Shown piece by piece: positions 1 to 42,940 of a stretch of 42,940 nt of DNA. The notes under the pieces are model-generated. The model did not search any database, was not told the DNA's origin, and worked only from the letters and a program-made list of their open reading frames with translations. Position 1 is the stretch's first letter. Every line of letters begins with the position of its first letter. Source of the stretch: Lachnospiraceae bacterium (lineage in GTDB: Bacteria; Bacillota; Clostridia; Lachnospirales; Lachnospiraceae); assembly GCA_017397645.1 (NCBI GenBank), contig JAFQIE010000026.1:1-42940 (forward strand), read 5' to 3'. A program made the translations under genes and the position numbers.

Positions 1-1
1 A

Positions 2-256
2 CCGCCCAAAATCAGTGTATCAAGTTTTATGGGATATTTAAAAGGGAAAAGTGCACTGATGATTTTCGATAAACATGCTAATCTAAAGTACAAGTACGGA
101 AATCGTCACTTTTGGGCAGAGGGCTATTATGTAAGTACGGTGGGATTGAATGAGGAAACGATACGAAAATATATTCAGGAACAAGAGACAGCAGATATAG
201 CCCTCGATAAATTAAGCGTCAAGGAATATGAAGACCCCTTTAGGGGTGGCAAGTAG
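2..256 (+). CDS. tnpA: IS200 Y1 transposase TnpA, C-terminal part
   Basis: The reading frame is open from the first bases of the window, so the start codon is upstream. The visible 84 residues match the C-terminal half of IS200-type TnpA, a small single-strand transposase of the HUH/Y1 class that cuts and rejoins hairpin-marked element ends. The segment FWAEGYYVSTVGLNEETIRK is typical of the family, and the Tyr in the following helix (RKYIQEQE) is the expected nucleophile. The HUH histidine pair would lie in the missing N-terminal half. The frame ends normally at TAG with the usual C-terminal tail (KEYEDPFRGGK), so this end at least looks intact. Whether the whole transposase is functional cannot be judged from here. 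Confidence 0.85.
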   Translation, partial: PPKISVSSFMGYLKGKSALMIFDKHANLKYKYGNRHFWAEGYYVSTVGLNEETIRKYIQEQETADIALDKLSVKEYEDPFRGGK

Positions 257-401
257 TAAATAACCCCTTTCAGGGGTGGCGAAAGCGGCAAAGGCGAAAT
301 GGTTTGAACGAAGTGAAAGCCAGCGTCTTTAGGCGCTGGCCAGTAACAAAGGCTTATAGCCGCAGAGCAAACCACCCGTTAGACGGGTGGTGCTGATTTT
401 T
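257..401 (+). other. structured non-coding tail of the IS200 element
   Basis: This stretch between the transposase stop and the element end is rich in pairing segments. Two short hairpins share the motif acccct/aggggt (one overlapping the stop region near 235-248, the second near 263-277). Another is a 7-bp stem gccagcg/cgctggc (319-340). Long-range complements are gcggc (285-289) with gccgc (359-363), and ggtttg (301-306) with caaacc (368-373); these two pairs cross, so a pseudoknot is possible on paper. IS200 ends are recognised as hairpins, which explains part of this. A structured RNA is a second possibility, not shown. Confidence 0.5.
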
Positions 402-402
402 T
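371..402 (+). terminator. right-end hairpin with T-run
   Basis: Perfect 9-bp stem accacccgt/acgggtggt with a 3-base loop (371-391), followed by gctga and six T. It has the form of an intrinsic terminator for the transposase transcript and is also in the expected place for the right-end recognition hairpin of an IS200 element. The two roles are compatible. Confidence 0.65.
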
Positions 403-833
403 CGTCTTATTCTTCAAGGCTGTTGTCAGGTTGCCGCCCAAAAAGTTCCTTTATAAATTTTATCATACATATCAATAACCGGAACATCGTATTCCATCAA
501 ATTATCGATGACCCACTGGTTGTATGTACCGGTTCTACCTTCATCCCTACCTACATCTTTAACCACTGCGTCGTAGTCCGGTCGAAACGGGCAGTAGGAT
601 GCTGTTACCGCACGGCCAATTAACTTTCTGCCGTCATTATGAAGCGTCTGCAATCTGCCCTCAAACTGACTTTCATATCCCTTTACAAAAATCGGCTTCC
701 ATACTTCCTCTAATGTAAGATTCTTCAACGCCTTTAAATACTGCTCTCCAACCTTTGGCCTACCATCCGGCAAGCGTTCTCCCTTCCAGTGTGGGGTTAA
801 CGCGATAATGTCTTCTCTATTATTAAATCTCAT
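402..833 (-). pseudogene. rraA-like gene, frameshifted and truncated by IS200
   Basis: The first 132 or so codons from the ATG at 833 encode the N-terminal part of an RraA-family protein (MRFNNREDIIALTPHWKGER, then the VGRAVTA and DVPVIDMYDKIYKGTF blocks). Family members are about 210-230 residues and include regulator-of-RNase-E relatives and metal-dependent aldolases or decarboxylases. After GTF the frame reads WAAT and stops. In another frame the expected conserved block GGNLTTA follows at once, so one base has been lost around 437-445 in a run of A and C. About ten residues later homology ends where the IS200 right end begins. The gene is last in the glucuronate operon, 2 bases after uxuA, so its product may once have acted on a uronate breakdown product. 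It cannot now make a full protein. Confidence 0.8.
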
Positions 834-835
834 AA

Positions 836-1786
836 TCAGTTCTCCTCAATTGCCTGTAATAACCCTCTTAAATACCCAATTGCAAACAATCTGCCAATTG
901 CGGTATATCCCGCAACCTCCTGCTTTTCCCCTGCCATTAACGGCACATGGTCCACACGAATCGGGACATCCACACCACATTCCTTATAAAGCCTCAGTAT
1001 TTTAGCCATATCGATTTCACCGTTATCATGAAATGTTTCTCTGTAATTTAGCTTGTGCCCGGTTGTATTTCTGAAATGCACAAAGAAAATTTTCTCTGCC
1101 AATTCAGGAATGACCTTGTACAAATCCTCGCCCATAATGTGATACGTTGCCTGACACATGGTGACACCCAGCATATCAGATGGATATATATCATAAACTG
1201 CCTTCTTGATATTGGCGTAGTTAATCATAATACGCTCTACATCTCCCAAACGTGGCACCGGCGGGTCGTCCGGATGAAGCGCTAATTTAATGCCATATTT
1301 TTCTGCATAAGGGATAACAGTTTTTAAGAAATATTCGTAATTAGCCCAAAGTTCTTCTGCTGTAATCTTTGCGCCTGTTGGCTTGAACTCGTTTATATCA
1401 AACCCTGTTACAAGCGCCTCCCCACGTTCCTTAATAGAACTGTCCGTACGAAACCATCCGATGTGGGCCATCCAGTTAAAACAAATACAACGAATGTCCA
1501 GCTTGTCCATAATCGGTAGCATTTTTATTACTTTTTCAATGGATTCGTCTCTGAATTCATCACCTGCTTTAATATGATCATGCACTTCATTGGGCATTGG
1601 CTCGACGACTACGGGCTTAATACCAAAATCCATGAAATTTTTGTGCACTGTCTCCCAATGAGAATAGTTCGTCAAGTCAAAATCCACTGTTTCCGGAAGT
1701 CTAATGGTGCCGGTTTTTACACCGCACTGCTTTGCAAAGTCCCAAGTTAGATCTCTGGGGCTTCTGAAGTAATCATTTAAAATCAT
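836..1786 (-). CDS. uxuA: D-mannonate dehydratase
   Basis: Converts D-mannonate to 2-keto-3-deoxy-D-gluconate, the third step of intracellular glucuronate breakdown. The start at 1786 is chosen because AAGGAG lies 7 bases upstream; a longer in-frame start at 1819 has no such site. The product is 316 residues, somewhat shorter than the usual 350 or so. Family marks are HPDDPP near residue 171, a Cys near 211 (TMCQAT), FVHFRN with His near 237, and RVDH with Asp near 279. These are the positions of the His/Cys/His/Asp metal site known from mannonate dehydratases. It lies between the fructuronate reductase gene and the rraA-like remnant, in one operon with both. Confidence 0.9.
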   Translation of the reverse strand: MILNDYFRSPRDLTWDFAKQCGVKTGTIRLPETVDFDLTNYSHWETVHKNFMDFGIKPVVVEPMPNEVHDHIKAGDEFRDESIEKVIKMLPIMDKLDIRCICFNWMAHIGWFRTDSSIKERGEALVTGFDINEFKPTGAKITAEELWANYEYFLKTVIPYAEKYGIKLALHPDDPPVPRLGDVERIMINYANIKKAVYDIYPSDMLGVTMCQATYHIMGEDLYKVIPELAEKIFFVHFRNTTGHKLNYRETFHDNGEIDMAKILRLYKECGVDVPIRVDHVPLMAGEKQEVAGYTAIGRLFAIGYLRGLLQAIEEN

Positions 1787-1829
1787 CGTTTTCTCCTTTT
1801 GCGCTCTCAAATCGACCAATCAAACAATC

Positions 1830-2672
1830 TTATACACCACTTAATGTAAGGAAGCCGCCATCCAACGGGATGGTAACACCGGTTACGAAGCTGCTTGCAT
1901 CCTCATCCAGTAAAAATTTGATACATCCAAACATTTCATCCGCTTCACCAAATCTGCCCATTGGCGTGTGGTCGATAACCTTCTGACCTCTCGCTGTAAG
2001 GCCAGTTTCTACGGTACCTAAATATACCTTAGAGCGCTCATTTACGATAAAACCGGGTGCCACTGCGTTAATACGAACACCTGCTTCGCCAAAGTATGCT
2101 GCGAGAGACTTCGTGAAATTCTCTACTGCTGATTTTGCCATAGCGTATGCGAAATTTCTTGTAAGTGGGCAATAAGTATTCATAGATGCAAAGTTTACGA
2201 TGCTACCTCTTCCTTCTTTTGCCATATATTTTGCAAAAGCTAAGATTGGATATACAGTACCCATTGTGTTTAATCTAACAGTGCCTTCAAACGCCTGCAT
2301 ATCTATATTGTATAGACCTCTCACTTCTTCCGGGCGGTCTTCTTCTAATTCTCTTGGGTCAAATTTTGCAATGCTTGTAGTCGCTTTTGCGCTATTACCA
2401 CCTGCACCATTAACCAAGAAATCAACTTTACCGAACTCAGAGATAACTTCATCAGCCAACCCATTGATAAGTTCCTGATTTGTCACATCACAAGCGTAAG
2501 ATTTTACTTTTACGCCACATGCCTTTGTAGCTTCTTCTGTCTTCTTTAATTCTTCTAAAGAAAGACCAACTAACGCCAGGTCACAACCACACTTTGCTAA
2601 ACCCAAAGATACCTGAGAACAAATAACACCACCTGCTCCTGTTACAACTGCCACTTTCCCTTTGAAATCCAT
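1830..2672 (-). CDS. uxuB: SDR-type fructuronate reductase (D-mannonate oxidoreductase)
   Basis: A 280-residue short-chain dehydrogenase/reductase, expected to interconvert D-fructuronate and D-mannonate with NAD(P)H. It shows the nucleotide-binding TGAGGVI at residues 11-17, an NGAGG block near 88-92, a Ser near 163 and the catalytic YAMAK (Tyr176/Lys180). The size and the insertion around residues 95-130 resemble the SDR-type UxuB of Bacillus subtilis rather than the larger enterobacterial enzyme. Its place between uxaC and uxuA supports the assignment, because isomerase, reductase and dehydratase then follow in pathway order. The start has AAGGAG 6-7 bases upstream. As with all SDRs, substrate is inferred from context as much as from sequence. 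Confidence 0.85.
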   Translation of the reverse strand: MDFKGKVAVVTGAGGVICSQVSLGLAKCGCDLALVGLSLEELKKTEEATKACGVKVKSYACDVTNQELINGLADEVISEFGKVDFLVNGAGGNSAKATTSIAKFDPRELEEDRPEEVRGLYNIDMQAFEGTVRLNTMGTVYPILAFAKYMAKEGRGSIVNFASMNTYCPLTRNFAYAMAKSAVENFTKSLAAYFGEAGVRINAVAPGFIVNERSKVYLGTVETGLTARGQKVIDHTPMGRFGEADEMFGCIKFLLDEDASSFVTGVTIPLDGGFLTLSGV

Positions 2673-2696
2673 TTTAATCTCCTTTTCGTTAATTTT

Positions 2697-4037
2697 TTAT
2701 ACTAATTCAAAACTATTTTCGTAACATAATTTTTGAGCGATTTTTTCCAACAACGCAAAATCGTCCGGGAGTTCACCGCTCGCCACCTTATCGCCCATCC
2801 AGCCGCATAGAATGCGTCTAAAATATTCGTGACGAACAAATGACAAAATACTGCGCGAGTCCGTTGTCATGCCTATAAAGGTAGATAACACACCGTATGA
2901 TGAAATCATATCTAACACATTGCGGATGCCTACTGCATGATCACACCACCACCAAGCCGGCCCCAACTGCACCTTGGCTGCTACACCATCTTCTGAAAAT
3001 GAACCGGTAATGATTGCCATTGCCGCACTGTCCGCCGGGTTTAACGTAAATAAAATTGTTCTTGGCAGTCCACCCTCGGAATTTTCTGCATCGTGCAATA
3101 GTGCAATCAAAGAATTGATATCGCAAGGTGAACCAATTGCAGCATAGCCGCCTGCCGGACCCGCAATTTGCAAAAGTCTGTCGCTCGTTTTTCTATGTGC
3201 ACCTATATGTAACTGCATCGCCCATTTTCTCTTATTGTACTCACTTGCGAGGAATAAAAGGATACAAGAGCGAAGCTGTACCTCGTTGTATTCTCTGCCT
3301 GCAATTGCATCCAAAAAACGCATTTCATTATTGCCATCATCTGTCACATAGCTAAAACCATCATCTAGCGCGTGGTCTGCAAAACGGCATCCCGCTTTAT
3401 CAAAGGCATCTAAACGTTCCTTAATTGCTTCTAAATACTGCGACAACGTTTTAATTTCCATGCCTGTTGCTTTTTCTAAATTTGCTACATGTGTTGCTGT
3501 CGGCGCAACCATATCGTCACCTCTTAAAGAAGGTGCTAAATTATCTTTCCCCACAAAAAAAGAAACATCATCTGCTATCGCACAACATGGCGCAGAATAG
3601 GCAATGCCGAATTTATCTAAAATTCTGTTGTTGGAACAGTCAGACTTCTCCAACAATTCCTTGGTGCGGTTCCAAATAAATTCTGCACTGTCTGGATTTA
3701 ATGGCACATCAATGTCGAATACTCTTTTAAGCTCTAATTGAGACCAAATATAAAGTGGATGCCCCACCAACATCGGAAGACTTTCCATCCATTTTAAAAA
3801 TTTCTTGTAGTTGTCTGCTGCCCCTGTAATATAGAACTCGTCTACTCCCAGAATACGCATGGCACGGTGCTTATATGGGTCAGGTGCAATCCACAATTCC
3901 GTGATATCAGAGAACCTTCTGTCACCCTGCAAATCTGACACATTCAGGTGATTATGAAAATCAATAATTGGTAAATTCGATACAGACGCAAACAATTTCT
4001 TGGAAATCTCTGTATTAAGTAAAAAGTTCTCATTCAT
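2697..4037 (-). CDS. uxaC: glucuronate isomerase
   Basis: First enzyme of uronate catabolism, converting D-glucuronate to D-fructuronate (and D-galacturonate to tagaturonate). The 446-residue product is a little shorter than the usual 465-470. It starts with the family's N-terminal block, including the metal-binding DFHNHL at residues 26-31. Other conserved parts are LPMLVGHPLYIWSQLELKR, the HIGAHR segment and the C-terminal DSRSILSFVRHEYFRRILC. It is the first gene of the minus-strand operon uxaC-uxuB-uxuA-rraA', with a 24-base gap to uxuB. A good vegetative promoter lies about 135 bases upstream, in the divergent region shared with an AraC-type gene. Confidence 0.93.
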   Translation of the reverse strand: MNENFLLNTEISKKLFASVSNLPIIDFHNHLNVSDLQGDRRFSDITELWIAPDPYKHRAMRILGVDEFYITGAADNYKKFLKWMESLPMLVGHPLYIWSQLELKRVFDIDVPLNPDSAEFIWNRTKELLEKSDCSNNRILDKFGIAYSAPCCAIADDVSFFVGKDNLAPSLRGDDMVAPTATHVANLEKATGMEIKTLSQYLEAIKERLDAFDKAGCRFADHALDDGFSYVTDDGNNEMRFLDAIAGREYNEVQLRSCILLFLASEYNKRKWAMQLHIGAHRKTSDRLLQIAGPAGGYAAIGSPCDINSLIALLHDAENSEGGLPRTILFTLNPADSAAMAIITGSFSEDGVAAKVQLGPAWWWCDHAVGIRNVLDMISSYGVLSTFIGMTTDSRSILSFVRHEYFRRILCGWMGDKVASGELPDDFALLEKIAQKLCYENSFELV

Positions 4038-4157
4038 ATTTCATTCCCCGTTTCATTTAGATAACAGCACACCTTTTTGTCCATTTTTTCAAACATCTCA
4101 TCTATCCTCATTTTGCGTTATTCCATAACCATTTTTACCGCAATATCCTTTGTTTTC

Positions 4158-4186
4158 TTGACTTTAATCATATTATATGATATTTT
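4158..4186 (+). promoter_or_regulatory. candidate promoter of the AraC-type gene
   Basis: TTGACT (4158-4163), 17-base spacer, TATTTT (4181-4186). The -35 is good and the -10 moderate. Its spacer contains the -10 of the opposing uxaC promoter, so the two start sites probably exclude each other. Confidence 0.5.
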
Positions 4187-4200
4187 TCATTTACACACAA
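4172..4200 (-). promoter_or_regulatory. sigma-A promoter of the glucuronate operon
   Basis: Read on the minus strand: TTGTGT (4200-4195), exactly 17 bases, TATAAT (4177-4172). Transcription would start about 125 bases before uxaC. Just upstream, at 4203-4217, is a ttgtatac/ttacaa motif that could be an operator. Confidence 0.65.
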
Positions 4201-4256
4201 TTTTGTATACTTACAAAAAAATGCTCATTCTTTACATCGCACGGAGGATATTCTGT

Positions 4257-5036
4257 ATGTTTAAAGAGGAATTTATGTATCCCGAGTTATTGCATGCCAG
4301 AAGCTATCGTTCTATAGATTATTCAATCATAGACTATCCCGAACGAGAAGCAGAGTTTTTTGAAATCAGCATTTACATCGAAGACAACGGTACCCTTTAC
4401 CTGAACGGCACCGAACATCGCATTCAACGCGGCGATGTTCGATTCACGCGCCCCGGAGACATTTTGCGTACCGATATTCCTTTCCATGCTCTCTCCGTGG
4501 TTCTCCGCTTTGGGCAAGACAACACGGCATATAACCACAATTTTATAGATCGCATTCCATCTTTTTTTCATTGTAACGAAGAAACAATCCATATGTTTGA
4601 GTCCATCATCCGGCTGAATTCCTCTATGTCTACCGGCGACAAGATATTGATGAATGCGCATATTTTGCAGTTATTGCACCATTTATATACTTTTATCAAT
4701 CAGACAAGACCGATACCGCAGGCAGTACAGATATGCCTGGATTATATGAAGGCGCATTACGACCAGGCGATCACATTAAGCACCCTAGGCGAGCTTACAG
4801 GCTATGCCCCGCTGCATGTTCACCGCCTTTTTAAAGAGCATGTAGGGCAAACGCCTTGCGAATATTTACAAATTCTGCGTATGCTCCAGGCGCGCAACCT
4901 TCTGGATACTACTACGCTTTCCGTCTGTGAAATTACCAATGCAGTGGGCTTTCGCTCCCTGTCCAGTTTTCAGGCGCTGTTTAAAAAATCCTTTGGAATC
5001 AGTCCCGGTAAATATCGAAAACGCTCTGAAATATAA
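4257..5036 (+). CDS. AraC-family transcription regulator
   Basis: The ATG at 4257 has GGAGG about 10 bases upstream; a second in-frame ATG at 4275 also has AGAGG in front and could be used. The product is about 259 residues, with an N-terminal cupin-like effector domain (around residues 25-95) and a C-terminal AraC/XylS DNA-binding domain of two helix-turn-helix motifs (from about QICLDYMKAHYDQAITLSTL to the end, including FKKSFGISPGKYRK). It is transcribed away from uxaC and the promoters overlap. The natural inference is that it senses glucuronate or a derivative and controls the operon as well as itself. The effector is not visible in the sequence. Confidence 0.85.
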   Translation: MFKEEFMYPELLHARSYRSIDYSIIDYPEREAEFFEISIYIEDNGTLYLNGTEHRIQRGDVRFTRPGDILRTDIPFHALSVVLRFGQDNTAYNHNFIDRIPSFFHCNEETIHMFESIIRLNSSMSTGDKILMNAHILQLLHHLYTFINQTRPIPQAVQICLDYMKAHYDQAITLSTLGELTGYAPLHVHRLFKEHVGQTPCEYLQILRMLQARNLLDTTTLSVCEITNAVGFRSLSSFQALFKKSFGISPGKYRKRSEI

Positions 5037-5280
5037 AACACCTTAACAGAGGAAATTAAAAAAGCGATTTACTGCACGCTAATTCTTACAGATGGCAAGC
5101 ATACTTCTCCTATCTCATCGTAAATATCCATTTAAAGCAAGATAGTGTCATTTTTATAGCAAGATACTTACTTGCTTTTACATCGCCAAAACTAACATAT
5201 CATATATAAGAACTTATATTTCAGCGAAAGATGCAACGGGTTGTCAAAGTAGCATGGAACCCAATTCGGAGGAAACTTGT

Positions 5281-5775
5281 ATGAATAAGGAATACGGCGT
5301 TGTAGTGATCGGTTGCGGATACATCGGAGAAGAACATCTGGCCGATATCTATTACCGTGATAATATACGAATCGTGGCTGTTGTGGACTGGGATTCGAAC
5401 AAAGCCCAACTAATGGCAAAAAAATATGGTGCCTCCGAATACGGTACAGATTACACGCACTATCTGAATCGGAATGATGTGGATATTGTAATCATTGCAA
5501 CCTATGTGGATTCTCATCTTCATATTATGAAGGACTGTGTAAATGCCGGCAAGCATGTACTTTGTGAAAAACCAGTAGCTTCTACCAGAGCAGAAGGAGA
5601 GGAATTCTTCCGAATTGCCGAAAAAAGCACTGTTCAGGTGTTGGTGGGTCATATCCTGCGGCACAACCGTTCGTATCAAAAGGTAAAAGAACTGATAGAT
5701 ACAGGAACCATAGGCGATCTGCGTCTCATTCATTTTGTGCAGAATCACCATGCACTGGACTGGCATCGATACCGC
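5281..5775 (+). pseudogene. Gfo/Idh/MocA oxidoreductase, truncated by an IS remnant
   Basis: The ATG at 5281 follows GGAGG with 8 bases between. About 165 codons encode the N-terminal NAD(P)-binding half of a Gfo/Idh/MocA sugar dehydrogenase: VVIGCGYIGEEHLADI near the start, then the CEKPVA block near residue 101 and the beginning of the second domain (LRLIHFVQNHHALDWHRY). The family is normally 320-380 residues. Near base 5775 the homology stops and the frame runs antisense through an IS1249-type transposase fragment until a stop at 5883. The second domain with the substrate site is gone. The gene lies downstream of the AraC-type gene and may have belonged to the same uronate region. Confidence 0.8.
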
Positions 5776-6088
5776 AGGCTTTTCTGCCAAGGTATATACC
5801 GTCTAGATATAACACATCTTTCACTTCTTCTATTTTTGGAGGCATCGGCCAAATATCCCAAAATTTTGAAGTCTTTCTTCTAAAGGTTCTTCCTTCTCCC
5901 GGCATTTCTGATTGTGAATTCTTTCCAAACAACCATTCTAAAAACATCTGCAATTCTTTTGTATCATTGTTTATTTTATGTGTTAATGACGATTTACAAG
6001 ATTTGCACAACCAGCATTGAGATCCTGCTTTTGTCTTTCCGGACTTGACACATTTTTCACCACAGACAGGACAATTTACCTGATTCAT
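5776..6088 (-). pseudogene. IS1249-type transposase, N-terminal fragment
   Basis: From the ATG at 6088 (AGGAAG-type ribosome site a few bases upstream) the frame encodes a zinc-ribbon start (CPVCGEKCVKSGKTKAG, then CWLCKSC) and the conserved block GEGRTFRRKTSKFWDIWPMP, followed by YLDGIYLGRKAC. This is the usual N-terminus of IS1249-type transposases of the IS256 group, including the first part of the catalytic domain with its DG motif. After RKAC the frame runs antisense into the oxidoreductase gene and stops at 5726. Intact relatives are several times longer, so the DDE triad is incomplete. Confidence 0.75.
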
Positions 6089-6140
6089 ATAACCTTCCTC
6101 CGTTGTTTCCTATTCCAAGGAAGATTGAACCCTATTTTAA

Positions 6141-6275
6141 CCAGTATTTACAAGGGTTTCGGGATATTTTATCAACACGTTTTGTCCACCCTCAAAGTTG
6201 TTTGAAAAAAGATTAAACCGCTGAAGCCCTTGTAAATACTGGGGTTCCAGCGGTTTTCATCAACACGTTTTGTCC
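6141..6275. repeat. duplicated end of the IS remnant
   Basis: A 17-base motif, atcaacacgttttgtcc, occurs twice in the same orientation (6171-6187 and 6259-6275). A 16-base motif, ccagtatttacaaggg (6141-6156), occurs again as its exact reverse complement (6227-6242). Inside lies another dyad, aaccgctg/cagcggtt (6217-6224 with 6248-6255). The repeats look like terminal sequences of the element, present in more than one copy. Confidence 0.6.
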
Positions 6276-6322
6276 TATAACTCTATGTTTGCCTGTTCAT
6301 ATTCATCACTGATTGGTTTATT

Positions 6323-7240
6323 CTATGCCGGTTGTCCAGGCGCAAGAGCCAGCACTTCTTCCAACGGCAGTTCAAATGCTTCCGCAATCTCTTCTGCTGT
6401 TAATTTACCTTTTTCAAGCGCCCTTCTAACCTTCGCATTGATACGGTCCTTAATCATATTCTCTGCCATGTCCTGCGCTATGTCCTGCGCCATGTCCTGC
6501 GCCATCTCTCTTGCCATCTCCGGCGCAATTTCCGCCGCAATATAAGGCGCTATTTCTTCACCACATTTTTCAGCCAACCTTCTAAATTCACTACTCATCT
6601 CTTTTTTCCCTCCTTCTGTACCCTTATAATATGCCACTTGCCTTGCCAATAACGGATAATTCATATCTAATGGATCTGCACTTCGAAAATCATGTATCAA
6701 TTTACCCAGTGGATCCTCAGCACTTTTATAACTTCCATTTACGTATATGATATGCGAACCATCTCCAAAGAAAGCCCCTGTTTCCCGGACCATCCTATCC
6801 ACATGATAGAGTGGCAACCCTTTATCTAACAAATCCCTCTCCGTAATGAATATCACATAGGAATCATGAAGCTCCCTAAAGTCCTGCCCTTTTTCCAGCA
6901 TTTTGCTGTCTACCATACTACTATGAAATCTTGCCCGCCGGCAGTCTGCTCCTCTGCTGTCTCTTTGTACTTCTATATCGTAGTATTTGCCTTCCTTATC
7001 CTCCGCAAGAATATCAATGACAATGGTACGGCCTTTTTCTTCCGGATTCTTCAGTTCCCGTTGAGTGCTCACCTTTGTCACCTTCAAATCGTCTTTTTGC
7101 AAAATAATTCGAAGAATCAATTCCGTAGCCTCTGTATTGTCGTTAAAAACCAACTTCATCAGTTCGTCGTCCATTAGACAAAGTTTGTCGAGCGTGTTCA
7201 GGCTTTCCTTGGCTCGTCTTTCTATTGTTTCATTTTTCAA
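6323..7240 (-). CDS. Rpn/PD-(D/E)XK-family nuclease or transposase-like protein
   Basis: A 305-residue protein of the large clostridial family annotated as Rpn recombination-promoting nuclease or PD-(D/E)XK transposase. The N-terminal domain carries the nuclease core: an Asp-containing strand (TIVIDILAEDKEG) followed by YYDIEVQR, where Glu-x-Gln replaces the classical Glu-x-Lys, as is common in this family. The last third is a helix with a four-residue rhythm (residues around 230-265, MAQDMAQDIAQD) and then a short helical tail, KLTAEEIAEAFELPLEEVLA. The first codon appears to be TTG at 7240, with AAAGGA about 10 bases upstream and a strong promoter before it; no nearby ATG is in frame. The frame is intact. 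Cellular role is unknown; relatives promote RecA-independent recombination in E. coli. Confidence 0.8.
   Translation of the reverse strand: MKNETIERRAKESLNTLDKLCLMDDELMKLVFNDNTEATELILRIILQKDDLKVTKVSTQRELKNPEEKGRTIVIDILAEDKEGKYYDIEVQRDSRGADCRRARFHSSMVDSKMLEKGQDFRELHDSYVIFITERDLLDKGLPLYHVDRMVRETGAFFGDGSHIIYVNGSYKSAEDPLGKLIHDFRSADPLDMNYPLLARQVAYYKGTEGGKKEMSSEFRRLAEKCGEEIAPYIAAEIAPEMAREMAQDMAQDIAQDMAENMIKDRINAKVRRALEKGKLTAEEIAEAFELPLEEVLALAPGQPA
6465..6548 (-). repeat. 12-bp in-frame repeats in the Rpn-like gene
   Basis: Seven consecutive 12-base units of the type gccatgtcctgc (plus-strand writing), nearly identical at 6465-6500 and increasingly diverged toward 6548. Each codes for four residues of the (M/I)-A-x-(D/E) type. 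Since 12 is a multiple of 3, changes in copy number keep the frame and only lengthen or shorten the helix. Confidence 0.75.
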
Positions 7241-7257
7241 TCTGCTTCTTCCTTTCT

Positions 7258-7286
7258 ATTATATGCTTTTTTGTGTCGTTACACAA
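7258..7286 (-). promoter_or_regulatory. promoter of the Rpn-like gene with overlapping dyad
   Basis: On the minus strand: TTGTGT (7286-7281), 17 bases, TATAAT (7263-7258), about 18 bases before the TTG start. The -35 hexamer is one arm of a perfect 6-bp dyad, ttgtgt/acacaa (7271-7286), a possible repressor site. Confidence 0.6.
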
Positions 7287-7554
7287 TAAGTACATCGATA
7301 ATTTCTCCGTCAAAAACAGCAACCTACACCCCCATACGCATCACTCCTATTCCATTGGATTTTCGCTTTTGGATTTTCACGTTAAGAGAATCTTAACAAA
7401 GATAAAAAGAACCAAAAGAAAACGTGCACAAGCAGAACCTCATGCATATTCTATGCTATCACGACCAGCACATCCTCGTCAACGAAAAGGATTTCGAGCT
7501 GATTTAAACTTCTACTCCGACTTTACAAATTCCTATCTAAATTCGTCTCTTTCA
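7287..7554. other. intergenic region without recognisable gene
   Basis: I see no convincing coding frame on either strand here. The only structure noted is a 7-bp dyad gttaaga/tcttaac (7381-7397) without a T-run. This region separates the mobile-element and nuclease zone from the housekeeping operon. Confidence 0.5.
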
Positions 7555-7583
7555 TTGACTATAAACGCAAAATTGGATATAAT
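7555..7583 (+). promoter_or_regulatory. sigma-A promoter of the ispE-gntR-murI operon
   Basis: TTGACT (7555-7560), exactly 17 bases, TATAAT (7578-7583). Transcription should start near 7590, inside the operator-like dyad that follows. This is one of the best promoter matches in the window. Confidence 0.75.
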
Positions 7584-7586
7584 TTT

Positions 7587-7612
7587 CTTGTATACAATGT
7601 TATGTATACAAG
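7587..7612. promoter_or_regulatory. GntR-type operator covering the ispE start site
   Basis: Perfect 9-bp arms cttgtatac (7587-7595) and gtatacaag (7604-7612) separated by 8 bases; the first arm also forms the 10-bp palindrome ttgtatacaa (7588-7597). The core equals that of the Bacillus subtilis gluconate operator ATACTTGTATACAAGTAT, which is bound by a GntR protein of the same FCD class as the one encoded in this operon. Lying directly after the -10, it would repress by blocking initiation. Confidence 0.6.
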
Positions 7613-7637
7613 AATTGTGACTGTTAAGGATACGTAT

Positions 7638-8498
7638 ATGAATAGTATTGCATTAAAGGCATACGCAAAAATTAATTTAGGATTGGATGTGCTCCGTCGT
7701 CTGGAAAATGGCTATCACGAGGTAAAGATGGTGATGCAGAATGTTGGTATTTACGACGAACTCACTCTGACTAAAACCCCGCTGAACATCACGGTAGGAA
7801 CGGACCATGCCGAGCTGCCCGCAGATGAAAACAATCTGGTATACAAGGCAGCAAAGCTGATGTTCGATGAGTTTCAACTACCCGGCGGACTACATATCCA
7901 ATTAGAGAAGAATATCCCCATTGCCGCCGGCATGGCAGGTGGCAGTACGGATGCAGCGGCCGTGATGAAGGGGATTCGGGAATTGTACGGGTTAGATGTT
8001 TCTACCAAACGATTAATGGAGTTATCTGTTTCCATCGGGGCCGATGTTCCCTACTGTATTTTAGGGGGAACCGCATTATCTGAAGGAATCGGTGAAATTC
8101 TCACACCACTCTCTCCCATGCCCCACTGTCATATTTTGGTGGCAAAGCCGGATATCAATGTATCCACCAAGTTCGTGTATGAGCATTTGGACGCGCAGGG
8201 AGTAGACAAACATCCGGACATCGACGCCATGGTGACAGCCATTCAGGCCGGCAATTTGCCCGGCATCCTGCCCCACATGGAAAATGTGCTGGAGACAGTG
8301 ACCATTCCTGCACATCCCATCATTAAAGAAATCAAGCAACTTATGATAACCTATGGTGCCGACGCCAGCCTCATGAGCGGCAGCGGACCCACGGTATTTG
8401 GTATTTTCACTGACGAAACAAAAGCAAAAGAAGCCTATACAAAGTTGTGTAAAACGGGCGTGGCGAAACAGGTTTTCCTCACAGTCCCGATTTCCTGA
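7638..8498 (+). CDS. ispE: 4-diphosphocytidyl-2-C-methyl-D-erythritol kinase
   Basis: Phosphorylates CDP-methylerythritol in the MEP pathway, giving precursors of undecaprenyl phosphate and other isoprenoids. The start at 7638 has AAGGA 7 bases upstream; an in-frame start at 7602 would lie inside the operator dyad and is less likely. The 286-residue product has the GHMP-kinase layout: N-terminal KAYAKINLGLDVL, the ATP-binding glycine/serine loop PIAAGMAGGSTDAAA near residues 92-106, and the C-terminal LMSGSGPTVFGIF motif. It is the first gene of a plus-strand group, 16 bases ahead of the GntR gene. The length and all signature motifs are normal. Confidence 0.95.
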   Translation: MNSIALKAYAKINLGLDVLRRLENGYHEVKMVMQNVGIYDELTLTKTPLNITVGTDHAELPADENNLVYKAAKLMFDEFQLPGGLHIQLEKNIPIAAGMAGGSTDAAAVMKGIRELYGLDVSTKRLMELSVSIGADVPYCILGGTALSEGIGEILTPLSPMPHCHILVAKPDINVSTKFVYEHLDAQGVDKHPDIDAMVTAIQAGNLPGILPHMENVLETVTIPAHPIIKEIKQLMITYGADASLMSGSGPTVFGIFTDETKAKEAYTKLCKTGVAKQVFLTVPIS

Positions 8499-8514
8499 CA
8501 GAAAGGTGGTCAAC

Positions 8515-9201
8515 ATGAGTATGAACGATTCTTTTCAAGTTAATATGGACGCGTTTCTCCCCCTGCGTGACGTAGTATTCAACAACCTCCGCCATGCCAT
8601 TCTCGTGGGAGAATTAAAGCCCGGTGAACGTCTGATGGAGATTCATCTTGCCAACAAATTAGGGGTCAGCAGAACCCCCATCCGGGAAGCCATCCGCATG
8701 CTGGAATTAGAAGGTCTTGTCATTATGACCCCCAGAAGAGGCGCTGAGGTGGCTCAGATTACGGAAAAGAGTATGAACGATGTGCTGGAAGTCAGACAGG
8801 CATTAGACGTACTTTGTGTAGAACTGGCATGCCGTCGCATCACAGCAGAAGAATTGGAAGACCTGAAAGACGCCTGCGAAGCCTTTGCCGCATCGGTAGA
8901 AACCGGTGATTTACGTCAGATAGCAGAGGCAGATGTGGCACTTCATGATATCATTATCAAAGCCACCGGCAATCCCAGACTGATTCAATTGGTCAACAAT
9001 CTGTCCCTTCAGATGTACCGCTACCGCTTCGAATACATCAAGGACAGTACCCAGCACGAAACTCTCATCCGGGAACACCGTGTGATATATGAGTCCCTGG
9101 TAGCCGGCAATGCCGAGACTGCGGCTCAGGCAGCAAAAACCCACATCGACAACCAACGCAACGCCATCATACGTCAAATCCGTTTGGAACAGGGAAAATA
9201 A
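8515..9201 (+). CDS. GntR-family regulator with FCD domain
   Basis: A 228-residue regulator. Residues 15-80 form the winged helix (LRHAILVGELKPGERLMEIH, then VSRTPIREAIRMLELEGLV) and the rest is the all-helical FCD effector domain. The D/H pattern that binds metal in this domain is present (DVALHDIII, REHRVIY, KTHIDNQ). The ATG at 8515 follows GGTGG. It is co-transcribed with ispE and sits downstream of an operator-like dyad of the GntR type, so autoregulation of the operon is the simplest idea. The effector is unknown; FCD proteins usually sense small organic acids. Its presence between ispE and murI is common in related Clostridia as far as I recall, so it may be a conserved part of the cluster. 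Confidence 0.88.
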   Translation: MSMNDSFQVNMDAFLPLRDVVFNNLRHAILVGELKPGERLMEIHLANKLGVSRTPIREAIRMLELEGLVIMTPRRGAEVAQITEKSMNDVLEVRQALDVLCVELACRRITAEELEDLKDACEAFAASVETGDLRQIAEADVALHDIIIKATGNPRLIQLVNNLSLQMYRYRFEYIKDSTQHETLIREHRVIYESLVAGNAETAAQAAKTHIDNQRNAIIRQIRLEQGK

Positions 9202-9235
9202 AGGCGAAGTGTTTAAACTCTCGATTCTTGGCAAT

Positions 9236-9275
9236 AATTTCCTATAAATACTAATCTTTTGATTAGGAGGAAATT
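9236..9275 (+). promoter_or_regulatory. hairpin that can hide the ribosome site of the next gene
   Basis: An outer stem aatttcct (9236-9243) with aggaaatt (9268-9275), and an inner stem ctaatc (9251-9256) with gattag (9261-9266). The Shine-Dalgarno aggagg (9265-9270) lies within the paired strands. If this folds in the mRNA, translation of the small gene at 9279 would be restrained unless the structure is opened. Confidence 0.45.
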
Positions 9276-9278
9276 GCC

Positions 9279-9563
9279 ATGCATAAAATAAAAAATCTAC
9301 TTTCCGTTTTTATGACCATTTGTGCCTTGATCTGCTGGTGGGGATACTTCTTTCCCGAGTTAACCCTAACCCCGGACACCGTACAGATAATAGTCCCGGA
9401 GGCGGAACAGACATCCGGCGAATATGATGCGACGGTGGAAGATATTTACGAAGATCTTTACCGCCGGCTTTTGACAGCAAAGCCCGAACAGATTCGCATC
9501 CGCTGTCAGTTGTTTACCAAATTAAGCTCTTATTGGGAGGCTTTGAATGATGGAAGCAAATAA
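9279..9563 (+). CDS. small protein with one N-terminal membrane segment
   Basis: A 94-residue protein I do not recognise. Residues 5-26 (IKNLLSVFMTICALICWWGY) form one hydrophobic membrane anchor or uncleaved signal. The rest is an acidic soluble part that ends in an alpha-helical region (EDIYEDLYRRLLTAKPEQ). It has a strong ribosome site (AGGAGG, 8 bases before the ATG) and its end overlaps the start of murI by 17 bases, so the two are probably translated in a coupled way. The topology suggests a short stalk outside the membrane if the N-terminus stays inside. Position beside murI hints at a cell-envelope role, but that is context only. Confidence 0.7.
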   Translation: MHKIKNLLSVFMTICALICWWGYFFPELTLTPDTVQIIVPEAEQTSGEYDATVEDIYEDLYRRLLTAKPEQIRIRCQLFTKLSSYWEALNDGSK

Positions 9564-10389
9564 ATTACAGCAAAAGAAGAACGCCCCCATCGGTGTCTTT
9601 GACTCCGGTGTGGGCGGTTTGACCGTTTTTCGGGAAATTATGCGTCAAATTCCCAATGAAAAAATGATATATTTCGGAGACACGGCTCGCGTTCCCTATG
9701 GTAGCAAATCCAAGAATACCATTACCCGATTCGCAAGACAGATTGTCCGTTTCCTGCGCACCCACGATGTAAAAACCATCGTGGTAGCCTGCAACACAGC
9801 CAGCGCCTATGCCTTGGAAAGTTTACAGGCAGAGTTTGATATCCCCATCATCGGCGTGGTGGAGCCCGGCGCAAAGGTTGCCGCCGAGACAACCCGCAAC
9901 GGCAATATCGGTGTCATCGCTACCGAAGGTACCATCGGAAGCCGGATATACAACTCCTACATAAACCAAATGAATCCGGAAGCCACCATCTACGGCAAGG
10001 CTTGTCCCTTATTTGTTCCCCTGGTGGAAGAAGGTTGGCTGAAGGATCCCGTTACCCGAGAGGTTGCCTCACGTTATCTGGCGGAACTAAAGGATAAAGA
10101 CATCGACACATTGATTTTAGGATGTACCCATTATCCCCTGCTTCGTTCTACCATTCAGGAAGTGGTTGGAGACCGTGTTACGCTGGTGAATCCCGCCTAC
10201 GAAACTGCAGTCACCTTAAAGAATCTTCTCTCCGGCATGGATTTGCTCAACACAGAAGTCCCTACCCAGGGAGAACAACAGCACAAATTCTTTGTCAGTG
10301 ATAAGGCGGAACGATTTTTGGAATTTGCCAATTCTATCATCGAACATGGCATTCCAAACCCGCAAACCATACAAATCGAGGATTATTAA
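9547..10389 (+). CDS. murI: glutamate racemase
   Basis: Makes D-glutamate for peptidoglycan. The 280-residue product begins the conserved part with PIGVFDSGVGGLTVFREI and carries both catalytic cysteines in their motifs, VVACNTASA near residue 82 and LGCTHYPLL near 195. The start at 9547 follows GGGAGG with 6 bases between; a second ATG directly after is also possible. It overlaps the upstream small gene by 17 bases and is followed 3 bases later by a DUF1934 gene, so it is in the middle of a tight operon. Length and motifs are normal. Confidence 0.95.
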   Translation: MMEANKLQQKKNAPIGVFDSGVGGLTVFREIMRQIPNEKMIYFGDTARVPYGSKSKNTITRFARQIVRFLRTHDVKTIVVACNTASAYALESLQAEFDIPIIGVVEPGAKVAAETTRNGNIGVIATEGTIGSRIYNSYINQMNPEATIYGKACPLFVPLVEEGWLKDPVTREVASRYLAELKDKDIDTLILGCTHYPLLRSTIQEVVGDRVTLVNPAYETAVTLKNLLSGMDLLNTEVPTQGEQQHKFFVSDKAERFLEFANSIIEHGIPNPQTIQIEDY

Positions 10390-10392
10390 ATT

Positions 10393-10809
10393 ATGAATGT
10401 CACTCTTACCCTGACCGGTCGCCAGACCGACGAATCCGGCATCGAGAACATCACCGAGACAGAAACGCACGCTGAATACTACGAAAAAAATGGCACCCTC
10501 TACATCTTCTATGAGGAGACGCCGGAGGGTACCAATGCAACCATAAAGAACACTATCAAGTTAAAAAATCATGTTTTAGAAATGTCCAAAAAGGGGGCCT
10601 ATACCACCCACATGGTCTTTGATTCTGCCCATGACTTTCAGGCAGATTATCAAACACCTTTTGGCAGTCTTTTGCTGGATATACACACCGAATCCGTCAC
10701 CTGCGTATATCAGGATGAACTTCCCCGGATTTCTGCCAAATATACCTTGCGGTCAGGTGAACAACTGATCGCAGCAACGAAACTCACGATAAAGCTGCGC
10801 AAGGAATAA
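10393..10809 (+). CDS. DUF1934 (YwiB-like) beta-barrel protein
   Basis: A 138-residue protein of the DUF1934 family, small calycin-like beta barrels of unknown function found in Firmicutes, often near murI or argS. Recognisable parts are the N-terminal VTLTLTGRQTDESG, the YYEKNGTLYIFYEET block and the central TIKNTIKLKNHVLEMSKKG. It starts 3 bases after the murI stop. Its last 26 bases overlap the 3' end of the oppositely transcribed sipL-like gene, and no terminator is visible between the two. No enzymatic residues can be pointed out. Confidence 0.8.
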   Translation: MNVTLTLTGRQTDESGIENITETETHAEYYEKNGTLYIFYEETPEGTNATIKNTIKLKNHVLEMSKKGAYTTHMVFDSAHDFQADYQTPFGSLLLDIHTESVTCVYQDELPRISAKYTLRSGEQLIAATKLTIKLRKE

Positions 10810-12355
10810 TATCTTTGATAATCAACAGTTTCTGTCCAACCTGAAGTTCATCTCCTTCCAGTTGATTCCACTGTTTCAGGCTATCCACAGAGACATGATA
10901 CATTTTACCAATGCTCCATAAACTATCCCCGGGTTTGACTACATATACTACCATTCCGGGGAGTTTTTTTATTTTCTCCCGGTCCAAATCGTGATACTTC
11001 ACATCCTCTATCACGTTCACGCTGTCGCTATGAAATACAAGCGTTGAGAAACGAAGCACCGCCTTCACATCCATTTCTTCTCCATCCAGCATTGTGACCT
11101 GCAATTGCTCCAACTCTGCCTTAACTTCTCCCATATCTTCTTCCGAAATACCGGGCACCTCAATGGTGTATTGAAAGGGTATCTGAGCACAGACGCTACC
11201 ATAAGGACTTTCGTCTCCCTCGGTCACGTACATGGCCTTCACAGGTATCACACCCTGTATGAAAATGCCGGTGTCTGCGGGATTCTTGCGCTCTACAATC
11301 ACACGTCCCTCCCAATGCAACAACTGGAATACCGGTCCCATATCTACTTTCATTCTGTCTGTCACTTTTGTTTTGGCAGTGATACATCCTAAGATCCGGT
11401 TCAGTTTTCTCTCCTGCATATGTACTTCCACATCTTTTGTAATACCATAAACATCCTCTAACATCTCCACGGTTTCTTCCTGATAAACACGTGCACATAC
11501 ATCAATTACCAGTTCTACTCCAACGCATCTTAGTTCCCCGTCAAAATCCGGTCTGGGCACTACATCTTGCTGGTGCAAACGATAAGTAACATCCCCTATC
11601 ATTCCCTCCCCACAGCCGTAGGCATCCATAGTCTCCTGAAATGCGAAAACAGTTTCATAACATCTGCAACCATGTTCTTCTCCTTCGCCTTCGTAAATTA
11701 GGGATACGCACACTTCTCCGGAAAGTACGATTTTATCTTCCATTAGTTTCCACTCTATATCCCGAAGTGCAATGTCTTTCCAAAGAATTTGGCACACATT
11801 AGGATAGTTTGACGGCAGACTGATTTCGTGTTTTACCCGAAGGACATCCCTTTTGTCCACTAAAATCTGCATAGGATGTACCACTCTTCTGCGATATTCT
11901 AAGGGTTCCTCTCCTTTGCAAGCAATGGGAATTTCCTGATCGTACAATTCGTTCACCCATGCCTTCAGACACACAAATGCCTGCAGACTAAGCTTCCTGG
12001 AATTGATTAGCGTTACTGTCAGATCTTCCAGCATTTCTTCCACCATCACCATGTCGGCCACAGTCACACCTTCCATATGAACCTTTTCCTCAAAGGGAAT
12101 CTTACCGGTCAGTGATACCAGTCCACAACCATCTTCTCCTGTATGATACAGTATGGCGTACTGAAGTCTGCCCCGTACCATGACACAATCCGTAGAAGAC
12201 TTGACTTCGTCAATGCAGATTTCTCCCTTTTCCAGATGGATCTGGTTGACATCGGGCTTAGATTCCGGCAGATTCACGTCTTCCTCCATGGTAAACTGGG
12301 TGCTCGCTTGTACCCGGATACGATCCATATGTATGTTTCTTTTAATTAATTCCAC
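10784..12355 (-). CDS. SipL-like spore-coat morphogenetic protein (DUF3794 + LysM)
   Basis: The 523-residue product has several DUF3794 segments covering roughly residues 20-440 and a C-terminal LysM domain in about the last 50 residues (VVYVVKPGDSLWSIGKMY). This layout matches SipL of Clostridioides difficile, which binds SpoIVA and is needed to place the coat on the forespore, so it marks the host as a spore former. I chose GTG at 12355 as the start because GGAGG lies 7 bases before it and the protein then begins VELIKRNIHMDRIRV, as relatives do; an ATG at 12409 would precede the ribosome site. It is probably made in the mother cell under a sporulation sigma factor. It stands alone, convergent with the murI operon. 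Confidence 0.85.
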   Translation of the reverse strand: MELIKRNIHMDRIRVQASTQFTMEEDVNLPESKPDVNQIHLEKGEICIDEVKSSTDCVMVRGRLQYAILYHTGEDGCGLVSLTGKIPFEEKVHMEGVTVADMVMVEEMLEDLTVTLINSRKLSLQAFVCLKAWVNELYDQEIPIACKGEEPLEYRRRVVHPMQILVDKRDVLRVKHEISLPSNYPNVCQILWKDIALRDIEWKLMEDKIVLSGEVCVSLIYEGEGEEHGCRCYETVFAFQETMDAYGCGEGMIGDVTYRLHQQDVVPRPDFDGELRCVGVELVIDVCARVYQEETVEMLEDVYGITKDVEVHMQERKLNRILGCITAKTKVTDRMKVDMGPVFQLLHWEGRVIVERKNPADTGIFIQGVIPVKAMYVTEGDESPYGSVCAQIPFQYTIEVPGISEEDMGEVKAELEQLQVTMLDGEEMDVKAVLRFSTLVFHSDSVNVIEDVKYHDLDREKIKKLPGMVVYVVKPGDSLWSIGKMYHVSVDSLKQWNQLEGDELQVGQKLLIIKDIIPCAALS

Positions 12356-12368
12356 AAAAATACCTCCA

Positions 12369-12395
12369 CATATATACTCTGTTAGTATATATATG
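12369..12395. promoter_or_regulatory. AT-rich dyad upstream of the sipL-like gene
   Basis: Arms catatatact (12369-12378) and agtatatatatg (12384-12395) separated by 5 bases, just before the ribosome site. On the minus strand catatata resembles the -10 element of sigma-E/sigma-K promoters, which would suit a coat gene. The match is loose. Confidence 0.3.
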
Positions 12396-12418
12396 AAGGT
12401 ATATATCAATATATTCTA

Positions 12419-13324
12419 TTAGGAAACCGCACCAATTAAATCCGTCACATTTTCAATCTTATACTGCTCCATATAAGCGCGGATGCCGGCTTCAATCTCC
12501 ATGGTAGCATAAGGGTTGACAAAGTTCATGGCACCCACACTAATGGCACTGGCTCCTGCCAACAGAAACTCAATGGCGTCCTCTGCCGTGGCGATACCTC
12601 CCATTCCAATGATAGGAATCTTCACCGCCTGCGCCGTCTGGTATACCATACGCACCGCTACAGGCTTGATGGCAGGACCACTCATGCCTCCGGTTTTGTT
12701 AGCAATCACGAATTTTCTCTTGTGGACATCAATCTTCATACCTGTGATGGTGTTAATCAGGGACAGCGCATCTGCACCTGCCGCCTCTGCAGCTCTTGCC
12801 ATTTCCGTGATGTCAGTGACATTGGGGCTTAACTTCATAATCACAGGTTGCTTGGCGTGCTTTTTAATCTCCTGTGTGATATTGTACAAGGCATCTGCTT
12901 TTTGACCAAAAGCAATAGCGCCTTCCTTCACATTAGGACAGGACACATTGATTTCCAGCATGGAAACCGCCGGTTCATCGCCCAGACGCTCTACCACATC
13001 TACATAATCCTCCACTGTCTTTCCGCAGACATTCACGATAATCTTGGTATCGTACTGCTTTAGGAAGGGAATATCCCTCTCCATAAACACGTCTATGCCG
13101 GGATTCTGCAAACCGATGGCATTTAGCATACCACCATATACTTCCGCAACTCTGGGCGTGGGGTTGCCGGGCCAGGGCACATTTGCCACACCTTTGGTCA
13201 CCACTGCACCAAGACGGTTTAGGTCCACAAATTCTGAGTATTCCATACCGGAGCCGAAAGTTCCGGAAGCTGTCATCACGGGGTTTTTAAAGGTCACACC
13301 CGCCAATGTTACTTGTGTATTCAT
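12419..13324 (-). CDS. pyrD: dihydroorotate dehydrogenase, type 1B catalytic subunit
   Basis: FMN enzyme that oxidises dihydroorotate to orotate in pyrimidine synthesis. The 301-residue product shows MTASGTFGSGMEYSEF at residues 18-33, the AIGLQNPG loop and EINVSCPNVKEG with the catalytic Cys near residue 130, which is the class 1B/1A base (class 2 enzymes use Ser). The FMN phosphate region is GMGGIATAEDAIEFLLAGAS. Class 1B is chosen because pyrK, the NAD-linked electron-transfer subunit of that class, is directly upstream. It is the last gene of the pyrC-pyrK-pyrD group. Confidence 0.95.
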   Translation of the reverse strand: MNTQVTLAGVTFKNPVMTASGTFGSGMEYSEFVDLNRLGAVVTKGVANVPWPGNPTPRVAEVYGGMLNAIGLQNPGIDVFMERDIPFLKQYDTKIIVNVCGKTVEDYVDVVERLGDEPAVSMLEINVSCPNVKEGAIAFGQKADALYNITQEIKKHAKQPVIMKLSPNVTDITEMARAAEAAGADALSLINTITGMKIDVHKRKFVIANKTGGMSGPAIKPVAVRMVYQTAQAVKIPIIGMGGIATAEDAIEFLLAGASAISVGAMNFVNPYATMEIEAGIRAYMEQYKIENVTDLIGAVS

Positions 13325-13377
13325 TTTACATCCTCTCGCTTCTTCGTATCTCTACGACAAAATCTACGTCGTCCGTT

Positions 13378-14145
13378 TTAAATCTCTACAGTCTCTGCAT
13401 CGTAAACAGGTCCGTCGGTACAAATACGGGCATTATGCACGTGGGAATGATGGTCAATTTCTTTTGTTTTTACCACACAGCCCAGGCAAGCACCCACACC
13501 ACAGGCCATACGCTCTTCCAAAGAAATATACGCCTTAATTCCCTTTTCTTCTGCATATTTTTTGATGGCACGAAGCATAGGCATGGGACCGCAGGCATAA
13601 ATCACATCTGCTTCCAAACATTCCTGAGCAATAGCGTCCATGACATTTCCCTTCACGCCCGCACTGCCGTCTTCACAGGCCACATATACTTCACCATATT
13701 TTGCCAAGTCTTCTTTCAAAAAGAGGTTGCTGTCGCGATAGCCTACAACCACTTGAGCTTGTTTCATTTGCTTTGCCAGTTCCAAAATAGGAGGCACACC
13801 AATACCTCCGCCCATGAGAAGAACCTTTTTTCCGATGCCCTCCTCTACGGGGAAACCGTTTCCTATGGTGCCCATAATGTCGATGCTATCGCCGGCAACA
13901 TAGGAGGAAAACTCTTTGGTTCCCGCGCCTGCCACGCGATAGACAATTCTTAAAGCCTTCTGCGCCACATCCACCTCACAAATACTGATGGGACGGGGCA
14001 AAAGTGTACTTTTGTCCTTGGGATATACACAGATAAACTGCCCTGCCTTGGCGAAATCCACCAAATCCGTAGCAATCCACATATCGTATATACCGGGTGC
14101 AATTTCCTGTTGGGAAATCACACGGGCTGTCTGCTTTTGTTTCAT
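13378..14145 (-). CDS. pyrK: dihydroorotate dehydrogenase electron-transfer subunit
   Basis: Partner of PyrD; it carries FAD and a [2Fe-2S] cluster and passes electrons from dihydroorotate to NAD. The 255-residue product has an N-terminal FAD-binding barrel (LLPRPISICEVD near residue 47), a nucleotide-binding domain with LLMGGGIGVPPILELAKQ, and the C-terminal cluster motif with Cys ligands ACGVGACLGCVV plus a later ARICTDGPV. All four expected cysteines are present. It lies between pyrC and pyrD with short gaps. Relatives appear with other oxidoreductases, but the neighbours make PyrK nearly certain. Confidence 0.94.
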   Translation of the reverse strand: MKQKQTARVISQQEIAPGIYDMWIATDLVDFAKAGQFICVYPKDKSTLLPRPISICEVDVAQKALRIVYRVAGAGTKEFSSYVAGDSIDIMGTIGNGFPVEEGIGKKVLLMGGGIGVPPILELAKQMKQAQVVVGYRDSNLFLKEDLAKYGEVYVACEDGSAGVKGNVMDAIAQECLEADVIYACGPMPMLRAIKKYAEEKGIKAYISLEERMACGVGACLGCVVKTKEIDHHSHVHNARICTDGPVYDAETVEI

Positions 14146-14206
14146 ATCTTTACCGTGCCTTTCCTTTTATATCTACAAGCCATTTGCTGACATCTTTCCG
14201 TTGTAT

Positions 14207-15529
14207 CTATTTTGCGGCATAGACTTCTTCTCCCTTGCAAATGGTCTTCACTACCTTACCACACAACCTCCACTCGGTAAAGGGGGTATTGGTGGCTTTG
14301 GATGCAAACTTTTCCACAGTCCATTCCGTCTCTTTGTCAATTAGGATAATATCCGCAGGTCCACCTTCTGCAAGCGCACCTGCATTTAAGTGATACATCT
14401 TTGCCGGGTTGGTGCTCATCAACTGCAATAATTTACACATTGTAATATGACCGGGATTGACTAAATAGGTGATACCCAATGCCAGCGAAGTCTCCAGTCC
14501 GGTGATACCGCTGGGTGCCTCCGTAATCGGTTTTGCTTTTTCCTGTGCCGTATGGGGCGCATGGTCTGTTGCTATGATATCAATGGTACCATCCTTCAAT
14601 CCTTCGATAATAGCCAGTCTGTCTGCTTCTTCGCGTAAGGGCGGATTCATTTTAGCCAACGTGCCGTATTTTATCACGGCATCTTCTGTCAATACAAAGT
14701 GATGGGGCGTGGCTTCAGCGTGAATGTCTGCCATCACCGTACTTTGACAGTGTGTCTCCCGATGGGAACACGCCGTCTCGTTTACCTTAGCCTTCGCCCG
14801 GCGCACCAACTCTACAGATTCCTTTGCACTGATATGTTGTACATTCATGCAGGCTCCCGTTTCCAAAGCCAACTGTAAATCCCGCTCTACCAAGGAAATC
14901 TCCGCTTCTCTGGGAGACCCGCCAATGCCATAAAATGCACTTGCTTTTCCTGCATTCACACCATTGTTGGTAATCAACCGTGCGTCTTCCTCGTGAAAAC
15001 TGATTGGCATACCCAATACCGCGGATTGACGCATAGCTTCCCGTACCAATTCTTCATTCATCAAGGGAATTCCGTCATCGGTGAATCCTACGGCGCCCTT
15101 GGCTGCCAGCCCCTCCATATCAGTCAGGGTATCTCCCCCCATGCCCACGGTGACATTAGCACAAGTTTCCACGTGAATACCGGTTTTTGCACCTTTCTCA
15201 AGCACATACGCAAGGGTCTGACTGTTATCAACGGCAGGCTTGGTATTGGCCATCAATACCACTGTAGTAAAACCACCCTTGGCAGCCGCAGCAGCTCCGG
15301 TACCAATATCTTCTTTGTCCGGGAATCCGGGGTCTCTGAAATGCACGTGCACATCCACCAATCCAGGGGCAACGACCAACCCCTTGGCGTCAATGACGCT
15401 ACACTCCTCACTGGGTGCGGTCAGCTCCGTACCAATGCTCACTATTTTATCCCCGTCTGTCAGCAGGTCATAATACCCTTCCCTGCCGGTAGACGGGTCT
15501 ATCATATATCCGTTTTTTATCAAAATCAT
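14207..15529 (-). CDS. pyrC: dihydroorotase
   Basis: Closes carbamoyl-aspartate to dihydroorotate. The 440-residue protein is of the longer class I type found in Gram-positives. The metal motif DVHVHFRDPG lies at residues 58-67. Other conserved parts are NTKPAVDN, the QHISAKESVELVRRAK segment with a metal-binding His, and IIATDHAPHT with the catalytic Asp. It carries AGAGG 8 bases before the ATG. A TATAAT element lies about 20 bases upstream, so this is probably the first gene of the pyr group. pyrB/pyrI, carA/B, pyrE and pyrF are not in the window. Confidence 0.94.
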   Translation of the reverse strand: MILIKNGYMIDPSTGREGYYDLLTDGDKIVSIGTELTAPSEECSVIDAKGLVVAPGLVDVHVHFRDPGFPDKEDIGTGAAAAAKGGFTTVVLMANTKPAVDNSQTLAYVLEKGAKTGIHVETCANVTVGMGGDTLTDMEGLAAKGAVGFTDDGIPLMNEELVREAMRQSAVLGMPISFHEEDARLITNNGVNAGKASAFYGIGGSPREAEISLVERDLQLALETGACMNVQHISAKESVELVRRAKAKVNETACSHRETHCQSTVMADIHAEATPHHFVLTEDAVIKYGTLAKMNPPLREEADRLAIIEGLKDGTIDIIATDHAPHTAQEKAKPITEAPSGITGLETSLALGITYLVNPGHITMCKLLQLMSTNPAKMYHLNAGALAEGGPADIILIDKETEWTVEKFASKATNTPFTEWRLCGKVVKTICKGEEVYAAK

Positions 15530-15549
15530 AGTTTTTACCTCTGCTTTGT

Positions 15550-15578
15550 ATTATACCGCACACAGAGCATAAATTCCA
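15550..15578 (-). promoter_or_regulatory. candidate promoter of pyrC-pyrK-pyrD
   Basis: A perfect TATAAT (minus strand, 15555-15550) with a weak -35 (TGGAAT, 15578-15573) at 17 bases. The leader before the pyrC start would be only about 15 bases, which leaves no room for a PyrR-type attenuator. Confidence 0.4.
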
Positions 15579-15591
15579 TAGATTTTTATCC

Positions 15592-16014
15592 TTAATCAAA
15601 TACCACAGGCTGGTCCAGTTTTTCCACTTTGATCACAATCATAGGATAAGAAGGCTGGCTGTTTTTCCTATCTTCTACATCCGGTCCCAAAAGGGTACTG
15701 GCCACATGAATATCATTTTCCGTCAAATACAACTCATCCACTACGATGCTATAGCCACCCGTCTCCTGTTCACCATATCCGATACACAGGTACAGAAAAT
15801 CCGCATCCGTGTATGTAATTTGGAAGGGAGCTGTCTTTCTTTCCTGCAAAAGGTCCATCAGTTTTTCCGGAATCATTTCGGAGGAAAGAACCGTGAACTC
15901 CAAATCACGCAATTTTACCTGCTCTTGGCTTAAGATGTCACATCCGGTCAATCCCACACATCCGAAAAACAACAGCACTCCCATCAACACTTGCACAATT
16001 CTTTTTTTCCACAT
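15592..16014 (-). CDS. lipoprotein with PrcB-like C-terminal domain
   Basis: A 140-residue secreted protein. Residues 1-25 are a lipoprotein signal (hydrophobic VLMGVLLFFGCVG, lipobox LTGC with Cys25). The C-terminal half matches the PrcB domain: GGYSIVVDELYLTENDIHV, then a long strand ending YPMIVIKVEKLDQPVVF. In Treponema denticola PrcB is a lipoprotein that stabilises a surface protease; in Firmicutes the domain is common and its role is not established. The ATG follows GGAG by 7 bases. It ends 62 bases before pyrC and may be transcribed with it, though pyrC seems to have its own -10 element. Confidence 0.75.
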   Translation of the reverse strand: MWKKRIVQVLMGVLLFFGCVGLTGCDILSQEQVKLRDLEFTVLSSEMIPEKLMDLLQERKTAPFQITYTDADFLYLCIGYGEQETGGYSIVVDELYLTENDIHVASTLLGPDVEDRKNSQPSYPMIVIKVEKLDQPVVFD

Positions 16015-16082
16015 AGTAATACTCCATATATTTCTCTTATTAACATTTTATGCGAGAAAGCCTCTATGTTATGAGTCTCCTC

Positions 16083-16099
16083 AGGTAATTATGTTACCT
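16083..16099. promoter_or_regulatory. 6-bp dyad upstream of the GH92 promoter
   Basis: Arms aggtaa (16083-16088) and ttacct (16094-16099) with a 5-base loop, ending 17 bases before the -35 of the GH92 gene and also upstream of the opposite lipoprotein gene. It could be a regulator site; no regulator is encoded next to it. Confidence 0.3.
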
Positions 16100-16116
16100 T
16101 TTCGATAATCTTTTTG

Positions 16117-16146
16117 TTGCATTTCTATCTCTTTCCATACTATAAT
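16117..16146 (+). promoter_or_regulatory. sigma-A promoter of the GH92 gene
   Basis: TTGCAT (16117-16122), 18 bases, TATAAT (16141-16146), about 40 bases before the ATG. Confidence 0.6.
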
Positions 16147-16186
16147 TGCTTTAGTACTATCACCATTCCCGCAAAGGAGATATCAC

Positions 16187-18253
16187 ATGAAAAGAATCAA
16201 TGATTATGTGAATGTATTTCAAGGATGTGAAAAAATCGATTTACCCAAGCCGGAAGGTGTTGCAGCCACATGGCTTTTTATCAAGGCATTGATTGGTAAT
16301 ACCAGTCCTTATGCATCGTATCCCTTCGGCAGAATCAGTTGCGGTCCCTACACCGGTGGTTACTCCTCCGGATATGGCAATCACAAACCCAACAGTTGTG
16401 GTGATATCGATACTTTTGACGCGAAGGTACATGGGTTTGCACACTTACAGCACGCAGGTGCCGGCGGCATCAAGTGTTATTATAATTACGCTCTAGTCTC
16501 TCCTTTGTATCATGGCCTGGGCTTATGCCAAGAGGAACTTGGTGAAGAAATCGCCCGTCCCGGCTATTACAGTACCACACTGAAAAACAGCGGTATCCAA
16601 GCAGAGGTTGCTGTCACCGAAAAGAAAGCATATCACCGCTACTATTTTAATGGCAAAGGCATCCTTCAAGTGGATTTCTCCAATTGCGATTTGGACCCAA
16701 GCTTTGGCCCCAGGTTTTCCTTTCACGCTTCAGAAGCAAATATGAGTATTCAAAATAAAACGCTGCTTTCACGGGTGGTGATGCATGGCATCCCCTTATA
16801 TATGGCAGCCCGTTGCGATGAAGCCAAAGATGTTTATCTGTGGGAGTCCTACGAAAGAATAGATGCGGATACATATGAATGTCCAGATATGGAAAAAATC
16901 TTCGGCGGTGCATTTTCCGTAGAAGGAACGACAGAATTGCAAGTGACCATTTCATTGAACAGTTTCGAAGAAGCCCTGCATTTTTTAGACGAGAATACGC
17001 TTTCCGTAGAGGAAGCAAGTAAAAGCACTGCCAATGTCTGGGAAAAGTATCTCTCTGCCATAGAAATCGAAACAGAGGACGAAAGGTTAAAAGAAATTTT
17101 CTATTCCAACCTTTACCACTCTTTCTTAAAACCCGCAAATTGGGGCGAGAAATACGTGGACTTCCCCACCATGTGGGATATCTACAAGACACAATTGCCT
17201 TTAGTATTTACGCTCTTTGCCAAGGAAGGTAAAGGCATCACTGATACCATGTTGAACCTGATGGAAGAATACGGCTACTCTCCCATCAACGTAAACCTCC
17301 ACGAGAACAACGACTCACAGGACCAATGTCGTATGATCATGGAACACTCCCTGGCAGATTATTTCTTCCGTGGCGGAGATTTGGATGTGGATCGTGTGCT
17401 AAAAAATGCTGTCAAGGATTTACAGTATAATGAAAAAGCACAAAGCACGGAAACCGCAGACAGTTACACCCATGTATTGGATGTTGCTTGTGCGTGTGAA
17501 GCAATGTACCAACTGGCGCTGGCCACCAACCATACAGAAATGGCAGAGTTCTTTGCTCCTTATATTAAGAACTGGGAGGCCACCTTCGACAAGGAAACAG
17601 GCCTTTTGGGGGCGTCCCATTATTATGAAGGCATTGATTGGAACTACTCCTTCCGTTTGGTGCCTGATATGGAAAAACGAATCGAGTTGGCAGGCGGCAA
17701 GGAACGTATGATTACTTTATTAGATGAGTTCTTTGGTTTTACCAGGCAGCCTGTAGAACAATTCGGCGATCTCTCCCACGCCTCATGGGAGGAATATAAC
17801 GGAGTCATTGAGAAACACCATAGTTTTCAAGGATTTAACAATGAACCGGATATGGAGACACCGTTCAACTACGTCGCCGTAGGTCGACATGACCGCCTGT
17901 GCGAAATCATGCGGGCGTGCATAAAGTATATTTTCTCTGACGGACGAGGCGGCATTCCCGGCAACAACGACGGTGGCGGCTTGTCCTCCTGCTATATTTG
18001 GAATGTAATTGGTCTCTTCCCGGTGGCAGGCCAAAACCTGATGTACTTAGGTTGTCCTGCCGTAGAAAAATCCAAGGTTCATTTAGCCAACGGGAATACC
18101 CTGGAAATTATCGCTCACAATTTAAGCGAAGAAAATATGTATGTCAAGAAGGTGCTGTTCAATGGAGAAGAAATGACTGACTTCCGTATCACAGTCACGA
18201 AAATGATGCAGGGTGGAAGGATAGAGTTCTTGATGTGCAGTAAACCTATGTAG
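16187..18253 (+). CDS. GH92-family glycoside hydrolase (alpha-mannosidase-like), cytoplasmic
   Basis: A 688-residue protein of glycoside hydrolase family 92, whose known members are calcium-dependent exo-alpha-mannosidases acting on N-glycans or yeast mannan. The N-terminal beta domain has the family blocks GRISCGPYTGGYSSGYG and FAHLQHAGAGG. The alpha/alpha barrel shows DFPTMWDIYKTQLPL near residue 325 and GGIPGNNDGGGLSSCYIWN near residue 588. There is no signal peptide, so it should act inside the cell on imported oligosaccharides. At the second block the usual PGN-(D/E)-D reads PGNND, so one of the two acidic residues near the base position is Asn. The protein is also shorter than typical secreted members of 720-780 residues. 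AAGGAG lies 7 bases before the ATG. It stands alone with its own promoter and terminator. Confidence 0.85.
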   Translation: MKRINDYVNVFQGCEKIDLPKPEGVAATWLFIKALIGNTSPYASYPFGRISCGPYTGGYSSGYGNHKPNSCGDIDTFDAKVHGFAHLQHAGAGGIKCYYNYALVSPLYHGLGLCQEELGEEIARPGYYSTTLKNSGIQAEVAVTEKKAYHRYYFNGKGILQVDFSNCDLDPSFGPRFSFHASEANMSIQNKTLLSRVVMHGIPLYMAARCDEAKDVYLWESYERIDADTYECPDMEKIFGGAFSVEGTTELQVTISLNSFEEALHFLDENTLSVEEASKSTANVWEKYLSAIEIETEDERLKEIFYSNLYHSFLKPANWGEKYVDFPTMWDIYKTQLPLVFTLFAKEGKGITDTMLNLMEEYGYSPINVNLHENNDSQDQCRMIMEHSLADYFFRGGDLDVDRVLKNAVKDLQYNEKAQSTETADSYTHVLDVACACEAMYQLALATNHTEMAEFFAPYIKNWEATFDKETGLLGASHYYEGIDWNYSFRLVPDMEKRIELAGGKERMITLLDEFFGFTRQPVEQFGDLSHASWEEYNGVIEKHHSFQGFNNEPDMETPFNYVAVGRHDRLCEIMRACIKYIFSDGRGGIPGNNDGGGLSSCYIWNVIGLFPVAGQNLMYLGCPAVEKSKVHLANGNTLEIIAHNLSEENMYVKKVLFNGEEMTDFRITVTKMMQGGRIEFLMCSKPM

Positions 18254-18316
18254 GTGCAACAAAACCATGTAAGCACAAGCATTATCGAAAAGAAAACCCA
18301 ACTTATCGAATGTAAA

Positions 18317-18351
18317 AATCCCCGGCCTATCGTAATGATAAGCCGGGGATT
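18317..18351. terminator. bidirectional intrinsic terminator
   Basis: A 10-bp stem aatccccggc (18317-18326) with gccggggatt (18342-18351), and after one mismatch four more pairs (tatc/gata). Read on the minus strand it is followed by TTTTT, read on the plus strand by a weaker T-rich stretch. It sits between convergent genes and serves both. Confidence 0.8.
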
Positions 18352-18386
18352 CTATTTTACTCTAATGTTCTTGCTCTCTCCACTCA

Positions 18387-21278
18387 TTAGGTGGGAGGAA
18401 GCTCAATCCCATCGATAGGTGTATCTGTGGGAACAGGCTCTTCCAAGTCAGGAGGAAGAACAGGCTCTTCTGTGCCTACGGGTGCGGGCGTTGCAGTAGG
18501 TGCAGGCGTCGCGGTAGGTGCAGGTGTTGCAGTAGGCGCAGGAGTTGCAGTAGGCGCAGGAGTTGCAGGCGCTACTGTGGGTGCAGGAGTTGCTGTAGGT
18601 GCCGGAGTAGGCTCTGCGGTAGGCGCAGGTGTAGGAACAACAACATCCTCCTGATAAATCTTAATGTTATCGAGATACAGGGTTGCATCTACGTTAGCAG
18701 TTTCAGAACGTGAGATGACACGCAGTCCCCATACTGCGGAAGGATCCACAGGAATGTATGCATTCGTAGGAGCTGCGCTACCAACCAGCACACCATTCAC
18801 ATACCATGACGCTGTACGTCCGCCTAGGTTATTAGGCATTACATACTTCACGGTAATGAACTGATTCTTCGCCATGGGCGTGGTACTATTGATACCACTG
18901 GTCCAAGAGTTGCTACCCAAAACGCTAATTGCATCATTTGCAAGCCAGAACACTGCGTTACGTGTAAAGTTTCCGTTAGAATTACCAACCCAGATACCAA
19001 ATCCATTGGTTTTAGCTACACCGGAAACTGCAACATCAAACTCTACAATGATGTTCTTGGTAGGTGCTGCCAAACCAGAATCGAAAGCAAATGTGGTCTC
19101 ATCATCTAACAGGAAGTTAAATCTATAATCCTTGGATGCTGTCAAGCCGTTTGCATTGATTGCCAAGCAGTAGTCATTCGCTGCTGCACCAGTAAATCCC
19201 GCTTCCAGTTTAGAAACAACCTTACCTGCATCAGCCTCAGCCGCTGCAACCGCATTCCAACTTGCGCCGTTACCTGCAGTACCGGTTACCAACTGATTCT
19301 TGGTATAATTATCAAAGGTCATAGGGTTGTAGGTAGGTGCAGGTGTAGGCATCTGACTGTCATCTGTCATATAAACCTTAAGATTATCTACAAATAACTT
19401 GGAATCAGGAGCTGTACCACCTTCTTCTACAGTCTCATTGTGAATCTGGAACCGAACACCACCAACCACAGTACAGGAGGCAGTAAACAGAGCATTGATA
19501 TCCTGCTCTACCAATTCCCCATTGATGAAATAGGTAACTTTTCTGGTTTCTCTTTCAACAACTACTTTAATGTGCTGCATCTCGCCTTTGGTAACACTTA
19601 CCTTACTTGCCGCAGCAAAAGTTTCACTACCACTGGTGTTAGTCTGTCTAATGATATAGTCATCATACAAACGTAATTTTAAGATACCAAGGTTTCCGGT
19701 AGAGTTAATCCAAATACCATAACCATTGGTCTTTGTGTCATCACCCTTAATGGCTGCGTCCAATTCAATGACCACGTACTTGTTGCTATCTACTGCGCTG
19801 CCAAGACTGGGAGTCAATTCCTCAAGCACTCTGGTCTCGAACGGAATTACGTAATTTCTTTGATCTAAATTAGTAGTAGGTACAAACTGCAAACAATAGT
19901 CGTCAGTTGCTGCAGTTGCATCGAAAGCATCCTTTTTAGAAACCACTGTTGCGTTTCCATGACAATAACTCAAGTTAATTATATTTTTCCAATTATCTCC
20001 TGTCAGAGTATGGAATTGTGTTCCGGTAGTAAACTCGCTATAGTCTGTATCAACCAATACGCCTGACGCTACAGGTGCAGTCGTAGGCGCTGCAGTAGGT
20101 GCAGGCGTCGGTGTAGGCAACGGGGTTGCTGTAGGCGCTGCAGTAGGTGCAGGCGTCGGTGTAGGCAACGGGGTTGCTGTAGGCTCTGCGGTAGGCGCAG
20201 GAGTCGCTGTAGGCAACGGGGTTGCTGTAGGCTCTGCGGTAGGTGCAGGCGTCGCTGTAGGCAACGGGGTTGCGGTAGGCTCTGCAGTAGGTGCAGGAGT
20301 CGCTGTAGGCAACGGGGTTGCGGTAGGCTCTGCGGTAGGTGCAGGCGTCGCTGTAGGCTCTGCAGTAGGCGCTGCAGTAGGTGCTGCAGTAGGTGTAGGT
20401 GCCGCAGTAGGTGCCGCGGTAGGCTCTGCAGTAGGTGCAGGCGTCGCTGTAGGCTCTGCGGTAGGTGCTGCAGTGGGCTCTGCAGTAGGCGCTGCAGTGG
20501 GTTCTGCGGTAGGTGCTGCGGTAGGCTCACCGGGTGCTGCGGTAGGTGCGTCCGTTGCTACAGGAGGCACGGTAGGCAACTCTGTAGGTGCTGCAGTAGG
20601 TGCTGCGGTTGCAGCAGGTGCACTGCTTCCACCACCGGTAGGATAAATCGAAGCAGCATATTGTTTCTTTGCTTCAATGTCTCTAAAGCCGGCTGCTGTA
20701 CCCTGTGTTCTGCCTTCATTCATACCGATAGCTATGTAATGCTCGATAATACCATTTACATCGTTTCCGTATGCTGCTGCAATATCAGGATATGCTGCTG
20801 CATATGCGAGGGGATCGAAAAGTACACCTTTCGTTCTTCCTTCGCGTACACCAATGGTAAGGAAATGATTCACATAAGCTGCTGTGTCATTTCCAAATAC
20901 TCTCTGCAAATCGGGATGTCCGTCTTTGTATAAATCTACATTCAGAACATACTTGATCCATGCAGGGATAGCAGGCTTCACTACAACGGGAGCAGGAGCC
21001 TCTTCCTTCTCGTCATCAACGATAGGATCCTCATCTGTCTCGTCAGAAGCATCGCCAGACTCTGCGTCGGGAGTTGCAGTGGGTTCCTCTTCCGGAACTT
21101 CACTAGACTCTTCCACCACTTCACCGGATACATCCTCGGATGCCTGGGATTCCTCGCTAATCACAGATGAAGACGGAACTACATCTACGGACGCGTCAGG
21201 AACCTGACAACCGGAAAGTACCAATGAAAGTGCCAATGCCAACGCAAGTTTCTTTGCTAAAGTCTTGGTCAGTTTCAT
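18387..21278 (-). CDS. large surface lipoprotein with Pro/Thr/Ala repeats and two lectin-like domains
   Basis: A 963-residue exported lipoprotein. Residues 1-24 are a lipoprotein signal (LVLSGC, Cys24). After an acidic Ser/Glu-rich linker (to about residue 100) come two repeats of a roughly 42-residue motif ending in GVREGRTKG and GMNEGRTQG with a YPDIAAAYGND or HPDLQRVFGND core, a module seen in Lachnospiraceae surface proteins. A long Pro-Thr-Ala tract follows (about residues 220-400). Then two similar beta-sandwich domains occur, resembling concanavalin A-like/LamG folds and sharing KTNG(Y/F)GIW and a terminal DN-(L/I)-K-(V/I)-Y strand, separated by a short PTPAPT link. A second PTATPA tract and an acidic tail end the protein. 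I infer binding of glycans at the cell surface; no catalytic residues are evident. GGAGG precedes the ATG. Confidence 0.8.
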   Translation of the reverse strand: MKLTKTLAKKLALALALSLVLSGCQVPDASVDVVPSSSVISEESQASEDVSGEVVEESSEVPEEEPTATPDAESGDASDETDEDPIVDDEKEEAPAPVVVKPAIPAWIKYVLNVDLYKDGHPDLQRVFGNDTAAYVNHFLTIGVREGRTKGVLFDPLAYAAAYPDIAAAYGNDVNGIIEHYIAIGMNEGRTQGTAAGFRDIEAKKQYAASIYPTGGGSSAPAATAAPTAAPTELPTVPPVATDAPTAAPGEPTAAPTAEPTAAPTAEPTAAPTAEPTATPAPTAEPTAAPTAAPTPTAAPTAAPTAEPTATPAPTAEPTATPLPTATPAPTAEPTATPLPTATPAPTAEPTATPLPTATPAPTAEPTATPLPTPTPAPTAAPTATPLPTPTPAPTAAPTTAPVASGVLVDTDYSEFTTGTQFHTLTGDNWKNIINLSYCHGNATVVSKKDAFDATAATDDYCLQFVPTTNLDQRNYVIPFETRVLEELTPSLGSAVDSNKYVVIELDAAIKGDDTKTNGYGIWINSTGNLGILKLRLYDDYIIRQTNTSGSETFAAASKVSVTKGEMQHIKVVVERETRKVTYFINGELVEQDINALFTASCTVVGGVRFQIHNETVEEGGTAPDSKLFVDNLKVYMTDDSQMPTPAPTYNPMTFDNYTKNQLVTGTAGNGASWNAVAAAEADAGKVVSKLEAGFTGAAANDYCLAINANGLTASKDYRFNFLLDDETTFAFDSGLAAPTKNIIVEFDVAVSGVAKTNGFGIWVGNSNGNFTRNAVFWLANDAISVLGSNSWTSGINSTTPMAKNQFITVKYVMPNNLGGRTASWYVNGVLVGSAAPTNAYIPVDPSAVWGLRVISRSETANVDATLYLDNIKIYQEDVVVPTPAPTAEPTPAPTATPAPTVAPATPAPTATPAPTATPAPTATPAPTATPAPVGTEEPVLPPDLEEPVPTDTPIDGIELPPT
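18484..18573 (-). repeat. 18-bp tandem repeats (PTATPA tract)
   Basis: Four full units and part of a fifth, close to gcaggagttgcagtaggc (plus-strand writing), begin at 18484, 18502, 18520, 18538 and 18556. They encode the C-terminal hexapeptide spacer of the lipoprotein. Third-codon changes between units show that they are not of very recent origin. Confidence 0.7.
20095..20334 (-). repeat. 48-bp tandem repeat in the lipoprotein spacer
   Basis: Five units of 48 bases start at 20095, 20143, 20191, 20239 and 20287, each holding the identical core gtaggcaacggggttg. Units differ at only a few positions. They encode a 16-residue Pro/Thr/Ala spacer. Less regular repeats of the same type continue on both sides, to about 20065 and 20600. 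Copy number could change by recombination or slippage without breaking the frame. Confidence 0.85.
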
Positions 21279-21335
21279 GTTTGCTTTCCTCCATACATTT
21301 TTATTGGTTATCTTTTGCGATAATTTCGTAGGTTA

Positions 21336-21364
21336 ATTATACTCCAATCCCCTAAATAATGCAA
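21336..21364 (-). promoter_or_regulatory. sigma-A promoter of the surface lipoprotein
   Basis: On the minus strand: TTGCAT (21364-21359), 17 bases, TATAAT (21341-21336), about 50 bases before the ribosome site. Confidence 0.65.
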
Positions 21365-21430
21365 TTATTTCTGCCGAAATTTCATAAGATTTTTTTGCCA
21401 TTTTTTGTTTATTTTGTGGATAAACAATTT

Positions 21431-22804
21431 CTATCTCGCATATCGTTCCCACACTTGTCTGATACACCACCGAAAACTGATTTTTTCTATACTTTTTGTT
21501 GCGTAAATATATTCTTTTTTGTACGTATTTCCATCTACTGAGTACACAACGCCTCCTACTATTGTCCCCTCAAGTACCGGTGCTTTTATTTGTCGTGGCA
21601 AATAGCATTGCACCCGCACAGATTCCTTCTCTTTCATTAAAATTCCCGGAACCCCCTCGTACGCTTCACGGTGGATGGCAAGCGGGACCGTCGCCACTTC
21701 TCCAAGCACTTTCCGCTCTCCTCCCTCTACTTCCAAAAGAGGAAGTCTGCCCTCCGGATACGCCGTTTTCTCATCCGAAAAATCACGATAGGTATATGTC
21801 TCCAAACCATACTTCATAAGTTGTTTGGTATCGCTCCATTTATAGTTCTTGTGGCTGGGCCAACCACACGCCAGAAGTGCCACCACAAAGGTGCGGCCCT
21901 CGCTTTCCAGTGCGCCCACATAACAGTATCCCGCCTGGTTTGTAAACCCCGTTTTCCCGCTCAATGCCCCGGGCATCATATGCAAAAATGTATTATGGTT
22001 GGTGCAGGAAAAGTTCCTATTGCCGGGGTGGAGGCTTGAAAATGTATATCGCTCCGTACGGGTTATTTTCAAAAACTCTTCTCTATATGGCGACCGTAAA
22101 ATGCAGTAGGAAAAAATCCTTGCCAACTCCACCGCTGTGGTAGAGTGTGTTTGGGTAATCGTTTTTCCGCTTAATAGTGACAGGTCTTCCTGTGCATCTA
22201 GCCCATTGGGTGTGATGAAATAGGTATGGTCACAACCAAGCCACGCGGCTTTCCGATTCATCAAACGAGCGAAGGCCTCCACCGCCATTTTACTTTCTTC
22301 GGTTGTAAACTCCGATGCTTCCCTCCCCTTTAGTTCGGGTATGTATTCCTTGCCCACATGCTCTGCTAATGCTACAGCACTATCGTTATGGGACTCCAAC
22401 ATCAGGGAATACATCAGGTCCCTCGCCTTGTATTTCTCTCCTTTTTTTATGTAAAGCTTCACTTTAGGCATGCTGGCTGCATAATTGGAGACAGCGACTT
22501 CTCCTTCCAGATTCCCCTTTAATTCCTCTAATATCACAATAGCCGTCATAACTTTGGTGGTACTGGCCATAGGCATAACCTGATTTTCATTTTTTCCATA
22601 CAAGATACGCCCTGATACCCCGTCCATAAGGACTGCTGACGAGGCATATAGTTGTAGGTGCTGCTCTGTTTCACCGTCATATTGCCGAGAGAAATCGGCA
22701 TGAACGTCTGCCGCTTGAGTAGAAACAGGGGCAAACCAAGTGGTCAAATAGACCACAGGGCAACAAAAAAAGCCACATAATACTGTTTTCCACATTATTT
22801 TCAT
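21431..22804 (-). CDS. D-alanyl-D-alanine carboxypeptidase (peptidase S11)
   Basis: A low-molecular-weight penicillin-binding protein that trims the terminal D-Ala of peptidoglycan stem peptides. I place the start at the ATG 22804 (457 residues), giving a signal peptide (KTVLCGFFCCPVVYLTTWF, cleavage near STQAA); the ribosome site is weak and a TTG at 22864 is an alternative. All three active-site motifs are present: SxxK as ASTTKVM near residue 82, SxN as ESHND near 137, and KTG as LSGKTGFTN near 280. The C-terminal region would be the beta-rich DacA/DacF-type domain, but no clear amphipathic membrane-binding helix is visible at the end. It lies between the surface lipoprotein and the CE15 esterase, all on the minus strand, without an obvious functional link. 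Confidence 0.9.
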   Translation of the reverse strand: MKIMWKTVLCGFFCCPVVYLTTWFAPVSTQAADVHADFSRQYDGETEQHLQLYASSAVLMDGVSGRILYGKNENQVMPMASTTKVMTAIVILEELKGNLEGEVAVSNYAASMPKVKLYIKKGEKYKARDLMYSLMLESHNDSAVALAEHVGKEYIPELKGREASEFTTEESKMAVEAFARLMNRKAAWLGCDHTYFITPNGLDAQEDLSLLSGKTITQTHSTTAVELARIFSYCILRSPYREEFLKITRTERYTFSSLHPGNRNFSCTNHNTFLHMMPGALSGKTGFTNQAGYCYVGALESEGRTFVVALLACGWPSHKNYKWSDTKQLMKYGLETYTYRDFSDEKTAYPEGRLPLLEVEGGERKVLGEVATVPLAIHREAYEGVPGILMKEKESVRVQCYLPRQIKAPVLEGTIVGGVVYSVDGNTYKKEYIYATKSIEKISFRWCIRQVWERYAR

Positions 22805-22886
22805 TGTTGAAAGTACCTGCTTTGAAATGTGATTTTTACAGTATATGTGACTTTTATAGGGCAAACGCCCATTTTTCTTTTTTTAT

Positions 22887-24032
22887 TTATATTTCACCCC
22901 AGTCAAAATTCAGTTCCATATCAGGATAGGGGTTGTATTTCAAATGGTCTGCCAAAGGCTGACCTGCTCTGATGTTATCAATAAAATTCAAGAATTCAAT
23001 ATAATCCGGCAACTGATGACGATGTTTTCCGGGGCGGAACCAACCCGCCGCATTGCCTTCGCAACCCAAGTAACGGTAGCACTCCTTTACTGCCGCACAG
23101 TTCTGCCATGCACCGCGGGGATTGATGTAATAATCCTGCATACCTTCGCATTGCAAATAATATCTAGGCGCAATCAACGCACCAAAATAATGCATATCAT
23201 AGGGCAAATCCTGCTCTCTATCCTGATATTCCATCAACTTGCGTCCCATCCAGGTAGGGAACTCTTTATTCATCTGCTTAATGCGCTCTGTCTCCTGCTT
23301 GTTAGGCCCCTGCTCTGTCACAACACAACGATGAGAGTTTGCACCATGATTACCACTGTTGTTGGGGCATACATATTTGATTCTCTCGTCCACTGTCGCA
23401 GCCAAAAGCACCGTCTTACCGCCTCTGGAATGTCCGGTGATTGCAACTTCCTTCTCATCCACAAAGGGAAGCTGTTCAAATACATCCATGCACACCTGAT
23501 AGCCCCAAGCCCACGCTGAAATCGCTGTGAAATCTCTGCCGGGATACAGGTCATATAGTCCACCCACTTTTTCCTTGGTATCACAGGCAAGTTCCAGCCG
23601 ATTGAACTTTGCCGCTATGTATCCTCTGGAGCAGATCTCATCAATCACATCTTGATTCATATTTCTGGTATAACAGCCATCACCAGTCAGTACAACAGGA
23701 TATTTCTCTCCCTCGTTTAGGGGTTCATATTGTTCTTTGATTTTTTCCTTTATCCAAGGAACCGTCATCTCTAAAATAAAACTTATCTGCTTTTCTTCTG
23801 TTCCTGCGTGAATACGAATGTAAATGGTGTGTTCGGTATCTCTGATGAAGCCATAATTCAAATCTTCATACCAAACCACCTCCGGTCTGGGGGGCATTCC
23901 ACCATACTCTATATCAACAATTTTCTCTCTGATTTTCCCCTTATTTGCTTCCCACTCTGCAGGGGTCATACGGGTGCCGTCTTCCTTCAAAAAAGGGTCA
24001 GGCATCTTGCCTAAAAACTGTACTTTGCTCAT
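22887..24032 (-). CDS. CE15-like glucuronoyl esterase, cytoplasmic
   Basis: A 381-residue alpha/beta hydrolase resembling carbohydrate esterase family 15, whose members split methyl or lignin esters of glucuronic acid in glucuronoxylan. The nucleophile elbow is ITGHSRGGKTVLL with Ser202, preceded by the typical SAWAWGYQVCMDV helix near residue 172 and followed by NNSGNHGA near 224. The catalytic His is probably His337 in GKHRHQLPDYIEFLNF. There is no signal peptide, so substrates would be imported oligomers, unlike many secreted CE15 enzymes. It has a ribosome site GAGGAG 7 bases before the ATG. Freed glucuronate could feed the uxaC operon 19 kb away; that link is inference. Acetyl-xylan-esterase-type activity is the main alternative. 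Confidence 0.75.
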   Translation of the reverse strand: MSKVQFLGKMPDPFLKEDGTRMTPAEWEANKGKIREKIVDIEYGGMPPRPEVVWYEDLNYGFIRDTEHTIYIRIHAGTEEKQISFILEMTVPWIKEKIKEQYEPLNEGEKYPVVLTGDGCYTRNMNQDVIDEICSRGYIAAKFNRLELACDTKEKVGGLYDLYPGRDFTAISAWAWGYQVCMDVFEQLPFVDEKEVAITGHSRGGKTVLLAATVDERIKYVCPNNSGNHGANSHRCVVTEQGPNKQETERIKQMNKEFPTWMGRKLMEYQDREQDLPYDMHYFGALIAPRYYLQCEGMQDYYINPRGAWQNCAAVKECYRYLGCEGNAAGWFRPGKHRHQLPDYIEFLNFIDNIRAGQPLADHLKYNPYPDMELNFDWGEI

Positions 24033-24096
24033 TCACATTCTCCTCTCGAAGCAGCTTGCTCTGCTTATTGAAATCATACATTCTGTATTGAGTTAT

Positions 24097-24125
24097 ATTA
24101 TCGCACCAATTTATTCAAAAAGCAA
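24097..24125 (-). promoter_or_regulatory. promoter of the CE15 gene
   Basis: On the minus strand: TTGCTT (24125-24120), 17 bases, GATAAT (24102-24097), with TG one base before the -10, an extended -10 form. Confidence 0.5.
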
Positions 24126-24169
24126 TAAAATGAATTTGTAATTTGCAGCTAGATTCTACATATCCCTTG

Positions 24170-24447
24170 TTTCAACCGTACCGTGAGCCCCGGGGTTACT
24201 GCCAAATTCCTGTTTCCCCTTATTTCAACCGCACTATGCGCCCTGTTCTTACAGCCGATTTCTTCCTTCCTGTCGTTTCAACTGTATTCCGTGCCCTAGT
24301 CGTACCGCTAAATTCTTCCTTTCCATTGTTTCAGCCGTATTCGGCAGGCTATTCTTACCGCCAAATTCATCCCTTCTATCGTTTCAGCCGTACTCAGCGC
24401 CTTAATCGTACCATCGTGTTTCATTTTTCTTTGTTTCAACCGTAAAG
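24170..24447. repeat. five diverged 53-bp tandem repeats, non-coding
   Basis: Units begin at 24170, 24223, 24276, 24329 and 24382, each starting tttca(a/g)c(c/t)g, and a sixth begins at 24434 and breaks off after about 14 bases. The first four are exactly 53 bases and the fifth 52. Conserved stretches within the unit are the first 11 bases and a central ttaccgccaaattc-like block at unit positions 27-40; the rest drifts. Because 53 is not a multiple of 3, the array cannot encode a repeated peptide. It fills the space between the CE15 promoter and the end of the permease operon. I do not recognise the repeat. Confidence 0.75.
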
Positions 24448-24550
24448 GAGACTAACAAAGCCCCTAAAAACCCCCGTCAAAAAACACTCACCAATAGCCC
24501 TTATCAAAAGACACCCCAAAAAAGACAACCAGCAAAAAAGGTCGTCCAAC
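24448..24550. other. strand-asymmetric A/C-rich spacer
   Basis: The plus strand here is almost only A and C with few G or T, broken by several A-runs (aaaaaa) spaced roughly 15-20 bases apart. On the minus strand these are T-runs following the permease terminator. I see no gene. Confidence 0.5.
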
Positions 24551-24583
24551 AAAAAAGGTTGCCCGGCAATTGCCAAGCAACCT
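24551..24583 (-). terminator. intrinsic terminator of the permease operon
   Basis: On the minus strand the 7-bp stem aggttgc/gcaacct (24583-24577 with 24562-24556), with the near-palindrome ggcaattgcc inside, is followed by TTTTTT. It lies 33 bases after the lplC-like stop. Confidence 0.85.
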
Positions 24584-24615
24584 CTCGTTTCAAATCAATT
24601 AAGTTATATCGTACA

Positions 24616-25497
24616 TTAACCCTTCAACGCACCAATCATTACGCCCTTTGCAAAATACTTCTGCAGGAAAGGATACAGAATAACGATAGGAGATGATACT
24701 ACGATGATCAATGCATATTTCAAAAGTTCCTGATATCTGGCAGCTTCAGAACCTGCACCACCCATCAAGTCAGGGGATTCCATAAAGTTACGTGCCACAT
24801 ACTGAATGGGGAACAACGTGTTATCACGGATGTAAATGGAAGCATTAAACCATGCATTCCAGTGACCTACTGCATAGTAGAGCATAATAACTGCAAGGTT
24901 TGCCTTACACAAAGGCAAAATAACCTGGGTCAGCAATTGCATATGGCTTGCACCATCCAAGATAGCTGCTTCCTTCAAACTGTCAGGTACTGCCTGGAAA
25001 CCTGTTCTCAAGATAATCATATTATAGGTACCAATCAAACCGGGGATCATCAAGGACCACAGAGTATTGGTCAAGCCCAGCTCCTTAACAGTCAAGTAGG
25101 TAGGTATCATACCACCGCCAAAGTACATAGTGAAGACAATCATGAAGGCAACCAAATCCTTCCAAAGTACATTCTTAAGGCTCAAGAAATATGCACCAAG
25201 GGAAGTGGCAACCAGGTTTAAGAAAGTACCCAAAAACAGAACAATAAAACTGTTTCTGAAACCGCTAAGTACCAAAGGATGGTCAAAAATAACCTGATAT
25301 GCCTCTCCGGTATACGGTTTCAGGGGCAAAAGTAACGCACCCTGATGTGCCATCAGTTTACCGGGGTTACTAAAGGATGCAATTACAGAGTAATAGAACG
25401 GGTACAATGTAATCACAATCATAAAAATCATAAAAATTGTGTTGAAAACAACAAACGCTGTATGACCATTAAAGCCTAATTTTTTTCTTCTATTCAT
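24616..25497 (-). CDS. sugar ABC transporter permease, LplC/MalG type
   Basis: A 293-residue inner-membrane protein with about six transmembrane segments (first at residues 12-35, FVVFNTIFMIFMIVITLYPF). The ATPase-contact loop is the EAA motif, EAAILDGASHMQLLTQVILPL, near residues 185-205. It ends with PFLQKYFAKGVMIGALKG, the usual ending of the LplC/YtcP branch of carbohydrate permeases. It pairs with the LplB-type gene just upstream (9-base gap). These transporters normally need an extracellular lipoprotein receptor and a shared ATPase of the MsmX type; neither is encoded here. Substrates of the family are oligosaccharides, often uronate- or mannose-containing; the exact one is unknown. Confidence 0.9.
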   Translation of the reverse strand: MNRRKKLGFNGHTAFVVFNTIFMIFMIVITLYPFYYSVIASFSNPGKLMAHQGALLLPLKPYTGEAYQVIFDHPLVLSGFRNSFIVLFLGTFLNLVATSLGAYFLSLKNVLWKDLVAFMIVFTMYFGGGMIPTYLTVKELGLTNTLWSLMIPGLIGTYNMIILRTGFQAVPDSLKEAAILDGASHMQLLTQVILPLCKANLAVIMLYYAVGHWNAWFNASIYIRDNTLFPIQYVARNFMESPDLMGGAGSEAARYQELLKYALIIVVSSPIVILYPFLQKYFAKGVMIGALKG

Positions 25498-25506
25498 CTT
25501 ACCCTC

Positions 25507-26415
25507 CTACCAAAGTCCTACTTCTGTGACTTTTTTACTAATCTTATTGAACACATTGATGAGGATAAAGTTTATAACGGAGTTGAAGAGACCTACTGCA
25601 GTAGAGAAACTCCACTGGAAATCCAAGAGACCTCTTCGATATGTAAATGAAGAAATAACGTCCGCTGTCTCGTATATCTTCTCGTTGTATAACAAGATAA
25701 TCTTCTCATATCCTACACTAAGTATATGACCGGCATCCAACAATAACTTGGTAATAATCGTGGTGGAGATACCGGGAAGGGTTACATGGAGGGTCTGTTT
25801 CCATCTGTTCGCACCGTCAATCTCTGCCGCCTCGTACAATTCTTCATTGATACCGGACAGCGCAGACAGATACAGAATGGAACCCCAACCAATACCAGCC
25901 CACACACCGGAAAGTACGTGTATCGGTACATACAGGTTAGGATCTGCCAACATAGGTTCATCGGGTCTGCCAAATAGCATAAAGAACTGGGTGATAAGAC
26001 CGCCCTGACCAACAAACAATTTCACCAAACCACAGATAACTACCATTGATACGAAATGGGGCAGGTAAGAAATGGTCTGAATTGTCTTCTTAAACTTATC
26101 ATTCCTTACTTCATTCACAAGCAAAGCAAAGATGATAGGTGCCGGGAAACTAACAATCAAGTTGGTAACACTGATTCGCAATGTATTCCTAATCAGTCGC
26201 CAAAAATAATAGGAACTTATGTAGTCCTTAAAATGCTGCAATCCGACCCACTCACTCTCCCAAATACCAATCGCGGGACGGAAATCCTTAAATGCTATTA
26301 CAACACCCACCATGGGCTTGTAATGAAAGATAAGGTAGTAAGCGATTACAGGAATTGCAAATACGTATGCAGTCCAGTTTCGCTTAAAATCCCTTTTCAC
26401 TTTTGTCCAAAACAT
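25507..26415 (-). CDS. sugar ABC transporter permease, LplB/MalF type
   Basis: A 302-residue permease. The start at 26415 follows GGGAGAG; a start eight codons earlier lacks a ribosome site. It opens with WTAYVFAIPVIAYYLIFHYKPM, the typical first membrane segment of LplB-type proteins, and has the EAA loop EAAEIDGANRWKQTLHVTLP near residues 195-215. The end has INFILINVFNKISKKVTEVGLW, also typical. It is the first gene of the pair with the LplC-type permease and has its own promoter. Compared with common operons of this type, the solute-binding lipoprotein gene that usually follows or precedes is missing. Confidence 0.9.
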   Translation of the reverse strand: MFWTKVKRDFKRNWTAYVFAIPVIAYYLIFHYKPMVGVVIAFKDFRPAIGIWESEWVGLQHFKDYISSYYFWRLIRNTLRISVTNLIVSFPAPIIFALLVNEVRNDKFKKTIQTISYLPHFVSMVVICGLVKLFVGQGGLITQFFMLFGRPDEPMLADPNLYVPIHVLSGVWAGIGWGSILYLSALSGINEELYEAAEIDGANRWKQTLHVTLPGISTTIITKLLLDAGHILSVGYEKIILLYNEKIYETADVISSFTYRRGLLDFQWSFSTAVGLFNSVINFILINVFNKISKKVTEVGLW

Positions 26416-26447
26416 AACATCTCTCCCTTCTACATACACATGAGTAT

Positions 26448-26476
26448 ATTCTACTCCAATTCCCTGCTAAAGTCCA
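26448..26476 (-). promoter_or_regulatory. candidate promoter of the permease pair
   Basis: On the minus strand: TGGACT (26476-26471), 17 bases, TAGAAT (26453-26448), about 30 bases before the start codon. A small dyad, agcat/atgct (26478-26493), lies directly upstream. Confidence 0.5.
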
Positions 26477-26533
26477 GCATAAAATCATGCTATTTCTGCA
26501 CAATTTTACAATTTTCACCCATTTTCGGCAACA

Positions 26534-26674
26534 TTAATCCCAAGGCAATACGGGCTGCTCTGATTCCTCAGTTACACCGGAATCGCCGCTTCCCGAGCCA
26601 CTCGCCTCGATTACGTCCTGAGTTTTAAATGTGATAATCTCCATTTCAGGGTTCTCATAAACAAACTTTCTCAT
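26534..26674 (-). CDS. small acidic Gly/Ser peptide
   Basis: A 46-residue peptide starting MRKFVYENPEMEIITFKTQD, then VIEASGSGSGDSG, then an acidic part and the ending QPVLPWD. The ATG at 26674 has AAAGG about 9 bases upstream. Small proteins with this layout (YExPxMEIixFxTxDVI followed by a Ser/Gly-rich acidic tail) recur in Clostridia, but their function is not known to me. A conserved leader-like N-terminus with a variable small-residue C-terminus also resembles a peptide precursor. No modifying enzyme, protease or exporter gene is next to it. It has its own strong promoter and lies upstream of the permease pair. Confidence 0.65.
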   Translation of the reverse strand: MRKFVYENPEMEIITFKTQDVIEASGSGSGDSGVTEESEQPVLPWD

Positions 26675-26738
26675 AATACTAACCTTTCTATTCTCTACAA
26701 CTTCGCAAAACACCACAAATTATATAGTAACTCGTATA

Positions 26739-26767
26739 ATTATATGCTCCAAACTACTATCCGTCAA
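26739..26767 (-). promoter_or_regulatory. sigma-A promoter of the small peptide gene
   Basis: On the minus strand: TTGACG (26767-26762), exactly 17 bases, TATAAT (26744-26739). The leader would be about 60 bases. It is among the strongest promoter matches in the window. Confidence 0.7.
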
Positions 26768-26840
26768 TATCTTTTTTCGAATTGAATTTGTCTTTTTCGA
26801 TAATTGATTTGCACAATTACGTTCAACGTGCCATCCCTTT

Positions 26841-27854
26841 TTATAGGAACTCTGCCCGGTACTCGCCTTCATCAACGCCAATTACCCGCAGGAGTCTCTT
26901 GTCCAAATCGTATTCCACCTCTGCCATTCTGTCGAGGCTGTTGAGTATAACAAAAAAATCTTTGGTAAAAAGATAACCGCCCACCTTCATTTTACCCTTA
27001 CGGGGGATCTGCAGGGGCTTCCTGTTAGCCTTCCTGAACCGTTCAGGGAATGCCAGCATTTCTGTTTTCTGTTCTTCGGTGATATTATCATAGTGGTCCA
27101 TACCGCCCACACCTGTCAGTTCTAAATAGGAAACCAAATGTTCTTTGCCGCATTTCTTCGCCGCTTCCATATAGTTTCTTGCGTGATACACAGGCACTCG
27201 TATGTCTCCGTCGCCGTGAATGATAGCAAGGGGCGCAGTCAAATTTTCCAAAAGAGCGATACCACTTCTTGCAGTATATGCTTCCTTGTTCGAAAAATCA
27301 CCTATCCAAACATCCATTTCGTCGCGGAATTCGCCAATCTTATCATCCTCATAGTAAGGAATATAATCAGACATACCGGAAAGAGCTGTCACATGTGCAA
27401 AATAGTCGGGAAATTTTCCTGCGATGGCATAAGCATTTCCGCCACCGCCGCTTCCTGCTTCAAAATAAACCACATCCGGGTCTATGATGTATTCCTTATA
27501 ATTCTCTTTCACATATTCGATGGCATCTATAACATCATAAAGTTCCCAGCCGTTGCAGTCGGGCTTGCCATCGGAATACGCACGTCCGCGCATATCCACC
27601 TGTACCATCAAATACTCACTCTCCGGAGCTTCCAGTTCCTCAAACTTTTTGATGCTCATATGCCAGCCATGGGTACCTGCCAAAATATAAGAGGGTTTCT
27701 CCGGTTTGGACACACGCATTGCCAACGTAAGTTCCGGATGGATGCTGGATTTGTAATATATCAAATCACAGTACTTGGAATACTTGTTTTCTTTCTCCCC
27801 CACCTTTTTTTCTTCTCTCACACGGTCTTCGTATTCAGCATACAATTCTGCCAT
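26841..27854 (-). CDS. alpha/beta hydrolase (prolyl-oligopeptidase/acetyl-esterase type)
   Basis: A 337-residue cytoplasmic alpha/beta hydrolase. The start at 27854 has GGGAGGAG about 6 bases upstream. A strand-turn segment VQVDMRGRAYSDGKPDCNGW (residues near 85-105) is followed by the nucleophile elbow VYFEAGSGGGGNAYA, where the residue two before the Ser is Ala instead of the usual Gly. Asp is likely in IHGDGDIRVPV and His in GGMDHYDN. No signal peptide is present. It is the last gene of the long catabolic cluster, 54 bases after a TIM-barrel isomerase gene. It may remove an ester from the imported substrate; the substrate is not predictable. Confidence 0.7.
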   Translation of the reverse strand: MAELYAEYEDRVREEKKVGEKENKYSKYCDLIYYKSSIHPELTLAMRVSKPEKPSYILAGTHGWHMSIKKFEELEAPESEYLMVQVDMRGRAYSDGKPDCNGWELYDVIDAIEYVKENYKEYIIDPDVVYFEAGSGGGGNAYAIAGKFPDYFAHVTALSGMSDYIPYYEDDKIGEFRDEMDVWIGDFSNKEAYTARSGIALLENLTAPLAIIHGDGDIRVPVYHARNYMEAAKKCGKEHLVSYLELTGVGGMDHYDNITEEQKTEMLAFPERFRKANRKPLQIPRKGKMKVGGYLFTKDFFVILNSLDRMAEVEYDLDKRLLRVIGVDEGEYRAEFL

Positions 27855-27907
27855 TTTGTTCTCCTCCCAATGGATAAAGCGAGCGTCCACCGCCCGATTT
27901 ATTTTTC

Positions 27908-28726
27908 TTATGCTAATTTCCCTTTGATAAACGCAACGGATTCGTCAATCATCTGTGTGGTTTCCGCCACAGGATTGATCTCCACCACCAGTTGGCCTTC
28001 ATAGCCATCTGCCTTTAGCCTGTCGATCAATTCACCCATAGGAAGCAGACCATCACCGATGGCCGCACCATTGAACCTGGGCAGACCCTCTACATCAAAT
28101 TCGCCGGTTTCATCATTCTTCCAGTCCTTGATATGAACATTTACGATGCGGTCCTTCAAGGTTTCATATGCTTCCAGCACATCACTGTATCGGAAATAGA
28201 AATTACCTGTGTCAAAATTGTACTTCATGCCGGGAACATGGTCCAGAATATAGCGCATTTCTTCGATGGTGCCGAAGGGATAATCTTTTCTGGAGAAGTT
28301 CTCCGTCATGACAGTAACACCGTTTCCCTCGGCATATGCCATCACTTCATTCATACCCTTGATAATCATGTCGCGCATGAAAAGCTTGTCCTCTTCCGTT
28401 TTTACGTAGTCTGCCATAGGCACTACCATAAGCATGGGAATGCCTTCCTTGGCAGCATCATCTATCAGGGCCTTGATTTTAGTCATTTCTCTCTGATAGA
28501 TCGCCTCATCTGCAGTGGGAAAATAAGACATTCTGATGACCGTGCTGATTTTGACTCCATGTGCTTTCGCAAGTTCGCAATAGTCATGCAAAGAAATCTC
28601 TTTTAATTCGCTGTCAAAAATCTCCATGGTATCGAATCCTGCTGCCTTGGCATAATCCAATGCAGCACCCTTATCCCCATGAAATTCATCCAAATATAAT
28701 TGTAATGCAAAAATAGAAAGTACCAT
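27908..28726 (-). CDS. sugar isomerase/epimerase, TIM-barrel (IolE/IolI-like superfamily)
   Basis: A 272-residue xylose-isomerase-like TIM barrel. Two adjacent ATGs are possible; the second (28726) has better spacing from GGAGG. Putative metal ligands lie in the expected strands: Glu in VMTENFSRKDY, Asp in YNFDTGNFYF, His in NVHIKDWKND and Glu in LVVEINPVAE. Relatives include inosose dehydratase (IolE), inosose isomerase (IolI) and ketose 3-epimerases. It has a neighbour of the same fold upstream and is in one cluster with IolB and a Gfo/Idh/MocA dehydrogenase, which favours a role in cyclitol or keto-sugar conversion. Confidence 0.8.
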   Translation of the reverse strand: MVLSIFALQLYLDEFHGDKGAALDYAKAAGFDTMEIFDSELKEISLHDYCELAKAHGVKISTVIRMSYFPTADEAIYQREMTKIKALIDDAAKEGIPMLMVVPMADYVKTEEDKLFMRDMIIKGMNEVMAYAEGNGVTVMTENFSRKDYPFGTIEEMRYILDHVPGMKYNFDTGNFYFRYSDVLEAYETLKDRIVNVHIKDWKNDETGEFDVEGLPRFNGAAIGDGLLPMGELIDRLKADGYEGQLVVEINPVAETTQMIDESVAFIKGKLA

Positions 28727-28798
28727 CATTCTCCTCCCGCACCCCTGTCATAAGATATGCTTGGGTGCATGTCAATAGTATCGTCGTATTATTGTGCT

Positions 28799-29641
28799 TT
28801 ATTGAATATTCAATTTCGCCTTGATATCTTCCAGATAAGCTTTTGCGTAAATAATATCTCGGGTTTGCTCCTCGCCCGTAATCTCACGCTCAATGGTCAA
28901 AGGTCCGGTATAACCCAATTTATGCAATTTCTTTACAAAGTTGAAGAAATCCACTTTTCCGTCACCAATACGGGTTTCCTTGCCCAACTTATCTCCGCAA
29001 GTTGGATACATTCCGTCCTTGATGTGGGTATCCATCACATACTTACCGATCACATCCAGTGCATCCACAGGGTTTGCCTTACCATAGAGAATTAAGTTGG
29101 CGGTATCCAAATTGATACCCATATTGCCGGTGCCCACCGCCTCAATGGTACGAAGCAGTGTCACAGGGGTCTCCTGCCCGGTCTCAAAGAGGAAGTTTTG
29201 TCCTCTAGATTTCATAATGTTACAAATATAACGTAGTGCAGCAACCACACCGGCATAATTGGGATCACTCATATTCTCGGGGATAAAGCCCACATGGGTA
29301 ATCACGTTTTTGATACCCAGCCATTCTGCAAACTGACTTCCCTTGAGAAGTTCCTGCACGCGCTTATCTCTGTATGCCACCGGTACAATACCCAAGGTAT
29401 CGGGACCCGCGGTAAAATTCCACTCACAGGGTCCGGTCCAGCCTGCCCAAAGTGCCGAAATCTCAATGCCGTATTCTTCCGCCTGGCGCTTTACAGTCTC
29501 CGCATTTTCTTTCGTGTAATGAGACATGTTAAATACACTCAACTGACAGGAGGAAATCCCCATTTCCACCATCTTCTTAAACTCTTTTTCAAAATTCAGT
29601 TTTTCTTCCAAACAAGAAATTCTAACACCAATTTTCATCAT
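28799..29641 (-). CDS. sugar isomerase/epimerase, TIM-barrel, second copy
   Basis: A 280-residue TIM-barrel protein of the same superfamily as the next gene but clearly not a recent copy. The start at 29641 (two ATGs in a row) follows AGAGGA. Metal-binding type motifs are FLFETGQETP near residue 150, GINLDTANLILYG near 180, VMDTHIKDGMYPT near 205 and LTIEREITGEE near 250. The pair suggests two successive isomerisation or dehydration steps on the same carbon skeleton, as IolI and IolE do in inositol breakdown. It follows the Gfo/Idh/MocA gene with a gap of about 30 bases. Confidence 0.8.
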   Translation of the reverse strand: MMKIGVRISCLEEKLNFEKEFKKMVEMGISSCQLSVFNMSHYTKENAETVKRQAEEYGIEISALWAGWTGPCEWNFTAGPDTLGIVPVAYRDKRVQELLKGSQFAEWLGIKNVITHVGFIPENMSDPNYAGVVAALRYICNIMKSRGQNFLFETGQETPVTLLRTIEAVGTGNMGINLDTANLILYGKANPVDALDVIGKYVMDTHIKDGMYPTCGDKLGKETRIGDGKVDFFNFVKKLHKLGYTGPLTIEREITGEEQTRDIIYAKAYLEDIKAKLNIQ

Positions 29642-29670
29642 CGTTTCTTTCCTCTTTTCTGACATCATTT

Positions 29671-30651
29671 TTACGCCAATTCCATTTCCTTCTTTGCCAA
29701 ACGGAAGGAAGCGATGGCTTCGGAAAGAGGCACGATGCCGTTATAATTCTGTGTTTCTATAGTTTCAATAAAGTACTTAATCTCATTCAGGTAGGGACCC
29801 ATATCGGATACATTGATGCCCATATCCATTTCTTCCTTGGCACCAATTTCAGGCAGAATCACACCACCCTGTTCGGGATATACCTTCAATGCGCCGTCTT
29901 CACCAAGCACCACCGTTGCACGCTCCAGTCTCACACGGAAGGTCTGTGCGAAGGGCATGCCGGCAGTATAATTCCAAGAGCCTTCTGCCATGAGCACCAC
30001 ATCACCGTACTTGTAGCTGGTCCAGATATGCTGCACAATACCATTTTCATCTTTCACAAAAGACGTTTGAATGGAATCCGGGTCACCGTTCATCAGGTAA
30101 CGTACGAAGTCCACATCGTGAATATGTAAATCCAGAACCATGGAGCCGGTTCTGTTCACATCATCATGTCCCACCATCCAAGTAGGACGGGGGCTTAAAC
30201 GTGCGAAATCACCTGCCACCACTTTGCCGTAGGTGCCATCTTCCACCACTTTCTTCAAATATGCATACGCATCTGTAAAGCGCACCACATGCGCAACCTG
30301 TACCAACGCACCGGATTTCTTCTCTGCTTCCAAAATCCGTTCCGTCTCTGCTTCTGTCAGGCATACAGGCTTTTCTACGATGACATTTTTCACCTTTGCC
30401 ATAGCCCATTCTAAATAATCGGCATGCAAAAAAGTGGGAACACAGATGTCAACCACATCCAGTTCTTCGTTTTCCAGCAATTCCCGTCCATCGCGGTACA
30501 TCTGTCCGCCCGCTTTGTCGGCATACTTTTGTGCTCTCTCTTCGTTCATGTCGGCCACTGCTACCAATCGAACTTTGTCCTTCATAGCCAGCCAACACTC
30601 TGCATGTACGGCACCAATACCGCCGCATCCAATCAGTCCTACTCTAATCAT
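29671..30651 (-). CDS. Gfo/Idh/MocA dehydrogenase (inositol 2-dehydrogenase-like)
   Basis: A 326-residue NAD(P)-dependent oxidoreductase. The Rossmann motif GLIGCGGIGAVHAE lies at residues 5-18, the EKPVCLT lysine motif near residue 94, and the second domain contains VLDLHIHDVDFVRYLM with the catalytic His-type HDVD near residue 177. Family members oxidise myo- or scyllo-inositol, glucose-type sugars or nucleotide sugars. Being next to IolB and two IolE/IolI-like barrels, an inositol-like or deoxy-sugar substrate is likely. Length is normal. It begins 32 bases after the iolB-like gene. Confidence 0.85.
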   Translation of the reverse strand: MIRVGLIGCGGIGAVHAECWLAMKDKVRLVAVADMNEERAQKYADKAGGQMYRDGRELLENEELDVVDICVPTFLHADYLEWAMAKVKNVIVEKPVCLTEAETERILEAEKKSGALVQVAHVVRFTDAYAYLKKVVEDGTYGKVVAGDFARLSPRPTWMVGHDDVNRTGSMVLDLHIHDVDFVRYLMNGDPDSIQTSFVKDENGIVQHIWTSYKYGDVVLMAEGSWNYTAGMPFAQTFRVRLERATVVLGEDGALKVYPEQGGVILPEIGAKEEMDMGINVSDMGPYLNEIKYFIETIETQNYNGIVPLSEAIASFRLAKKEMELA

Positions 30652-30683
30652 CCCTCTTTTTCCCTTCTACTTTTGTTTTTCGA

Positions 30684-31472
30684 TTATTTGACCCAATCGT
30701 GCTCCGGATCGTTGCTTCTGTTGAAGCCCTGATAATCGCCTGCCATCAGCCAGAGGAAATAAGTTTCATAGCCGGGTGTGGAAACGGTAGAATGGTATCC
30801 ATACGGGAACTCTACCAGTTCATCATTCTTCACGCGGTATGTCTCATCCAATGATCCGTCAGCAGTATACAGACATTGTACCCCAAAGCCCTGCTGGGGG
30901 TCAAATAGAAAATAGTAGATTTCTTCACAAATACATTCGGTGGGCATATTGTCTTCGTCATGCTTATGGGGAGGGAATCCCGCCCAGTTGCCCTCAGTCA
31001 CATAGCACTCACCGATAGTCAGCACTTTGGCATTGGAATTGCCATCGATAATGAAGCTGGTCTCTCTCTCAAAAGGGACTCTTCCCAAGGTCTTCAATAC
31101 CACATGATCTTCTCTCAAAAGCTGTGCTTCGGTTTTCTCTGCCACAGGAGTCCCGCAAACCGCTATCTTCACATGGTCCAACGCCTTAATCTGCAGTTTC
31201 TGGTCTCTGGGCATGTAGAAGCTCTCTGCCTTGCGGTTTTCGAATACGTTCTTTCTGTTGCCGACATTTCTCCAACAGGTGGTATCAAAGGAAACATCGC
31301 AGTGACCCTCTAACATAATAAAAGCCACCTCACGGTCTTTTGTATCAAATTCCTGCAAACCACCTGCTTCCAGTTCAATGATACCAAACTCCAGTTTCTT
31401 CAGGCTGCACTCACCAATCTTGCAAACGGGAGTATAACCAATCTTCTTTTCATACCTTTTCTTAAAGTCCAT
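30684..31472 (-). CDS. iolB: 5-deoxy-glucuronate isomerase family (IolB)
   Basis: A 262-residue bicupin of the IolB family, which in inositol catabolism turns 5-deoxy-glucuronate into 2-deoxy-5-keto-gluconate. The second cupin has the metal set FPPHKHDEDNMPT near residue 168, the partner Glu in EEIYYFLFDPQQGFGVQ, and the late His in PYGYHSTVSTPGYETYFLWL. The protein also keeps the family ending DPEHDWV. GGAGG lies 9 bases before the ATG. Upstream of the start is a perfect dyad (31491-31506). In the canonical pathway the substrate is made by IolD; no IolD-like gene is in the window, so the real substrate may differ. Confidence 0.88.
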   Translation of the reverse strand: MDFKKRYEKKIGYTPVCKIGECSLKKLEFGIIELEAGGLQEFDTKDREVAFIMLEGHCDVSFDTTCWRNVGNRKNVFENRKAESFYMPRDQKLQIKALDHVKIAVCGTPVAEKTEAQLLREDHVVLKTLGRVPFERETSFIIDGNSNAKVLTIGECYVTEGNWAGFPPHKHDEDNMPTECICEEIYYFLFDPQQGFGVQCLYTADGSLDETYRVKNDELVEFPYGYHSTVSTPGYETYFLWLMAGDYQGFNRSNDPEHDWVK

Positions 31473-31490
31473 ATCTGCTTTCCTCCTTTT

Positions 31491-31506
31491 ATGACACTTT
31501 TGTCAT
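31491..31506. promoter_or_regulatory. 6-bp dyad just upstream of iolB
   Basis: Perfect arms atgaca/tgtcat with a 4-base centre, ending only a few bases before the GGAGG of iolB on the minus strand. It could be an operator for an internal promoter in the 70-base gap, or an mRNA hairpin affecting iolB translation. No convincing -35/-10 pair was found beside it. Confidence 0.4.
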
Positions 31507-31542
31507 TTTATTGTTTCCATTTTACTATATTTTCGTTTTTCA

Positions 31543-33054
31543 TTATTTGTGCTGTAAATGGGGTAACACTTCCTCAATCGTTCCAACCACCCCATAATCT
31601 GCATACTCAAAAATAGGAGCTTTCGGGTCGGGATTGATGGCAATCACTGTTCCTGACTGCTTCATACCGGCAATATGATGTACTGCGCCTGAAATTCCCA
31701 CAGCAAGATAGACTGCCGGGCTAACGCTCTTGCCGGTAATGCCAACCTGCCTGGAATAGGGCTGAAGGTCTGTGTCCACAGCACCACGGGAGGCTGCCAT
31801 ATCCCAACGGATACCCCTCTCGCGCCACTTGGCATTTTCCTCCGCCACAAGAGCCTCTATCCTTGTCATAACCTCCTTGGCCCCCTTGCCCACACTCACG
31901 ACGATATCTGCGTTGCCCGATTCCATAGTGCGGACCGTAGCCATCGCGGGCTCAGTACGGCAAACAATCTTGGCAATGATGTTGCCCGAGAACGCCGGCC
32001 GATACATAAACAGGGTATCACCATCCGTCTCAAGAGCAGTGCAGTCTGCACAAAGGCCGGTCTGTAACAATGCCGCCACCTGAGGTGCAGCTGCCTTACT
32101 CCAGCTGTCAGAGCCCCAGAGAATAACTTTGGGATTGTGCTGTTTCACATAATCCGCAAATTTCTCCGCAAAGGCTCTTGTATCATATTCCGTTGTAAAA
32201 GTTTCCCTGTCAATCACAGTGATGTCATCACTGATGCTTTCCGCAAAGGTGCGAGGCGCTTCTCCCACCATCCACACGTTGGAAAGAGGTGTTTCGCATT
32301 TCGAAACCGGTTGTAGCCTATTCTTTTCTTTTTCCAGTCCTGTCTCTATAGCCTCCAACAACTGACTCAGGGGTATGTATTGGCACTTTCTTTTTCCCTC
32401 TGCATTTGTAAAGGAAGCCATCACTCTGGTAGGGGAACCCTGGGTACCGCACCGTGTCAAATCCGCCCCAAGGTCTTGCGCTGTCCATCTGACCACTGTG
32501 CCGCGTTTAGAGCGGATACTGGGCAGGCGTAGATGGTGAATTCTCTCCACGGTAATCAAAGCCGGGAAGGCAACCGTCCTAAGAACGCCGTCCCTGTCCT
32601 CACACTGTATCCCGTTCCGGCACAATATGGTTCCATCCGTCCCGTCCTCATACAGATTGGACCCTAAATCTCCCACAGCATGAATCTTCATTACATTGGT
32701 AATCAGATTCAAATCTGCCATCACGGACAGCGACGGACCTGTTTGTGCCGTATCGCCGTCCACTGTCTGTCTGCCACAAATCACCAAATCCGGTTGCAGT
32801 TTTTTGATGGCAAGGGACAGTGTGTACCCCGTTGCCAAAGTGTCTGCGCCGGCAAAGGCCTTATCGCACAAATGGTACGCTTCCTTAGCTCCCAGTCTGG
32901 TAAGATTCAGAAGCATCTCGCCGGTGCGTTCCGGCCCCATGGACAGCAGGATAACCTCACCATCCGGGATCCGTAAAGCTGCTTCGTAAGCACTGGCATC
33001 AAAGGGATTTAATTCTCCGTCTGTCGTCTGTTTTACACATACAACTATTTTCAT
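31543..33054 (-). CDS. fused electron-transfer flavoprotein, EtfB-EtfA in one chain
   Basis: One 503-residue frame holds both ETF subunits. Residues 1 to about 205 match the beta subunit (KIVVCVKQ, NPFDASAYEAAL, GRQTVDGDTAQTGP). Residues from about 265 match the alpha subunit, ending in its FAD-binding domain (SRQVGITGKSVSPAVYLAVG, then INPDPKAPIFEYADYGVVG). The start at 33054 has GGAG 6 bases upstream. Normal ETFs are two genes totalling about 580-600 residues; here the sum is shorter and there is no stop between halves. ETFs take electrons from flavin dehydrogenases, and this cluster has an FAD-linked dehydrogenase and an Fe-S protein upstream, so the three probably form one electron chain. 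A bifurcating role is possible but not shown. Confidence 0.88.
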   Translation of the reverse strand: MKIVVCVKQTTDGELNPFDASAYEAALRIPDGEVILLSMGPERTGEMLLNLTRLGAKEAYHLCDKAFAGADTLATGYTLSLAIKKLQPDLVICGRQTVDGDTAQTGPSLSVMADLNLITNVMKIHAVGDLGSNLYEDGTDGTILCRNGIQCEDRDGVLRTVAFPALITVERIHHLRLPSIRSKRGTVVRWTAQDLGADLTRCGTQGSPTRVMASFTNAEGKRKCQYIPLSQLLEAIETGLEKEKNRLQPVSKCETPLSNVWMVGEAPRTFAESISDDITVIDRETFTTEYDTRAFAEKFADYVKQHNPKVILWGSDSWSKAAAPQVAALLQTGLCADCTALETDGDTLFMYRPAFSGNIIAKIVCRTEPAMATVRTMESGNADIVVSVGKGAKEVMTRIEALVAEENAKWRERGIRWDMAASRGAVDTDLQPYSRQVGITGKSVSPAVYLAVGISGAVHHIAGMKQSGTVIAINPDPKAPIFEYADYGVVGTIEEVLPHLQHK

Positions 33055-33075
33055 AAAATACTCCAATTGCAACAA

Positions 33076-34557
33076 TTATGATACGCCACTTCTTTTATGA
33101 TAAATAGGTGCCAATGCATCGTGCACTGCCACATATTCCTCGAATATTTCTTCATAAGCGCGGTGATTTCCGGCATTGGGCTTGGTCACGGTATCCACCT
33201 TAACACAGGCATCCACTGCTGCTTTTGCATTCTCAAACACACCAACCGCAATTCCTGCCAACATGGCAGAACCCAAAGAGGAATCGCTGCTCACCGTCTT
33301 AATCAAATCAATTCCCAAACAGTCAGCAGTAATCTGACGCCACAACTCACCCTTCGCTCCTCCACCGATAATGGTGGCCGGTTTGGTAATGGAAATACCC
33401 ATCTCCTCCAAAGTCTTTTTGGAATGTAGCAGGGATAATGCCACACCTTCCAGTACCGCACGGGTAAAATGTCCTTTGGTGTGGGTCGCACGCATACCGA
33501 TAAAACTGCCACACAGAGAAACATCCCCGTAGGGTGTCAACTCTCCGTTCAGATATGGATGATACATCAACCCTTCACATCCGATAGGCACCGTCTCTGC
33601 CCCCTGATTTAATTCTTCAAAACTGCCGCCAAAGGTGTCCCGATACCAGCGATACGAGCTTGCCGCCGCCTTAGTAGCAGTGCCGGGATACCATAATCCA
33701 TCTACCACATGGGCATAATTCACCAAATGCTTGTTAGGATAGGGTTCCGGTGTAATTACGCAAATTCTGCCTGCCGTAGCCAGCTTCACCGTCACATCCC
33801 CGGGGGATACCGCACCGGAGGCAAACACCTCCATAACTGTATCCGTGGTGCCGCAAATAACAGGGGTCCCCTGTGCCAGACCGGTCGATGCCGCCGCTTC
33901 AGCCGTCACCGCACCAATCACGTCGGTGGGCTTTTTCAGAGGAGGCAACATAGATGCATCAATTCCTGCAATCCCCATCAGTTCTTCACTCCACCTGTTC
34001 GTGCGGCAATCAAACAACATGCTGCCCTGGGCTTCTATGTAATCCGTGCAATAGACTCCTGTGAGCCCATAACGGATATAATCCTTTTCGAAGAAAATAT
34101 AACGCATGCGGTGAAAGCTCTCCGGCTCGTGTTCACGCACCCAAAGAATCTGAGGCAGCGTCCATATGGTGCCGGGATTATGGAAACTTTGCTCGAAAAT
34201 CAAATCTCCATATCCTGTCTTCAATTGCTCCGCTTCCGCGATAGACCTGGAATCCGTCCAATGGATGGCAGGACGAAGCGGCTTATAATCTTCATCACAC
34301 ATCACCCAAGTATGAGTAGCAGAATCTATGGCTAACGCCAAAATGTCCTCCGCATGCACGGAGGACTTTTTTAATAAATTTTGCACATTCTCTGCCAGAG
34401 CCTGATTCCAGTCTGCAGGCTCCTGCTCACACCATCCAAGGTTGGGATAGTAGGTCGGATATTCTACTGTATTCTCTGCTACAATGTTGCCCATTGTGTC
34501 AATCAATGTAGCCTTTGAGGAGCCTCCACCGAAATCAATGCCCAATAAATATTTCAT
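33076..34557 (-). CDS. FGGY carbohydrate kinase (xylulokinase-like)
   Basis: A 493-residue sugar kinase of the FGGY family. The first phosphate motif is LLGIDFGGGSSKATLID (Gly where Thr is frequent), the catalytic Asp is probably in AIHWTDSRS near residue 101, and the C-terminal signature is TIIGGGAKGELWRQITADCLG near residues 395-415. Relatives phosphorylate xylulose, glycerol, ribulose, fuculose, erythritol and similar polyols or ketoses; the sequence alone does not tell which. It lies between the PfkB kinase and the fused ETF, with short gaps. Together with the FAD-linked dehydrogenase it recalls the glycerol kinase/GlpD order of kinase then flavin oxidation. Confidence 0.85.
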   Translation of the reverse strand: MKYLLGIDFGGGSSKATLIDTMGNIVAENTVEYPTYYPNLGWCEQEPADWNQALAENVQNLLKKSSVHAEDILALAIDSATHTWVMCDEDYKPLRPAIHWTDSRSIAEAEQLKTGYGDLIFEQSFHNPGTIWTLPQILWVREHEPESFHRMRYIFFEKDYIRYGLTGVYCTDYIEAQGSMLFDCRTNRWSEELMGIAGIDASMLPPLKKPTDVIGAVTAEAAASTGLAQGTPVICGTTDTVMEVFASGAVSPGDVTVKLATAGRICVITPEPYPNKHLVNYAHVVDGLWYPGTATKAAASSYRWYRDTFGGSFEELNQGAETVPIGCEGLMYHPYLNGELTPYGDVSLCGSFIGMRATHTKGHFTRAVLEGVALSLLHSKKTLEEMGISITKPATIIGGGAKGELWRQITADCLGIDLIKTVSSDSSLGSAMLAGIAVGVFENAKAAVDACVKVDTVTKPNAGNHRAYEEIFEEYVAVHDALAPIYHKRSGVS

Positions 34558-34611
34558 ATGTTGCCACCTTCTCTTTATCCGAATGATTATGCCGTGCTTG
34601 CACGGCCAATG

Positions 34612-35556
34612 TTACTTTATCGCAATCGTCGCATTATGCTCCTGCAGAAACGCTTCCAGACGATTCATATCGGGTGCCGACTCTCTGGCTCCGAAGCCGG
34701 TGCATTTTACCGCAGAGACCGCACTTGCAAAAGTGCAGCAATCCCGATAGGAATAGCCTTTCACCACGGCTGCTGCAAAAGCACCGTGGAATACATCACC
34801 GGCACCGTTGGAATCCACCGCGTCCACCTTGAATGCGTCGTAATGTTCCACGCTTTCGCCCTGATATAGGACACCACCGTTTTTGCCGTCCGTAATGACC
34901 ACAACTTCCGGTTGATAAGTTTCGTACAATTTGACTGCGGCAGCCGCTATATCCTTCTCATCGGTAACGCCTAACGCAAACTCCGCGGAAGGGATCAAAA
35001 TATCTGCCTTGGGAAGCAATCTCTCCACACCCTCATACCTGCCGCCGGCGTCATAAAGCACCTTCCCACCATAGGCATGGATGTATTCAGACGCATCAAT
35101 GGCCGCTTGCAATTCATTGCCATCTACCATCAATAGCTTGGCCTGACGAAGAATGGCAGCTCCGTCCTCATTCAGTGCATAAGGAGGCAGATTACCTCTG
35201 TCAAAGACACAGGTCCTGGTGCCCTCTGTACGATTCAGCCAAATACTGGAAGTAAAGGAACGATAATCTCCTTTGTATTTTACTATAGCTTGGGTATTTA
35301 CACCATACTTTTCGAAATCTTCTTTTAGAAAAACTCCTGAAGCATCCTCGCTCAAAACCCCCAAATAAGCAGCATTAACCCCTAATTTGGAAACAGCGAC
35401 AAGACCGGTCGCTACCGGTCCGCCGCCTGCCATTTTAGAATCTTCTGCGCGAAGTTTCGTGTCTTCTGTCGGAAAACTTGTCAAAGTATAAAGCATGTCC
35501 GCCACGCAGGCACCCACGCCTGCCACCTGTACGAATGCGTCTCTATTTATACTCAT
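34612..35556 (-). CDS. PfkB-family sugar kinase
   Basis: A 314-residue ribokinase-type kinase. The start at 35556 is preferred because AAAGGGAG lies just upstream; it overlaps the end of the aldolase gene by 14 bases, suggesting coupled translation. The first signature is MAGGGPVATGLVAVSKLG near residues 42-60, and the anion-hole/catalytic motif is DSNGAGDVFHGAFAAAV near 245. In inositol catabolism a PfkB kinase (IolC) acts just before a class II aldolase (IolJ), and here such a kinase is coupled to such an aldolase. Fructokinase- or tagatose-6-phosphate-kinase-like activity is also possible. Confidence 0.85.
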   Translation of the reverse strand: MSINRDAFVQVAGVGACVADMLYTLTSFPTEDTKLRAEDSKMAGGGPVATGLVAVSKLGVNAAYLGVLSEDASGVFLKEDFEKYGVNTQAIVKYKGDYRSFTSSIWLNRTEGTRTCVFDRGNLPPYALNEDGAAILRQAKLLMVDGNELQAAIDASEYIHAYGGKVLYDAGGRYEGVERLLPKADILIPSAEFALGVTDEKDIAAAAVKLYETYQPEVVVITDGKNGGVLYQGESVEHYDAFKVDAVDSNGAGDVFHGAFAAAVVKGYSYRDCCTFASAVSAVKCTGFGARESAPDMNRLEAFLQEHNATIAIK

Positions 35557-36397
35557 ATACTCCCTTTCCTGTTGCATCCAGAAGTGCAATTTTCTGAAGT
35601 GCAAATTCCTTCACTTTTGCGATTGGATACTTCATAAAGTTATCCAACGCAATACTCCTCTCGGGATTCTCTAATTCTTCACCAACCGCATCCAAGAAAG
35701 TATAGCAAATATCTGTGGCAAAGTTCATCTTGCGGATACCCGCCTTCACTGCCAACTTGATTTGGTCATCCGGAATACCGGAGCCACCATGGAGAACTAG
35801 AGGAGTGTGATTGGTGGCTCCGTAGATGTTGGCGATTCTTTCAATGTCCAGCTTGGGAGGCTTTTTGTACCTTCCGTGAGCATTGCCCACTAACACAGCC
35901 AAACATGCTACGCCCGTGCGTTTTACGAAGTCAGCGGCTTCTTCCACATTGGTGAACTCGTCCATGCCATCGTCGGTGACGCTTCCTACATGACCTAATT
36001 CTCCTTCAATGGAGATACCAAGATGTGCACAGGTGTCTGCCACACGCTTGGTCAATGCCACATTTTCTTCATAGGGGAGGATGGATCCGTCCAACATAAT
36101 ACCCGTTGCTCCCCAATATAAAGCTCTGGTCACTTCCAATTCGGAAGGGCCATGGTCTAAATGGAAACATACCGGAACACTGGCCTTCTTCGCTGCTGCG
36201 ATGATGGAAGGAGCCAAATAATATGCTACGCCTTCCTTTACCAGTCTGGGGTATACCTGCATAATGATGGGAGCTTTCGCTTCCTCTGCTGCTTCGATGA
36301 TACCCACAACCGTTTCCATGTTGTAAACATTAAATGCAGGAATGGCAAATCCGCCTTTTTGTGCCATGTCCAAAATCTCTTTCAAACCGACTAACAT
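35543..36397 (-). CDS. class II ketose-bisphosphate aldolase (FbaA/GatY/IolJ type)
   Basis: A 284-residue zinc aldolase. Zinc and catalytic motifs are FHLDHG at residues 78-83, GELGHVGSVTDDG near 135, GNAHGRYK near 180 and LHGGSGIPDD near 210, with the phosphate loop KMNFATDIC near 230. The family splits fructose-, tagatose- or 2-deoxy-5-keto-gluconate-phosphates into two three-carbon units. It has a strong ribosome site (GGAGG) and overlaps the PfkB kinase downstream. The kinase-aldolase coupling means that the cluster ends in C3 products, whatever the starting compound. Confidence 0.9.
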   Translation of the reverse strand: MLVGLKEILDMAQKGGFAIPAFNVYNMETVVGIIEAAEEAKAPIIMQVYPRLVKEGVAYYLAPSIIAAAKKASVPVCFHLDHGPSELEVTRALYWGATGIMLDGSILPYEENVALTKRVADTCAHLGISIEGELGHVGSVTDDGMDEFTNVEEAADFVKRTGVACLAVLVGNAHGRYKKPPKLDIERIANIYGATNHTPLVLHGGSGIPDDQIKLAVKAGIRKMNFATDICYTFLDAVGEELENPERSIALDNFMKYPIAKVKEFALQKIALLDATGKGVYEYK

Positions 36398-36412
36398 AGC
36401 GTCCGCCTCCTA

Positions 36413-37495
36413 TTATCCTAAAATCAATTCTTCCAAAGAGAGAATCTTCACATCACTTTGATCAACTGCCTTCAGTGCTGCATACTCAGATACACTTGCT
36501 GTTACTATGGTATCTGCGCCAACGCCCTTAGCATTTTTGATACGGTTTGCTGCCACTTTGTCGATAACATCGGGCATCCATTCCTTCATCAAAAGATTAC
36601 CTGCCCACATGGTAGCTGCACCATTTACCAGCATCTCCTTGCATACAGCGTATGCGTTCACCACTTCTCTTACAGGAGCGGTCTCCTCTAAATCTCTGGA
36701 AAGTTGGAATGAATCCTGAACCACCATTTCCTTATCGGAAGCGGATGCCTTCAGTGCGCCACTCTTCAAAAGTTCAGCCACATACGCGGTAAAGGTTACC
36801 ACGTCTGCTGTCAGTTCTACGCCCCACTCCTTGTATTCACGCTTGAATACCTTAGCATCCTGAGGATCATATACCACTACGGTCTTGAAAGTATTCAAAG
36901 CCTTTGCACATGCTTCCATTTGCTCCTTGGTCTCGTTAGCCGCACTGATTAAGTACTCCAACTGCTGACCGCTGGCGGGTTCTTTGTCAAGAACCGTGAA
37001 GGAAACGCCTGCTTTTTCCAATACCTTGATGGCATTCACTGCTGCCTGAGGCACTTTGTAAGTAGCGTCCACACCAAGGAACAGAAGCACATCACTCTTT
37101 GCTTCGTGCGCTGCTGCAGCCTTTGTGAGGGCTGCGTCCACCTCAGTGATACCGTATGCGTTACCGGTCTCCAAACAATTGTCTACCAGCTTGTTAATGT
37201 ATTCAGGAAGTACGCCCTCCATCGCTGCGTCAAGTCTTGCTTCCTTGGTGAACATCACAGGATCCCATCCGGTGATACAATCCTTCACACAACCGCCACA
37301 GCAGGCGCATTCGTAAATATTGTCAATGACTTCTGCAAGTTCGATGGCACCACGGTTTACCAAAGAAAGTCCCAATGCTCTCGCTCTTGCTGTATTTCTC
37401 TCAAGTCCGGTTGCGTTTCCAATGGGACAAATGTGATGGCACATCCAACAGAAACGACAGGACTCTACATGTTGTTTACTCTTTTCTGACATCAT
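36413..37495 (-). CDS. Fe-S protein with two 4Fe-4S motifs and cysteine-less CCG-like domains
   Basis: A 360-residue soluble protein related to GlcF/LutA/HdrD-type heterodisulfide-reductase-like subunits. The N-terminus has two cluster motifs: Cys13, 16, 19 and 23 in CRFCWMCHHICP, and Cys63, 65, 66, 69 and 73 in CACCGGCVKDC. The C-terminal two thirds should hold two CCG domains. In their place are YDPQDAKVFKREYKEWGVEL and QDSFQLSRDLEETAPVREV, which align with the usual CPxCxxxFxxEYP and HDPCxLGRxxxxYxxPRE patterns but lack the cysteines. So the protein probably carries two cubane clusters but not the special CCG-bound one. It lies next to the FAD-linked dehydrogenase and presumably forms a complex with it. 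Confidence 0.82.
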   Translation of the reverse strand: MMSEKSKQHVESCRFCWMCHHICPIGNATGLERNTARARALGLSLVNRGAIELAEVIDNIYECACCGGCVKDCITGWDPVMFTKEARLDAAMEGVLPEYINKLVDNCLETGNAYGITEVDAALTKAAAAHEAKSDVLLFLGVDATYKVPQAAVNAIKVLEKAGVSFTVLDKEPASGQQLEYLISAANETKEQMEACAKALNTFKTVVVYDPQDAKVFKREYKEWGVELTADVVTFTAYVAELLKSGALKASASDKEMVVQDSFQLSRDLEETAPVREVVNAYAVCKEMLVNGAATMWAGNLLMKEWMPDVIDKVAANRIKNAKGVGADTIVTASVSEYAALKAVDQSDVKILSLEELILG

Positions 37496-37514
37496 AAGAT
37501 TACCCTCCTTGGAA

Positions 37515-38945
37515 TTACAGACCCAACTTGAACGGGTTCATAATACCGTTCGGGTCAAGCTGTTTCTTCAAGCCTTCAAACACCTGCATTGCGGGACCAT
37601 ACTGTTCCTTCATCAAACGGCCCAGTTTGATACCGACACCGTGGTGGTCATTTACCACGCCGCCATGTGCCAACGCCGCACGCACACCTGTGGTCCAAAT
37701 TTCCTGATGCATACGAAGTGCCTCTACAGGATCCTGAGGTACATCTTTGCCATCTACGATAAAGCGGTCGTATACCATTGCACCCCACTCATACCAGTGT
37801 GAGAAGTGAGCGATGAACTTTGCCTGAGGATGATTGGTCTCGATAGCTTCTTTCATAGCCCAGTATATCTCTTCAATCTTGCCGTAAGGAGCGATGGTAT
37901 CCATGGTACCGAACATCTGAGGAATATCCATCATGTGTCCGGGATAGAAGAAGGTAATCTTCTCATTCCACCACTTCTCACCGTATTCGCTGCCAAGGTC
38001 CTCTGCACCATACTTAGCAAAGGTTTCCAACAAAATCTTCTCTTCTACATCTACCATCTCCTTGCAACCTTCGATGGCAATGTTCATAAATGCACCGGGC
38101 TTCTCCACACCTACGATTTTCTTAATCAAAGATGCTGTCTCCGCAGGGTCGTACAGACGCATAACGGAGGGTTTGAACTTCTGCAAAAGTTCTCTGGAAG
38201 CCTTGAATGCTCCGGTCATATCCTGGAACAAAAATCCACGGAATCTTCTTTCTTCAGGCTGGTCGAAGATACGGATTTGCGCCTTGGTGATAACACCAAG
38301 AGTACCTTCGGAACCGATGAAAATCTGGTTCAGGTCAGGGCCTGCCGCATGCTTGGGAGCAGGAGAAGTATAGATAATATCACCATTGGGAAGTACCACT
38401 TCCATCTGCAGTACCATGTCGTCAATCTTACCGTACTTGGTGGAAACTACACCGATACCACGGTGTGCCAGGAATCCGCCAACGGTGGAACAGGTCAGGG
38501 AAGAAGGATAGTGCATGGTTGCCTTACCCACTTCATTTGCCGCCCATTCAATATGTTTGTAAATAGCTCCGGTACCACACTCTATGTACATACCTTCGGT
38601 GTTTACTTCATAAATCTGATTCATTCTCTTGGTATCTAATACGATACCGCCGCAAACGGGAATCGCACCTCCCTGGGTACCGCCGCCTGCACCCCATGTG
38701 GTCACGGGGATTTTATAGTAGTTCGCAATCTTTAACACCTTGGATGTTTCCTGTGCGTCCTTAGGTGCAACCACGAAATCTGCCTCAGGCATTCTGCGTC
38801 CGCGGTCAGCCCACATACGGGACAGCCAGTAGTAGTCTACGCTGTGGGTCACTTTGTCAATCTGTTTGACAGAACAGTTTTCTTTTCCTACCGCGTCTTC
38901 CAACTCGGTGAGAATCATAGAAAATAAAAATTCATTCATCTGCAT
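37515..38945 (-). CDS. FAD-linked dehydrogenase of the GlcD/alkyl-DHAP-synthase type
   Basis: A 476-residue flavoenzyme of the VAO/PCMH class. The FAD-binding N-terminal half has VTTWGAGGGTQGGAIP near residue 93, then YPSSLTCSTVGGFLAHRGIG and IFIGSEGTLGVITKAQIRIF. The C-terminal cap has VVNDHHGVGIKLGRLMKEQYG, like the His-His motif of alkyl-dihydroxyacetone-phosphate synthases and D-lactate dehydrogenases. Relatives oxidise hydroxy acids or phosphorylated polyols and pass electrons to ETF or Fe-S partners. Here an Fe-S protein follows after 19 bases and a fused ETF lies further down the operon. AGGAG precedes the ATG by 6 bases. The substrate is not known; a phosphorylated sugar, cyclitol or sugar acid fits. 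Confidence 0.85.
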   Translation of the reverse strand: MQMNEFLFSMILTELEDAVGKENCSVKQIDKVTHSVDYYWLSRMWADRGRRMPEADFVVAPKDAQETSKVLKIANYYKIPVTTWGAGGGTQGGAIPVCGGIVLDTKRMNQIYEVNTEGMYIECGTGAIYKHIEWAANEVGKATMHYPSSLTCSTVGGFLAHRGIGVVSTKYGKIDDMVLQMEVVLPNGDIIYTSPAPKHAAGPDLNQIFIGSEGTLGVITKAQIRIFDQPEERRFRGFLFQDMTGAFKASRELLQKFKPSVMRLYDPAETASLIKKIVGVEKPGAFMNIAIEGCKEMVDVEEKILLETFAKYGAEDLGSEYGEKWWNEKITFFYPGHMMDIPQMFGTMDTIAPYGKIEEIYWAMKEAIETNHPQAKFIAHFSHWYEWGAMVYDRFIVDGKDVPQDPVEALRMHQEIWTTGVRAALAHGGVVNDHHGVGIKLGRLMKEQYGPAMQVFEGLKKQLDPNGIMNPFKLGL

Positions 38946-38965
38946 CTTTGTCTCCTTGTTTACTC

Positions 38966-40135
38966 TTAGGCAGTCTCAACGATTCTGCCATTTTTGATTA
39001 CATTAGAAATATTGCAGTCTTCGTCGAACAGTACAATATCTGCCCGATATCCTTTTTGGATCTTGCCAATGTCTGTTGCGCCTAATATCTTCGCAGGCGT
39101 CTCTGTCATCATCTTAATGGCGTCCACAAGTTCTAAGTGATAGTGGGTCTTAGACTTCTTCAATACCCTTGCCATTGTAGCAACACTTCCCGCAAAGGAG
39201 GAACGGTCGGGCAGCTTAGCTACACCATCCTCCACAATCACTCTGTTCTCCGGCAGTTTGGCTCCGAGATAACTTTCGGTCACATCCAAGCCCGCCGGGC
39301 GGATGGCATCCGTCACCAGCGCCACATTGTCCGTACCTTTGATTTTCATCGCCAATTTCAGGCCATGTTCTGTAGCATGGTTACCATCAGCAATCAACTC
39401 CACCGTCACAGCATCGTCCAGATATGCCGCTTCAATGACACCGGCAGTTACCACCTGGTTGATTTTGCGCACACTGGGTGTGGCACTGTATAAATGGGTG
39501 ATATGGGAAAATCCCCAACGGAATCCTTCCAATGCCTGTGCCGCAGTGGCATCACTGTGTCCCAATGCCAAACCAACACCGTGCTCTTTTAAGGTCTGTG
39601 CAAACTCCTGCATGTTGTCCAGTTCGCACGCCGCTGTCATACGGCAGATAATCCCCTTACCCACTTCCAAAAGTTGCTTTGTCTCTTCCGTGGTAGGAGC
39701 ATGAAGCAGTTTCTCGTTATGGGCGCCCTTTTGATTGACAGATAAATAAGGTCCTTCCAAATGCAATCCATAGATACTGGGGCATTTGTCTATAGCCTTT
39801 TTACAGACCTCAATCATTTCATAAATATCTTCCATAGGAGCGGTCACCGCCGTGGGTACAATGGTGGTGGTTCCATTCTTCAAATGAATATTTGCGACCT
39901 CACAGAACGCCTCCTCCGTGCAATCCATGATGTCATATCCTGCACCACCATGCACATGGATGTCTATAAACCCGGGAGAAACATAGTTCCCCTTGGCATC
40001 CAGCACTTCACAATCTACAGGAATTTCTCCGGCAAAATTATCATCCAAGATTTTCGTATCGTGTATCAGAATGTCTCCTTTTCTGATTTCACCGTTTGCA
40101 ATCACTTTGCCGTTTTGAATCAACAAATAACTCAT
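38966..40135 (-). CDS. nagA: N-acetylglucosamine-6-phosphate deacetylase
   Basis: A 389-residue amidohydrolase that removes acetate from GlcNAc-6-phosphate. Motifs are GFIDIHVHGGAGYDIMD near residue 56, HLEGPYLSVNQKGAH near 125 with a metal-binding Glu, GHSDATAAQALEG near 190, HLYSATPSVR near 210 (usually HLFNAM), and the catalytic Asp in ALVTDAIRPAG near 270. It lies directly downstream of a NagB-like gene. The shift from HLFNAM to HLYSAT in the substrate loop leaves room for an unusual N-acyl amino sugar. The ribosome site is weak. Confidence 0.88.
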   Translation of the reverse strand: MSYLLIQNGKVIANGEIRKGDILIHDTKILDDNFAGEIPVDCEVLDAKGNYVSPGFIDIHVHGGAGYDIMDCTEEAFCEVANIHLKNGTTTIVPTAVTAPMEDIYEMIEVCKKAIDKCPSIYGLHLEGPYLSVNQKGAHNEKLLHAPTTEETKQLLEVGKGIICRMTAACELDNMQEFAQTLKEHGVGLALGHSDATAAQALEGFRWGFSHITHLYSATPSVRKINQVVTAGVIEAAYLDDAVTVELIADGNHATEHGLKLAMKIKGTDNVALVTDAIRPAGLDVTESYLGAKLPENRVIVEDGVAKLPDRSSFAGSVATMARVLKKSKTHYHLELVDAIKMMTETPAKILGATDIGKIQKGYRADIVLFDEDCNISNVIKNGRIVETA

Positions 40136-40156
40136 GTCTAATTCTTCGTGATTTAA

Positions 40157-41005
40157 TTATTTGTTGTAAATTCTGATTTCAGGAATTGGAGACTGTAATG
40201 CTACATCTGCTGCATACAATTTAGCATCCTTGTGCATCTGGAACAAAGAGCAGGGAACCTTTGCGGTTACGTCGCCGTGAAGTACCTTTCTCAAAGCGCC
40301 TGCGTTCCAGTCGCGGGGCATACACATTCTTACCTTCTTCGCCATGAACATTTCCTTCATACCAACGGTGATACAAAGTTTGGGAATACCATTCAAATCT
40401 CCGGCACAGTTCATGAAGCAGTTGATGGTTCTGGTCTCTCTGGAAACAGGGAGTACTCTGGTAGCACGATTCAAGAACTCTTCATTGGTGCATTCCTCTC
40501 CATCCTCAGGGGGCTCGTTGAATGCATAATGTCCGTTAATACCGATACCGCCGAATACCATATCAAGCTTGCCGAATTTCTCAATGAGTTCCATGGGCTT
40601 ATTGGGATTCTTAGGATCGGGAAAATATCTGTTCTCAGGAAGAACATTTAATTCCTCGTCAATCTGGCTGTAGAAGATTCTGTCCATACCACCTCTGAAG
40701 GACAAAGGATCGTTTTTGTCAATGTACTCGCCGTCATCTGTCAAATACTCATCCATGTTGATGAATGTACAGTTCTTTAGGCTGACACGATATTTGTTAA
40801 TCAAATATACCAATCTGCTGTAAGGTCCGATAGGTCCATAAGGAACTACCATAAGAGTGGGCTCACCCTTTTTGTTGTTTTCTTCGATGGTCTCTAATAC
40901 TTCGATTGCCACCTTCCAGTACATATCCACTTCTGTGTCACATACGTCTAATTTGATGTTGCTTCCTTTACCAAGGTCTTCTTTTTTGATTCTATTGATG
41001 TCCAT
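40157..41005 (-). CDS. NagB-like glucosamine-6-phosphate deaminase/isomerase, divergent
   Basis: A 282-residue protein of the NagB/6-phosphogluconolactonase superfamily. Conserved are NMDEYLTDDGEYIDK near residue 83 (Asp85, the catalytic base position) and GGIGINGHYAFNEPPE near 153-167 with His159 and Glu164. In E. coli NagB the second motif reads DGH with catalytic Asp141; here the residue is Asn157. The first loop, VVPYGPIGPYSRLVY, also lacks the usual GGTP-type phosphate motif. It is the first gene of the cluster, with GAGGAGG 8 bases before the ATG, and faces an AraC regulator. Deamination of an amino-sugar phosphate is likely, but standard GlcN6P activity should not be assumed. Confidence 0.8.
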   Translation of the reverse strand: MDINRIKKEDLGKGSNIKLDVCDTEVDMYWKVAIEVLETIEENNKKGEPTLMVVPYGPIGPYSRLVYLINKYRVSLKNCTFINMDEYLTDDGEYIDKNDPLSFRGGMDRIFYSQIDEELNVLPENRYFPDPKNPNKPMELIEKFGKLDMVFGGIGINGHYAFNEPPEDGEECTNEEFLNRATRVLPVSRETRTINCFMNCAGDLNGIPKLCITVGMKEMFMAKKVRMCMPRDWNAGALRKVLHGDVTAKVPCSLFQMHKDAKLYAADVALQSPIPEIRIYNK

Positions 41006-41035
41006 AGAACGTACCTCCTCTGATTTTATACTGGA

Positions 41036-41102
41036 ATTATACCCCTTTCTTCCGCTTTGGGATATACACTAGTCTGCTGTTTTTTAGCATTTTTCTGCTA
41101 TT
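41036..41102 (-). promoter_or_regulatory. activator-type promoter region of the catabolic cluster
   Basis: A perfect TATAAT on the minus strand (41041-41036) lacks a good -35. Upstream of it lie two direct copies of ctgct(g/a)tt at 41074-41081 and 41095-41102, exactly 21 bases apart. Such spacing on one face of the helix is typical for the two half-sites of an AraC-type activator, and an AraC gene is divergently encoded here. Confidence 0.5.
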
Positions 41103-41129
41103 GACAACATTTTTTGCCCATTATAAAAT
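41101..41129 (+). promoter_or_regulatory. sigma-A promoter of the divergent AraC gene
   Basis: TTGACA (41101-41106), 17 bases, TAAAAT (41124-41129). The -35 touches the second ctgctatt half-site, so binding there may also repress the regulator gene itself. Confidence 0.6.
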
Positions 41130-41189
41130 AGGTTTAACAGGCAAATATCACCGACGAAGTATGCCTGATTTTAAAATAGGAGTTAGACT

Positions 41190-42014
41190 ATGGTAAACTA
41201 TTCAAGCGAAGCTGTATCTGACGAATACCTACACGTCAATAGCTGTGCCTGCCAATATTTGATTGGCCACGACACCAGTTGCACCCGTCCCAAAGGACGC
41301 GTGGATTATCATATTTTATATATTTCCGAAGGATGTTGCTATGTCACAGAAAACAATCAGGTTCTGAAGGCACCCGCTGGCAGCGTCATTGTTTACCGTC
41401 CGGGAGAGCCACAGCAATATATGTTTCATGGCGACGAAAAATCCATTTCCTACTACATCCATTATTCAGGTTCCGGATGTGAGGAATTAATGGAACGGTT
41501 TCAATTGTCTGAGGGTAGGATATTTTTTATTGGGCAAAGTAATAAACTAGAAAATACTTTAGCGAATATGATAGAGGATTTTCATATGAAAGAGCCCTAC
41601 TACGAACAATTCTGCCACGCGCACCTAATGCGTGTTTTGTCCATCATCGGAAAAAGATTCTATAACGAAGAGAATAAATACGAAAGCAGCGGCAAGAGTA
41701 AAATCGTAGAAATCAGAAGGGCTATGCACGCAAATTACACAGAGAACAGAAGTATCGCATACTATGCAGATATGTTTGGAATGAGCGAAAGCAGATTCAC
41801 TCACGTATTTAAGGAACACGAAAAGGTTAGTCCTACGAAATATTTGCTGAATATCAAAGTCCAAAAGGCAAAAGAGCTTTTGGAGAACACCGACTTGTCC
41901 ATGGCACAGATTGCCGAGCATGTGGGCATCGGCGACCAGAACTATTTCTCACGACTGTTCAAGCAGTACGTGGGGTGCTCTCCAAAAGCTTATCAATTGC
42001 AAAGTAGAAAATAG
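41190..42014 (+). CDS. AraC-family transcription regulator of the cluster
   Basis: A 274-residue regulator with an N-terminal cupin (GRVDYHILYISEGCCYV, then PAGSVIVYRPGEPQQYMF) and a C-terminal AraC/XylS double helix-turn-helix (around residues 170-270; IAEHVGIGDQNYFSRLFKQY, then GCSPKAYQ). AGGAG lies 7 bases before the ATG. It is transcribed divergently from the NagB-like gene and ends 3 bases from the oppositely oriented GH20 gene. The 21-base-spaced direct repeats in the intergenic region are candidate binding sites. It probably activates the cluster in response to the imported sugar, which its cupin would bind. Confidence 0.88.
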   Translation: MVNYSSEAVSDEYLHVNSCACQYLIGHDTSCTRPKGRVDYHILYISEGCCYVTENNQVLKAPAGSVIVYRPGEPQQYMFHGDEKSISYYIHYSGSGCEELMERFQLSEGRIFFIGQSNKLENTLANMIEDFHMKEPYYEQFCHAHLMRVLSIIGKRFYNEENKYESSGKSKIVEIRRAMHANYTENRSIAYYADMFGMSESRFTHVFKEHEKVSPTKYLLNIKVQKAKELLENTDLSMAQIAEHVGIGDQNYFSRLFKQYVGCSPKAYQLQSRK

Positions 42015-42017
42015 TAT

Positions 42018-42940
42018 TTACATGTCTGCCTGGCTGAAGGTAATGGCACTTGCAGTAGCCACCTTATGCCAGGTTGGAATCTTTTTAGGGATGGTGTCGA
42101 TTAAAACATCTTCCAATTCCTCGATTGATTCCACCTCTCCCGCCAAATATCCGTTCAATCTCTCTATAAGATGTTCGAATCTGACAAAAAGATAACCGAA
42201 CCTCATCTCCTGCACATCAAAACCATATGCCTTCTTTTCTTTGAACCAGAGTTTCTTATGGGTTTCAAAGAATGCTTTCAATCTCTTCAAAGTCTCAGGT
42301 ACCACATTTTCAGCCAAATTCTTCAATGCTTCGCGGTCGTTCTCCTGATATGCCTTGCGCAGACGAAGTCCCAAATCTGCCTTCAGAGACAATACAGCGC
42401 AGAATGCCGCCACATAGGAGTACTCCAATCCGTAGTTCGCAGAGGTCTTTGCCAAAGCGGTAAATCTTTCTGCCAAATCCTTATACCACTGATAGGTTCC
42501 CTCCGGCACCCAGCAGTCAAACGCACCGGACAACACGTCATTGTACAGATACATCTTGGACATAAATGCTTCCTCATCGGAAGAATTGGTAATTTCGCCT
42601 TTTCTCAAACGATTAATGTCTTCGATAGAAACCAATTCATTAAAGTCATCTTCGAACATTTCCTTGAATTTTGCAGCAATATCTTCCATATCAAAATTGC
42701 CACGATAATTCTCCGCAATCAGGAAATACATAGGCATTGCCAGAGAGTACGGGCACTCGAATCCATCATCACCCCAAACAGTAACCAATACATCCTTCAA
42801 TCCCTGCTTTCCGGTTTCTTCCATGCCGGGCTTGATGCTCTTCATGGCCTTGTCGTATCCGGGCGTAAAACCATTCCATGTCCACACGCCGTTGGCAAAA
42901 ATCACCTTGTCACAAAGCTGCAGATGCTGGCGGCACATTC
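42018..42940 (-). CDS. GH20-like beta-N-acetylhexosaminidase, C-terminal part
   Basis: The frame runs off the right edge of the window, so the N-terminal part with the catalytic Asp-Glu pair is not visible. About 306 residues remain. They begin within the barrel (VIFANGVWTWNGFTPGYDKA, then KDVLVTVWGDDGFECPYSL), a pattern of clostridial GH20 enzymes in which conserved Trp residues line the GlcNAc pocket. A long helical C-terminal domain follows. No signal can be judged. The product would release GlcNAc-type sugars, consistent with nagA and a NagB-like gene on the other side of the AraC gene. The family call rests on the visible segment only. Confidence 0.7.
   Translation of the reverse strand, partial: MCRQHLQLCDKVIFANGVWTWNGFTPGYDKAMKSIKPGMEETGKQGLKDVLVTVWGDDGFECPYSLAMPMYFLIAENYRGNFDMEDIAAKFKEMFEDDFNELVSIEDINRLRKGEITNSSDEEAFMSKMYLYNDVLSGAFDCWVPEGTYQWYKDLAERFTALAKTSANYGLEYSYVAAFCAVLSLKADLGLRLRKAYQENDREALKNLAENVVPETLKRLKAFFETHKKLWFKEKKAYGFDVQEMRFGYLFVRFEHLIERLNGYLAGEVESIEELEDVLIDTIPKKIPTWHKVATASAITFSQADM

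Follow-up and report, generated by a model that had tools for sequence, protein, structure and literature searches.

The window, a stretch of 42,940 nt analysed as a whole, includes a run of 13 minus-strand genes with a seven-gene cassette (FAD dehydrogenase, Fe-S protein, class II aldolase, PfkB kinase, FGGY kinase, fused EtfBA and an IolB-like protein) that recurs elsewhere and for which no described pathway was found in the literature searched. Judging from sequence comparisons we propose, tentatively and with less than even confidence, that this operon could serve sugars taken up in free form and at no stage 6-phosphorylated, which would be split as ketose-1-phosphates with recovery of the C3 unit through the flavin module. 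More doubtful is the wider reading of a widespread herbivore-gut glycolytic route bypassing hexose-6-phosphates, in which a NagB clade would deaminate free hexosamines, a FucI-like enzyme would isomerise free hexoses, and the C3 aldehyde from the ketose-1-phosphate would be recovered by a hyperconserved FAD/Fe-S dehydrogenase with a fused bifurcating-type ETF, the IolB-like isomerase and the FGGY kinase.

Gene content and extent of the operon

All 13 ORFs (Table 1) are present in an operon-like run with the short gaps or overlaps, -62 to 70 nt, that an earlier note on this DNA had described; from the NagB-like gene to the hydrolase gene the gaps are 21, 20, 19, 15, -62, 54, 18, 70, 32, 2, 69 and 17 nt, taking 33057 as the ETF start. 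The view of a single operon-like run centred on a flavin/ETF module for non-NAD oxidation is likewise supported. On the other hand, the span of 26841..41041 assigned to it is too small: the divergent AraC gene and the GH20 gene belong to the same system and the ABC permeases (24616-26439) probably do, so that the feature is larger. The complete GH20 ORF is L005:1018-2631, and permease 1 is 60% identical to a permease just upstream of a FucI cassette at locus L074. A DegT aminotransferase gene and two further Gfo genes are located just upstream of the GH20 gene.

Table 1. Features of the operon and its surroundings in the window.
Feature	Coordinates	Strand	Basis or remark
NagB-like deaminase/isomerase, divergent clade without 6-phosphate ligands	40157..41005	-	TIGR00502 104 bits, residue comparison
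NagA-type deacetylase	38966..40135	-	TIGR00221 270.6 bits, cut-off 225.65
FAD dehydrogenase, YgcU/alkyl-DHAP-synthase-like branch	37515..38945	-	FAD_binding_4, FAD-oxidase_C
4Fe-4S protein, two cluster motifs, HdrC/GlpC-like	36413..37495	-	two CxxCxxCxxxC motifs
Class II aldolase, predicted ketose-1-phosphate type	35543..36397	-	PF01116 (F_bP_aldolase); DPR arginine replaced
PfkB-family kinase, predicted ketose 1-kinase	34612..35604	-	62-nt overlap with aldolase gene
FGGY kinase, XylB-like	33076..34557	-	TIGR01312 xylulokinase 381.0 bits, cut-off 380.25
Fused EtfB-EtfA	31543..33057	-	PF01012, PF00766; alternative start TTG 33075
IolB-like aldose-ketose isomerase	30684..31472	-	TIGR04378 217.4 bits, cut-off 205
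Gfo/Idh/MocA dehydrogenase	29671..30651	-	best models UDP-GlcNAc 3-dehydrogenase and IolG, both below cut-off
TIM barrel 1 (AP_endonuc_2)	28799..29668	-	profile match
TIM barrel 2 (AP_endonuc_2)	27908..28729	-	profile match
Alpha/beta hydrolase (S9/esterase type)	26841..27890	-	PF00326 3e-19
ABC permease 1, probably importer	25507..26439	-	401 nt downstream of 13-gene run
ABC permease 2	24616..25497	-	57% to second L074 permease
Divergent AraC-family regulator	41190..42014	+	PF12833, AraC_binding
GH20 (family 20C) hexosaminidase, C-terminal part, runs past window end	42018..42938	-	PF18088 1.5e-45

Recurrence of the seven-gene cassette

The neighbourhood search that the earlier note had suggested was fruitful: the seven-gene core recurs, with FAD, Fe-S, FGGY and ETF genes together in 62 loci. 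The survey was built on the best 80 of 161 relatives of the FAD gene, which is present in all 81 starting loci by construction; the 19 loci without the joint four genes were excluded, and in 18 of these the run ends less than 200 nt from the locus edge (the exception is L033). Contig L050 duplicates L004, which the counts take into account. Within the 62 loci the Fe-S gene always adjoins the FAD gene, the FAD, Fe-S, aldolase and PfkB genes are consecutive in 53, and IolB, aldolase and PfkB genes are found in 61, 60 and 59, respectively. Aldolase and/or PfkB genes are missing near the core in L026, L069 and L076, which counts against the free-sugar route. Since the same core was found in other families and orders, the grouping of these genes is more than chance. 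Among 391 genomes sampled from the class, the host genome included, 29 have the FAD gene, and 48 of the 80 record titles (best 80 of 161 relatives) name a ruminant, rabbit or rumen source.

At other loci an L-fucose-isomerase-like enzyme (FucI) replaces or joins NagA/NagB. FucI and NagB seldom share one locus: FucI only was found in 39 of the 62, NagB only in 9, both in 2 and neither in 12 (Fisher p=5e-4, the loci not being independent). FucI, NagA and NagB genes stand by themselves in genomes G569 and G652, of one genus, and all three are together with the core in G315, arrangements that point to FucI and NagA/NagB as parallel entries. Genome G410 carries FucI-aldolase-PfkB alone and FAD-FeS-IolB-DUF4867-FGGY-ETF on a different contig, which points to two modules. 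No FucI-like gene was detected at E<=1e-30 in the host genome (G000, 74% complete), a point against the free-sugar route.

Predicted free-sugar route

The first step, suggested by gene association, would be release of the sugar by GH20 and the Gfo/TIM/TIM set. The Gfo protein scores 134.1/450 bits (score/cut-off) with the UDP-GlcNAc 3-dehydrogenase model, 127.7/355 with IolG and 75.5/650 with levoglucosan dehydrogenase, and the two TIM barrels share 26% identity over 84 residues. The levoglucosan pathway LgdA/B1/B2/C, in the part of the source consulted (PMC7676230), likewise combines a Gfo protein with two unlike TIM-barrel 'sugar phosphate isomerases'; the likeness is one of working only, and the levoglucosan dehydrogenase score is below its equivalog cut-off. 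This levoglucosan-type set probably cleaves glycosides. Relatives of TIM barrel 1 adjoin Gfo genes in L083, L137, L147 and L151, and close relatives of the window Gfo and TIM genes were found in few cassette loci; IolB, present in 61 of 62, therefore cannot depend on them.

In the second step NagA would deacetylate free N-acetylhexosamine and the NagB-like enzyme would deaminate the free hexosamine to a ketose; in other genomes the FucI-like enzyme would convert a neutral hexose to a ketose. The NagB-like protein has no Pfam match and reaches 104 bits with TIGR00502 against a cut-off of 237. Residues D72, H143 and E148, which we take to be catalytic, are kept in all 22 copies of this clade, and those presumed to bind the 6-phosphate in NagB are lost: the T41/G43/T44 loop and R172 in 22 of 22, K208 in all 21 untruncated copies (the 22nd is truncated). 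The canonical NagB of the host genome (C22, 268 bits) retains T41, T44, R172 and K208. A third NagB-family gene of that genome (C46, beside a NagA) is devoid of the loop and R172 and keeps K208, so that loss of phosphate ligands is not unique to the cluster-type clade, and this counts against the free-sugar route. So does NagA, which passes the GlcNAc-6-phosphate deacetylase equivalog cut-off. It retains E131, H195, H216 and D273, presumably the functional positions of E. coli NagA. We know of no precedent for deamination of free hexosamine by a NagB-type enzyme; if true, it would extend a textbook enzyme family to a new reaction, and the family-model names (xylulokinase, IolB, NagA) would mislead here. 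Canonical NagB, GalK and UxaC/UxuA are encoded elsewhere in the host genome. Of 19 operon genomes, only 13 have a GalK above cut-off, also counted against the route, and thus plain galactose may be a substrate.

In the third step PfkB would produce a ketose-1-phosphate and the aldolase would split it into DHAP and an unphosphorylated aldehyde. The DPR arginine of GatY/KbaY, which we take to be the C6-phosphate ligand of bisphosphate aldolases, is replaced in all 71 aldolase copies, by Asp in 69 and by G and K in one each. As a consequence, although the two kinases of the earlier note are confirmed, they probably do not phosphorylate one and the same hexose twice; its aldol cleavage to C3 units is supported, probably giving DHAP. 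The PfkB protein, 64 of 65 copies of which carry a G[AS]GD motif, is ribokinase/sulfofructose-kinase-like (49/216 bits on the 1-PFK subfamily), and the closest solved relatives of the pair, sulfofructose kinase (7ag6) and YdjI, both come from ketose-1-phosphate routes. E. coli YdjH/YdjI, annotated as octuluronate kinase and octuluronate-1-phosphate aldolase, form the same kinase-aldolase pair acting via a ketose-1-phosphate, and YdjI is also devoid of the bisphosphate arginine; however, the stretch examined has no flavin/ETF, NagB-like or FucI-like entry, and the median PfkB identity is just 25%. The cluster aldolase is below cut-off on the equivalog models listed. It passes the TIGR00167 ketose-bisphosphate aldolase subfamily model (234.6/215.6 bits), which counts against the free-sugar route.

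If C6 is a plain CH2OH, which we think likeliest, the aldehyde would be glyceraldehyde. In keeping with such a product, in genome G340 a related FucI-aldolase-PfkB set is located beside glycerate-2-kinase-, enolase- and aldehyde-dehydrogenase-like genes. Two findings count against the route: the G340 cluster also carries an Eda-type aldolase, a possible source of glyceraldehyde, and in G480 FucI adjoins a fructose-6-phosphate-aldolase-like gene. Judged by eye, the arrangement in G597 resembles that in G340.

In the fourth and weakest step IolB, FGGY and FAD/FeS/EtfBA, which probably handle a C3 unit, would channel glyceraldehyde, or the glycerol or glycerate formed from it, into glycolysis, the ETF carrying off the electrons. 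The FAD dehydrogenase is 86-96% identical to 81 other copies. Its closest solved structure is alkyl-DHAP synthase (ADPS, 2uuu), which presumably binds DHAP, and its closest sequence relatives place it in the YgcU/ADPS-like branch (31% identity to E. coli YgcU versus 24% to GlcD). A GlcD-type 2-hydroxyacid dehydrogenase was considered and rejected: HxGDGNxH and EHG, assumed to be the metal motifs of that type, are absent from the aligned window protein and YgcU, and TIGR00387 gives 189.8/567.9 bits. Among the FAD copies HHG[VI]G is found in 79 of 79 and the string EHG somewhere in 3. Distant FAD relatives, those from plasmids coming from five records examined among 25 listed of 742 matching, have an FGGY-family kinase nearby in 8 of 9 contexts examined; in 5 of these 9 contexts a gene for GlpK, GlpD/GlpA or glycerol dehydrogenase is close by. 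The FGGY kinase of the cluster is barely above the xylulokinase cut-off and not GlpK-like, a point against the route. All 76 copies of the Fe-S protein have two CxxCxxCxxxC motifs, and the closest solved relatives of the fused EtfBA are 5ol2, 4kpu, 6fah, 7koe and 7qh2, all of which we take to be bifurcating Etfs. Both subunits of LctBCD lactate dehydrogenase-Etf (7qh2) are among the solved relatives; the cluster differs from it in its ADPS/YgcU-branch FAD subunit without the GlcD-type metal motif, its separate Fe-S protein and its fused Etf. ETF-linked oxidation during the fermentation of sugars could be put to the test on this cassette.

Alternative readings and related systems

Possible, although we think it unlikely, is the same route with an anion at C6 (a carboxylate, a sulfonate like that of sulfoquinovose, or an O-sulfate like that of 6-sulfo-GlcNAc or 6-sulfo-Gal), in which case the C3 aldehyde would keep the anion as in sulfoglycolysis. 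The sole NCBIfam match of the FucI-like protein of locus L084 is the sulfoquinovose isomerase SftI, but at 107/700, and the GH31 protein of L084 scores 76/553 on PRK10426, presumably the YihQ model; equivalog level is thus not reached for either the isomerase or the sulfoquinovosidase. Sulfofructose kinase being the closest solved relative of PfkB is consistent with an anionic C6, as are seven EamA transporters among the 142 neighbour proteins covered by the profile scan (of 151 selected, nine were omitted), AEC transporters in 7 of 62 loci and an LDH2-type gene in 4 loci, one scanned copy of which scores best on L-sulfolactate dehydrogenase (241/500). In the part of the source consulted (PMC13219744), the SftX protein of sulfoquinovose clusters is DUF4867, which 26 of the 62 cassettes also carry; together with the SftI match this speaks for an anionic C6 and against the plain free-sugar route. 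The solved B. megaterium structure of DUF4867 (9gyy) is 40% identical to the L084 model; however, the family also has members within a lacABCD operon and next to rpe/rpiB. Against this reading are also the Asp at the former phosphate-arginine position of the aldolase and the absence of sulfatases from the 25 commonest neighbour families (160 families matched, 142 proteins), and against a carboxylate the UxaC, SDR and UxuA genes at 836-4037. While SftI-type isomerase, DUF4867 and YihV-like kinase families are shared with sulfoglycolysis, the portions of that literature consulted do not mention FAD/FeS/ETF, FGGY, IolB or NagA/NagB, and the cassette scores are far under the equivalog cut-offs.

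An ordinary GlcNAc/GalNAc-6-phosphate operon (NagA, NagB, a 6-phosphofructo/tagatose kinase and a bisphosphate aldolase) with unrelated genes added is improbable. It would account for the NagA and TIGR00167 scores and for the adjoining GH20 gene, and the cluster does share both families and catalytic residues with the canonical NagA-NagB pathway, but its NagB clade has lost the 6-phosphate ligands and is far below cut-off, a separate canonical NagB exists in the genome, the aldolase arginine and the kinase affiliation do not fit, and the neighbour genes are conserved rather than random. No less improbable is that one promoter serves two independent pathways, namely a route for sugars that uses PfkB and the aldolase with NagA/NagB or FucI, and a FAD/FeS/ETF-FGGY-IolB route for another substrate, e.g. 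a polyol. The split in G410 agrees with this, as do FAD-FGGY pairs without aldolase in stretches from Mesorhizobium, Labrenzia, Shinella, Paracoccus and E. coli; the consecutive FAD-FeS-aldolase-PfkB order and the near-constant IolB, aldolase and PfkB genes of the 62 loci speak against it.

We give the least credence to an inositol or aminocyclitol pathway with the alpha/beta hydrolase in place of IolD (Gfo oxidation, TIM dehydration, hydrolytic ring opening, IolB, IolC-like PfkB and IolJ-like aldolase, yielding DHAP and malonate semialdehyde): IolB passes its equivalog cut-off, the Gfo-TIM-TIM-hydrolase genes come directly after it and the DegT and additional Gfo genes would fit, but the core with IolB recurs at loci where no close Gfo, TIM or hydrolase relative was found, and such a pathway would not explain FGGY or the entry through NagA/NagB or FucI. 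The earlier note was right about an IolB-like protein and about IolD, with 0 TIGR04377 matches at E<=0.001 in 1.81 Mb of the host genome (74% complete, window included). Its IolG-, IolE-, IolI- and IolC-like functions amount to superfamily resemblance, since besides Gfo on iolG the TIM barrels score 21.7 and 30.5/290 on iolE and PfkB 93.5/300 on iolC, and these scores, with the missing IolD and the independence of IolB from Gfo/TIM, argue against the cyclitol-type route it had favoured. The Anaerostipes pathway, whose identity with the cluster it had left undecided, is not the same: in the part of the source consulted (PMC8355322) it uses IolG, IolE, IolD, IolB, IolC, IolJ and an acyl-CoA dehydrogenase-Etf. 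The cluster has in common with Iol pathways the IolB family and superfamily relatives of IolG, IolE, IolC and IolJ, whereas its ETF pairs with a YgcU-type FAD enzyme.

Returning to the free-sugar route, the E. coli ygc locus (YgcU, YgcR/YgcQ, YgcE, YgcW; putative products) likewise includes a YgcU-type FAD dehydrogenase (31%) and an FGGY kinase (25%). YgcR and YgcQ, which we take to be an ETF pair, match the window ETF unequally, at 6e-12 for YgcQ and only 0.005 for YgcR. The stretch examined differs in having a split ETF and, instead of IolB, aldolase, PfkB and NagA/NagB, SDR and transporter genes. For the ygc genes, whose annotation is putative, the cassette suggests a concrete candidate function.

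Operon, probable importer and distribution of the core genes

The earlier note described thirteen minus-strand genes; all are present where it placed them, with intergenic gaps of -62 to 70 nt, and belong to the families it named. An AraC-type regulator gene diverges from the operon, and beyond it lies a minus-strand run of GH20C hexosaminidase, DegT aminotransferase and two further Gfo/Idh/MocA genes that might have a role on 3-amino or 3-keto sugars. Two ABC permease genes are located 3' of the operon, separated by 401 nt. Since relatives of these permeases (60% and 57%) are found directly upstream of the core genes at another locus, L074, the importer probably belongs to the operon's system.

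A scan of the FAD-dehydrogenase alignment against 84,980 species genomes identified 161 relatives, the best 80 of which were used; in 48 of the record titles of these best 80 of 161, read by eye, the source named is a ruminant, a rabbit ('Lapin') or the rumen. After the genes were re-called and one duplicate contig was dropped, 81 loci, window included, were examined. The FAD dehydrogenase, Fe-S protein, FGGY kinase and fused EtfBA (ETF) genes are found together in 62 of them, and 18 of the remaining 19 are cut off by the locus end. The 62 loci selected for these four genes also include IolB-like (61), class II aldolase (60), PfkB (59), L-fucose-isomerase-like (FucI-like, 41), DUF4867 (26), aldose-1-epimerase-like (17), NagA (12) and NagB-like (11) genes. 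FAD dehydrogenase and Fe-S protein genes are adjacent in all 62, aldolase and PfkB in 58, and FGGY kinase and ETF in 58, while the order FAD-FeS-aldolase-PfkB is uninterrupted in 53. The distribution of this cassette is patchy: with the window's own genome counted, the fused ETF (E<=1e-40) was found in two of 299 sampled genomes of its family and the FAD gene in 29 of 391 of its class. No description of this gene combination was found in the open-access literature, most subscription papers being outside the search.

Location of features in the window and in the loci compared. L and G numbers denote loci and genomes, respectively; L005 extends the contig beyond the window.
Feature	Location	Strand	Remarks
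UxuA, SDR, UxaC genes	window 836-4037		glucuronate route
DHO_dh, DHODB Fe-S-binding, amidohydrolase (dihydroorotase-like) genes	window 12419-15529		consecutive pyrimidine genes
GH92 (alpha-mannosidase family) gene	window 16187-18253
Glucuronoyl-esterase-like (PF22244) gene	window 22887-24032		downstream of ABC permeases
Promoter-like 11/12 match	window 26767	-	ahead of ABC permeases; scan total 41 such sites, 33.9 expected
FAD dehydrogenase gene	window 37515-38945	-	in operon
AraC-type regulator gene	window 41190-42014	+	divergent from operon
GH20C, DegT, Gfo, Gfo genes	L005:1018-6273 (contig 42018-47273)	-	adjoin the AraC-type regulator
Third NagA-NagB-like pair of the genome (G000:C46)	L132:457-2393
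MurQ/GckR-like gene, ~560 aa	L020:16127-17806; L073:17852-19588; L136:5134-6831		within NagB-type operons; L020 scanned, others by eye
FucI-like, fructose-6-phosphate-aldolase-like and second isomerase genes	L150:1947-5400		neighbors in G480
Aldo-keto reductase, glycerate-2-kinase, enolase, aldehyde dehydrogenase, PfkB, FucI-like, aldolase, DUF4867 genes	L145:3303-18828; L149:580-10545		L145 families scanned, L149 by eye
GlpK and GlpA-like genes with YgcU-type FAD gene	L125:3241-9570; L126:4138-10502		two Clostridia genomes
FAD gene (54%), Fe-S partner, Tm-1-like ATP-binding gene	L124:220-4062		5 kb contig; Tm-1-like gene by eye
DUF4867 gene	L088:8989-9669		ends a lacABCD (tagatose) operon, Carnobacterium plasmid

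Proposed entry and cleavage of the sugar

Alignment of 22 cluster-type NagB copies with E. coli NagB showed that D72, H143 and E148 are retained, while G43 and T44 are deleted and three other residues replaced: T41 by V or Y, R172 by Y, F or A, and K208 by N, Q, L or H in all but one truncated copy. The T41/G43/T44 loop, R172 and K208 are presumably the 6-phosphate ligands of NagB. T41, T44, R172 and K208 are retained in the canonical NagB of the window's genome (G000:C22, 268 bits, over the cut-off). A third NagB-family gene of this genome (G000:C46, 113 bits, under the cut-off), which adjoins a NagA gene, retains K208 and also lacks the loop and R172, so the loss of ligands is not limited to the cluster clade. 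A canonical NagB that exceeds the cut-off is encoded in 16 of 19 operon genomes, so the NagB-like gene of the cluster is not the housekeeping one.

The FucI-like and NagB-like genes are largely alternatives to each other: 39 of the 62 loci include only the former, nine only the latter, two both and 12 neither (Fisher p=5e-4, the loci being related). In G315 a FucI-NagB-NagA group stands in front of the core, and in G569 and G652, of one genus, FucI-NagA-NagB form a separate operon. A FucI-like gene was found in 20 of the 23 carriers searched (at 33% only in G551); the three carriers lacking it, G000, G467 and G492, all have the NagB-like gene in the operon. The simplest reading is that the two proteins are parallel entries to one free ketose. 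Entry would then occur at the level of the free sugar, without a 6-phosphate; the score of NagA as a deacetylase of GlcNAc-6-phosphate speaks against this.

All 71 aldolase copies lack the arginine of the GatY/KbaY 'DPR' motif (Asp in 69, Gly and Lys in one each), yet the protein still exceeds the cut-off of TIGR00167 (234.6/215.6), a broad model for ketose-bisphosphate aldolases. Its nearest solved protein, E. coli YdjI, likewise lacks this arginine, and that of PfkB is sulfofructose kinase. In the MG1655 annotation ydjH and ydjI code for an octuluronate kinase and an octuluronate-1-phosphate aldolase; the E. coli pair resembles the operon's in an aldolase without the DPR arginine and, by annotation, follows a ketose-1-phosphate route. 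Taken together, these features favor cleavage of a ketose-1-phosphate, which would yield DHAP and an aldehyde without phosphate, over that of a bisphosphate.

The FucI, aldolase and PfkB genes of G410 form their own operon apart from FAD-FeS-IolB-DUF4867-FGGY-ETF; the sugar-splitting and flavin modules are therefore physically separate there. A related FucI-aldolase-PfkB set in G340 is accompanied by glycerate-2-kinase-like (88/550 bits, score/cut-off), enolase-like (277/300) and aldehyde dehydrogenase genes, and by eye the G597 cluster is similar. This gene company is as expected if the aldehyde were glyceraldehyde, but that compound could also come from the Eda-type aldolase encoded in the G340 cluster. 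The L145 and L149 clusters may represent the C3 branch in a second form.

The flavin module

The FAD protein shares 86-96% identity (median 92) with 81 other copies across families, as compared with 36-64% (median 53) for ETF, 43-61% for PfkB and 42-84% for the aldolase. At four-fold degenerate sites of ten loci the FAD gene is 29-53% identical versus 22-46% for the other core genes. This near saturation of silent sites indicates that the high identity is mainly the result of strong purifying selection rather than recent transfer, and that the FAD gene is far more constrained than its partners.

The protein has nearer relatives in alkyl-DHAP synthase and YgcU than in GlcD. The window's copy lacks the metal motifs of GlcD, and HHG[VI]G is present in 79 of 79 copies. 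Two CxxCxxCxxxC motifs are found in all 76 copies of the Fe-S protein. The nearest solved relatives of ETF are 5ol2, 4kpu, 6fah, 7koe and 7qh2, which we take to be bifurcating. The gene surroundings of more distant FAD relatives were inspected in nine cases: E. coli, G673, G556, G671 and five of the 25 plasmids among the matches listed (Mesorhizobium, Microbacterium, Labrenzia, Paracoccus and Shinella). An FGGY-family kinase is nearby in eight, the exception being the 5 kb contig of G671, and GlpK, GlpD/GlpA-like or glycerol dehydrogenase genes occur in five (Microbacterium, Labrenzia, Paracoccus, G673 and G556). These contexts point to C3 chemistry, but in those that already have GlpD or GlpA the FAD enzyme need not act as the sn-glycerol-3-phosphate dehydrogenase. 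The name xylulokinase for the operon's FGGY protein rests on a 0.8-bit pass over the model cut-off.

The C6 substituent and the Gfo/TIM/TIM set

The evidence on the C6 substituent conflicts, and this is the main uncertainty of the pathway. A neutral C6 is favored by the glycerate-kinase cluster, the loss of basic ligands in NagB and the Asp in the aldolase. The leading alternative is an anionic C6 in a sulfoglycolysis-like operon, with which several observations agree: sulfoquinovose isomerase is the sole model match of the L084 FucI-like protein, DUF4867 is named SftX in rumen sulfoquinovose clusters (PMC13219744), sulfofructose kinase is the nearest solved PfkB relative, and EamA (7 of 142 neighbor proteins) and AEC (7 of 62 loci) transporters recur. 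However, the scores are far under equivalog level, the GH31 of L084 is not YihQ-like, and DUF4867 is also found with lacABCD and rpe/rpiB.

The operon is unlikely to be an inositol pathway: IolD was not found in the 1.81 Mb, 74% complete assembly to which the window belongs, and the IolG, IolE and IolC models are far under their cut-offs. The IolB-like protein narrowly passes its model. The Anaerostipes route employs IolG-IolE-IolD-IolB-IolC-IolJ plus acyl-CoA dehydrogenase-Etf (PMC8355322).

While IolB is present in 61 of 62 cassettes, close relatives of Gfo (L083) and of TIM1, one of the operon's two AP_endonuc_2 TIM barrels (L083 and L137), are found in few loci; a Gfo gene is next to TIM1 in L147 and L151. 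At the same threshold TIM2 and the alpha/beta hydrolase had no close relatives among the cassette loci. Other Gfo-family genes account for 6 of the 142 neighbor proteins scanned. The levoglucosan set LgdA/B1/B2 also combines a Gfo protein with two unlike TIM barrels; it breaks the glycosidic bond by oxidation at C3, elimination and hydration, after which LgdC reduces the product, and the authors of that study likened the whole system to a GH4 enzyme (PMC7676230). L004 and L015 and, by eye, L129 have GH4 genes close to the cassette. By this likeness and these neighbors, the Gfo/TIM/TIM set can be read as a putative glycoside-opening module.
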